Both the position numbers and the translations under genes were made by a program. A stretch of DNA of 36,209 nucleotides. Source: a virus. Below are positions 1-36,209 of the stretch, piece by piece. Numbering within the stretch: the stretch's first letter is position 1; the number at the start of each line of letters is the position of its first letter. The stretch is from positions 1 to 36,209 of IMG/VR virus record IMGVR_UViG_3300017771_000042; one strand, given 5' to 3'. The notes under the pieces were generated by a model. That model had not been told where the DNA came from and ran no database searches. It was given only the letters and a program-made list of their open reading frames with translations.

Positions 1-49
1 TAAGTTTATTCTCTGTTAAGAATTTTCTTAAGTTAAAGTTATCTTTCAT
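1..49 (-). CDS. Partial gene start, tagged N-terminus
   Basis: Only the first 16 codons are inside the window; the gene continues past the left edge. They read MKDNFNLRKFLTENKL. The segment FLTE-NK ends in LxE followed by Asn-Lys, the same ending seen in the tags at 13065 and 13348 (IILENK). I infer a member of the same tagged protein set. The ATG lies 19 bases after the stop of the 465-residue gene, so it is the next gene of the leftward operon. Function cannot be told from 16 residues. Confidence 0.6.
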   Translation of the reverse strand, partial: MKDNFNLRKFLTENKL

Positions 50-68
50 ATTATTAGTATTATTATTA

Positions 69-1466
69 TTATGCTTCTGGTTCTTCTGCTGGTTCTTCAA
101 AATCTATCTCTTCACCGCCTAAGTCAGCTTCTCCTTCTTCTCCTCCTAGAACGCCTCCTTCATCTCCTTCTCCTTCTTCACCGCCTGTTGCGCCTCCTTC
201 TCCACCAGGAAAGTCTCCTCCGCCACCGCCACCGCCTCCGGTGTCAGTATCAGCAGGTTCTCCTTCTCCAGCTCCACTCATTGGTCCTTCTTTATATAGG
301 ATAGCTAATTTATCTAATGCCTGTTGATAATCACTTATCTTATTTATATAATATCTTTTACCCATTATTTGAGTTTCAAAGCCATCACCTAACCATTTCA
401 TAATATACTCTTGACCGTTTTTAAGATTGATTCTAAACTCAGTAGGTCTAGGAGATATCCAATCTATACTATCTACAAACTCTTTAAAGTCTTCAGTCTG
501 TAGTTTAATAATAGCTGCTTTTAGAGTAGGAAACTTAGCTAAGATAGTATCTGTAGCGTCTTCTAATATAGTTTCTTCTGGAGCACTTGTATCTGGTTCT
601 TCTTCTGGTGTAGGTTCTTCTTCATCTTCTACTTCATCTAGCATAGATTCACTTACATAGCCTCGTTTTTTTACATATGCCATATATTCTGCAAACTTTC
701 TGTCATTTTCTTTTTCGTCAAAATCATCATCGTCATCATCTAACTCTTTATTAATATCTTTGACGATAAAATTACCAATAGCATCTCCATCAGGAAAGCC
801 CATCTTAGCTAGTATAGGATTTTCTTCTTTGACGTAATTTAAATCAACTTGTTCTCCTGCTACATCAACATTAATTTCAAATTCTTTTCCAGATTTAGTA
901 TCTACAAGTCTATAAAACATTGTATCAGATATAGATGATTGGTCGTTAGCAAATATTTTTATATTTTTTACTTTACCAACAGTCAGTTCATCTCCTCTTT
1001 CTTCTTTTATAAGAGTAGCGTGTTTAACGAACATTTCATGTAGCTCTGCTAAAGATGCTCTATTTCTAATTAAAGAATATTGATCAGGTCTTTCAGTTCT
1101 TAAGTATCTTTGTAATTTTCTAAAGTTAGTTCTTATAAGCTCAAATAAATCTCTAGCTGCTTTATCAGTTCTAACATCTTTATCTCTCATTAATGATTTT
1201 ATATCTTCAACAATATCTTTAAAATCATCATACATTTTTTCAAATGATGCTATAGGAATAACTTTATGAGTTACTTCTCCAGTTTCTTTATTTTCACCAT
1301 CAAACTTCATATATCGAGACATGTCATTACTGAAGAAATCTTTAGGATGTAGTTTACCGTATCTTTTTTCGATAGCAGCTACAAACTCCTTTGGAAGGTC
1401 TTCTAGCTTTTTACGCTCTTGAATAGCAGCATATTCTTCTAAAATAAGTTTTTCTAATTTATGCAT
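69..1466 (-). CDS. Acidic protein, possible head/core protein
   Basis: 465 residues, not assigned to a family. The N-terminus MHKLEKLILEEY resembles the short LILE-type tag found on other genes here. A charged helical region follows (about 20-160), then a poly-Asp stretch near 240, an acidic Glu/Pro/Thr linker (about 275-305), and a Gly/Glu-rich tail with a run of eight Gly. This strongly acidic, low-complexity composition recalls phage scaffold or internal head proteins, but that is inference only. Its start overlaps the stop of the 760-residue gene by one base (TAATG), so the two are translationally coupled. An accessory portal or core protein is an alternative. Confidence 0.7.
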   Translation of the reverse strand: MHKLEKLILEEYAAIQERKKLEDLPKEFVAAIEKRYGKLHPKDFFSNDMSRYMKFDGENKETGEVTHKVIPIASFEKMYDDFKDIVEDIKSLMRDKDVRTDKAARDLFELIRTNFRKLQRYLRTERPDQYSLIRNRASLAELHEMFVKHATLIKEERGDELTVGKVKNIKIFANDQSSISDTMFYRLVDTKSGKEFEINVDVAGEQVDLNYVKEENPILAKMGFPDGDAIGNFIVKDINKELDDDDDDFDEKENDRKFAEYMAYVKKRGYVSESMLDEVEDEEEPTPEEEPDTSAPEETILEDATDTILAKFPTLKAAIIKLQTEDFKEFVDSIDWISPRPTEFRINLKNGQEYIMKWLGDGFETQIMGKRYYINKISDYQQALDKLAILYKEGPMSGAGEGEPADTDTGGGGGGGGDFPGGEGGATGGEEGEGDEGGVLGGEEGEADLGGEEIDFEEPAEEPEA

Positions 1467-3748
1467 TACTTCTTTTTCTTTTTGTAGCCTTTATGCCAAT
1501 GCTCGTTAGAAGTTTTAACATCTAATTCACTTACTGGTATATCTAATACTGTCTTTCCGTTTTCGAATAAAACATCATAATGAGTAACTACGTATTTATT
1601 TCCTTCTTTTACTAATGTGTGTTTTTCTGGAATGGTATTACCTTCACCATATTTTTCGTGGACTACTTTAGCAGCACAATCATGTTTATATCCAGGAGCT
1701 GATTCTTTGGATAATTTATCTAAGTATTTAGCTTGATTGCCATGTCCTTTAACAGACTTCTTTAATTGCTTTACAATCTTCTTAACTTGGCTTTTTTCTT
1801 TTTTATCAAGTTCAGCTTCTTCAACACCTTTAGTATTGATGAATATATGAGTAATATGATCTATGATTTCTTCTGCTGCTTCTCTAGTAGAGATATCGTC
1901 CTCATTAGCCATATTAATTATAATGTCATTAATAGCATCTCCATCTCCTCTACCTTCATCTAATTCTTGACCTTTACCTATATTGGAAGCTTTTTTAATC
2001 TTTTCTTGTTCAAGCTTCTTTTTAATATCTGTAAGTTTCTTTAAATGAGGTACTACTGATTTATCTCCTGCTTTATATTTTTTAGCAAGTCTTTTCATAG
2101 TATGAATTGTAGTATCATAAAGATCGTCTACATTTCTGCCTTCTTCTATATCATCTCTTCCATCCAACATAGCCTCTAATTTCCTAATAGCCATTTCTAA
2201 TGCTTCATCTTCTGATATTTCTGCTGTATGAGCTAGATTTCTGATTACTTGTTCTAAGTCTTCAAAAGCTGCTCTTACAAATCTATCACCATCTACTTCA
2301 TTTACATTTTCATTTTCAGCTTTGAGTTTTAGAAGTTTACTTGCTGAATGTCTTTTGATTTTACCGTTATCTACTAATTCAAAAAACTCTTCAAAATCAT
2401 GACCGGACTTTTTGTGTAGTGCTTGAAAAGAAGCATGTAAAGACTCTATACTATATTTTTTAGTATTTGGAAAATCGTCTGCTAAAGAATCTCCATATTC
2501 AGTAGATAAGTATTCTCTTTCAAATTCTTCGAGATCACTTTCTTCATTTACTTTATCGGTATAAGCCATATTAGTAGGATCGCCTTCTGAAGGTTTAATT
2601 TTAGTAGTCATACCGTCTCCTTCTAAAGCTAATTGATCTATAGCAGGTTGTTTTTCTTCTGAATCTAAATAATGATATGCTTTTTGCATATAGTCTTTAG
2701 CTAATATTAACTTAGATTGCCACCAGTTAGGAAAATCTACTTCACCATCGAAGTTATCATACTTTTGTAATTTTTTAACTAACTTAGCTGCATATTGAGC
2801 AGTTTCAAACGCTGTTGATTGTAACATATCAGGTTCATCATCTTCATGCCCGACATCCATATCTTCTTTTTTAATCATCTCTTTTTCTTCTGACATTGGA
2901 ATATTAGTATCTAAAATTTGTACCATATCACCTTCTAAATCATCTAATAGACCTGGATCATAATCTTCTTTTTTAAAGTACATAATTATACCGTCTGGGT
3001 CGTCGTTTATTTCATAATCTATATCGTATATATCATTAAAGATAACTTGAGCTTTATTTTGAGATGCAGCATCTTTAGATATTTTAATATAGTACATATT
3101 ATCAGGAGCTTCTTTAATATTTTCTCTCATTGTAGAAAAATGTTTAATTAGTTCATTTTTTAGTACATCAACGTTAACTAAAGCCTCTCCTGAAGGTTTT
3201 ACTCCTACATCTACTAATTCTTTATCGAAAGAAAAATCAGTTAGGTGTAACCTATCATCAGTTATATAAAATGAGAATTCATCTGTTGCTATATCTTTTT
3301 TATACTCTACATAAATCTCAAAAGAATTAGGTTCTATTCTTTTAGCTTTCATAGTACCTATTTCATCACCTGCTTCTTTTAAAGCTAAAGCTACTGCCTT
3401 ACCTACTTTTTTGGCAATACTTTTAGTTTCATCTATTGAAAATTTTATATCTTCTTTTATTTCTTGACCTTTTGTTGTATCTATTCCTGTAATATTAGGA
3501 TCACTTTTTAATCCCATAGCTGTTTTTCTGTCCATTTTAACTACTTTAGTATCGCCAGTCTTATCAGTAACAAACATAGTTTCTTCTGATTCAGCTATCT
3601 GTTTTTGTAAAGATTCTCTTAAGAGAGTAAGTTTTATGGTAGTTTCTTCTAAATCTGTGGTGGGTGTAGTTTTATATGCTCCGTTTTTAATTTTTTCTAA
3701 AGTAGATTCACATTTAGATAAACGGTCGTTTAGTTCTTTATAGGTCAT
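1466..3748 (-). CDS. Large multi-segment charged protein, possible core
   Basis: 760 residues, mostly Lys/Glu-rich helices (coiled-coil-like at 1-60 and about 540-640). A compact C-terminal segment (about 670-755) contains APGYKHDCAAKVVHEKYGEG and a following HYDVLFENG stretch. That segment looks like one that recurs in large T4-like phage proteins I remember from marine phages, of unknown role. It is followed by a poly-Lys end. There are no catalytic motifs or membrane segments. A TATTTATA element sits 26 bases upstream of the ATG in a 36-base intergenic gap, so it may begin a transcription unit with the 465-residue gene. A scaffold/core role is inference. Confidence 0.72.
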   Translation of the reverse strand: MTYKELNDRLSKCESTLEKIKNGAYKTTPTTDLEETTIKLTLLRESLQKQIAESEETMFVTDKTGDTKVVKMDRKTAMGLKSDPNITGIDTTKGQEIKEDIKFSIDETKSIAKKVGKAVALALKEAGDEIGTMKAKRIEPNSFEIYVEYKKDIATDEFSFYITDDRLHLTDFSFDKELVDVGVKPSGEALVNVDVLKNELIKHFSTMRENIKEAPDNMYYIKISKDAASQNKAQVIFNDIYDIDYEINDDPDGIIMYFKKEDYDPGLLDDLEGDMVQILDTNIPMSEEKEMIKKEDMDVGHEDDEPDMLQSTAFETAQYAAKLVKKLQKYDNFDGEVDFPNWWQSKLILAKDYMQKAYHYLDSEEKQPAIDQLALEGDGMTTKIKPSEGDPTNMAYTDKVNEESDLEEFEREYLSTEYGDSLADDFPNTKKYSIESLHASFQALHKKSGHDFEEFFELVDNGKIKRHSASKLLKLKAENENVNEVDGDRFVRAAFEDLEQVIRNLAHTAEISEDEALEMAIRKLEAMLDGRDDIEEGRNVDDLYDTTIHTMKRLAKKYKAGDKSVVPHLKKLTDIKKKLEQEKIKKASNIGKGQELDEGRGDGDAINDIIINMANEDDISTREAAEEIIDHITHIFINTKGVEEAELDKKEKSQVKKIVKQLKKSVKGHGNQAKYLDKLSKESAPGYKHDCAAKVVHEKYGEGNTIPEKHTLVKEGNKYVVTHYDVLFENGKTVLDIPVSELDVKTSNEHWHKGYKKKKK

Positions 3749-3774
3749 CTTTAGTTGTTTATGTAGGTATATAG

Positions 3775-3782
3775 TATAAATA
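3775..3782 (-). promoter_or_regulatory. Candidate late promoter TATTTATA
   Basis: On the minus strand this 8-mer reads TATTTATA, preceded by C, 26 bases before the ATG at 3748, within a short intergenic gap. The same 8-mer occurs before five other intergenic starts in this window. T4 late promoters read TATAAATA; this differs at two central positions and is its exact reverse complement, so orientation must be tested. Confidence 0.4.
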
Positions 3783-3784
3783 GA

Positions 3785-4411
3785 TTAACTATTCCAAATA
3801 ACGTTTTTGAACTTTTCCGGAGTTAGTCCGAAATAGTCTGTTCGCCATTTGGTCTGATCGAAAAAATCAAGGTTAATCCATTCATTTTTCTTTTTCCATA
3901 ATTTATTAGCTATTTCATCCCAATCTTGATTAAGAACAAAGTACTCTAATTCTTGTTTTTTTTCCATTACAGCATCATATTCAAAAGCATCCCATTCATA
4001 ATGAAATACTTCAAATACAGCATCAGGAGATACATAATCTATCGAAATATCTATACCCCATTTAGGTTTCATCTTTGTAAGCTTATATAGCATTGGATTA
4101 ACATCCGCAATGGCTTCCAATTGATCATATGCATTAGATTTAAATCCTTTCCTTTCAAATATATCTGAGTGATTAATATGAGCTCCTTCTCTTTTATCCC
4201 ATACGAACCAATCGTATCTTAGACAATCTTCATGTCTTCTCTCTATAGGTCGGAATCCATTCTTAGATAAAAAGACTTGTTCAGCCTTTGTAAGATGATA
4301 ACCATTTTGATCAAATAAGTCTACACATGTACTATCTTTTAGTACCTCTATCTCGTCAGAGGGGTCTAAATAGTAACCTTGTTCGTGAAGCTTATTATCA
4401 GTTAATGTCAT
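3785..4411 (-). CDS. Uncharacterised 208-residue phage protein
   Basis: 208 residues, hydrophilic and rich in Trp, Tyr, Phe and Asp. It has no signal peptide, membrane segment or motif I can assign. The C-terminal half has an alternating aromatic/acidic pattern (for example YDAVMEKKQELEYFVLNQDW), typical of a compact folded protein rather than a linker. Its start overlaps the previous gene's stop by four bases (ATGA at 4408-4411). It sits among basic, Cys-containing small proteins in the presumed head-associated block. Function unknown. Confidence 0.7.
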   Translation of the reverse strand: MTLTDNKLHEQGYYLDPSDEIEVLKDSTCVDLFDQNGYHLTKAEQVFLSKNGFRPIERRHEDCLRYDWFVWDKREGAHINHSDIFERKGFKSNAYDQLEAIADVNPMLYKLTKMKPKWGIDISIDYVSPDAVFEVFHYEWDAFEYDAVMEKKQELEYFVLNQDWDEIANKLWKKKNEWINLDFFDQTKWRTDYFGLTPEKFKNVIWNS

Positions 4412-4764
4412 TTCTTACCGCCTTTCATGTTAGCACACCAGTGGTACATTTTTCCTTTTTCACCACCGTATTTTTTAGCTTTAGCTCTGAGTGAAGATAC
4501 TGAGCCTTTACATGATGCTCCTGATTTTTTAACTCTGCCTGGTCTAGACTTACCTTTCTTTTTACCGTCTTTGTAATTTTCTCCTAATAGCTCTTCTATC
4601 ATTACTTCTCTAACTAATTGAGCTAATTCATTTTTACTTGAAAGATACGCAGCTATAGCCATCTCTTTTCTTTTCTTTTGAGACTTTCCTTTAAATTGAG
4701 GAGCATTAGATTTTTTAAAATCATCTACATAATCTCCAGCGTCTGCTTTCTTTCCTAATGGCAT
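4408..4764 (-). CDS. Small basic Cys-containing phage protein
   Basis: 118 residues, strongly basic (about a quarter Lys plus Arg). The central helix (about 43-60) ends in MIEELLGENYK, which resembles the LE-ENK ending of the tags here, but is internal. The C-terminal part holds GKSRPGRVKKSGASCKGS and then GEKGKMYHWCANM, with Cys85 and Cys110. I recall this basic K/G/C-H-W-C segment as a recurrent C-terminal domain in T4-like phage proteins, function unknown. Nucleic-acid or head-interior binding would fit the charge, but that is inference. The gene starts four bases after the Cys-rich gene's stop. Confidence 0.7.
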   Translation of the reverse strand: MPLGKKADAGDYVDDFKKSNAPQFKGKSQKKRKEMAIAAYLSSKNELAQLVREVMIEELLGENYKDGKKKGKSRPGRVKKSGASCKGSVSSLRAKAKKYGGEKGKMYHWCANMKGGKK

Positions 4765-4768
4765 ATTA

Positions 4769-5242
4769 TTAAGTTATAGGTCCTCCTCCTACCCAAGCAT
4801 CACAGGATCTAGCACCTGCACACTTAAACCAGAAGAATTCACAGAACCCTATATTTGATTGTTTTACAATTTTTTCTCCTTGTTCCCCAATAGCCTTAGC
4901 TATCTTTTTAAGAGTACTTGGCTTTTGATTAAAAGCCGAACAATTACTACATCTAGAAGTTTTAGCATGCTCTACTGTAGTATCCCACATTTCAGCTTTA
5001 TCTTCCCAAAACTTTTTAGAGCCTTTTTCGTCTTCAGGATTTAATGGACCGTATCTATACTCTTTTACGGTTACGTTTCTACTCAAAGTATTAAGATCTA
5101 AGTCAGTAATAGAGTCCATAGGTTTATTTTTTTTAAACCTCATCTCTTTTTCTTTTCTTAAAGCAGCAGGAGTGTTGTTTAGCCCATAGTCTGAAAGTTT
5201 ACCTTCTATGACTAATTCTTTAATTACGTCTTTTAGTTTCAT
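4769..5242 (-). CDS. Tagged Cys-rich protein, possible zinc fold
   Basis: 157 residues from the ATG at 5242. I prefer this start because it forms an ATGA overlap with the upstream stop and places MKLKDVIKELVIEGKL, a tag-like sequence, at the N-terminus; an in-frame ATG five codons earlier is less likely. The body carries TVKEYRYGPLNPED, then Cys98-x2-Cys101, then Cys134, Cys141 and Cys147 within an aromatic segment (GFCEFFWFKCAGARSCDAW). The cysteine spacing suggests metal binding. I recall this domain from marine T4-like genomes without a known role. If the tag is cleaved after VIE, the mature protein begins at Gly14. Confidence 0.75.
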   Translation of the reverse strand: MKLKDVIKELVIEGKLSDYGLNNTPAALRKEKEMRFKKNKPMDSITDLDLNTLSRNVTVKEYRYGPLNPEDEKGSKKFWEDKAEMWDTTVEHAKTSRCSNCSAFNQKPSTLKKIAKAIGEQGEKIVKQSNIGFCEFFWFKCAGARSCDAWVGGGPIT

Positions 5243-6021
5243 TTTTGTCCTTTCCAAATTTCACCTCTTCTACATCTAACTACTGCCCCTGAAGCATAAG
5301 CTGATGGCCAGGTATCATATTTACGTTTAGCTATTCTAGTACATCTATCGTCTTTTTCTTCTAGAGTGTTTTTATTTTGCATTTCAGCTATAGTACCTAC
5401 AGTTAGGTTACGTATATCCTCTTTAGTTACTTTTTTATATCCAGATCCGTAAGGTGCTGCTTTACCATCTTGAGGGTCAGATGTTTCAGTATATTGAGTT
5501 ACCTTGGGTACTTTAGATCTCATTTTATCTTTAGGGTCACTAAGTCTAGCTCCTCTTTCTTTAGCATCTTTAGACATTCTCCCTTTAACTAAATTACCTG
5601 ATTTAGTAAAGTAATGTCCTGCTGGAGCTCCTTTTGTTTCTTGCTTTAGTGCATTACCTGCTTTTTTAGCATCTTTATATGCATTAGAGTTTTTATGAGA
5701 AGATTTTTTTCCTGCTTTTTTCTTAGCATTAATATTAGCCCAAAGGCCTTCTTTCTTAACTGTTGCTTTTTTTGTATTTTTCACGACTGTCTTTCCTTTA
5801 CTCCCTGCTTTCTTTTTCTTTGCAGCAGTAGCGGCTCTTTGGCCTTTAGTTAAACTCTGTGCTTTTGCTTTTGGTAAACACCTGTCAGGGTTCTTTTTAT
5901 TTTTAGAAGTACCGCAAGGTCCTGCTATATTACCAGAAGAAGAGATACGAACCCATTTCTCTTTTTTAAACCAGTCTCTTAAAGACTCTAATGTAATATT
6001 TTTTACTTCACTACTGGTCAT
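5239..6021 (-). CDS. Lys-rich, histone-like phage protein
   Basis: 260 residues from the ATG at 6021, chosen because it makes a TAATG overlap with the upstream stop; a longer in-frame reading would run back through that gene. Residues about 15-40 contain WVRISSSGNIAGPCGTSKNK, followed by NPDRCLPKAKAQSLTKGQRA and a long Lys/Ala/Gly-rich stretch (about 65-145). The GPCGTS...DRCLPKAKA signature is a recurrent phage domain of unknown function. Near the C-terminus are two more cysteines (DDRCTRIAKRKYDTWPSAYASG and VRCRRGE). The composition suggests binding to packaged DNA or RNA, which is inference. Confidence 0.78.
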   Translation of the reverse strand: MTSSEVKNITLESLRDWFKKEKWVRISSSGNIAGPCGTSKNKKNPDRCLPKAKAQSLTKGQRAATAAKKKKAGSKGKTVVKNTKKATVKKEGLWANINAKKKAGKKSSHKNSNAYKDAKKAGNALKQETKGAPAGHYFTKSGNLVKGRMSKDAKERGARLSDPKDKMRSKVPKVTQYTETSDPQDGKAAPYGSGYKKVTKEDIRNLTVGTIAEMQNKNTLEEKDDRCTRIAKRKYDTWPSAYASGAVVRCRRGEIWKGQK

Positions 6022-6383
6022 TATTGTCCTATAGTTTCTGAATGCATCATTAACATTCTTATTACAATTCCTGCCATTATACCAAAAATTATCCATAAAG
6101 CTCTGTTAACTCCTGCTTTCCAGCTTTGAAGTTCATTTAACTTACTTAAATTATCAGCATAAAGCTCAGCTCTAGATTCATGGTATATACGACTTTCAGT
6201 ATTCTTATTAGTATTTACTATGACCCCATCGTCAGGATTAAGTAACGTACGTTTTAAATCTGATACGTCCTCTTTCATTTTTTGAAAATCATTAGCCATC
6301 TGCTTTAACTCTCCATTCGGCATGTGAGTTTTAACATGTTTTATTTCTGCTAATACAGATTCAAGTAAATCTTTTTGGGTCAT
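6021..6383 (-). CDS. C-tail-anchored coiled-coil membrane protein
   Basis: 120 residues. The N-terminal region (about 1-50) is amphipathic and contains SVLAEIKHVKTHMPNGE, then LKEDVSDLK-type heptads. A single hydrophobic segment at about 95-113 (ALWIIFGIMAGIVIRMLMM) ends near the C-terminus, so the bulk is likely on one side of the inner membrane. Size and topology are compatible with a holin-like or membrane-anchored accessory protein, but there is no diagnostic motif. A TATTTATA element lies 14 bases upstream of the ATG. Its stop overlaps the next gene's start by one base. Confidence 0.68.
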   Translation of the reverse strand: MTQKDLLESVLAEIKHVKTHMPNGELKQMANDFQKMKEDVSDLKRTLLNPDDGVIVNTNKNTESRIYHESRAELYADNLSKLNELQSWKAGVNRALWIIFGIMAGIVIRMLMMHSETIGQ

Positions 6384-6397
6384 TGCAAATAGTTTAT

Positions 6398-6405
6398 TAT
6401 AAATA
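6398..6405 (-). promoter_or_regulatory. Candidate late promoter TATTTATA
   Basis: Minus-strand TATTTATA, 14 bases upstream of the ATG at 6383, in the 28-base gap after the zinc-ribbon gene. It is one of six intergenic copies of this 8-mer placed just before minus-strand starts. Confidence 0.4.
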
Positions 6406-6411
6406 TATAAT

Positions 6412-6990
6412 TTATTCTAAACGTTTACGTACTAAGGTAGAATATTCTAAAACTTTTTTAGTAATAGTTTCCTCGTATTGTTTTTTATTATGTTTCCAAT
6501 CTTCTACGTCACCTTGCTCAGTAACAAATGTATCAACTTCAGATATTTTATCTTTTAACCATAATTCTAAATCATATAAGAAGCCTTCCATATTATTCTG
6601 CATCATTTGCTTCTCATACTGTTCAAACAGTCCTGCTTTCCTTAAAGAACTTTCGTATTCAACTGTACAAGGATCAAAACAAAAACCATGAATACGGTAC
6701 ATCTTTTTAGCTAAATGGTGTCTTAAAGGACCCCCGCATTTAGGACAAGTAAGTGGTAATCTTGATGCTGACTTAGCTTTATCTAGCTTAGTTATATTCT
6801 GCTTAAGACCATTTTTTATAGTCCAAGTTTTGCCATTTTCTTCCCATATGTCTCCCTCCGTATGGTGTTCAGAAGATTTTCTGTACCCAAGTTGGGTTTT
6901 TGTTTTAGCAGTAAAATCTTTTTTAACTAAGTTTCTTACCCTTTCAACGTCTGATTTTTTAAACTCTTTTTTTAGTAAAGATTCACTCAT
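6412..6990 (-). CDS. Zinc-ribbon-like phage protein
   Basis: 192 residues. A Lys-rich N-terminal helix is followed by HTEGDIWEENGKTWTIKNG (about 43-61). A four-cysteine cluster comes next, Cys82-x2-Cys85 (CPKC) and Cys104-x3-Cys108 (CFDPC), consistent with a zinc ribbon. A long charged helical C-terminus (about 110-192) completes it. I remember similar proteins in marine T4-like genomes, with no assigned role. The start overlaps the stop of the HAD-type gene by eight bases. It could bind nucleic acid or be a structural adaptor; the sequence does not decide. Confidence 0.72.
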   Translation of the reverse strand: MSESLLKKEFKKSDVERVRNLVKKDFTAKTKTQLGYRKSSEHHTEGDIWEENGKTWTIKNGLKQNITKLDKAKSASRLPLTCPKCGGPLRHHLAKKMYRIHGFCFDPCTVEYESSLRKAGLFEQYEKQMMQNNMEGFLYDLELWLKDKISEVDTFVTEQGDVEDWKHNKKQYEETITKKVLEYSTLVRKRLE

Positions 6991-7528
6991 AACCTAACTC
7001 TTTTAATTTTTCTAATACATGGTTAACGTTTCCGTCTTTACATCTAATAGCTATACCGCCTTTAGAAGCCCATTCATTTATATTTGATTTTTTATCGTCT
7101 ATTAATATACTATTTTCATTTGCGTATCTCTGCTTATCTTTTGAATATGCAAAAATAACTTTTGGTTTTGGATTGAGGTTATTTTTAACCCATAAATTCT
7201 TACCGAGTCGAGAATTGTTATCTCTAGAAGGAGAAGTAAGTAAATGTGGTCTATAAGGAGAAATAAAATTCCATAACTCTTTACCTTGGGGCATAAAACC
7301 CATACCCACCCAAAATCTTACACCTACTTCTACATCTACAAGATTCCAAAAAGCAGGTAAACCTTTTTGCTTCTCATATTCTTGTGGATGCATACCAGTA
7401 AAATGTTCAAACCTTCCTTCAAAGTTAGTTAAAACTCCATCCATGTCGCAATAAATTTGATATGGAGGTTTTTCTTTTTGTTCTGGGATAGGGTAAGCTT
7501 CCAATAAGTCTACTATACTTGTATTCAT
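6983..7528 (-). CDS. HAD-superfamily 5' nucleotidase-like phosphatase
   Basis: 181 residues. HAD motif I is D28-M-D30-G-V-L (YCDMDGVLTNF) with the nucleophile Asp28. Motif II is Thr/Ser near 98-99 (LLTSPSRDN), motif III a Lys near 120-123, and motif IV Asp144-Asp145 (SILIDDKKSN). This layout matches the 5'(3')-deoxyribonucleotidase-like phosphatases common in phages, which dephosphorylate nucleoside monophosphates; exact substrate unknown. The N-terminus (MNTSIVDLLEAYP) carries an LLE sequence before the fold begins near residue 23, so a short tag-like extension is possible. The start shares an ATGA overlap with the 557-residue gene, suggesting joint expression in a nucleotide-related set. 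Confidence 0.82.
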   Translation of the reverse strand: MNTSIVDLLEAYPIPEQKEKPPYQIYCDMDGVLTNFEGRFEHFTGMHPQEYEKQKGLPAFWNLVDVEVGVRFWVGMGFMPQGKELWNFISPYRPHLLTSPSRDNNSRLGKNLWVKNNLNPKPKVIFAYSKDKQRYANENSILIDDKKSNINEWASKGGIAIRCKDGNVNHVLEKLKELGYE

Positions 7529-9198
7529 AACCTTTGTTTTATTCCTAATGCAGGTAATCTTTTTCTCATTAAGTTTAAAATATTTTCATAATCATCTTTA
7601 GGAAGATTTTGATCATCAAAATATTGTTTAACTACGTCTGCAAAAGGACGTTTTTCTTTTTTAGCACGAAAATACATTCCTTGAATATTCGCATCAACTT
7701 CTTTTGCTAATTTAAAATAATCTCCTTTAGGTAGTGCTCCAGTTTTTACTAATGCTCTTACTAGTGAATCATCATCCATATATTTACCTGATTTAAGGTT
7801 ATCAGAATCACTATGGGTAAGATGTTCTATTTCATGTCTAACTATATCTTTTAAAGTAAAAGCTATATCTTTGAATGCATCAGGTACTTCTTTAGGGTTG
7901 TACGAGACTATAACTCTTATACTATCATTCTGTTCTCCGGTTTCATCATAATCAGCATCACCATCAACAGCAAAATATTCGACTGAGCCGGTAGGTATAA
8001 AATCACCAAAAACATTAAAATCTAAATCATCGGTTTCATAATTTTTATAAAAAGAAGTTTCGCCATTTTTTAAAGACTTAAACAAATCAGAGGATACTTG
8101 ATTACTTATTTTATCATATCTTCCTTCAGCCATAACCTTTTTTTTATTTTTGTAATTATCTTCCCAGTTTCTGAAAGTAATATTTCCTTTTAAGTACGCT
8201 TCTTTTTCTATCTCTAACAGATCATCATCTTCATTTGTATTAGTAGTACCAATATTACCTAATCTACCTTCTAAGTTTTGCATATGATGAATCATCTCGT
8301 GTACAAAAGATCTTACTATATCTTTAGGATGTCTACCTTCTACAAATAAAACTATTTCTTTTACATTAGGATCATAGTAAGCAGTTTTGCCAAAAAAGTT
8401 TGAGGCATTAGCTTCGTCTCTATTGATCTTTATTTCAGGTAAAGGAGTTACTTTCATACCCTCATCTATCATATACTCTAATACTGAAGCCATATATTTA
8501 GTATATTTAGGAACTTCAGATTTTTCAGTAACACTTTTTGAAAACGGAGCTTCAGATGTAAACATTTCCTCAAAAAGATTTTCCATCTTTTCGTTCATTA
8601 TTTCGGATATGATATTATCTTTAAGCATCTTTAATATAGATAGTAGTTCTTCTCTATTAAGTTGCGAAGGAAAGAAGTCTCTTAATTCATCTAAATTACC
8701 ACTTAAAGCAGCTTGTCTCAATTGTGAAGCCCTTACATTATTTCCTTTAGCAGCAGGTATAACTAAACCCTGTACATGAGGAGTATTTGTAAAAGTAGTA
8801 ATTCTTCTTAAATCGATTAAATCTTCTTCACTCCTTATTCCTGTAATAGCATAAAAGTTATCATTAGTATTTGCTTTAGCATAATCTTTAGCAGCAAACA
8901 TAGGATTCTTTTCACCATCCATAACTTCTATTCCAGGTAAATATTTAGAATATATTTTCCATATAGCTATAGATTCTCCTTTAGTTATTCCATTTCTTTC
9001 TCCTCCTCCAGGAAATACTATTACCTTATTAATTTTATCTACTATACTCTTTTTTCCAGAAAGAGAAGATGAACCAGCATCTTTATAATTATCTTTTGTA
9101 TATACCTGACCATTATGAGTACCGTTAAGTAAACTTTTAACGACTTCGAAATGACCTCTATGAGGTGGTTTAAATGCTCCTGGATATAATGCTATCAT
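7525..9198 (-). CDS. Nucleotidylyltransferase fused to two metallopeptidase-like domains
   Basis: 557 residues with three apparent modules. Residues 1-185 form a HIGH-type nucleotidylyltransferase (NMNAT/PPAT-like): YPGAFKPPHRGHFEVV gives HRGH at 13-16, and NVRASQLRQA near 154-163 matches the family's second nucleotide-binding motif. Residues about 230-345 contain H300-E-M-I-H304-H with Glu residues at about 329-333 (EIEKEAY), an HExxH zinc-peptidase pattern. Residues about 360-557 contain a second one, H455-E-I-E-H459, with KEVDANIQG at about 499-507. All expected metal-binding residues are visible in both. Fold assignment of the peptidase modules is inference. Substrates are unknown. It is far longer than a stand-alone nucleotidylyltransferase. 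Confidence 0.8.
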   Translation of the reverse strand: MIALYPGAFKPPHRGHFEVVKSLLNGTHNGQVYTKDNYKDAGSSSLSGKKSIVDKINKVIVFPGGGERNGITKGESIAIWKIYSKYLPGIEVMDGEKNPMFAAKDYAKANTNDNFYAITGIRSEEDLIDLRRITTFTNTPHVQGLVIPAAKGNNVRASQLRQAALSGNLDELRDFFPSQLNREELLSILKMLKDNIISEIMNEKMENLFEEMFTSEAPFSKSVTEKSEVPKYTKYMASVLEYMIDEGMKVTPLPEIKINRDEANASNFFGKTAYYDPNVKEIVLFVEGRHPKDIVRSFVHEMIHHMQNLEGRLGNIGTTNTNEDDDLLEIEKEAYLKGNITFRNWEDNYKNKKKVMAEGRYDKISNQVSSDLFKSLKNGETSFYKNYETDDLDFNVFGDFIPTGSVEYFAVDGDADYDETGEQNDSIRVIVSYNPKEVPDAFKDIAFTLKDIVRHEIEHLTHSDSDNLKSGKYMDDDSLVRALVKTGALPKGDYFKLAKEVDANIQGMYFRAKKEKRPFADVVKQYFDDQNLPKDDYENILNLMRKRLPALGIKQRL

Positions 9199-9200
9199 AT

Positions 9201-9785
9201 TTATAAATCTTTGGGAAGAGTTTCATCTTCTAAGTCAAATCCGTGATCGTCAACTCCACATACCGAATCAGCAAGTTTTTTAAGTTCTTCTTTTGAATTA
9301 ATAGTAGTCACACTTTCTACAGTTACGTTTTTACCATCGGTTATAATACTGAAATTTTTATTCCAATTAGTAACCGCTCTTTTACACATACCGTTTTTAG
9401 CTACTGAAAAGTGCATAGGATTTTCTACTCCTTCTACAGCATTTAAATAATAAGCAATTTTATTACTATCATACTCTTGTTTAAATTTTATATCTTCATT
9501 ATCCACAGCTGCCTGTTCAGGATCATCGTCAAAAACATAATCCATTATCTCTAATCCTTCTTTAATTTTTACTTTATGTAAATAATAAGGAAAAGGTATT
9601 TTAGATTCCATATAAAATATTCCTATAGCTCTATCTAAAGCTTGTGCTATAGTACCTACGTGAAAAGTTGGATCACCAGAAAAACTACTCTTTCTATCCG
9701 ACACATGGTAACTAATTTCAGGTAACACTTTAGAAGGTGCTTTTATTCCCGTTTTTTCAAGTAATATTTTAGATAGTTTTATCAT
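9201..9785 (-). CDS. Tagged protein, possibly ADP-ribosyltransferase-like
   Basis: 194 residues starting MIKLSKILLEKTGIK, a clear copy of the recurrent tag with LLE followed by Lys. After a short linker comes ISYHVSDRKSSFSGDPTF and then HVGTIAQALDRAIG (about 24-54). A Tyr-His-x-Ser/Thr strand followed by a loop and a helix is how many ADP-ribosyltransferase-fold proteins begin, but I cannot place a full catalytic triad, so the assignment is weak. T4 packages the ADP-ribosyltransferase Alt in its capsid by a similar N-terminal tag, which makes the combination worth testing. The start overlaps the kinase stop by ATGA. Confidence 0.72.
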   Translation of the reverse strand: MIKLSKILLEKTGIKAPSKVLPEISYHVSDRKSSFSGDPTFHVGTIAQALDRAIGIFYMESKIPFPYYLHKVKIKEGLEIMDYVFDDDPEQAAVDNEDIKFKQEYDSNKIAYYLNAVEGVENPMHFSVAKNGMCKRAVTNWNKNFSIITDGKNVTVESVTTINSKEELKKLADSVCGVDDHGFDLEDETLPKDL

Positions 9786-10717
9786 AAAAACGCTTGTACT
9801 TTTTGATCTATTTCAGCAGGAGATGAATGTTGTAGTAATTCTTGAAACGTAGGATTAAATACCATATCAGCAATACTATCTAATACTGCGTCATTATCTC
9901 TATCAGTATTAACTTTTTTATCTCTATACTTTTTAACTACATCTCTTAACTTATCTTCTCCAGGTCCAGTACCTATCTTTTGATAAGTTTTTAAGAAAGC
10001 TGTTTTAAGAGCTTTATCTTCTGATCTATTATCTTTATTCCAATCTACGTTTACTACAGCTTTGTTAAATTCTTGCTCTTCTTCTTGAGACATTACTACT
10101 GGTTTGAAGAAAGAGCTTTTACCTGCTCCTGTTTTTTCATTATAAGCTTTTAAGTAATCTTTTATTCCTGTAGTACCGTTTTTAGCTGCAGTATTAAATG
10201 CTTCTATTTCTTTTTTAAATTCTCCTCCTCTATCATTTACAAAAATAGAAAGATTACCTTTAAGTTTCTTTTTAAAGTCTCCTATCTTTTGATAAGCGTT
10301 TCTCCAAGTTAAAAAAACTGAAGAAGCAGGTATGTTTCTACCTCTTTGAAAGTTAGATATATAAGATATCATAGGATGAGTATACACCATAACCATATAT
10401 ACGTCATAACCGCCTTTAAGAAGCTTGTTTAAGTTTTCATCAAACTTAGCCCCTGATGCTGTAGTATCCCAAACTAGGCTAATTTTATCTTCTGCTGCTG
10501 CTAGTACGTCCTTCTCTACTTGACGACTGGCTGCCCCTAGATTGTTGAAGTACGGATGATCCTTGTCCTCTACGTATTTGTCTGGGTTGAATTGTGTTAG
10601 GCTGTCGAGGTTGAGTTTGTTGAGAAGGTACGACTTGCCTGATCCCGCTCCTCCTGCCATTATTACGGCTTTGGGTCGGTTGGTTTGTTCTGCCAATATT
10701 ATATCTGATAGTTTCAT
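9782..10717 (-). CDS. Tagged P-loop kinase, zeta-toxin-like
   Basis: 311 residues. The N-terminus MKLSDIILAEQTNRP is a tag ending in LAE. It leads directly into PKAVIMAGGAGSGKSYLLNK, a Walker A P-loop at about 22-29, then FNPDKYVED. DTTASGAKFDENLNKLL (about 84-100) and a basic segment with FQRGRNIPASS (about 123-133) follow. This order resembles zeta-toxin/AAA_33-type kinases, which phosphorylate small molecules such as UDP-N-acetylglucosamine; the substrate here is unknown. The first 78 codons overlap the lipoprotein gene in another frame and are visibly more GC-rich (CTC, AAC, GAC, GCG) than the remainder. No antitoxin-like partner is evident. Confidence 0.83.
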   Translation of the reverse strand: MKLSDIILAEQTNRPKAVIMAGGAGSGKSYLLNKLNLDSLTQFNPDKYVEDKDHPYFNNLGAASRQVEKDVLAAAEDKISLVWDTTASGAKFDENLNKLLKGGYDVYMVMVYTHPMISYISNFQRGRNIPASSVFLTWRNAYQKIGDFKKKLKGNLSIFVNDRGGEFKKEIEAFNTAAKNGTTGIKDYLKAYNEKTGAGKSSFFKPVVMSQEEEQEFNKAVVNVDWNKDNRSEDKALKTAFLKTYQKIGTGPGEDKLRDVVKKYRDKKVNTDRDNDAVLDSIADMVFNPTFQELLQHSSPAEIDQKVQAFL

Positions 10718-11111
10718 TACTTTTTAATCTTGGTTGTGTTCTTCCTCTAGGGCTGTTAACTCTAATTCTAGTTTTTGGTTTAACCGACGGTTTATAAGGT
10801 ATGTTATTATAAATAGGGCGGCGGACGTTCCAATTAAAGTAAGGCCACTGCCAACTGCTGTATCTAAAGTTCCAGTAGTTATTGTAGTTCCAACCGTACC
10901 AGTTATAGTTGTAATCCAAGAAATAGGATCTGTTGAAATCATAGGATCTATTAAAGTATTGACTACTGTAAGGGACTTGTATTGTATCTCCTGATTTATT
11001 AACTGCAAGTACGTGTTCAATATCATAACCTTTATTTTTTGTTATCAGAGTGTAACTCCCACAACTATATAAAGATAAGAAAATAAATACATATATCAAA
11101 CTTTTTTTCAT
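10485..11111 (-). CDS. Lipoprotein with Tyr/Asn/Trp-rich body
   Basis: 208 residues. Residues 1-16 are a lipoprotein signal peptide (MKKSLIYVFIFLSLYS) with lipobox L-Y-S-Cys17, so the mature protein should be lipid-anchored in the cell envelope. Residues about 50-95 are rich in Tyr, Asn, Trp and Phe. Residues about 105-208 are rich in Arg, Gln, Ser and Pro, ending GRTSSSRR. This build recalls small envelope proteins of Flavobacteria. An outer-membrane spanin-like lysis role or superinfection exclusion is possible. The start overlaps the nuclease stop by ATGA. The last 77 codons lie inside the kinase gene in a different frame, an unusually long overlap. Confidence 0.7.
   Translation of the reverse strand: MKKSLIYVFIFLSLYSCGSYTLITKNKGYDIEHVLAVNKSGDTIQVPYSSQYFNRSYDFNRSYFLDYNYNWYGWNYNNYWNFRYSSWQWPYFNWNVRRPIYNNIPYKPSVKPKTRIRVNSPRGRTQPRLKSNETIRYNIGRTNQPTQSRNNGRRSGIRQVVPSQQTQPRQPNTIQPRQIRRGQGSSVLQQSRGSQSSSREGRTSSSRR
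10724..11026 (-). CDS. Nested reading frame with one membrane segment
   Basis: An alternative frame inside the lipoprotein gene encodes 100 residues, or 72 from an internal ATG at 10942. The N-terminal part is low-complexity Thr/Ile/Gly, probably a shadow of the Tyr/Asn/Trp codons. The last 40 residues, however, look like a membrane helix (TLIGTSAALFIITYLI) followed by a charged helix (NRRLNQKLELELTALEEEHNQ). It stops six bases before the kinase ATG and in the same frame, a spacing typical of coupled genes. A lipoprotein and a membrane helical protein in overlapping frames recall spanin pairs, but chance is a serious alternative. Confidence 0.28.
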   Translation of the reverse strand: MILNTYLQLINQEIQYKSLTVVNTLIDPMISTDPISWITTITGTVGTTITTGTLDTAVGSGLTLIGTSAALFIITYLINRRLNQKLELELTALEEEHNQD

Positions 11112-11890
11112 ACTTTTACTGTAGTTGGGTAACTATTATAAATAGGTTCAGTATTTGGGTTTTCTAATTCGTATAATTTATAAATAAGTTTAAACAGTTC
11201 GAAATTTTTTTCAATCTCATCTATCTGTAGCAGCTTCCATCCTTTACCTTGTATAACTTTTTTCTGTTTTGACGGCCCTCTTGATTGTGCTTTTAGCCAA
11301 AGTATAGCAGTTCTATCAATCTTTATATCTCTACTCTCCTCAAGTCCTTTTGCGTAAGAGGCTAGTTGTAGATCATATGACTTATGTATACTGTTAGACG
11401 TTTTAATATCTATTAGCCACACTTCTCCGTTCATCTTACATACTATATCAGCTGTACCTGCAAACTTATGTTCGTCAGACCATACAAATTGTTCTGAAGA
11501 TATAAGCTCTGGTTTGTAAGTTTTCCAAAAATCAGCAAACTTAAGTATCATCTCCCAAACTATCTGGGAGTATTTAGCTCTACCGTAATCATCCATCCAA
11601 CTAACTTCTTTTCCTTCTACTAAGTCTTCAGCTGCTTCATGTACCTGAGTGCCTTCCTTACCTGCTTTACGCATAATAAGATCGGCGTTATGCCCAACGT
11701 CCTTCATCCATGTTTCGAAGAACTTATTCTTGGGCATGTATTGGAGTATAGTTGTTACGGACGGGTAATATACTCCTTCGCCTCTCTTATAGACTCTGCG
11801 GTCTAAAAAATTAATTTGCTTTAAATCAGGGTTAAAGTCAAGTCTTTTTTTCTCGTTTTGTTCGAGGATATTCATACCTTGTTTAATCAT
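11108..11890 (-). CDS. PD-(D/E)XK nuclease, RecB/Cas4-like
   Basis: 260 residues. Visible nuclease motifs, in order: G-T-Q-V-H84 (the RecB-type upstream His), FAGTAD148, WLID161-I-K163-T and Q175-L-A-S-Y179. This is the GxxxH, D, (D/E)xK, QxxxY order of the RecB/Cas4/MGME1-like exonuclease family, which degrades DNA from ends. It is the size of a stand-alone phage exonuclease. It lies directly after the primase with an ATGA overlap, suggesting a role in replication or recombination. The ATG at 11890 is preferred for that overlap; a second ATG five codons in is possible. Confidence 0.85.
   Translation of the reverse strand: MIKQGMNILEQNEKKRLDFNPDLKQINFLDRRVYKRGEGVYYPSVTTILQYMPKNKFFETWMKDVGHNADLIMRKAGKEGTQVHEAAEDLVEGKEVSWMDDYGRAKYSQIVWEMILKFADFWKTYKPELISSEQFVWSDEHKFAGTADIVCKMNGEVWLIDIKTSNSIHKSYDLQLASYAKGLEESRDIKIDRTAILWLKAQSRGPSKQKKVIQGKGWKLLQIDEIEKNFELFKLIYKLYELENPNTEPIYNSYPTTVKV
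11137..11144 (-). promoter_or_regulatory. TATTTATA inside nuclease 3' end
   Basis: Minus-strand CTATTTATA, 25 bases upstream of the lipoprotein ATG at 11111 but inside the nuclease coding sequence. Spacing matches the intergenic copies, so it could serve the lipoprotein and kinase. It also occurs by chance elsewhere in coding sequence, so support is weak. Confidence 0.25.
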
Positions 11891-12810
11891 AGGTCTAGTT
11901 TGTGCAGCATTATACCTGAAATGTCAAGTTTCTGAGCTGATTGAATATGTTCGGTAAAAGGTTTAAAGCCCATTTCGGATGGGTCTTTATCGGGTAAGTC
12001 AACTAAGAATACTCTTTTACCTTGGTTAAGAAATTTTTCTCCTATCTCTAACGCTCTATTTTTTGCGTCAGTATCTAGGGCAATATAGATATCTTTTACT
12101 TTACTTGTAATAATTTTTTTATATAGTGAGGTTGATATACTTTTACCTAATAGAGGAATAGCGTTTCGTCTGATAGCCATTGCATCAAAAACGCCTTCAC
12201 ATAAGATGATTGGTTGATTCCAGTTTATTAGATTTTCAAAGAATATTATGTCTTTGCTTGTTTCTGGATTTTTGTACTTAAAATAGTTGCCATCATAAGA
12301 TCGTGCAACAAAGAAGTTGAGTGTATTGGATTCAGAATAACTTGGGATAATAACTCGTCCTCCATAGTCTCCAGATGTGCAGTATCCAATGCTATATTTA
12401 ATAAAATCATTATCGGAAAGTCCTCTTGCATATAAGTACCTTTTAATTAGATTTGCTGTAACTGAAGTAGGAGATGAATTATAAAGTGGTTGATACTCCT
12501 TGGGTAGTTCTATAATAGATAGTCCTTTAAATTCTATAAAAGAACCTTTTGGTAGATACTTTAAGATTTCAGATGCTTGATTTTTAGGAGTTTTAAGTTG
12601 ATATAGTAGAGAACGAATAGTTCTTCCTCTTGTTTGACACACCCAACATTCCCAGAAGTTCTTGCCTTCTTCGTTGGTATGCATATTAATTTCTAACTTA
12701 GGTTTGCGATGATTACAAAAAGGACAATGAAAAGCATAATTATCTCTAGCTCTCTTATAACTTTTGCCCAATATGTTTTCAATGGATCCTAAAAGGAAAG
12801 TATAATCCAT
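11887..12810 (-). CDS. DNA primase, DnaG-type (T4 gp61-like role)
   Basis: 307 residues. An N-terminal zinc-binding domain has Cys29-x2-Cys32 (CPFC) and Cys55-x2-Cys58 (CWVC), the CHC2-like arrangement of DnaG primases. A TOPRIM core follows, with Glu205 in IILCEGVFDAMAIRR and Asp246-x-Asp248 in IYIALDTDAKN, the metal-binding acid residues of the family. It lacks room for a DnaG C-terminal helicase-interaction domain, as expected for a compact phage primase. It makes RNA primers for lagging-strand synthesis. The helicase is not in the window. The start follows a 54-base intergenic stretch; the downstream nuclease overlaps its stop. Confidence 0.9.
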   Translation of the reverse strand: MDYTFLLGSIENILGKSYKRARDNYAFHCPFCNHRKPKLEINMHTNEEGKNFWECWVCQTRGRTIRSLLYQLKTPKNQASEILKYLPKGSFIEFKGLSIIELPKEYQPLYNSSPTSVTANLIKRYLYARGLSDNDFIKYSIGYCTSGDYGGRVIIPSYSESNTLNFFVARSYDGNYFKYKNPETSKDIIFFENLINWNQPIILCEGVFDAMAIRRNAIPLLGKSISTSLYKKIITSKVKDIYIALDTDAKNRALEIGEKFLNQGKRVFLVDLPDKDPSEMGFKPFTEHIQSAQKLDISGIMLHKLDL

Positions 12811-12864
12811 AACTCCAGTCCGTATCTTTAGGATAAGATAAGAACTAATTTTTTAATAGACAAC

Positions 12865-13065
12865 TTATATTTCGTTATTTTGTAATAGATCTCCTATTGC
12901 AGCAGATACAGATTGGTAGAGTAGGGTTCTGTTATCAACATCTAAATAATCTTCTAATTTGTTAGTAATAGCTTCAGCTAATTTAATAACATCATTATCA
13001 GATAGGTTAAGTTCTTCTCTTAGAACATAATTTTTATTTTCGAGTATTATTTTAGATAACTTCAT
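12865..13065 (-). CDS. Tagged 66-residue small protein
   Basis: Starts MKLSKIILENKNYVLREELN, a nearly ideal copy of the recurrent tag. The rest is a short helical acidic domain (KLAEAITNKLEDYLDVD, then LLYQSVSAAIGDLLQNNEI). If cut after IILE, the mature peptide is about 57 residues, similar in size to small T4 internal proteins. It is not recognised otherwise. Its neighbour at 13082 has the same tag but an unrelated body, which is the pattern expected if the tag, not the body, is conserved. There is no Shine-Dalgarno sequence upstream. Confidence 0.7.
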   Translation of the reverse strand: MKLSKIILENKNYVLREELNLSDNDVIKLAEAITNKLEDYLDVDNRTLLYQSVSAAIGDLLQNNEI

Positions 13066-13081
13066 GATCTCAATTTAATTA

Positions 13082-13348
13082 TTAACTTACGTCCATAGGA
13101 TAGACTTCTGCGTCATATCCTTTTTTTCTTAAGGCATCTGCAATATCTTGAACTTCGTCTGAAAGATACATAGCCCTACGAGGTACTTCTAAACCTGTGA
13201 TCTTTTTAATCATTTGAATTGCTTTATCTTCATCCTCTCTGCTTCTTTGCTTTTCTCCATTTATAGAAATAGAATAAAGAGTACTACCAGGGTCGGTATA
13301 AGTTAAAGTAATGCTTTTATTTTCCAATATGATATCTGTTAATTTCAT
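13082..13348 (-). CDS. Tagged 88-residue small protein
   Basis: Starts MKLTDIILENKSITLTYTDP; the first eleven residues differ from the 66-residue neighbour at only two positions (Thr4 and Asp5), while the rest is unrelated. The body has a beta-like start (TLYSISINGEKQ) and a helical end (LSDEVQDIADALRKKGYDAE). Predicted processing after IILE would leave about 79 residues. The ATG overlaps the stop of the 45-residue basic gene as ATGA. Function unknown; a capsid-internal cargo role is inference from the tag. Confidence 0.7.
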   Translation of the reverse strand: MKLTDIILENKSITLTYTDPGSTLYSISINGEKQRSREDEDKAIQMIKKITGLEVPRRAMYLSDEVQDIADALRKKGYDAEVYPMDVS

Positions 13349-13482
13349 TTTCCTTGTCCTCTATATAATTTTTTATAGTTGCGAGAAGTCTTTAACTTTG
13401 ATGTTTTAGACTTGGCATGAACACCTGGTCTCTTTCTCTTAGGTTTATCTATATAATTACCAACTGTTAATCCTCTTGCCAT
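13345..13482 (-). CDS. Conserved 45-residue basic phage protein
   Basis: Reads MARGLTVGNYIDKPKRKRPG, then VHAKSKTSKLKTSRNYKK and ends LYRGQGK. The KRKRPGVHAK-SKTSKLK-SRNYKK-YRGQG pattern recurs in many T4-like phage genomes as a very small gene; its role is unknown to me. It is strongly basic, so nucleic-acid or ribosome binding is conceivable. The ATG lies 16 bases inside the end of the upstream gene and the TGA overlaps the next ATG (ATGA). Position and sequence together make it a convincing gene despite the length. Confidence 0.8.
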   Translation of the reverse strand: MARGLTVGNYIDKPKRKRPGVHAKSKTSKLKTSRNYKKLYRGQGK

Positions 13483-13757
13483 ATTTTAACAACTAAATCA
13501 CCTGTTCCTTTAATTAAACGGTGATAGGTTTCTTTAGGTATAAATAGCTTATCTTTTAGTAACTCACGGGGTATATCGTTGTCTAATTGAAAAGACCAAT
13601 CGTTATCGTGTATAGCTTGAACATACCTATCTTCTTTATCTCTATGCCAAACAAATTCAAATGAAGGAGTGTCTTGAGAGAACTCTCTTATTAAATAACC
13701 GTCTTCTTTTTTTTCAGAATAAGGTCTACCAGTAACCTGAGAAGTTTGATGATCCAC
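13467..13757 (-). CDS. Small conserved phage protein, cupin-like
   Basis: 96 residues. The middle reads FEFVWHRDKEDRYVQAIHDN and continues WSFQLDNDIPRELL, then LFIPKETYHRLIKGTGDLVV. Short beta-strand-like segments with His residues in VWHRD and YHRL suggest a single-stranded beta-helix (cupin-like) fold. I recall this as a common small phage protein without assigned function. The first 32 bases overlap the upstream gene's 3' end in another frame. It might bind metal through the two His residues, which is inference. Confidence 0.75.
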   Translation of the reverse strand: MDHQTSQVTGRPYSEKKEDGYLIREFSQDTPSFEFVWHRDKEDRYVQAIHDNDWSFQLDNDIPRELLKDKLFIPKETYHRLIKGTGDLVVKIWQED

Positions 13758-14514
13758 CTAATGATTTCCAATAACGGCCTATATTACAAGACCAATAACC
13801 TGCTTTTGTTTTATCTTTCTTTTGAGCACATTTATGACGAGCTGCGAAAGACGCTCTAGCTCCTCTTTGCTTTAACTTAACTGAAAGACCAGTATCACCG
13901 AATGATACTTTTTTAACATTACCTTTCTTTGACTTAACGTAAACGTAGAACTTTTTAGATCCACCTCTTTTTGGTTTGTTAAGTGCAACTTTTTTACCTT
14001 TATATTCAGCTTCAGGAATATAATCTACAGATGCTTTAAGCATATCGAAACCATTATAGTCGAAAGTTTCATTCTGTAGGTTAACAGCTTTTCTAAAGTT
14101 CTCCATATTAATAGTACCGCCGATTGATTCGACAAGCTCTTTGACTAGATCATAATCGATCATTTCGTCTATACTCATAGCTTCGTCAATCGTATCCTCG
14201 TTTTCAATCATGTTATCAATCATGCAGCCTATTTCGAACAATGCATTATTGTGTTTGGGGGAAACCATAGGAAGATCTAAAGGAACTCTCATTCCATTAT
14301 AATCTCCATATTCCCCTATATCTGTTGTCTCTAAAAGTTCAATATCTTCTTCGCTAAGTTCGATTTCTTCGTTTCTATGCGCTTCTCTTGCCTCTTTAAA
14401 TAATTGTATAAAGGCATCAGAGTTATAACGGTAGACATGCTCATGCAATGATAGACCGTTATCTATATGATACTTTAAGGATGGGTATCCTAATACTTCT
14501 TTTAGTTTAATCAT
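13726..14514 (-). CDS. Phage protein with C-terminal DUF5872-like domain
   Basis: 262 residues. The N-terminus MIKLKEVLGYPSLKYHI is weakly tag-like but lacks the LE ending. An acidic middle follows (about 40-125). From about 170 the sequence YKGKKVALNKPKRGGSKKFY, then VKKVSFGDTGLSVK and ARASFAARHKCAQKKDKTKA, ending YWSCNIGRYW, matches a domain widespread in T4-like phages (I recall it as DUF5872), often fused to head or protease proteins. Function unknown. The Ser/Gly-rich end is read through into the next gene's start region. Start overlaps the upstream stop by eight bases. Confidence 0.78.
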   Translation of the reverse strand: MIKLKEVLGYPSLKYHIDNGLSLHEHVYRYNSDAFIQLFKEAREAHRNEEIELSEEDIELLETTDIGEYGDYNGMRVPLDLPMVSPKHNNALFEIGCMIDNMIENEDTIDEAMSIDEMIDYDLVKELVESIGGTINMENFRKAVNLQNETFDYNGFDMLKASVDYIPEAEYKGKKVALNKPKRGGSKKFYVYVKSKKGNVKKVSFGDTGLSVKLKQRGARASFAARHKCAQKKDKTKAGYWSCNIGRYWKSLGGSSNFSGYW

Positions 14515-15001
14515 TGTTAAAATCTTTTCTATAAAACTTTCCTAAAATATTGTCGTTGATATACTGATGACTATATGTTTCAAGAACGTCATTTATAAAT
14601 AGGTGCTTGCACTCATAATAAGTTAAAAGCTTTTTATTTGGAACAAAATCTAATATTCTTCTTTCGAAATCTTTTCTGAGATCTTTTGAATCTTTAACGA
14701 GTTGTTTTATCTTTGGATGAGATCCATAATAATCTTTCCAATCCGATTCGGTAACTACTTTTTGCTTTAAAGGGGTACGGCCTCCAATTCCTTTTGCTTT
14801 TCTTTCTTCTCTCAAAGCTTCTAATGCTCTTTTTCCTAATCTTTTATTTCTTTCGAAAAACAATACTTTCTTACCGAGGTATTTTAAGCCGGTAGGTTTA
14901 TGAAAAACTTCATAAATAAATCCGTAAGTACCTTTTGGGAAGTCTAATATATCGTTGAAGATCCTACCCTGGAATGTCCAGGAAGGGTATGTCATTTCCA
15001 T
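14507..15001 (-). CDS. GIY-YIG-like nuclease domain protein
   Basis: 164 residues. GTYGFIYEVFHKPTGLKYLG (about 24-43) reads like a GIY-YIG pair (GFIY...YLG) with KK following, and ESDWKDYYGSHPKIKQL is the downstream W-x2-YYGS element seen in phage relatives. LRKDFERRILDF fits the conserved helix with Arg and Glu. I recall close relatives in T4-like marine phages called putative endonucleases. It may be a resolvase or repair nuclease rather than a homing enzyme, since it sits neatly in an operon between the fibre gene and a DUF gene with no sign of a mobile insertion. Confidence 0.65.
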   Translation of the reverse strand: MEMTYPSWTFQGRIFNDILDFPKGTYGFIYEVFHKPTGLKYLGKKVLFFERNKRLGKRALEALREERKAKGIGGRTPLKQKVVTESDWKDYYGSHPKIKQLVKDSKDLRKDFERRILDFVPNKKLLTYYECKHLFINDVLETYSHQYINDNILGKFYRKDFNND

Positions 15002-15019
15002 ATAATTTGGTTTCTGCCG

Positions 15020-16876
15020 CTAGAGCTTAGATTTTAGCTCATCGATTTGTAACTGCTGTTCTTTAACTGCTTCAATCAATAACGCGACAATTTTTTCATA
15101 ACGTACGGCTTTATATCCGTTTTCTCGATCAGTTACTAACTCAGGTAGCACTTTTTCGATTTCTTGAGCAATGACTCCTACATCATGCCCTTCGTTAGAA
15201 TGAATACCTTCTATAGGTAACCAGTCAAACTCTACACCATTAATATAAGAAAGTTTTTGCAAAGGCTCTTTTATATTAGTAATATTTTCTTTTAATCTTT
15301 CGTCTGAAGAGTAGTAAGCAGTTATGTCGCCTGCTGCTCTTATTTCACCAGTAGTTGTTGATGGAGCTGTTCCTATACCTAAACAATGTGCTTGTAAGTG
15401 ACTTGTAAATTGTGAAGTACCAGTTCCTGCTATTTGTAGTAAACCTGAGCCGGTTATATTACCAGAAGTTTTTAATAAAGAACTAGTTAGAAGAGTAGTA
15501 GCTGAGATATTGTCGAATGTTACATCACTAGTAGTCTGAAGATCTTTTACATTTACGTTTACATCATTAAGTTTTATTTGACCTTGTGCATCACCAACAG
15601 CTGATCCTGATACTGTTCCTCCTGCTCCTCCTGCTCCTTCTACTGCTGTAATCCTAGTACTAAACGAACCGCTAGCTACAGCAAACGATCCTGTTATTTC
15701 ACTTTTATTAGCTTTATCAGTTGTTAAAGTTCCTACACTAGCTAGGTTTGTTGCAATACCAGCAGCAAGACTTGCTGAGGTAGATATAAATGAACCTGAA
15801 ATAGAAGTAGCTGTAAGTGATCTTATTAATGTAGCGTTAACTCCTAAAGATCCTGATATTCCTGCTCCGGTTAAGGATCTAATTAATGTTGCATTATCGC
15901 CCAAAGACCCTGATACAGAAGCTGCGGTTAAGCCGCCGAATGAACCAGAAATAGAATCTGAATTAAGTGTTCTTATAAAAGCAGCGTTAGGTCCTAATGA
16001 ACCTGAAATAGATCCTGATATTTGAACTGAAGAAGATATTAAGGTTTTACCATTCAAAGTATTGATAGCAGTCTCATGAGATGCACTAGCAGCTGTTAAT
16101 GTAGTAATAGAGGTCTCATGTGAAGCACTTGCTGCTACAAGAGTATTAATTGAGGTTTCATGAGATGCACTTGCTGCTACAAGAGTATTAATTGAGGTTT
16201 CATGAGATGCACTAGCAGCTGTTAAGGTTGCAATTGGAGTAGCAAAAGAAGCTGATTGAGCTATTCTTACCCAATTTCCTCCGTGTGCATAGTAAGCTGA
16301 ACCTGTTGCATGTACATGAGCAAACATACCGTGGTAGGTAGTGGCTGATGGTAAATCAGAGTATTCAGCAAAATGAAATCTAATCTTACTAGACATCCCA
16401 GTAGAGTCTATAGTATCGGTAATTGTTGCAGAGCCTGATACAGTTAAGCTACCAGATAGTACTTTTTGACCTACAACTGTTATATTTCCTTCTAATGTTT
16501 GAGAACCAGTAACTAGTAAGCTACCAGTTATTTGATGTGTATCGTTACTATCATCACCAAATATAGTTGAACCTGATTCAAATATAGTTGATGAAGAAAT
16601 TATTTCTGTATTAAATTGCTGTGCAGTAATATCTCCGGTTACTAAAAGAGAACCGGTAACTGATGCAACTCCTGTAGTTGATGAACCGCTATAATCTATC
16701 CAATCAGGAAGTACATCTATTTGTTTTTGAGCTCCTGAACTCTCAGAAGTAAATAGAGATAATTGACCGGTAGTAGTATCTACCGAAGCGGAATTTACTA
16801 AATTCTTTAAGTTAGTATCCATCTCTGTTTGAGTAAGAGCGGAACCTTTTGCTAATCTAAGAGTTATCTGAGACAT
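15020..16876 (-). CDS. Tail fibre with S74 intramolecular chaperone
   Basis: 618 residues. The N-terminal 200 residues contain SGSLLVTG-type beta repeats (QITGSLLVTGSQTLEGNITV). Four 14-residue repeats (TLVAASASHETSIN form) follow at about 210-270, then Gly/Ser repeats of the type SGSLGDNATLIRSLT. The end, from about Ser523 (YYSSDERLKENITNIKEPLQ to the last residues), is a peptidase S74 chaperone domain, with the Ser-Lys dyad in SSDERLK and VGVIAQEIEKVLPELV. Such domains trimerise the fibre and cut themselves off at the Ser. It should act at the virion tip in host recognition. It begins a fibre series followed by a GIY-YIG-like gene. Confidence 0.9.
   Translation of the reverse strand: MSQITLRLAKGSALTQTEMDTNLKNLVNSASVDTTTGQLSLFTSESSGAQKQIDVLPDWIDYSGSSTTGVASVTGSLLVTGDITAQQFNTEIISSSTIFESGSTIFGDDSNDTHQITGSLLVTGSQTLEGNITVVGQKVLSGSLTVSGSATITDTIDSTGMSSKIRFHFAEYSDLPSATTYHGMFAHVHATGSAYYAHGGNWVRIAQSASFATPIATLTAASASHETSINTLVAASASHETSINTLVAASASHETSITTLTAASASHETAINTLNGKTLISSSVQISGSISGSLGPNAAFIRTLNSDSISGSFGGLTAASVSGSLGDNATLIRSLTGAGISGSLGVNATLIRSLTATSISGSFISTSASLAAGIATNLASVGTLTTDKANKSEITGSFAVASGSFSTRITAVEGAGGAGGTVSGSAVGDAQGQIKLNDVNVNVKDLQTTSDVTFDNISATTLLTSSLLKTSGNITGSGLLQIAGTGTSQFTSHLQAHCLGIGTAPSTTTGEIRAAGDITAYYSSDERLKENITNIKEPLQKLSYINGVEFDWLPIEGIHSNEGHDVGVIAQEIEKVLPELVTDRENGYKAVRYEKIVALLIEAVKEQQLQIDELKSKL
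16071..16238 (-). repeat. Four 42-bp tandem repeats in fibre gene
   Basis: Four direct repeats, 42 bp each, start at 16071, 16113, 16155 and 16197. The second and third are nearly identical. Each encodes 14 residues of the form T-L-x-A-A-S-A-S-H-E-T-x-I-x. Length can change in frame by slippage or recombination, changing fibre length. Confidence 0.85.
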
Positions 16877-16887
16877 AATATTTTATT

Positions 16888-17910
16888 TTACATATCTAAT
16901 TTTACTACAAATGTCATTTCTGTACTGTCAGACTTTGGTATTGGTTGACTAAATTTTGATACTGCTAATAATTCATTAGCATCATTATACAAACCAACAG
17001 TTGTAATATAAGGTTGAAAAGCACTTCCTGTAACGTTATTATGGAGTACTCCTTCTGACCCTGATATAGCTGATGGATGTTGAGTAAAGTTTAATTCATG
17101 ATCCTTTACTTGACACCTAACATTATATGTATAAATAGGTTGAGTTGCTTTCCATTGCATATCTAAATCTTCTCTATAGTAATCTAATAGACTAGCCGAA
17201 GTAATAGTAACAATGCCGTGAGGGTATATAACGTCTCCAATTTTAAAACTACCAGTATCAGATATAACTGCAGCGCCTGATACAACTAAATTTCCTTCCC
17301 CATCATCTATAAACTCTCTTCCTCTACCTACTCTTAACATTTCTTCTGGTCTAGGAGTACCAATATAATCGTCATCACTATCTGTTAAACCATCCGAACC
17401 AGTTAAGATATAATCAGCTCCTCCGTTAGCTCCTTCAAAATATGAACCAGAGTACCCATCGCTTGCTTCAGCTCCTGAGATAAACATTATAAAGCTATTT
17501 GGCTGTATTGCTGTACCTACATATTTTCTTGGAATAGAAAAAACGTTTGATTTATCAGTAAGTTCTCTAAAACTAGATCTATAAGAACCGGTAGCTAGAG
17601 AAGACATTAAGTAGTTATCGTACGAACCTGACTGTAATTTTTGACCAGTTGCTAAAGATTCGGAAGTAAAATTTGAATAATATAATTGATATAAACTTCT
17701 ATAACCTGTATACCTATTGTAGCTAGTGCCTGAATTACCTGTAAAGTTATGAAAAAAAGCTGGGTAGTAAGGAAGAGGGCTTGATTCAATATAAAAGCCA
17801 TCTACGTTAAAAGTTTCAAATTCGTCTTCACCTGCTACTCTAAACGATTTATTAGCTTCATACGAAGTTACGTATACATCTTGTTTGTTTAGCTTTTTGT
17901 AGGCCCCCAT
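16888..17910 (-). CDS. Tail structural protein, paralogue of next upstream
   Basis: 340 residues, rich in Ser, Tyr and Gly, with several SGSY-type turns typical of fibre/tail proteins. The C-terminal segment (about 265-340) contains HPSAISGSEGVLHNNVTG and TTVGLYNDANELLAVSKFSQ, closely resembling the end of the gene at 17914 (TSVGLYNDNNDLLATAKLSR). Both end in a Leu-Asp-Met/Phe. This marks them as paralogues sharing an attachment-like C-terminal domain while the N-terminal parts differ. No enzymatic motif. Only three bases separate it from its paralogue, consistent with duplication. A virion receptor-binding or fibre-connector role is inference. Confidence 0.78.
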   Translation of the reverse strand: MGAYKKLNKQDVYVTSYEANKSFRVAGEDEFETFNVDGFYIESSPLPYYPAFFHNFTGNSGTSYNRYTGYRSLYQLYYSNFTSESLATGQKLQSGSYDNYLMSSLATGSYRSSFRELTDKSNVFSIPRKYVGTAIQPNSFIMFISGAEASDGYSGSYFEGANGGADYILTGSDGLTDSDDDYIGTPRPEEMLRVGRGREFIDDGEGNLVVSGAAVISDTGSFKIGDVIYPHGIVTITSASLLDYYREDLDMQWKATQPIYTYNVRCQVKDHELNFTQHPSAISGSEGVLHNNVTGSAFQPYITTVGLYNDANELLAVSKFSQPIPKSDSTEMTFVVKLDM

Positions 17911-17913
17911 TCA

Positions 17914-18951
17914 TTAAAAATCAAGCTTTATTCGTACCAATGCTTCTTTAGTAAAGTCTTTGAGAAGCGGTCTAGATAGTTTAGCGGTTGCTAGTAGATC
18001 GTTATTATCATTATACAGCCCGACTGAAGTAGCGTAAGCTTGAGGGTTATTTACCATAACATCATGTTTAAGCTCTCCTGAACCTGTTGTATTAGAAGGA
18101 TTGGAAGAATAATTAAATTCAGCGTTTCTTGCTCTTACAAATACAAAATTAGAAGAAATTGTTTCTTCTGAGTTCAATTTAAAAGAAGCTCCTTTTGCTA
18201 TAGAATCGAATATTTTTTGAGATCCACTACCTTCAGTATTCATTGTACGTATAGTACCTAAATTAATACCTCCAGCTGAACCAGCTGATGAGCCATCTAA
18301 TGCTTTTCCATTTAGAATTATTACACCGACATCCGGTAAGAAAAATCCATATGATCCATTAGAATTAGAATGACCTGTTGCGTTTACTCCTGTATATATT
18401 GTTCCTAAACTACCTGATACTACTTCGAATACTCGACCAGCATCATTAAAATTAGTTGTTGTAGCTACTTGACTATTATCAGTTAAATTTAGAAGTGCAC
18501 CATCTCCATTAGTATCCGAGCCTGATAGTACTAAACTAAATGTACCGGGCAATAACTTTTCTTTATATCTTGCTCTATCTAAAGATATCACATAAAAATG
18601 TGAACCAGTTGCGTTACCAAAAATAAAATTACCTTCTTCATCTCCTAATACTAACGATCTATATTGACCATAGATAGTTTTAGAGGGCGAAGCTCCTGAG
18701 ACAGCTAAATTAAAATGCAGTGAACCTGAACCTACTATGTCTCCATAAGCTACTGAAAATTGGACTGCAGCCGTAGCATCGTCAGATGCTGTTTGATATA
18801 CATTATAGTAGTATGCTCCTGATGCTCCTGCTACTTGTGCAGAAGATGTAAAGAATGTAGATAGTGTTATAGCTGAATTACTCCATACTGGTGCGGTAAC
18901 GGATTCAGCACTAATTACTATATCTTGTGGGTCAAATCTTTTAAACGACAT
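17914..18951 (-). CDS. Tail structural protein, paralogue of 16888 gene
   Basis: 345 residues, Ser/Gly/Ala-rich, with alternating SGS motifs. The N-terminus MSFKRFDPQDIVISAESVTA resembles the opening of the 16888 gene (KKLNKQDVYVTSYEA) in pattern. The C-terminal region has FNYSSNPSNTTGSGELKHDV, then TSVGLYNDNNDLLATAKLSR. No catalytic motifs or membrane segments. It is likely a tail or fibre component assembled with the S74 fibre. Its start lies ten bases after the 18962 gene's stop. Confidence 0.78.
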   Translation of the reverse strand: MSFKRFDPQDIVISAESVTAPVWSNSAITLSTFFTSSAQVAGASGAYYYNVYQTASDDATAAVQFSVAYGDIVGSGSLHFNLAVSGASPSKTIYGQYRSLVLGDEEGNFIFGNATGSHFYVISLDRARYKEKLLPGTFSLVLSGSDTNGDGALLNLTDNSQVATTTNFNDAGRVFEVVSGSLGTIYTGVNATGHSNSNGSYGFFLPDVGVIILNGKALDGSSAGSAGGINLGTIRTMNTEGSGSQKIFDSIAKGASFKLNSEETISSNFVFVRARNAEFNYSSNPSNTTGSGELKHDVMVNNPQAYATSVGLYNDNNDLLATAKLSRPLLKDFTKEALVRIKLDF

Positions 18952-18961
18952 CTTTTAAAAA

Positions 18962-19618
18962 TTAATTAGTTTTAGTAATAGTAACAGGTAATGTAAGACG
19001 TGCACCAGAGTCTCTACCTATTACTGTTATAGTTGTTTGCAATTGTACTCTAGTTCCAAAAAGGGTATTTACAGCAGTTGCAGTTAGGTTAATAGAAGTT
19101 CCTATTACTGTTTTTGATACATTAGTACCTACTGTAGTGGTACTGTTAAGTCTTTCTGCCTCATCAGTATTAATACCTACTCCAGTAAATGAACTTAGAA
19201 CTCTAGTATCTGCAATAGTAGCAGTATAGCCGTTTGCTTCAAAGCTAGTAGTAGCTCCTAAATAGTTTAGCGTTTGAGGGGTAATAGCTAAAGATGCTCC
19301 TTGTTTAAGAGTAATAGAGGCGAATCCGAGATCTAGTACTGGAAGTTTAGAAGTACCTCTTGGTAGAGTAGTTAGTTTGTACTTCATTATTTGATTTTCA
19401 TCTGGAAAGGCTTCTAATAGCGGCATGTTTTCGATTGCTTCTCCATAAAAAGCAGAACCTGAGGGATGGCTCGGATTGTAGAGTGTGTAGTCGATCTCGT
19501 CATCTGCTAATGCAAATTGAGTGATCTTAAAAGAACCGTCCCCTCGTGCTAGTAATTCTCTACCTTTTTTAGTGAGAATCGCATCTACGGTTACTACAGA
19601 GTTATTTAAATATCCCAT
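18962..19618 (-). CDS. Conserved tail-associated virion protein
   Basis: 218 residues. The N-terminus is a strong match to a protein I remember from many T4-like marine phages: VDAILTKKGRELLARGDGSF, then KITQFALADDEIDYTLYNPS. The role there is tail- or baseplate-associated structure, but not well defined. The remainder is beta-rich (TSFEANGYTATIADTRV). A TATTTATA element lies 18 bases before its ATG, after a 57-base gap following the repeat-rich gene, so this may be the first gene of a fibre transcript. No cysteine or enzymatic motif. Confidence 0.82.
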   Translation of the reverse strand: MGYLNNSVVTVDAILTKKGRELLARGDGSFKITQFALADDEIDYTLYNPSHPSGSAFYGEAIENMPLLEAFPDENQIMKYKLTTLPRGTSKLPVLDLGFASITLKQGASLAITPQTLNYLGATTSFEANGYTATIADTRVLSSFTGVGINTDEAERLNSTTTVGTNVSKTVIGTSINLTATAVNTLFGTRVQLQTTITVIGRDSGARLTLPVTITKTN

Positions 19619-19636
19619 TTCTTTATGTGTGTTTGT

Positions 19637-19644
19637 TATAAATA
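19637..19644 (-). promoter_or_regulatory. Candidate late promoter TATTTATA
   Basis: Minus-strand TATTTATA (preceded by GA), 18 bases upstream of the ATG at 19618, in the 57-base gap between the repeat-rich protein and the conserved tail protein. Confidence 0.4.
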
Positions 19645-19675
19645 TCTATAATAATTAAAATAAATTTGTTTCATG

Positions 19676-20854
19676 TTATGATGATGGTGATGTACTTGGT
19701 GTAATAGATGGTGTAACCGAAATGCTGGGTGTAGCAGATGGGGTTACTGAAACAGTAATTGATGGGGTTGCTGTCGTAGAGGGAGTAACTGATGGTGTAG
19801 CAGATACTGATATGGTTGGGCTAGGAGTTGGAGTAGGATCAATAACTAAGTTAGCTGATCTTGCTATGACTAATCCTGCGTTATCTGTAGTAATTACTGC
19901 TCCAGATTCCAAGTTAAATATTTTACTATTTACTAATCTACTATATCTGTTTATATTATTATCGTAATTATATAAGTAATGACCTACCTGCGGTACACTT
20001 GAAAATGAAGATTCACTAGCAGATGAACTAATAATTTTATTACTATCAAAATTAAAGTAAATTTGTTCTATTACCCTTTCTTGTGGGCTAATAGCAACAA
20101 TAGTAGCATTATCAGCATCGTCATTGTGAATTGAACCACCAAATCTTAAGAAAGACATACCAGGATCGTCTCCTACAACGCTACCGCTAGTTAACTTAGT
20201 TCCATCATATCTAGCATTTATTAATCCTGAGTCTGAATAATTTGAATCTTGTAGATTAGCTTTTATAGCAGCGCGATTTAATATAGCTTCGAAATTAGTT
20301 GGATTTATCTGAGATTCATTTCTATCAACTACAAATTGAAACGAATTAGGTTCTAGTTGAGTAGCATTACTTATTAAAGGTTCAAAATCAGAATTAGTAA
20401 ACGATCCAACTATAAACGGGTCTACTAACACTGCTTCATTTAGCGAACCTGTTGGTATATTAGAATATGAACCATTTTGATCAGACAAAAATGATCCACT
20501 TACATTAGTAAAACTTTCACTGACAAATGTAGTATCATCTCCTATAACTAACTCTGAATTATTAATGTAACTAGATTCTTCAAACTGGATAAAATAGTAT
20601 CCACTTTTTCTTGTTTTTTGAGATACGTCGAATACTACTTTATCTACTCCTTCAGCCTTATCTTTCTTATTAATAGTAAATTCAGTAAGCTGCTGTAAAG
20701 AGTTTTCAATATCAATATTATTAGCACTTTCAAATGGAATACAAGCACCTATAACAGTGAAGTTACCGCTATTGGCTATAGACTGAGAGTATAATAAGTT
20801 AATGGTCCCGTCTTGAGGTTTTGTATTCGAAAATTGAAATATACTTATTGGCAT
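19676..20854 (-). CDS. Tail protein with Ser/Thr-Pro repeat tail
   Basis: 392 residues. The first 335 form a folded beta-rich region without a recognised family; ISIFQFSNTKPQDGTINLLY opens it. The last 55 residues are a repetitive tract built from SVTPS/SITPS/SATPS units ending STSPSS. Such tracts form extended, flexible linkers or stalks. The neighbouring 503-residue gene carries the same kind of tract, so the two probably act in the same surface structure. The end at 19676 is near the window of the conserved tail gene, with a TATTTATA element between them. No signal peptide. Confidence 0.78.
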   Translation of the reverse strand: MPISIFQFSNTKPQDGTINLLYSQSIANSGNFTVIGACIPFESANNIDIENSLQQLTEFTINKKDKAEGVDKVVFDVSQKTRKSGYYFIQFEESSYINNSELVIGDDTTFVSESFTNVSGSFLSDQNGSYSNIPTGSLNEAVLVDPFIVGSFTNSDFEPLISNATQLEPNSFQFVVDRNESQINPTNFEAILNRAAIKANLQDSNYSDSGLINARYDGTKLTSGSVVGDDPGMSFLRFGGSIHNDDADNATIVAISPQERVIEQIYFNFDSNKIISSSASESSFSSVPQVGHYLYNYDNNINRYSRLVNSKIFNLESGAVITTDNAGLVIARSANLVIDPTPTPSPTISVSATPSVTPSTTATPSITVSVTPSATPSISVTPSITPSTSPSS

Positions 20855-20859
20855 AACTT

Positions 20860-22371
20860 TTATCTATCGTTATGAGTTAAAATATTATTTGCATAGTAAA
20901 CATCATCAGTTTCTACATTTAAACTGTATATATTTATAAAGTTATCTTCAACATCAATTGAAGTTATTGTAACCTCATTTAAGTTTATATCTTGAAAAAT
21001 ATCTCCTACTTGTACTTGGTGTGCCCGTACTACTAACCATAGTCCGTTTCTTTTTACAACATGGTTGTGCTTACGAGTTGTAAGGAGCGCACCATTATTA
21101 AAATTATATATACCTCTAGTAGGAGTAGTAAAAAGTGTTGTAACTAAAGCAGTACTATAAGTACCATCAATATTATCTGAGCTCCAAGAGTATAAAGCTT
21201 CTTTACCTTCGTCTGAATCTGGTAAACCAGATATATTTCTAGAAAGGACAGGGTCCCCTATTTCTAAATTCTCTACAGCTACTGAAGAGCTTAAAGAGGT
21301 TGCGATCATGGTTCCTTCTACAACACTCAGTGTATCACACTCCGCCTGTGGATATGCTGCTGCTGAATATATCCAACAGGTGTCCTCAGACATATCCCCG
21401 TCACTAAAGAAACCAGACGAAATTTGACCAGAGCCTCCAGCGCTAGTATATAGTGTGGTAGAGGTTCCTATGTAAGACCCATAAAAGTAAACTGTAGTAG
21501 GGGAAGCAGAAGCACATGCTTGGATACAATTGGATGAACCTACCCCAAATATAGTATCTGAGTTCCTAGGTACAGGACTGTTAGGTGGGGTACTAGGTGG
21601 TGTTCTACTAGGTGATATACTAATAGATGGTGTTCTAGTAGGTGATACAGGTGGTGTCTCTGATGGTGTTCTAGATGGTGTTGCACTGTTAGGTGGTGAA
21701 TTCGGTGGTGAATTCGGTGGGCTGTTGGGTGGGCTATTAGGAGGTGTTCTACTAGGTGTTCTAGTAGGCGATACTCCGGGTGTAACTGATATAGATGGAG
21801 TGATAGATATAGATGGAGTTACACTAATAGATGGTGTTCTACTAGGAGTTACAGTTACGGTGGGAGTTACACTAATACTGACTGTTGTTGTTGGTGTTAT
21901 AGATGGTGTTGCACTAGTACTGGGAGTGATTGATATAGTAGGAGTAACGGTTGCGGTTACCGATGGGGTAACAGATGGAGTCACTGATATTGTAGGGGTT
22001 AGTGATGGGGTAGCACTCCGGGTAACTGTTGGGGTTGGGGAGGGGGAGGGCGGTATATAGGTAAATGAATTTGTACAGTTACTTACGCTCTGAAAGATAA
22101 ATGTATCGTTTCCTGAAGCTGCACTTATGGTAAGTCCAATTCCAGCATTTAGATTAGCTGTAGATACTACATCTGTAAACGTTACTCCGTCTACTACAAT
22201 ATTTTCTAGTTTTGAATCAGTATTGTCAGAAGGATCGTGTATAAGGAAACCTGAAAGCGTTCCTGCTCGAGTTGCATTATCTTTAGTTCCTAAGTATACC
22301 TCAAAAGGACCTGCATCGGATATATTTCCGAGTATATTATTTCTTGCTCCTCTAACTAAGTAAACTGCCAT
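20860..22371 (-). CDS. Tail protein with Ser/Thr-Pro repeats and Hint domain
   Basis: 503 residues. Residues 1-105 are a beta-rich head (VYLVRGARNNILGNISDAGP). Residues about 105-270 are SVTPS/SRTPS repeats with five PPNS copies. A middle domain (about 275-345) has several Cys. From about Ser349 there is a Hint (intein/hedgehog-like) domain: SVVEGTMIATSLSSSVAVEN (block A, Ser in the nucleophile place), LLTTRKHNHVVKRNG (block B) and VYYANNILTHN (blocks F/G). Only Asp-Arg follow the terminal His-Asn, with no Cys/Ser/Thr at +1, so splicing is unlikely, but N-terminal cleavage or ester transfer is possible. Start has a TATTTATA element 11 bases upstream. Confidence 0.82.
   Translation of the reverse strand: MAVYLVRGARNNILGNISDAGPFEVYLGTKDNATRAGTLSGFLIHDPSDNTDSKLENIVVDGVTFTDVVSTANLNAGIGLTISAASGNDTFIFQSVSNCTNSFTYIPPSPSPTPTVTRSATPSLTPTISVTPSVTPSVTATVTPTISITPSTSATPSITPTTTVSISVTPTVTVTPSRTPSISVTPSISITPSISVTPGVSPTRTPSRTPPNSPPNSPPNSPPNSPPNSATPSRTPSETPPVSPTRTPSISISPSRTPPSTPPNSPVPRNSDTIFGVGSSNCIQACASASPTTVYFYGSYIGTSTTLYTSAGGSGQISSGFFSDGDMSEDTCWIYSAAAYPQAECDTLSVVEGTMIATSLSSSVAVENLEIGDPVLSRNISGLPDSDEGKEALYSWSSDNIDGTYSTALVTTLFTTPTRGIYNFNNGALLTTRKHNHVVKRNGLWLVVRAHQVQVGDIFQDINLNEVTITSIDVEDNFINIYSLNVETDDVYYANNILTHNDR
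21560..22060 (-). repeat. Ser/Thr-Pro codon repeats in Hint protein
   Basis: About 500 bp of imperfect short repeats encode SVTPS, SITPS and SRTPS pentads. The plus strand shows the mirrored ggtgtt/gatggt pattern. A similar shorter tract is at about 19679-19845 in the next gene. The repeats suit slippage and may differ in number between related phages. Confidence 0.8.
21685..21744 (-). repeat. Five 12-bp PPNS repeats
   Basis: Five tandem 12-bp units encode PPNS five times. Two adjacent copies share CCACCGAATTCA, while others use different synonymous codons, so the array mixes recent and older copies. Confidence 0.8.
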
Positions 22372-22382
22372 TTAAATTTTTA

Positions 22383-22390
22383 TATAAATA
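22383..22390 (-). promoter_or_regulatory. Candidate late promoter TATTTATA
   Basis: Minus-strand TATTTATA, 11 bases upstream of the ATG at 22371, in a 59-base gap between the 861-residue and the Hint-domain genes. The surrounding DNA is very AT-rich, so chance must be allowed for. Confidence 0.38.
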
Positions 22391-22430
22391 TTAATATATG
22401 AAATTAATCTTTTATTTACTACTATACTTA

Positions 22431-25016
22431 TCATGGAAAAAAGGTCTCTACAGTAAATGGACAAATAAACGAAGCATCAAAATTTTCTATATTAAATAAA
22501 AGATTCAATCCAGATTCTTTTGTAAACTCATTTCCTGAAGATAAACTTTGACTAGATGCAATTATTGTGCTACCATCAAATTCTCCGTCTAATTTAGCTA
22601 TTTCAAAATTATGATAATTCAGCAGCGCTGATCCTGAAGGAGTTAGTAGGGTTTTAACATATGAAGTACTACCACTAAATGGTGTATCAAATGCTCCTCC
22701 ATCAGCTCCTGTAAAAGTTCCAATCGATTTACTACCAGTATGAACCGGTTGAGTCAATGAACCCGAAACTTGTTTTGCTTTACTTCTGTTTAATGTATTA
22801 GGTTTTACAATAATTCCTACTGAAGCGTTAGATCTTGCAGGTATATAATCTTTTATAGACTTAAATAAAGTATTATCAAAAAATCTTATTAAATTAACAA
22901 AGTCTCTTATATCATATCTACTATTTGTAGCTGTATAAGTATCAATTAGACCTTGAAGACCTGTGTATTTAGATTCAAATTCATCGCTAGGAGCACCAAT
23001 ATAATCATCTATATTTAGCCCACCTGCAGCTGAAGCTGAGTTGTATATTTGTATATTTTCATTATCAGCGGTTGAAAAACCTACTTCTAAAGTATGCCTA
23101 GTTTTTGATCTTTTAACTCCTGCTTTTACTATAGTAACATCTGGAGAAAGAGTATTTCCTTCAACTTTAGATCCTGTGAATTGAACGTATATATTATCTA
23201 GTGAAGATGAAACTAAAGCTAATGAACTTGTTATATTTTCTTCTGGAGAAAGGTAAACAGTGTCCGCAGTAGCAAATTCGTTAGGAGCTTCTTGATTACC
23301 GTGTAATCTAATAGTTAATATATCTGATGGAACTCCATAGCAATTTATTAATGCTCTTAAACCTCTTTCGGTTCCTTTAGATTTTACTAGATAAGGTAAA
23401 TTGTGATACAGTCTTTTATAAACTTCTTGAGCATAAGACTGCTTAGGCATTGGCTGTAAATAGGCATTACTGCCTGCTGAAGCAGTCACATGAGTTGCTG
23501 CTGCATTAGAGCTACCTGAAGTATAAGCTTGACCTGTAAAGTAGCTAAATAGATTTTCTAATGATTCATTACTTGAATATAGTTTTACTCCAAAACTTCT
23601 TAATGCGTCCCCTACTAAATCCTTAGATATCCCAAAATTTAATCTATTATCATTATCATATTTATCAGTCAATGCTTTTTGATAAACCCATATATTATCA
23701 AAATGCTGACCAAGCATAAATATAAAAGTAAGCAGTTGATCATTATCAGCGTCTTCTCTTATAAAAGATGGTATAGCGTTAGTTAAAGAACTAAAATTAG
23801 AGGTATCAAAATTAGATGCTGAAGTTATATTATCATTAAACCATGTTGTAGTTGAAGCCTGACTACTACTAACTAAAGTATATGGTCTAGAAGTGTTAGA
23901 TTTAGGCCAAGAATAAGACCCACTTTCATAGTATAAAAATCTATCGTAGTGATCAAAATTATTAATAACTCCAGTTATTAAAGATTCAAATTGATCTATA
24001 CTTCCTGTTATTTCTAAATTATTAGCACTTTGAGATTCTAAACTTGCTATACTGCCACTATACGATTCTATTAACTGTAGTTTATATTTAAAGTTCCTAA
24101 GTCTTTCTTCAGCAGAGCCAAAGTGAATAAATTCATTATAGTCACTGTGGTCTATACTGACTATAGAGCCGCTTTCATTAGTTAATGACATCAACTCATA
24201 GAATGAGCTAGATACTGGATAGCTAAATAATTCGTTTAGGTTGAAGAAAGGACTAGGAGTACCAGTTAAATCTTCAGTATCTATATCAAAATTAGGTCCG
24301 GCTAGTTTAGGAAATATTACTTCTTCCGGTATTACTTCTCCTTGTACTTCGTATGCTAAGGAGTCGCTTATAAACTCTACTATGCTACATGTATCTCTGG
24401 TACTAAAAGAGTCTGGTAAAGGATCGTATAGTTTTACTAGTACTGCTCTTTTACCTCTATATTCTTCAGTAGAGATATTAATTGCAACTACATGGTTATT
24501 ATTAAGAAAGTTTAGTTTAAAGTCACTAAAATAAGAATCACCGTCTAGGGCATTTCTAATTCCTTGAGCAGTTTGAAGAACAAACTCATTAGGTAACTGA
24601 GTTGTTAATAATCTAATTTCTTTCCTATCTCTTGAAATAGATTCAATATAAAATAAAGGATTTTTATTAGTAGGGCTAAACAGATTATTAATAAAATTAT
24701 ATACTAATCTTATCCCGCCTGAGTTATATCCTAATGTTATTGAATCTTGAACAGGGTCTACGTTGATGGTAGATTCGCCTGACTTACCAGCTCCTGCTGC
24801 AGTTTGTAAAAAAGAATAACCTTTGTAGCTATAATCAGATTTTAATAAAGTACCTGTTTGACTATAAGCATGGAGCTCTATAGAGTTATTATTAACAGAA
24901 AAGGTATTATTTACTTTGAAATCTCCAAAGAGCAGAACATCTTTAGGTTCAAATCTTTGAATATCGGTAACCTGTTCTGGAAATAGAGGAAGTACTTTAA
25001 AATCTATTTTAGCCAT
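22431..25016 (-). CDS. Large tail/baseplate structural protein
   Basis: 861 residues, Ser/Asn/Tyr-rich and beta-rich. The N-terminus is IDFKVLPLFPEQVTDIQRFE. The segment EVYKRLYHNLPYLVKSKGTE, then RGLRALINCYGVPSDILTIR (about 530-575) is one I recognise from large virion proteins of marine T4-like phages. Those proteins lie between baseplate wedge and fibre genes, as here. No enzymatic motif. It may be the functional equivalent of a T4 wedge/connector protein such as gp7, but homology cannot be established by eye. Its start overlaps the 117-residue gene by eight bases. Confidence 0.78.
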   Translation of the reverse strand: MAKIDFKVLPLFPEQVTDIQRFEPKDVLLFGDFKVNNTFSVNNNSIELHAYSQTGTLLKSDYSYKGYSFLQTAAGAGKSGESTINVDPVQDSITLGYNSGGIRLVYNFINNLFSPTNKNPLFYIESISRDRKEIRLLTTQLPNEFVLQTAQGIRNALDGDSYFSDFKLNFLNNNHVVAINISTEEYRGKRAVLVKLYDPLPDSFSTRDTCSIVEFISDSLAYEVQGEVIPEEVIFPKLAGPNFDIDTEDLTGTPSPFFNLNELFSYPVSSSFYELMSLTNESGSIVSIDHSDYNEFIHFGSAEERLRNFKYKLQLIESYSGSIASLESQSANNLEITGSIDQFESLITGVINNFDHYDRFLYYESGSYSWPKSNTSRPYTLVSSSQASTTTWFNDNITSASNFDTSNFSSLTNAIPSFIREDADNDQLLTFIFMLGQHFDNIWVYQKALTDKYDNDNRLNFGISKDLVGDALRSFGVKLYSSNESLENLFSYFTGQAYTSGSSNAAATHVTASAGSNAYLQPMPKQSYAQEVYKRLYHNLPYLVKSKGTERGLRALINCYGVPSDILTIRLHGNQEAPNEFATADTVYLSPEENITSSLALVSSSLDNIYVQFTGSKVEGNTLSPDVTIVKAGVKRSKTRHTLEVGFSTADNENIQIYNSASAAGGLNIDDYIGAPSDEFESKYTGLQGLIDTYTATNSRYDIRDFVNLIRFFDNTLFKSIKDYIPARSNASVGIIVKPNTLNRSKAKQVSGSLTQPVHTGSKSIGTFTGADGGAFDTPFSGSTSYVKTLLTPSGSALLNYHNFEIAKLDGEFDGSTIIASSQSLSSGNEFTKESGLNLLFNIENFDASFICPFTVETFFP

Positions 25017-25362
25017 CCGTATTTGTACTTATGTTTTGTAATTGTAATTCTAATATAGTTTCTTGATTATCTACTAATTGAGCTCTTAAATTTGTTATTT
25101 CGTCTAATAGAGGCTGTATTCTTTCATTGTCCTCTTCAAAGTCTACTAATTCTAAACTTTTTCTTATTAGGTATTCATGAGATGTATTACTATTTCTCAA
25201 GGGTATTTCAAAATACAATTTGTTATATAGTCTGAATAGCTCACTTACAGTATCATTATCTTCTAAATCTTCAGGAGGAGTAAAAAATTTGAAATCTCTA
25301 TCTATGACATCATCAAATTCAGGTTTATTAAATACTGTTTTTTGTATTTTAATTTCAGCCAT
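25009..25362 (-). CDS. Small coiled-coil tail protein
   Basis: 117 residues, acidic. The C-terminal half (about 75-112) is a clear coiled coil (IQPLLDEITNLRAQLVDNQE then TILELQLQNI) with Leu/Ile heptads. The N-terminal half, with DVIDRDFKFFTPPEDLED, is likely a binding segment. Eight-base overlaps on both sides tie it to the large structural protein and the beta-rich protein, so it is probably part of the same assembly. Not assigned to a known family. Confidence 0.75.
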   Translation of the reverse strand: MAEIKIQKTVFNKPEFDDVIDRDFKFFTPPEDLEDNDTVSELFRLYNKLYFEIPLRNSNTSHEYLIRKSLELVDFEEDNERIQPLLDEITNLRAQLVDNQETILELQLQNISTNTDG

Positions 25363-26461
25363 TTTTTACTACTTTAAAAATATTATCATTATCTATAATT
25401 ACATCACTTCCATCTAGAGAAGAGCTTATTAATACTTTGTAATATCTTTCTGGTTCAAGATTAGATAAGTATAAATCAAAGAAACTTCCATTAGAATCAC
25501 AACTTAACTTAGTAAAAGTAGTATCAAAATCAATTATTTTTTCCCCTGTAAATTCATCCTGTATTGCATAAAAACTACCTGAAGGCATAGCAAAGTTAGT
25601 TTTATATATAGATCCAGTACTAAAAGTTCTAGTAGGGTACTTAGGTTTGCTAGTTACTCTAAATCGCTTTTTGCCAGAGTTTATATACTCTCCTGAGTTA
25701 TTATTTATATCTATAGTAGCTTTATCAGTATCTAAAATACTATTACTTCCTGTGTTGAAGGAAGAGTCATCCCATTTAAATTCTAAATAGGGTCTATAGA
25801 TTGTATTTGTATTTTCAGAGAAATACTGAAGTTTCAAAGATGAAGTAGTTTCAAATTCAAGATCATCATCTAATTTTATTACAAACCCGTTGTTAGAAAT
25901 AGAAGAAGAATAGTGCAATTTAACTGCTTCTGTAACGTTTATTTCTAAATCTTTAGAATCAGAGTATATAAAAGAAGAGGTTGTTTCTAATTCTACATTA
26001 TTTGAGCCAGTAAACCAAACCCCTCCTCCGATTAAACTACCTGAGTAAGAACCAGTAGTATTTGCTGCTAGTACTGATAGTTGCCAGGCGTCACTTCTAT
26101 TTTTATTTCTATGCTTCCAAGTTACTCCTGACCTATCGGTGGGTATGTCATCAATTTTTCCAACACCTTTTGTAAATGATTGAGCAAGTGGCCAGGCATA
26201 CACAGATACAGTTTCTGCTAATTCAGTTGCATCTGCTAGAGAATAATTAATGCTTGAAGAAAAAGCACTTCCTACTACATTATCTAACGTAGAAACTATT
26301 TCAGTATGTTTAAATTTTACTAAAATACGTGATGATTCTCCTTTTAAAATTTTATTGGGAAAGCTAGCTAGTTCTACTATTTCGTCTATACCAGCGTTTG
26401 ATTCTGATTTAAACGTGGTAATAAAAGTATCTGCTTCTGGATATAGTCTGTATACTGCCAT
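25355..26461 (-). CDS. Beta-rich virion protein, DNRLRE-like start
   Basis: 368 residues. The opening (YRLYPEADTFITTFKSESNA then GIDEIVELASFP) matches the pattern of DNRLRE-type beta-sandwich domains (strand, ADT-x-I, N-x-G-x-DE). Later VYAWPLAQSFTKGVGKIDDI, TDRSGVTWKHR and Ser-rich SSSI turns continue a beta-sandwich layout. Such domains often bind carbohydrate or stabilise fibres; the role here is inferred. It is one base away from the gp6-like wedge and ATG-coupled. No cysteine clusters or membrane segments. Confidence 0.75.
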   Translation of the reverse strand: MAVYRLYPEADTFITTFKSESNAGIDEIVELASFPNKILKGESSRILVKFKHTEIVSTLDNVVGSAFSSSINYSLADATELAETVSVYAWPLAQSFTKGVGKIDDIPTDRSGVTWKHRNKNRSDAWQLSVLAANTTGSYSGSLIGGGVWFTGSNNVELETTSSFIYSDSKDLEINVTEAVKLHYSSSISNNGFVIKLDDDLEFETTSSLKLQYFSENTNTIYRPYLEFKWDDSSFNTGSNSILDTDKATIDINNNSGEYINSGKKRFRVTSKPKYPTRTFSTGSIYKTNFAMPSGSFYAIQDEFTGEKIIDFDTTFTKLSCDSNGSFFDLYLSNLEPERYYKVLISSSLDGSDVIIDNDNIFKVVKNG

Positions 26462-26462
26462 T

Positions 26463-28277
26463 TTATACTGTTATTATTCTTCCTTTAATATCTGTATCAG
26501 GAAATTTAACTTCAAAGAAGCAAGGGTCATATGAAGGATATACTACATTATTTCTTGTAGCACCTTTAATATCATACCCAAATTCAGAGTAGTTATCTCC
26601 TACTTTATTAATTATTTCTAATTTTTGTACTGTCTGTACTCCTTTCACTCTATCTAGTACAGTAGTTATTCTAGCTAAGTTTATAGGTTGATTTATGTTT
26701 CTATTAGCTGTAATAAAATATTCTTTTATTCTCTGAATGCAATCAAGTAGAACTTGCCTGCCTGTAAAACTAGGAAGGGCTAATACTTCGAAATTTATTC
26801 CTATGTTAACTATAAATGCGTCTTTTATATTTAAACTATCAGATATCATCATATACTGCGATAGATAGTTCTTAAGGTTTCTTTTTAGATTGTCAGTCGA
26901 ATAACTAAGCTTTTTATTATTATCGTATGCTAATACGTATAGCGATAAAGAAAATGGATTATCACTTACAAAATTAGTATTTGCTTCGGTTGCTGTAGCT
27001 TCGTCTTTAGTCACAAAAGTTTTAGCTACTGTACCGAATCTAGGGGGAAGAGATTGTGCTCTAACATTATAATCTTGTAGGGTAACAGCCCTTCCTTGCT
27101 CATTAAAAGATCTTAAAGAGTTTTCTCTTATTTCCTGCACTGTATCTCCGTCTTTACCCCCAGTTGCAGGAAGTGGGTTATTAAACGATAGTGTACCTTG
27201 ATATGTTGTATCGGCAGCAGTTGATGTAACTGATGATTGTTGAGTTATAGTGTTAGCTGGAACGTTAGCGTTAATACCTCCTCCTTTTAGGTACTTGATA
27301 GTTAATGTAGTGTTTGAAGGAGCTAAACCATAAGTTCTAGTAAAAAGAAAATTTGAAGGGTCATAAGAGTGGTCTATTCTTGATACTCCATCTGCGTTAC
27401 CAATACCTACATTAGTAGGGTCAGGTATTATTACTGAGTCATCAGATTCACTTATTCCTGCTCCAAATTGAATTAAAAGATTACCTGCTGAATTAAATCT
27501 AGTTACAAATCTATAAGGAACTTTTTTCAAAGTTAATTTAGTTTTTACTGTATCGTCAGCATCGGTATTAGCGGTTTCGTCATATACAGTTTCTTGACCT
27601 AAATAAGGAACTTCTGTATAAATGTTACCTCCAGAGTCAGTTATAGAGAGTATTCCGATTATATCTAGATCGTCAACTGTAATAGTTTTAAATTTTTCTG
27701 CTGTTCCTATTACTTCAGTAGAGGTAATAACCTCTCCAGAGAATGCTTTTGCTTTCTTTTTTAATGTATACTCTGCTGGGTTACCTCCAGCTATAGAAGC
27801 TACAGTAATAGTAGTGGGGTCAAAAGAACTAGAGAAACTAAAGTCTATCGACTGGTCTATTAAAAATGCTGGTTGTCCTGAGGTAGTAGCCTTGAGTTGT
27901 GCGTTTGATGAGATTAATAATGCTTGGTTAAAATTAGGTTCATAATCAGTTCCTGTTGAAGCTACATTTTGGGTAATATCTACATCAACTTCTGATACAG
28001 TAGTTATCTTAGGTCTATAGCCAAGTGTGTATGCTAGTGAGTATAGGTTTTCAGGATTTTTTGCATGTTGTACAAAAGTTTCTTGTAGTTGTGTGTCAGA
28101 ATAAAACGAAAGTACATCACCTACATATGCTGCCATTTCTATAAACATCATGCCTGGTGAGGTAGGAGAAAAGTCATTAAAGGTGTCAGGAAAGTAGTTT
28201 TTAGCAAATTCAACTAATGAATTTCTAAAATCATTAAAATCTCTGTTTATATATTTTATATCTCTTACTTCTTTCAT
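26463..28277 (-). CDS. Baseplate wedge protein, gp6/baseplate-J-like
   Basis: 604 residues. SPTSPGMMFIEMAAYVGDVL, then SFYSDTQLQETFVQHAKNPE near residues 40-80, is the characteristic N-terminal segment of T4 gp6-type baseplate wedges. The central part holds baseplate-J-like beta domains (LTIKYLKGGGINANVPANTI). The C-terminal part has NIKDAFIVNIGINFEVLALP and FITANRNINQPINLARITTV, also typical. It forms the ring of wedges joining the baseplate periphery to the hub. Length is close to T4 gp6 (660). It overlaps gp25 by one base, the classic gene order. Confidence 0.9.
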   Translation of the reverse strand: MKEVRDIKYINRDFNDFRNSLVEFAKNYFPDTFNDFSPTSPGMMFIEMAAYVGDVLSFYSDTQLQETFVQHAKNPENLYSLAYTLGYRPKITTVSEVDVDITQNVASTGTDYEPNFNQALLISSNAQLKATTSGQPAFLIDQSIDFSFSSSFDPTTITVASIAGGNPAEYTLKKKAKAFSGEVITSTEVIGTAEKFKTITVDDLDIIGILSITDSGGNIYTEVPYLGQETVYDETANTDADDTVKTKLTLKKVPYRFVTRFNSAGNLLIQFGAGISESDDSVIIPDPTNVGIGNADGVSRIDHSYDPSNFLFTRTYGLAPSNTTLTIKYLKGGGINANVPANTITQQSSVTSTAADTTYQGTLSFNNPLPATGGKDGDTVQEIRENSLRSFNEQGRAVTLQDYNVRAQSLPPRFGTVAKTFVTKDEATATEANTNFVSDNPFSLSLYVLAYDNNKKLSYSTDNLKRNLKNYLSQYMMISDSLNIKDAFIVNIGINFEVLALPSFTGRQVLLDCIQRIKEYFITANRNINQPINLARITTVLDRVKGVQTVQKLEIINKVGDNYSEFGYDIKGATRNNVVYPSYDPCFFEVKFPDTDIKGRIITV

Positions 28278-28687
28278 TATAGTTCAAAATTAATAGCTAA
28301 CGTATCCTCTATGCCTGTGTCTTGAATTTGATATCTCATACTAAATGTAACTGTATTAGTATCAGGTGTACCTACTGTGCTTAATTTTATAGGTACTACA
28401 GCAGGAAAATTATTCCTTAAAGAATCTCTAATTTCTCCATCTATAGCATCTACGTTTTCTTTATCTATATTTTCAAATAATAAATTTCTTAATCCTGTAC
28501 CAAAAGTAGGATTTAAAAATCTTTCTCCTTTACCAGTCAGAAAAAAATTTATTAAATTATTCTTTATAGCATCTCTAGTAGTAAAAGTAGAATTAAATAC
28601 CCCAACCCCTGTAAAGGGTAAGGAGACTCCTATAGCTTTACGAGGCTGTCTATCTAACGGATTAATTTTTTTTGCTTCAAACGCCAT
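28277..28687 (-). CDS. Baseplate wedge protein, gp25-like
   Basis: 136 residues, the usual size for T4 gp25 (132). The family signature NLINFFLTGKGERFLNPTFG (about 45-64) then TGLRNLLFENI is clear: the conserved G-E-R...N/P-x-F-G and LLFE. The N-terminus LDRQPRKAIGVSLPF also fits. gp25 sits at the inner baseplate and shares a fold with type VI TssE; it starts sheath assembly. It is followed by gp6 (TAATG overlap) and preceded by the 150-residue gene with a shared start/stop base. This is one of the firmest assignments. Confidence 0.93.
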   Translation of the reverse strand: MAFEAKKINPLDRQPRKAIGVSLPFTGVGVFNSTFTTRDAIKNNLINFFLTGKGERFLNPTFGTGLRNLLFENIDKENVDAIDGEIRDSLRNNFPAVVPIKLSTVGTPDTNTVTFSMRYQIQDTGIEDTLAINFEL

Positions 28688-29139
28688 TATACTGGTAATC
28701 TACTTTTATCTTTTTTATATGAAGCGTCTAATACGCTTTTTGCTTTGCTTACAAAGTCCAGTTTACTTATATCTATTCCCGGCATAGGGCCGCTGTTTTC
28801 AGTCAATCCCATTTGGTTAGCTAGTGTACTAGTAGCTGCTGCTCCTGGAGTAGGAGCTTGAGCATTTACTATTTGTTTAAAATCGTTACTAGTCATTTCT
28901 CCTGCCGTTTGATTTAACATTTCTTCTAAAGGTACAGTTCCTGTGTTAATCTTGCCTGTAGACCAGGTTTGTTTTAAATCTTTTTGTACAACTGGTTTGT
29001 ATTCGTTAAACTTTTGTACATTAGTAGAAGTAGGTTCACTGGCAGCTTTTACGGCTTCAGTAAGCATATCTTGAAGCTCTTCTTTTATAGCTGCTTTTAC
29101 TTCTTCTCTTATTACTTTTCGTAATGTATCTAGTTTCAT
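28687..29139 (-). CDS. Helical-tag protein of baseplate block
   Basis: 150 residues. The N-terminus MKLDTLRKVIREEVKAAIKE, then ELQDMLTEAVK forms a long amphipathic helix that resembles the MKL tag but lacks an LE-cut consensus at the usual place; IREE and MLTE are alternatives. The body is Ala/Thr/Pro-rich, with a C-terminal LDFVSKAKSVLDASYKKDKS. It is one base from gp25. Either a tag-bearing internal protein or a helical assembly factor for the baseplate would fit; position favours the latter. A near-match (TATTTATT) to the promoter element lies three bases upstream of the ATG. Confidence 0.72.
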   Translation of the reverse strand: MKLDTLRKVIREEVKAAIKEELQDMLTEAVKAASEPTSTNVQKFNEYKPVVQKDLKQTWSTGKINTGTVPLEEMLNQTAGEMTSNDFKQIVNAQAPTPGAAATSTLANQMGLTENSGPMPGIDISKLDFVSKAKSVLDASYKKDKSRLPV

Positions 29140-29158
29140 AATAATAAATATCTAATAA

Positions 29159-30313
29159 TTAAAGTATTGAAAGCTGAGTATCTAATCTTACTCTGATATC
29201 AGCTAAAATAGTTTTTGCTTTTGTTGTAAAAGTAGGAGGAGATTTTAATACAGTAACTCCTTCTAATGTCTGCGCAACTCCAAATCTTCTTGCTGCGACT
29301 GCTGGTGAAGTTGGGTCTTCTTCTACTTTTAAAATATAAATGTTACCGTCTATTGCTTCGTATAACTCTGAGTTAGTATCTGGTAAGTTAACACCTGATC
29401 CTGCAAGACCATCTAGAGGTAATCCGTCTGGTCCTAAGTTAAGACCGTCACCGTCTCCTGCATTTTTATTGTCACCATCTACAGTCCCAAAACTATCCTC
29501 TATTCTTCTTCTTCGTAGTCTAGACTTTACTCCATCGGGAATGAACTCTTCTATGGCGTAATCCTCTACCAACTCTAGCATTTCTTGAGATGCTGAATCA
29601 AAAGCTTGTCCGTCATCTTCACCGTCTAGCATTAACTCTAAAGAATTAGCCATTGATGTAAGTATACCTCCATATTCATCTAATAAATCTTGATTTATTG
29701 CTCCTACGTCTTCTCCCGAAACTAAAGAATCAGCATATGCTTCGTTTAAAGCACAAAAAGAGTCCGCAAAAGATAATAGATCATTCATTCTATCTGTAAT
29801 TAATGAAAATGCGTCTATTTGGGCTTGTACAGTATCTACTCCGGCTTTAATGGATTCAGCTAGATTTATTGCTTTTGCAACATACTCCTGTAGGGTTTCA
29901 ATTATAGCTTGAAGTTTCAAAGGAACTGAGATAGTAATACCTATTCCAGGAGGAATAGAGGTGGGTATAGGTAGGTTTATTATAACATTTACTATCTTTA
30001 ACAGTTTAGTAATAGCGCCTAATACTTTGCCTGCAGTTTGTGTTAATTTGTTTGCAACATCTCCTACTCCGTTTATAAAATCTGCTACTTGCTCTGTTCC
30101 CTTAGCTATGTCTGAGGTATCGTCACATAGGGAGGGTGATAATCTTTGTAATACCAGTGCAGTAGCACTTTGAATAGCTCTTTGCTTAAACTTACGTATA
30201 AGTATTTTATAAGCCAGCCTAGCTTTATTCTTTATAACTCCTTTTAGTTTACCTAGTTGGGAGTTGATATGCTCTTTGAGTTTATCTTCTTCTATTTTAA
30301 TGAATGTAGCCAT
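29159..30313 (-). CDS. Baseplate-associated structural protein
   Basis: 384 residues. The N-terminal half is helical, with a Lys/Arg-rich start and moderately hydrophobic Ile/Leu/Pro stretches (NVIINLPIPTSIPPGIGITI) near 115-130. These may be a buried helix or membrane-active segment. Two Cys are at about 63 and 190. After an RRRR-type run (KSRLRRRRIED) comes an Asp/Gly-rich linker and a conserved-looking end with NIYILKVEEDPTSPAVAARR. Its start overlaps gp5's stop by one base, so it is expressed with the hub. A tail-tube or hub-related role is inferred from position only. Confidence 0.75.
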   Translation of the reverse strand: MATFIKIEEDKLKEHINSQLGKLKGVIKNKARLAYKILIRKFKQRAIQSATALVLQRLSPSLCDDTSDIAKGTEQVADFINGVGDVANKLTQTAGKVLGAITKLLKIVNVIINLPIPTSIPPGIGITISVPLKLQAIIETLQEYVAKAINLAESIKAGVDTVQAQIDAFSLITDRMNDLLSFADSFCALNEAYADSLVSGEDVGAINQDLLDEYGGILTSMANSLELMLDGEDDGQAFDSASQEMLELVEDYAIEEFIPDGVKSRLRRRRIEDSFGTVDGDNKNAGDGDGLNLGPDGLPLDGLAGSGVNLPDTNSELYEAIDGNIYILKVEEDPTSPAVAARRFGVAQTLEGVTVLKSPPTFTTKAKTILADIRVRLDTQLSIL

Positions 30314-31476
30314 TACTCAACAAATACTTTTTTAGAGTTTAAATCAGTTCTAACTCTAGTTTCTATTCCCTCTACAAGTTCTTTAACTGATTCTGCTGCG
30401 TTAATAACTCCTGGTATCCATATATCAGGTCTTCTGACTGCACTTAATCCTCCGATTAGTTCAGTTAAAGCATCTAAAATTTCTAAAAAAATAGTTTCGG
30501 CATGACCACCTAATACTGCAGGCTGTTGTAAGCTTTCTGCTGATCCTACTCTCAAAGGAGCATTTCTTAATTTAAATGCCAGATTACCTAAATATATTTT
30601 TTTAGAATCTAGCACTATTCTATCAGTTCCGTCTAGATGCACATTAGATGAGTTTATAGCTACGTTTTCTTTACCGGATAAAAGTATGCTTTCTTCTCTG
30701 GCATTTAATACTATACGGTCTGATTGTATTATGGCTTGAGCACCTCTATATAAATCAGTATTTAAAGGTCCAAAATTTAGATATGAACCTCTTTCTTCAT
30801 TAGCAGGAATCAATGGTATAATATGATCAGATGTTAAGTATATAGATGTACGGTCGTTATTTATATCTTCAACTTGCGGTGTGTACCCGTCCGCAAGAAA
30901 ATCAGCTAGCTCTTGAGGAATGTCAATTTTACTTTCTTTTTGTCCGTTTCTTATTATAGTCAAAGCTTTACCGTTATTTTGACTATTAACTAAAGGTTGT
31001 TGATTTGCTCTAACACCTGTCATTCTAATAGATTGACCATGTCTACCTTCTATTAATACATCCCCCATAAAAGGAAGCATAGGGTATATATCTCCTCTTT
31101 CAATTACTCCTGGTCCTGGGTTGGGATCTCCTTCTCTTAATCCTGGATCTGGGTGAGCGTTATAATGAGGGTGATTCCATATGGCTAAAGAAGACCCATA
31201 GTATATTTTTGTTGAATCTGCTATATCGACAACGTCTTGTGCTTTGGGTCCTACGAAAAGCTGTACTACTTCACCTGCTAGAGGAAAAGACATAATATTA
31301 CGATCGATAGGGTAAGCTAAATCTAAAGATCTTAAATCACCTTCTTTACCGGATGAGTCTAAAAGTCTATACCTAATAGCTCCTATATCACCATAAGATT
31401 TAAAGAAGGGATGGGATTCGTCTGTAACCACATCCACAACTCTAGCTATTGATGCTAAAATCTTATTATCTGACAT
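30313..31476 (-). CDS. Baseplate hub/spike protein, gp5-like
   Basis: 387 residues. The N-terminal part (about 5-150) has LASIARVVDVVTDESHPFFK and NIMSFPLAGEVVQLFVGP, the gp5/VgrG-type OB-fold opening. The C-terminal part (about 245-325) contains repeating beta units, for example SDRIVLNAREESILLSGKEN then VAINSSNVHLDGTDRIVLDS, typical of the triple-stranded needle of gp5. No lysozyme motif is seen between the two parts, unlike T4 gp5. It punctures the envelope during contraction. The 384-residue gene is coupled behind it. Confidence 0.88.
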   Translation of the reverse strand: MSDNKILASIARVVDVVTDESHPFFKSYGDIGAIRYRLLDSSGKEGDLRSLDLAYPIDRNIMSFPLAGEVVQLFVGPKAQDVVDIADSTKIYYGSSLAIWNHPHYNAHPDPGLREGDPNPGPGVIERGDIYPMLPFMGDVLIEGRHGQSIRMTGVRANQQPLVNSQNNGKALTIIRNGQKESKIDIPQELADFLADGYTPQVEDINNDRTSIYLTSDHIIPLIPANEERGSYLNFGPLNTDLYRGAQAIIQSDRIVLNAREESILLSGKENVAINSSNVHLDGTDRIVLDSKKIYLGNLAFKLRNAPLRVGSAESLQQPAVLGGHAETIFLEILDALTELIGGLSAVRRPDIWIPGVINAAESVKELVEGIETRVRTDLNSKKVFVE

Positions 31477-31477
31477 A

Positions 31478-31837
31478 TTATTCCTCTTGTTTAGGTTCTT
31501 CTTTTACCTCTTTTTCGATTTCTTGAGATTCTTCTAGAAGATCCTGCAATTCAGAGAAGTCAAACATTTCACTCCCATCTCCTTTAGTTTGTGCTGTTTC
31601 TATGCGTTGAACTATAGTCGCTAACTTAATCAATGCTTCATCGTTCTTTACTCCTATCTCCATATACTCTTTTATCATAGGGACGATTAAAGTAGCATCT
31701 CCTATATTTTCTATAAGAGGTTTTAGTTCACCTATTAATGCTTTTACTTGAGCTCTAGTACTAGTTGAGTTATCATGTATTTCTCCAAAGAGATCAGATA
31801 GAGTCTTTCCGTTAAATATTTCTTTATCTAAACTCAT
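31478..31837 (-). CDS. Acidic helical protein, possible late co-regulator
   Basis: 119 residues. Helical, opening MSLDKEIFNGKTLSDLFGEI, then LKPLIENIGDATLIVPMIKE. The C-terminal third is very acidic, with MFDFSELQDLLEESQEIEKE. Its place between the sigma factor and gp5 and its size recall T4 gp33, the small co-activator of late transcription (112 residues), but I see no clear sequence match, so this is only a suggestion. A TATTTATA element lies nine bases before the ATG. A chaperone for the hub is an alternative. Confidence 0.72.
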   Translation of the reverse strand: MSLDKEIFNGKTLSDLFGEIHDNSTSTRAQVKALIGELKPLIENIGDATLIVPMIKEYMEIGVKNDEALIKLATIVQRIETAQTKGDGSEMFDFSELQDLLEESQEIEKEVKEEPKQEE

Positions 31838-31846
31838 AATTTTAAT

Positions 31847-31854
31847 TATAAATA
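31847..31854 (-). promoter_or_regulatory. Candidate late promoter TATTTATA
   Basis: Minus-strand CTATTTATA, nine bases upstream of the ATG at 31837 in a 22-base gap after the sigma factor gene. Placed to drive the baseplate block. Confidence 0.42.
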
Positions 31855-31859
31855 GTAAC

Positions 31860-32588
31860 TTACTTATTATTTAAGTTAGGTACTAGAACTCCTCTTTCAT
31901 ATAATTCAAGGTATCCTTCATAGAAATCCTTTTTAAGTGTAGATATAACCCTTGTAAGTTGAGGAGTTTCGCAATCTGTCATTTCTCTTATATAGATATA
32001 AAGAGCTTTCTTTTTAAAAATCTCTAAATCACTCCTCTTTTTAAAAATGGTAAGTATAGCATCAGCTATTTTTCTTTCAGATTCTTTGAAAAACAATTCT
32101 TCTAACTTTTCATACGTTAAGTCTACCCAAATATCTATGTAGTTTCCTAGAGATATAGCTTCATCGTAGTCTAACTTATGTTCTCCTACTATCATATAAG
32201 AGGGGACGTTTAGAGCAAAGCTATCTGGTGTAGATTCGGTCTGGGTGAGCTTTTTATAGTTCTTATTATTGTAGTTAATAAGCCATCTTTTTACTATAGT
32301 ACCAAAATAAGAGTATGCTTTAGCTCCATTAGTAGGGTCAAACTTCATAATCTTTTCTTCTAGTAATACAGTTACTACTTCATGCTTAAGATCTTCGATT
32401 TGTTCGACATCTGTGTAGTAAAACTTAAAGGTATGTATAATATTTTCTGCTAACTTATAGAATGGAAGGTAAATATGTTCTGTAAATACCTTATTCCTAT
32501 ATTCGTTGTCTGTGGAGCTATTGTATTTTTTTATATACTCTTCTGTCTCTGAAGTAAAATAATTAGCTTTGGATTTCTTCCTTGCCAT
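31860..32588 (-). CDS. Late sigma factor, T4 gp55-like
   Basis: 242 residues from the ATG at 32588 (MARKKSKANYFTSETEEYIK), which matches the opening of marine gp55 proteins; an ATG 11 codons earlier adds a non-matching extension. Residues about 25-125 resemble sigma region 2: NKVFTEHIYLPFYKLAENII, then DLKHEVVTVLLEEKIMKFDP and AYSYFGTIVKRWLINYNNKN. gp55 directs the host polymerase to late promoters. It has no obvious clamp-binding Leu-Phe end, ending VPNLNNK. It overlaps the membrane-protein gene by 26 bases. Candidate targets are the TATTTATA elements listed here. Confidence 0.85.
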   Translation of the reverse strand: MARKKSKANYFTSETEEYIKKYNSSTDNEYRNKVFTEHIYLPFYKLAENIIHTFKFYYTDVEQIEDLKHEVVTVLLEEKIMKFDPTNGAKAYSYFGTIVKRWLINYNNKNYKKLTQTESTPDSFALNVPSYMIVGEHKLDYDEAISLGNYIDIWVDLTYEKLEELFFKESERKIADAILTIFKKRSDLEIFKKKALYIYIREMTDCETPQLTRVISTLKKDFYEGYLELYERGVLVPNLNNK

Positions 32589-32883
32589 ATGTCGAGGGTA
32601 GCTTAAACTTGTTAAGCTCATTTTGTACTGTTTTTATACTATTAAAAAACGTACCTATTTCGTCGTCTGACTGAAAGACCCCTCGTTCGTCAAGTTTTTT
32701 AAGGTACTGATCGCTTTCTTCTACTAAAGAAGAGAGGTTTTGAAGATATTTTGTTTGATCTTCTATAATATCTTCGTATAACTCTGCTTTTTTAAGAAGG
32801 TTATTTATAATATAAAGAAGAATAATTATAAAAGCAACTAAAAAGACAATTATTCCGGAAAAAAGTAATGGATTAATGGTCAT
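32563..32883 (-). CDS. Membrane-anchored coiled-coil protein
   Basis: 106 residues. An N-terminal membrane helix at about 7-29 (LFSGIIVFLVAFIIILLYII) is followed by a coiled coil (about 32-100) with YLQNLSSLVEESDQYLKKLD. This i-spanin-like or membrane tether topology has no further diagnostic motif. It is directly adjacent to the HD gene (stop and start abut) and overlaps the sigma factor's start. Whether it works in lysis, transcription or envelope attachment cannot be decided. Confidence 0.7.
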   Translation of the reverse strand: MTINPLLFSGIIVFLVAFIIILLYIINNLLKKAELYEDIIEDQTKYLQNLSSLVEESDQYLKKLDERGVFQSDDEIGTFFNSIKTVQNELNKFKLPSTYGKEEIQS

Positions 32884-33618
32884 CTATAGGTTTTTTAGCA
32901 TTTTTGAAAGACTTTCCGAAGAATTGACGGCTTTTCCTGAACTAGAAGTGGTTTTTTGGCGTCTAGGCTTGGTAGTCCCACCGTTTTTCTTCCAAATATC
33001 GTATTCGACCTTAGAGGCTAGGTAGTCTGCACTGTGGAGTACGCTAACAATAGAGGTTTTCTGTCTTGAACTCTCTTGATGACTGAAGAAGTAAGCTTCA
33101 TTAGCTTTATCAAACACTCCATCGTGTAGTCTGATGCCTAACCACTCTTTTTGACTAACCTTTAACCCGAACTTCTGTAGTATGTACAGTGATCTATCGG
33201 GAATGAGCATAAAATCTAAGTCTGAGTTGTAAGTATACATCTCTGATAGTTTATCCTGACGCCATTTATCGGTCTGAGGTTGATAGTTCTCTTTATCTCC
33301 ATCACCTAGCTTACCTAAATCATGGAATAAAGCGGCAAAGACAAGTTCTTCTTCGGTGTAATCTACTGTTCCACCCATCTCTTGATATAACCTAGACTGC
33401 TTTACCGCATATTCCACAACTCTATTAACATGATCGACGTATCCCCCAGCAAAAGCATTATGATGCCAAGTTTTACCACTAGCAGGAGCCATTACGTAAG
33501 TTTCCTCAATGTGAGAAATAAGTTTCTTCACCGAGTCTTTACGATCTCCTATGTAAGTATCTACTATTTTGAGATGCTTCTCGAAATTACTTTGAATCTG
33601 TTCGGCCGATAATGACAT
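32884..33618 (-). CDS. HD-domain phosphohydrolase
   Basis: 244 residues. HD-superfamily metal motifs are visible: HHNAFAGGYVDHVNRVVEYA with His63, then ALFHDLGKLGDGDKENY with His99-Asp100, and later LHDGVFDKANEAYF and SVLHSADYLASK. This arrangement (H...HD...H...D) is typical of nucleotide or cyclic-nucleotide phosphohydrolases. A role in nucleotide metabolism or in removing a host signal nucleotide is possible; the substrate is unknown. A low-complexity Lys/Ser end (KTTSSSGKAVNSSESLSKML) follows. Its start is preceded by an extremely AT-rich 119-base spacer. Confidence 0.83.
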   Translation of the reverse strand: MSLSAEQIQSNFEKHLKIVDTYIGDRKDSVKKLISHIEETYVMAPASGKTWHHNAFAGGYVDHVNRVVEYAVKQSRLYQEMGGTVDYTEEELVFAALFHDLGKLGDGDKENYQPQTDKWRQDKLSEMYTYNSDLDFMLIPDRSLYILQKFGLKVSQKEWLGIRLHDGVFDKANEAYFFSHQESSRQKTSIVSVLHSADYLASKVEYDIWKKNGGTTKPRRQKTTSSSGKAVNSSESLSKMLKNL

Positions 33619-33737
33619 ATTAATTATTTAATTGATTATTTTTATATATCTATATACTTATATATTATTATTAATTATATCTATATATATTTTATATATA
33701 ATATTGTTAAGATAATAATAATTTTTCTAAAAAGCAA
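33619..33737. other. Very AT-rich spacer
   Basis: 119 bases that are nearly all A/T, with runs of TATATAT and several short palindromes. No open reading frame or clear hairpin with a T-run. It may hold a promoter for the HD/sigma operon or a weak terminator after the methyltransferase. Confidence 0.5.
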
Positions 33738-34274
33738 CTAAATTAACTGTTTTCTGTTAGAAAATTTTTTAATATACGTCCAATACCTATTTTCAAAAAT
33801 AATTCTATCCGGTAAAACCTCATCTACTGCTTTCATAACTCCGGGCCACCACTGTAAGTAGTCGTCACCTATTATAGCTCCTCCTATTTTAACTTTAGGT
33901 AACCATACCTGTATATCGTTTTTAACTGATTTATAGTCATGTACCATATCAATTATTACTAAATCTATAGAATTGACTTTAAATTGAGTAGAAAGCTCTG
34001 TTGCATCCCCCATAAGAGGTGTATAATCTCTACCCTGCATATTTTCTTTAAACTCTTGGTAAAAATTTTCTTTTTTCCTACTATCTGTCCATAAATCTAT
34101 AATATATACAAAATGTGAATCATCTGCTTCATCGCATAAAAAAGCCGAAGATCTTCCAAATTTAGCTCCACACTCAACTATAGTACCCTCTGTAGGTACC
34201 TGTTCAATAAAATGACGATAAGTACTTACTCCTGCATCGTCAAACCAACCATCTATGTCTAAAAAATGCTTCAA
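33738..34274 (-). CDS. SAM-dependent methyltransferase (TTG start)
   Basis: 178 residues. Motif I is TIVECGAKFGRSSAFL (about 30-45), followed by YIIDLWTDSRKK and the strand DLVIIDMVHDYKSVKNDIQV, then WLPKVKIGGAIIGDDYLQWW. This matches Methyltransf_24-type class I enzymes. The substrate (DNA, sugar or small molecule) cannot be told. The start is TTG (bases 34272-34274): no in-frame ATG is near and a TGA lies nine codons above, so TTG, or ATA six codons earlier, must be used. It is isolated by a GC-rich hairpin upstream and an AT-rich spacer downstream, like a late-acquired moron. Confidence 0.75.
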   Translation of the reverse strand: MKHFLDIDGWFDDAGVSTYRHFIEQVPTEGTIVECGAKFGRSSAFLCDEADDSHFVYIIDLWTDSRKKENFYQEFKENMQGRDYTPLMGDATELSTQFKVNSIDLVIIDMVHDYKSVKNDIQVWLPKVKIGGAIIGDDYLQWWPGVMKAVDEVLPDRIIFENRYWTYIKKFSNRKQLI

Positions 34275-34311
34275 AAGGGAAAATGGGCGTATTGTTCAAA
34301 TAAAAGCGTTA

Positions 34312-34344
34312 GCTCGCCGCGCGAAACGCGCAAGTTGTCCCGCG
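34312..34344 (-). terminator. GC-rich hairpin between genes
   Basis: A local GC-rich island in AT-rich DNA. Bases 34319-34331 form a perfect 5-bp stem GCGCG/CGCGC with a three-base loop; a second CGCG lies at 34341-34344. It follows the GIY-YIG gene's stop on the minus strand, and a T-rich stretch (CTTTTATTTG) comes ten or more bases later, so it may be a weak terminator. Confidence 0.4.
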
Positions 34345-34346
34345 AT

Positions 34347-34850
34347 TTATTCATAAGTTTGTACGTTTGATTCCATCTTATAAGGATCTCCTATACGCTT
34401 AACAACGGATTTAGCTTCTTGAACAGAGATATTAAAGAACTCTTTCTTTTTATTTACTCTAAAACCATTTCTTTCAAGATATCTATGTACCTGTTTCTCT
34501 ACATCATGAGCATTAAAGCAAGGAAAAGCCCATTCGACAACGAAGTCTACTGCTACACCGGTAGCAGAATTAATCTGTTTAACTCTATCGGAAGGTTTAT
34601 TCTTAGTAAAGCCTATCTTACATAGACCAGGCATTGTAGGATTAGTAAGAACATATACCCATTGACAGCCAGTCATACCTTTCGGTATCTGAATCTCTTT
34701 AGGTCTATTAGTGTAGTATGTAACGTCTTCCCAATCATCTCCTTGGGTACTGGGAGTAAGAGTAAAGTAAGTAGCATCAGTATCAGTTTGATCTTCAGAG
34801 ACTTTGATTAACCCTTGAGCATATTCTTCGGTAATTCTTTTAACTGCCAT
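34347..34850 (-). CDS. T5orf172-type GIY-YIG protein
   Basis: 167 residues from the ATG at 34850 (MAVKRITEEYAQGLIKVSED); a longer in-frame reading back to 34955 overlaps the upstream gene and adds an unlikely segment. Residues about 65-160 hold WVYVLTNPTMPGLCKIGFTK (GIY-YIG-like: VYVL...KIG), then DRVKQINSATGVAVDFVVEW and AHDVEKQVHRYLERNGFRVN with KKKEFFNIS. This is the T5orf172/MUG113-like branch. Nuclease activity is likely but its target is unknown. A T4-type TATAAATA sits 11 bases upstream. A GC-rich hairpin follows the stop. Confidence 0.82.
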   Translation of the reverse strand: MAVKRITEEYAQGLIKVSEDQTDTDATYFTLTPSTQGDDWEDVTYYTNRPKEIQIPKGMTGCQWVYVLTNPTMPGLCKIGFTKNKPSDRVKQINSATGVAVDFVVEWAFPCFNAHDVEKQVHRYLERNGFRVNKKKEFFNISVQEAKSVVKRIGDPYKMESNVQTYE

Positions 34851-34861
34851 AACCTTTATTT

Positions 34862-34869
34862 TATTTATA
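34862..34869 (-). promoter_or_regulatory. TATAAATA, T4-like late promoter match
   Basis: The minus strand reads TATAAATA, the exact T4 late promoter core, 11 bases upstream of the GIY-YIG ATG at 34850, within the 44-base gap. It is the only intergenic copy in this orientation beside a minus-strand start; the other starts have TATTTATA. Confidence 0.45.
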
Positions 34870-34894
34870 CTTAAATATACGAAAAAATAAGTAA

Positions 34895-35323
34895 CTACGC
34901 AACTACCTCTATATCTTTTTCCAACAGATCTTGGTATTTCTTTATAGTAGCACATTTTTCATACTCTTCTCTTTTTTCAAAGTAGTAAAGTAAAACGTTT
35001 AGACCGTTGAATACATCATCTTTTTCGAAAGACTTAGCTATAGTATATTTAGTTTCGAACTTAGTACTATCTATTCTGTTAAGGTACCCGAATAGTTTAT
35101 TAAAAAATTGATTTCTAACGTTAAATCTAACGTCTCTATACTGTTTACCAAAATGCTTTAGATGCATTAGGTCCATTGTATGATAGTTTTCTATACCTCT
35201 GAGGACCATACCCATAAGAACAAAAGGATTATCTAAGAGCTCTTCCATATTGTGCTCTTTGTAAACCTCTTCATCTCCTTTTTCAAAGATAGAGAATAGC
35301 GTATGTGGGTCTAAAGGTTGCAT
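34895..35323 (-). CDS. Uncharacterised 142-residue protein
   Basis: 142 residues, mostly helical and charged. MQPLDPHTLFSIFEKGDEEV opens it; a histidine-rich middle (NYHTMDLMHLKHFGKQYRDV) follows. The end, FEKREEYEKCATIKKYQDLL, looks like a UvrB/UvrC-type paired helix motif, which can mediate protein-protein contacts. No enzyme motif. It is the first gene of the long leftward operon; a TATTTATA lies five bases before its ATG and a TATAAT box at 35344-35349. Function unknown. Confidence 0.7.
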   Translation of the reverse strand: MQPLDPHTLFSIFEKGDEEVYKEHNMEELLDNPFVLMGMVLRGIENYHTMDLMHLKHFGKQYRDVRFNVRNQFFNKLFGYLNRIDSTKFETKYTIAKSFEKDDVFNGLNVLLYYFEKREEYEKCATIKKYQDLLEKDIEVVA

Positions 35324-35328
35324 CTATA

Positions 35329-35336
35329 TATAAATA
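35329..35336 (-). promoter_or_regulatory. Candidate promoter region TATTTATA plus TATAAT
   Basis: Minus-strand TATTTATA five bases upstream of the ATG at 35323. A TATAAT box at 35344-35349 (minus) lies 20 bases from the ATG. The spacing of TATTTATA is very short, so the TATAAT box may be the real promoter here. The plus strand across the same divergent region (35324-35459) shows no clear box. Confidence 0.35.
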
Positions 35337-35459
35337 TTCGTACATTATAGTATATGAACTAAAAACCTATATACCGAAAATTTTGCCGAATTTTTTTCTT
35401 AAGGTTTCGTTGGAAAATACCAAAAAAGTTCTTATATTATTACTATAACAAGATTATAT

Positions 35460-35663
35460 ATGTTTAACCCTGAATTCGTTATGGCACTATTAAGTTTTAC
35501 TGTAGTGATGGTGCTATTCAATTTAGTCAAAGATATGTTTCTGATACCATATCTAAAGGTTACTGACAAGAGTACTATAGATAAGATAAATAAAAGATGG
35601 TATATCAGCTTCTTTATTGGTACGCTCTTACTTTTTATTTTATACGGAAGAGCAGGACCTTAA
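35460..35663 (+). CDS. Small two-helix membrane protein
   Basis: 67 residues. Two hydrophobic segments, about 7-21 (VMALLSFTVVMVLFN) and 48-63 (YISFFIGTLLLFILYG), are joined by a charged loop (YLKVTDKSTIDKINKRW), giving a hairpin in the inner membrane. It is on the plus strand, opposite the leftward operon, and is followed two bases later by a second micro-protein. A holin- or exclusion-type role is possible but there is no specific motif. No Shine-Dalgarno sequence precedes the ATG. Confidence 0.65.
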   Translation: MFNPEFVMALLSFTVVMVLFNLVKDMFLIPYLKVTDKSTIDKINKRWYISFFIGTLLLFILYGRAGP

Positions 35664-35665
35664 TC

Positions 35666-35746
35666 ATGTATAAGTTAGGAGATTACTTAGTGTTAATAGT
35701 TCTCATATTTTTACTCATGTGGATGGCTTCTTATACACCTAGTTAA
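35666..35746 (+). CDS. 26-residue membrane micro-protein
   Basis: Reads MYKLGDYLVLIVLIFLLMWM then ASYTPS. A single hydrophobic helix fills almost the whole length. It follows the two-helix membrane gene by two bases, so the two are probably co-translated. Very small size limits confidence, but position and composition are consistent with a real membrane peptide. Confidence 0.45.
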   Translation: MYKLGDYLVLIVLIFLLMWMASYTPS

Positions 35747-35910
35747 CAATATATAAATATATATTACTATATACCTAAAATCTAGCATCTCGTTGCTAAT
35801 AGGTATGGCAAAATCACGCAGGCTACCAACCACTTAGGGAACTATACTGTCACTGTTATATCACCCTTAGGTCAAACTGCCTGCCGGAGTCCGGAAGGAT
35901 AGGAGTGGAT
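35747..35910. ncRNA. Structured convergent intergenic region, possible ncRNA
   Basis: 164 bases between the stops of two convergent small genes. It is clearly more GC-rich than its surroundings and holds several possible stems: TAGCA/TGCTA near 35783-35798, GCAGGC (35818-35823) with GCCTGC (35879-35884), inner CTTAGGG/CCCTTAG, and CCGG/CCGG near 35884-35894. The stems nest into a multi-branched shape. It could be a small RNA from either strand or a bidirectional terminator. No known RNA family recognised. Confidence 0.35.
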
Positions 35911-36009
35911 CTATAGAAGGGTTGTAAGTTGGAAGGCTAGCCATAGAGCTATCACCATTAGTAACGGCCTCTCTATATACCTCTCAGTAAATGCTATTAT
36001 CTTTTCCAT
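35911..36009 (-). CDS. 32-residue single-helix membrane protein
   Basis: Reads MEKIIAFTERYIERPLLMVI then ALWLAFQLTTLL. A short charged N-terminus is followed by a membrane helix from about 16. The ATG lies nine bases after the stop of the partial gene at 36019, so it is the next gene of a leftward unit that ends in the structured region. Size keeps confidence moderate. Confidence 0.5.
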   Translation of the reverse strand: MEKIIAFTERYIERPLLMVIALWLAFQLTTLL

Positions 36010-36018
36010 ATGTAGATC

Positions 36019-36209
36019 TTATTTAGAGGCTAATATAGACTGAGTTGTCTTATATAATAGTACTGATAGATCCTCTACCATAGATACTGTAACGTTATCA
36101 TCCTTAGATACATCTGTTATTAGACCATCATATAGATAACCATCAAACAATCCATATAGATGATTAACCGTATCATAGTCCTCTCTAGGCATCACCTTAA
36201 TGATATCTA
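36019..36209 (-). CDS. Partial C-terminus of unknown protein
   Basis: The last 62 residues of an open frame running in from the right edge; an internal Met would allow a start near 36192. It reads IIKVMPREDYDTVNHLYGLF, then DGYLYDGLITDVSKDD and EDLSVLLYKTTQSILASK. Acidic and Tyr/Leu-rich, like a soluble phage protein, not recognised. Clean codon pattern and a following coupled gene support it as real. Confidence 0.6.
   Translation of the reverse strand, partial: DIIKVMPREDYDTVNHLYGLFDGYLYDGLITDVSKDDNVTVSMVEDLSVLLYKTTQSILASK

Follow-up and report, generated by a model that had tools for sequence, protein, structure and literature searches.

Several proteins with unrelated bodies, encoded by neighbouring genes of a DNA fragment of 36,209 nt from a marine T4-like phage (IMG/VR virus record IMGVR_UViG_3300017771_000042, positions 1 to 36,209; this whole stretch is hereafter called the window), share a short N-terminal leader. 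These shared N-termini are very likely (probability of about 0.88) T4-type capsid-targeting sequences that load a changeable set of cargo proteins into the prohead. The leader carries a conserved (I/L)xE motif, is modular, clusters with head genes and occurs in a lineage whose conspecific or related contigs encode a prohead protease and a capsid protein bearing the same motif. Sequence alone cannot, however, demonstrate cleavage or targeting: that the leaders target, are cut and lead to packaging is inferred from T4 and from cyanophages.

The genes of the window have minus-strand orientation. Genes for the tail and the baseplate (gp6- and gp25-like) occupy its right-hand part and are followed by primase and exonuclease genes and then, from 13.3 to 0 kb, by tagged genes (Table 1). 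Among cultured phages, the nearest relative found is Flavobacterium phage vB_FspM_immuto_2-6A (hereafter immuto), whose baseplate wedge protein is 58% identical over its full length. The immuto map shows the same order, collinear in reverse: baseplate, tail fibres, small genes, primase, exonuclease, nucleotidyltransferase, deoxyribonucleotidase and large acidic proteins, followed by terminase, portal, prohead protease, scaffold and major capsid protein (MCP). Given this collinearity, the window stops just short of the head genes. Three contigs (L085, L086 and L090) are conspecific with the window, with 99.6–99.8% identity across 4–11 kb, and 112 related loci were collected by scans using the kinase and the 465-aa protein as queries.

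Table 1. Genes of the window encoding proteins with a leader; a slash within a leader marks the putative cut.
Protein	Leader	Positions	Strand	Basis or remark
Partial gene	MKDNFNLRKFLTE/NKL (type B)	1..49	-	runs off left edge
465-aa acidic protein	MHKLEKLILE/E	69..1466	-	leader retained in homologues
157-aa Cys-rich protein	MKLKDVIKELVIE/GK	4769..5242	-	N-terminus and body clustering
5'-3' deoxyribonucleotidase	MNTSIVDLLE/AYP	6983..7528	-	phrog_2643, E=1.7e-22
194-aa protein, likely ADP-ribosyltransferase (ART) fold	MIKLSKILLE/K	9201..9785	-	AlphaFold model and structural matches
311-aa P-loop kinase (zeta-toxin / polynucleotide-kinase type)	MKLSDIILAE/Q	9782..10717	-	PF06414, fold
66-aa protein	MKLSKIILE/NK	12865..13065	-	N-terminus, clustering, codons
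88-aa protein	MKLTDIILE/NK	13082..13348	-	body bears other leaders in relatives
150-aa protein (membership uncertain)	MKLDTLRKVIREEV (weaker, leader-like helix)	28687..29139	-	adjoins baseplate genes; compare immuto gp114

A preliminary description, made without database searches, had reported seven such N-termini (those of six genes and of the partial gene at the left edge), and all seven are found where it placed them. Its list was incomplete, as the related leader of the deoxyribonucleotidase and the weaker one starting at 29139 had been overlooked; inclusion of the latter in the tagged set is no more than possible. The left-edge gene begins with MKDNFNLRKFLTENKL at an ATG at position 49, and homologous leaders are found on immuto gp076, gp077 and gp092. 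This gene is missing from the three otherwise matching conspecific contigs and present in L087/L088. The N-terminus of the Cys-rich protein, MKLKDVIKELVIEGK, starts at an ATG at 5242, within an ORF that begins with a TTG at 5257. Homologues of the deoxyribonucleotidase have leaders ending in (L/I)xE. The neighbouring nucleotidyltransferase (7525–9198) starts with MIALYPGAFKPPH and lacks the leader although its cyanophage counterpart is found in virions, which counts against the capsid-targeting reading.

The leader is far more frequent at N-termini than expected. The strict pattern K[LI]xx[ILV][ILVF]xE is present at 5 of the 41 N-termini of the window against 0.022 expected (Poisson P about 4e-11). 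Among 895 non-redundant proteins from the related loci, it begins 132 against 0.48 expected, a value derived from the internal rate of the pattern (19 in 211,097 positions). This protein set still holds mutual homologues, so independent support comes from how many unrelated bodies carry the leader. When the bodies that follow the leader are clustered by BLASTP, at least a dozen unrelated clusters are seen to share it, including the kinase, the 66-aa protein, 88–105-aa proteins, the 465-aa protein, Cys-rich proteins, the ART-like protein, a protein-kinase-like protein of 143 aa and a 284-aa protein encoded directly after the protease. The codons of the tag vary synonymously (AAA/AAG 20/19 for lysine, TTA/CTA for leucine, GAA/GAG for glutamate) and the residues do not; it is therefore the peptide that is conserved, not the DNA. 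An explanation at the DNA or RNA level was ruled out, since synonymous sites vary and no Rfam match was found in the window, nor any tRNA. The likeness could also be functionless and result from chance or from one short gene start that was duplicated recently. In favour of this, the genes are adjacent and recombination can spread short repeats. However, the enrichment exceeds 200-fold across many contigs, the synonymous variation goes with protein conservation and the leader is better conserved than most of the body that follows it, so that this explanation is all but excluded.

The leader contains a motif that matches a known protease site. When leaders are selected on their hydrophobic run only (M..K[LI]xx[ILV][ILV][LF], n=151), a glutamate is found at position 8 in 124 of them and at position 9 in 26, the sole exception being a lipoprotein signal peptide. 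Both registers (IILE or ILxE) retain (I/L)-x-E, the cleavage motif of T4 gp21 (PMC9026906), which is present in 150/151 leaders. In an alignment of 22 kinases, the glutamate of the leader never varies, the isoleucine at P3 hardly ever does, and P2 can be L, T, K or R. This pattern, known from sequence alone, likely reflects the conservation of a protease site rather than a frozen 8-mer. Compared with the targeting residues of T4 IPIII (positions 4 and 7), hydrophobic residues are retained, and there is no confident alignment to MKTYQEFIAE. A second leader style, MKKSQLRxIIKEEL, shows a poorer and inconsistent fit to (I/L)xE; it was kept apart from the set for this reason and weighs against the capsid-targeting reading.

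The leaders and the bodies can be separated. The 88-aa body carries MKLTDIILENK in the window; in immuto gp094 it has MKKSQLREIIRKELQ together with an insert, and in the related contig L166 it starts with yet another N-terminal segment (MRDNFDVHEWK...). One body with three different leaders indicates leader swapping. In AlphaFold models, pLDDT is below 50 for residues 1–11 of the ART-like protein and for leader residues 5–9 of the kinase, and the tag is predicted to sit outside the folded domains of both.

The head genes that the window lacks are found in its relatives. The conspecific contig L085 (99.6% identity to the window across 4.2 kb) runs past the left edge of the window and encodes terminase, portal, core proteins and a T4-type prohead protease (Pfam S77, PF03420 E=3.8e-33). 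Directly after the protease, more tagged genes begin with MKLSTLILENNN, MKLSELFLEDKR and MQLSSIILESDE, an arrangement found in three relatives. PF03420 had no match within the 36-kb record of the window; as that record is only a fragment, and as the control also matched nowhere, this result is uninformative on absence. That both the protease and the MCP fall outside the record nevertheless remains a point against the capsid-targeting reading. The MCPs of 10 relatives start like MEINNLLES and share with that of immuto a site NMA(M/V)ILE/NQAKQ that matches IILE/NK of the cargo tags; ILE/N is inferred to be the exact site at which the MCP is cut in this lineage. The leaders also cluster with head genes. 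In a 191-kb relative, 5/5 type-A/B leaders lie within the 32 head-region ORFs of 248 (P=2.7e-5), and in immuto 6/8 leaders lie in the head region (P=1e-4). The preliminary description had proposed an (I/L)xE cleavage motif, which is supported, as the motif is retained while flanking residues vary. The gp21-like protease that it suggested looking for exists in conspecific contigs and not in the record itself, and the possibility it raised that the tag is part of each folded domain is contradicted by the two predicted structures.

The leader could instead be a docking or localisation helix for some other shared partner (the portal, the membrane or a late transcription complex), the (I/L)xE motif being incidental. 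The leader is indeed an amphipathic hydrophobic run, and the same bodies bear other leader styles. Against this, nearly all leaders carry the glutamate, and (I/L)xE is preserved in whichever of the two registers it occupies; in the kinase family P2 is free to vary, and the capsid protein has a matching site. This alternative therefore appears very unlikely.

Under the capsid-targeting reading, loading would proceed as follows. Late in infection, a hydrophobic leader of 8–13 residues would draw each tagged protein into the prohead core. The T4-type S77 prohead protease would cut after (I/L)-x-E while trimming the MCP at its own ILE/N site, and the mature cargo would be set free inside the head before DNA packaging. 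The cargo set would shift between phages as the leader joins new bodies.

This scheme resembles that of T4 IPI, IPII and IPIII and gp21 in several respects: an N-terminal leader of about 10 residues on unrelated bodies, an (I/L)xE end, an S77 prohead protease and the same motif in the major capsid protein. In the T4 reference record, these sites read FLTE/A for gp23, MKTYQEFIAE/A for IPII and IPIII and MAKINELLRE/S for gp24, the last sharing the form K(I/L)xx(L/I)(L/I)xE with the leaders described here. Unlike the T4 IPs, the leader reads MKLSxIILE/N instead of MKTYQEFIAE/A, and the window belongs to an immuto-related lineage, not to the coliphages, with far more cargo families and several enzyme folds. 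T4 Alt is likewise a head-packaged ADP-ribosyltransferase whose N-terminus is trimmed after (I/L)xE (ITE-6), but the ART-fold protein of the window is small and has no sequence match to the Alt family. Polyvalent proteins and ART effectors fused to MuF or portal proteins are also head-packaged and predicted to act early in infection (PMC9503650); they rely on a fused structural domain, whereas the proteins described here are separate and carry a short cleavable leader. The principle of the capsid-targeting sequence in T4, the discovery of T-even IP genes through their leader and the broad proposal of head-packaged ARTs (PMC9503650) were already known. New are the sequence of the leader, the lineage in which it occurs, the wide range and turnover of its cargo and the connection with enzymes in cyanophage virions.

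Among the cargo, the kinase matches Zeta_toxin (PF06414) with E=4.5e-12 and 46.3 bits against a curated cut-off of 22.3; its fold list has polynucleotide kinases on top (Z 13.8) and zeta toxin lower (Z 10.8). A scan of bacterial genomes for kinase relatives, in which untagged homologues were sought, found none. For the 194-aa protein, the structural match list consists mostly of ART-superfold entries (diphtheria-type, RES/ParT/MbcT folds, Tpt1, tankyrase and Arr), with a best Z of 6.9 and Foldseek E above 0.1. An ART fold is likely without being firmly established, the resemblance to RES/ParT/diphtheria-type ART folds being weak. This gene has no family match in Pfam or PHROG, hence no sequence match to Alt-type ARTs. 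Direct scan alone gives only three loci with ART-like relatives, and the alignment comprises five sequences including ones found beside kinases; because relatives are so few, the model is of moderate confidence. The small tagged proteins have no family match in Pfam or PHROG. The bodies named in the preliminary description hold for the kinase and the Cys-rich protein and, with moderate support, for the ART-like protein. Its claim that these proteins are loaded into the head is supported in principle by cyanophage virion proteomes, not by data on the phage of the window. Its claim of an injected-effector system remains an inference. Some tagged proteins may be core parts, one example being the 465-aa acidic protein, for which either a prohead core role or a cargo role is possible. 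By analogy with T4, injection with the DNA and effector action of the kinase, the ART-fold protein and the nucleotidase on the new host are slightly favoured. T4 offers precedents in Alt and in IPI-III, the latter being inhibitors of type IV restriction enzymes (PMC12373910); by the same token, the kinase, the ART-fold protein and the small proteins of unknown function are candidates for anti-defence or take-over roles.

No virion mass spectrometry of this lineage, and in particular no immuto virion proteome, was found in the literature searched. For the T4-like cyanophage S-CREM2, a list of 52 virion proteins obtained by mass spectrometry is published (PMC10665884), and its 219 genes were translated from the record. 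A stricter T4-like rule, [FYL]xxF[LIMF]xE ending by residue 12, is matched by five genes, whose products are all in the virion list (5/5, P=6e-5 among non-tail genes): SAM hydrolase (MKDFDSFLEE), gp13 (MKDLHSFLTE), an APH-like kinase ((V/M)KRFDAFLTE), gp136 (MQTFSMFFSE) and a cytidylyltransferase (MKNFSSFLTE). This rule was written after part of the data was seen, though modelled on T4 IPII/IPIII. With a looser rule, 6/10 are detected in virions (P=0.001). The (I/L)xE-only rule is much weaker (11/25, P=0.015), indicating that the hydrophobic context matters. The NMNAT of S-SCSM1, detected in virions by mass spectrometry (PMC9602691), begins with MKSFLQFLKE. The cytidylyltransferases of P-SSM2, S-CRM01 and S-SM2 have the same kind of leader, and a member of this family is in the S-SM1 virion (PMC3037559). 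As in the window lineage, S-CREM2, S-SCSM1, S-SM1 and S-CRM01 have kinase and cytidylyltransferase/NMNAT-type proteins that are encoded close to late genes and whose leaders end in (F/L/I)xE; their leader differs, being MKxFxxFLxE/A, and was not linked to a targeting sequence by the authors of the two proteome papers. Both proteome papers (including PMC9602691) left open whether such enzymes are packaged or co-purified. The T4-style leaders argue, by inference, for packaging, and no statement of this link was found in the literature searched, from which subscription journals are mostly missing.

These data also bear on the possibility that the tagged proteins are only prohead core or scaffold, the leader acting as an anchor, the protease clearing them and most of them never reaching the next host. 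In T4, gp21 also cleaves core proteins, namely gp22 and gp67 (PMC9026906), and the genes for the 465-aa acidic protein and for the protease-adjacent 284-aa protein lie among core genes. However, enzyme folds such as those of the kinase, ART-fold, nucleotidase and protein-kinase-like bodies have no obvious function in a scaffold. Cutting would leave the folded bodies intact, given that the leader occupies the very N-terminus, and leader-bearing cyanophage enzymes occur in mature virions. The scaffold explanation is unlikely, and capsid targeting remains the preferred reading.

If this reading is correct, the leader would provide a sequence rule predicting which phage proteins travel in the particle and are candidates for first action on the host, and it points to a cargo locus of variable content in uncultured marine phages, a group that has been sampled widely. 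It would also offer an explanation for the metabolic enzymes of S-CREM2 and S-SCSM1 virions, disputed as packaged or contaminant, that can be checked in existing spectra by looking for N-termini starting right after (F/I/L)xE. A bolder reading, which is only slightly more likely than not, is that marine T4-like phages generally use cleavable capsid-targeting leaders as a loading code. Many enzymes would be addressed to the head (kinases, ART-fold proteins, NMNAT/cytidylyltransferases, nucleotidases, SAM hydrolase and a Cas9-like nuclease) and freely swapped as injected effectors of the first minutes. Lineage-specific leaders would co-vary with the capsid site, FL(T/A)E/A in T4 and cyanophages and ILE/N in the window lineage. 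The Cas9-like nuclease, which is on the S-CREM2 virion list, carries RFASFMAE at residues 18–25.

The distant kinases of T4-like phages of Pelagibacter and Methylophilales (HTVC008M and Melnitz) carry leaders of different sequence that retain (L/I)xE (MIPFILKE/G and MKTFAELQE/G, the slash marking the inferred cut). They lie near a nucleotidase-type protein with a CDMDG/LDMDG motif and, in HTVC008M, also near a nucleotidyltransferase. In the window, the nucleotidyltransferase-like N-terminus of one product is fused to a part that contains HExxH twice (as FVHEMIHHM and as RHEIEHLTH) and weakly matches Peptidase_M91. This product lacks a leader, whereas its cyanophage counterparts are tagged and were found in virions. 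In the related locus L112, VHEYQHYL is encoded in a separate gene.

T4-like leaders also occur in a gene block of the cyanophage S-CREM2 (gp12, gp13 and gp14) that includes a Cas9-like nuclease detected in the virion, and comparable ones (MKKLDQFLTE and SLDSFIKE) in the cyanophage S-CRM01. A second leader style, MKKSQLRxIIKEEL, recurs in the same gene region as the main leaders. In locus L065 and relatives, the leader of a small protein is followed by a glycine-rich loop resembling a protein-kinase N-lobe (GSGDYGSVYLL...KVTTDS); the Pkinase match falls below the cut-off (E=0.058).

The start of the window kinase gene shares more than 200 bases, in a different frame, with a lipoprotein-like ORF; in the relatives L112 and L114 the kinase is likewise preceded by lipoproteins of this kind, but without overlap. 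The C-terminal stretch of a tail protein, ending in NNILTHN, resembles a Hint/intein-type domain.

Coordinates of the features discussed
Feature	Location	Strand	Remarks
Lipoprotein-like ORF	window 10485-11111	-	starts MKKSLIYVFIFLSLYSCGSYTL; from sequence
143-aa protein	L065 1454-1885 and relatives		MKLSQIILE leader
MKKSQLRxIIKEEL-style leaders	Flavobacterium phage immuto gp072, gp080, gp094, gp095; contig L085 (near-identical to the window) 9777-10034		
Distant kinase neighbourhood, HTVC008M	L146 19953-24519		
Distant kinase neighbourhood, Melnitz	L147 19950-21249		
Nucleotidyltransferase-like protein	window 7525-9198	-	weak CTP_transf_like match at N-terminus
Tail protein	window 20860-22371	-	long Ser/Thr/Pro repeats (TPSVTPS)

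Follow-up and report, generated by a model that had tools for sequence, protein, structure and literature searches.

Can more than two hundred nucleotides of phage DNA encode the end of one protein and the beginning of another at the same time, and, if so, which of the two reading frames was there first? This question is raised by a locus in the IMG/VR virus record IMGVR_UViG_3300017771_000042. Positions 1 to 36,209 of this record form the window, i.e., the whole stretch of DNA that was analysed (36,209 nt). A preliminary description of this DNA had claimed a 233-bp overlap between a lipoprotein gene and a kinase gene at 10485–10717. The coordinates proved exact, and both ORFs lie on the minus strand in different frames. 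The locus comprises the following features:

11108–11890 (−): upstream exonuclease (phrog_298, 5e-43); it overlaps the lipoprotein gene by 4 nt and serves as a synteny anchor
10485–11111 (−): lipoprotein ORF, 208 aa, with a signal peptide, the lipobox SLYSC at residues 13–17, an Asn/Tyr/Trp-rich body and an Arg/Ser/Gln/Pro tail
9782–10717 (−): zeta-toxin-like P-loop kinase, 311 aa (Pfam Zeta_toxin, PezT by profile, structure matches)
10485–10717 (−): dual-coding stretch, 233 nt; the lipoprotein tail of ~77 residues together with the kinase tag, the P-loop and the first ~77 kinase residues
10685–10717 (−): kinase N-terminal tag MKLSDIILAEQ, a probable capsid-targeting peptide inside the dual-coding stretch, with a pattern common to neighbouring proteins
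10485–10487 (−): lipoprotein stop codon TAA, within the kinase codons GAT AAA

The lipoprotein frame is the +2 frame of the kinase and begins at the third base of the kinase codons. The shared part makes up the first quarter of the kinase gene and the last ~77 aa of the lipoprotein. The exonuclease occupies the same place in relatives and in Flavobacterium phage immuto. Other overlaps between neighbouring genes within the window measure 1–76 nt. The nominal 76-nt same-strand overlap of 5239–6096 and 6021–6383 (both −) probably reflects a start of 5239–6096 that is set too early, and an internal ATG at MTSSEVKN fits better. Gene callers that limit same-strand overlap will mis-set one of the two genes of the lipoprotein/kinase pair. 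Judged from sequence comparison, it is highly probable that the 233-nt stretch codes for two proteins, that the kinase frame is the older one, and that the lipoprotein was extended into a pre-existing kinase gene, i.e., that the overlap arose by overprinting.

The composition of the stretch is the first indication of its double use. The GC content is 0.46 in the overlap and 0.31 in the remaining part of the kinase gene. The rise had been described as coinciding exactly with the overlap; the difference stands, but the boundary is less sharp than claimed, as the lipoprotein gene upstream is also richer (0.39–0.41 around 10740–10920). At the third positions of kinase codons, G or C is found in 35 of 77 cases in the overlap and in 38 of 233 in the rest (Fisher p = 7.6e-7), and the correlation of kinase-frame codon usage with that of the window is 0.02 in the overlap compared with 0.96 elsewhere in the gene. 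Among the codons singled out earlier as rare outside the overlap, CTC (3/77 versus 0/233) and GAC are indeed over-used there, as are TTC and TAC, but GCG is not distinctive (1 versus 1). The claimed return to AT-rich codons past the lipoprotein stop is seen throughout the family, in which GC3 falls within a few codons of it. Among the window ORFs that were checked, the only other such stretch lies in 32884–33618 (−), where GC3 is near 0.44 over 77 codons (about codons 135–220); the list of ORFs contains none of at least 60 aa that overlaps it.

The persistence of the overlap was studied in relatives. IMG/VR was scanned with the kinase and its relatives, and after the removal of near-copies at 98% identity, 115 distinct kinases were obtained. 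In 100 of these 115, both ORFs are open on the same strand in different frames, with an overlap of 158–254 nt, most often 236 or 239 nt; in the other 15, the overlap is absent. In 62 of the 100 overlap relatives, the lipoprotein ends with a TAG at the same distance from the P-loop, two codons beyond the TAA of the window, but the same TAG also occurs in 10 of the 15 non-overlap relatives. The signal peptide, lipobox and Cys of an envelope lipoprotein are present in 96 of the 100; of the remaining four, two are truncated, one (L069) is frame-shifted, and one narrowly fails the pattern. Sequence errors in metagenomic contigs are possible, as L069 suggests, yet they cannot give rise to an open frame that relatives share.

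The non-overlap relatives fall into two sets. In ten of them (L003, L004, L061–L065, L072, L087, and L224), there is a lipoprotein-like gene with its own tail, and its end coincides with the kinase start or lies a few bases from it. In the other five (L035, L049, L164, L165, and L167), the exonuclease is followed directly by the kinase, with no lipoprotein there. The own tails of the ten are unrelated to the overlap-encoded tail. Nevertheless, they are basic: in nine of them, the net charge is +10 to +15 and cysteine is absent, while the overlap-encoded tails have a mean net charge of +13.5.

These relatives also bear on the direction of the event. The preliminary description proposed that the lipoprotein tail had extended into an existing gene, or the reverse. 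In the reverse history, the lipoprotein with its tail would be older, and the kinase start would have moved upstream, adding the tag and the P-loop region. Codon usage in the overlap does fit the window better in the lipoprotein frame than in the kinase frame (r = 0.37 versus 0.02), which is usually read as a sign that the kinase is newer. However, the overlapped kinase stretch contains the P-loop AVIMAGGAGSGKS of a widespread kinase family, homologous to that of zeta toxins and in register with them from residue 10, so it cannot be a late addition. The lipoproteins without an overlap carry unrelated tails, no homologue of the overlap-encoded tail was found outside the overlap, and the lipoprotein itself belongs to no family that could be recognized. 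The reverse order is therefore very improbable, and the first of the two proposals, the extension of the lipoprotein into the kinase gene, is the one that the evidence upholds. The codon-usage criterion points the wrong way here because the kinase gave up its synonymous freedom. This serves as a warning that the criterion can mislead when it is used to identify the newer frame.

Whether the second frame is under selection can be judged from the synonymous choices of the kinase. When the codons of each kinase were redrawn synonymously from its own usage outside the overlap, the second frame contained 8.8 stops on average, and it was open in 0 of 50,000 resampled sequences. Natural overlap sequences have no second-frame stop in the first 75 codons in 90 of 100 cases. 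Stop counts in the controls were 10.0 for the +1 frame of the overlap stretch and 9.2 for the +2 frame of the next 75 codons. By alignment position, kinase GC3 in the overlap set is 0.36–0.61 for the greater part of the shared stretch and drops to ~0.2 near the lipoprotein stop; at the same codons of the non-overlap set, it is 0.13–0.25 (the decayed L035 and L072 were left out). Which third base is chosen depends on what it encodes in the other frame. Where T at a four-fold site would make a second-frame stop, its frequency is 0.00–0.02 in the overlap versus 0.36–0.70 in the rest of the gene. Where T precedes GC or GT and would encode cysteine, the values are 0.00–0.01 versus 0.33–0.39, but T before CT (serine) is hardly altered (0.39 versus 0.43). 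Additionally, A is rare where lysine would replace glutamine in the second frame.

Substitutions tell the same story. In 38 pairs of overlap genomes, with sites treated as independent and a simple expectation, kinase-synonymous changes that make or remove a lipoprotein stop occur at 0.03 of the expected number (O/E). The ratio is 0.04 for changes involving cysteine in the second frame, 0.35 for lysine, 0.35 for aromatic residues, 0.84 for other replacements, 1.12 for silent changes, and 0.51 in total. In two control stretches of the same genes and at the same codons of non-overlap genomes, O/E for stop and cysteine is 0.83–1.12. Unconstrained change in one frame, which had been named beforehand as an argument against dual coding, was thus looked for and not found, with stop and cysteine changes at 0.03 and 0.04 of expectation. 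Together with the resampling result (0/50,000), these values indicate selection on the second frame beyond chance openness. The tail is most likely translated and selected, mainly for composition: it is stop-free, cysteine-free, basic, and disordered. The avoidance of cysteine fits an exported protein, and the need to keep the frame open cannot explain it. The weak constraint on other replacements (0.84) means that the composition is kept rather than the exact sequence; conservation of individual tail residues beyond composition is modest.

The same data weigh on two explanations that require no second protein. A DNA or RNA element at the kinase 5′ end, such as a regulatory structure or a packaging or recombination site, could constrain synonymous sites, and the lowered total of kinase-synonymous change in the overlap (O/E 0.51) is what such an element would produce. 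This has very little chance of being the cause: the reduction lies almost wholly in second-frame stop, cysteine, aromatic, and lysine changes, with silent changes at 1.12; the constraint vanishes in relatives without the overlap; and the RNA fold of the stretch in the window is not unusual (z = −0.35). It is scarcely credible that the second frame is open merely through GC-rich or host-like codon usage at the kinase 5′ end (recent transfer, expression ramp) with no tail made, since, although GC is raised in the stretch and such a shift is general in overlapping genes (PMC6195259), the bias follows second-frame meaning (T for cysteine versus T for serine), is not seen at these codons in genomes that lack the overlap, and comes to an end near the lipoprotein stop.

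Genomes without the overlap act as a natural experiment. In the kinase tree, L003 and L004 are found together with the window, and their lipoproteins end just before the kinase start. Their kinases are 92% identical to that of the window in the overlap stretch and 95% elsewhere. Nevertheless, 38–41 of 60 synonymous codons differ in the stretch (63–68%), compared with 42 of 214 (20%) in the rest, and the second frame contains 16–17 stops. Had the stretch merely drifted as fast as the other codons of the gene, fewer synonymous differences would be expected; the excess calls either for selection that brought codon usage back or for recombination that introduced the 5′ part of a close relative not represented in the sample. 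When each of the 15 non-overlap genes is compared with the overlap relative nearest to it, the synonymous difference is always higher inside the stretch than elsewhere. In pairs of overlap genomes, by comparison, synonymous difference is lower in the stretch (mean 0.258 versus 0.334; lower in 66 of 81 pairs). L035 and L072 are intermediate, with a GC3 of 0.35 and only 4–5 second-frame stops. The codon bias of the kinase is thus absent or fading where the overlap is absent.

In the kinase tree, which was built without the overlap columns and whose root is uncertain, there are 10 changes of overlap state, all forced by well-supported branches. By parsimony with this uncertain root, the simplest reading is an old overlap that was retained for a long time and lost about ten times. 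Mosaic genes, in which recombination has joined a 5′ part to the remainder of a different kinase gene, could mimic losses and inflate the count. One finding that had been named as speaking against overprinting is a relative whose lipoprotein frame is closed by a stop ahead of the kinase start. Such relatives do exist, but they look like losses: they are scattered on the tree, and L035 and L072 are partly decayed. Since there were about ten losses and the kinase persists in the genomes concerned, natural sequences allow one to measure what double coding costs and how fast a gene recovers from it.

What kind of proteins share this DNA? The lipoprotein body is rich in Asn, Tyr, and Trp and variable in length, and Cys beyond the lipobox occurs in only 2 of 96 lipoproteins. 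Pfam and PHROG profile searches gave no match to known families, and none was found in phage records. The AlphaFold model predicts a disordered chain after the signal peptide, including the tail; with a mean pLDDT of 49, it is too poor for a structure search. The tail may be inferred to form a flexible basic segment at the cell envelope. A 100-aa ORF at 10724–11026 (−), which lies in the kinase frame inside the lipoprotein gene and ends 7 nt before the kinase start, was also considered as a gene. It matches no family, and an ORF of at least 80 aa exists in that frame in only 29 of 100 relatives, so it is probably a by-product of the Asn/Tyr/Trp-rich composition.

The kinase matches Pfam Zeta_toxin (PF06414) at 4.5e-12 (46.3 bits against a curated cut-off of 22.3), and there is a weak profile match to PezT (E 0.037). 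Structural matches are zeta toxins/PezT, PNK, and PSTK, with modest TM-scores. The P-loop kinase fold in the N-terminal half is shared with zeta toxin and PezT kinases. However, whole-model TM-scores are low (0.3–0.4), PNK and PSTK score similarly, and this kinase has a long unmatched C-terminal helical part and a tagged N-terminus. No epsilon-type antitoxin is present here, and the upstream gene is not epsilon-like. A zeta toxin with the lipoprotein as its immunity or antitoxin partner was considered and rejected: five relatives keep the kinase without a lipoprotein in the usual place, so the lipoprotein is not obligatory.

In its model, the kinase has a low-confidence N-terminus and no N-terminal membrane helix. 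It starts with MKLSDIILAE; the tag is present in most relatives, and similar starts are found on several neighbouring proteins. In T4-type capsid-targeted internal proteins, such a tag ends in (L/I)xE, and the phage has a gp21-type prohead protease. A T4-type (gp21-type) prohead protease (Peptidase_S77/PF03420) is encoded in all 6 large related records that were searched. The shared tag pattern and the protease in related records suggest that the tag is probably a capsid-targeting peptide and that the kinase is a protein packaged in the head. The form M(I)KLSxIILE, which is like T4 capsid-targeting sequences, occurs on unrelated proteins at 9201–9785, 9782–10717, 12865–13065, and 13082–13348 (all −), and less clearly on 69–1466 and 6983–7528. 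Proteins with this shared N-terminal tag may form a set that these phages inject.

The phages themselves are related to Flavobacterium phage immuto (baseplate protein 58%, exonuclease protein 72%), and this kinship suggests flavobacterial hosts. The group consists of uncultured marine phages, and related contigs measure 100–190 kb. Phage immuto shares the exonuclease and baseplate genes and has a different gene at the place of the lipoprotein and kinase. None of the known phage isolates carries the lipoprotein/kinase pair: the kinase has only distant matches (27%) in HTVC008M and Melnitz phages, and the lipoprotein has none. No relative of the kinase was found in bacterial genomes, and no report of the pair was found in the literature. 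Two other genes of the window can be noted. In the product of 7525–9198 (−), the N-terminus (YPGAFKPPHRGHF) resembles a nucleotidyltransferase and is joined to a part in which the motifs HEMIHH and HEIEH recall metallopeptidases; its positional counterpart in immuto carries the annotation NadR/NMN adenylyltransferase. The gene at 20860–22371 (−) contains a long Pro/Ser/Thr repeat and a C-terminal part resembling a Hint (hedgehog/intein) domain (CDTLSVVEGTMIATS...ILTHN).

With overprinting as the favoured explanation, the course of events may be pictured as follows. The upstream lipoprotein gene would have been prolonged beyond its original end, through the kinase 5′ region in the second frame, the lipoprotein thereby acquiring a basic, disordered tail of about 77 residues, free of stops and cysteine. 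The sequences show that both frames are open and conserved, that the synonymous choices of the kinase are spent on the lipoprotein frame, and that this ends where the overlap is lost. The tail is presumed to be translated and to give the anchored lipoprotein a flexible polycationic segment that works at the cell envelope. Synthesis of the kinase would start separately, from an initiation site within the lipoprotein gene, and the N-terminal tag of the kinase would direct it into the head. As selection on the tail is mainly for its composition, such a tail need not come from the kinase gene: ten relatives have one of their own, encoded ahead of the kinase start. It is also conceivable, but rather unlikely, that the overlap is kept because both products must be made together, i.e., that a head-packaged, injected zeta-like kinase and an envelope lipoprotein serve in one takeover or superinfection-exclusion step, with their amounts coupled by translation through the kinase start.

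Overlaps formed by terminal extension are already known. Genes A and C of phiX174 have de novo overlapping C-terminal extensions, and other terminal overlaps have been described (PMC8227390). As in phiX174, an upstream gene was extended into the start of the next gene in another frame, and novelty is inferred from distribution. The present phages, however, are large and tailed and are under little pressure to keep their genomes compact, what was added is a basic tail of low complexity, and there are natural relatives without it. The spanins provide another comparison, with overlapped or embedded genes such as Rz/Rz1 and those of P2, and with a periplasmic cysteine in the o- or i-spanin in 507 of 528 systems (PMC6139136). 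There too, one stretch of phage DNA is read in two frames, for a lipoprotein and for the product of the adjacent gene, and spanin function is also found in separated genes. Here, the partner is a P-loop kinase instead of an i-spanin of the inner membrane, the lipoprotein gene lies upstream, and the overlap covers the lipoprotein tail, not the signal peptide. A spanin pair was rejected as an identification for this locus: the partner is a kinase, there is no TM segment, and there is no periplasmic Cys.

The length of the overlap also sets the pair apart. In a survey of 338 prokaryote genomes, no real co-directional overlap of >60 bp was found, and long co-directional overlaps were usually annotation errors; the conserved co-directional terminal overlaps of two unrelated proteins reached 56 bp at most (PMC2478687), compared with ~236 nt here. 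Overlaps shared across phage genera or families measure up to 112–185 nt (PMC7017920). As long co-directional overlaps are usually annotation errors, one of 236 nt that is kept in 100 distinct relatives is unusual. The composition of the lipoprotein tail (Arg, Ser, and Pro, with disorder) is, by comparison, typical of overlapping genes in general (PMC6195259). The pair offers a case of a second frame selected mainly for composition, with no stop, no cysteine, and a basic, disordered product, and among the known terminal-extension overlaps it is unusual in being so long, in having been kept by a diverse group, and in coming with natural controls.
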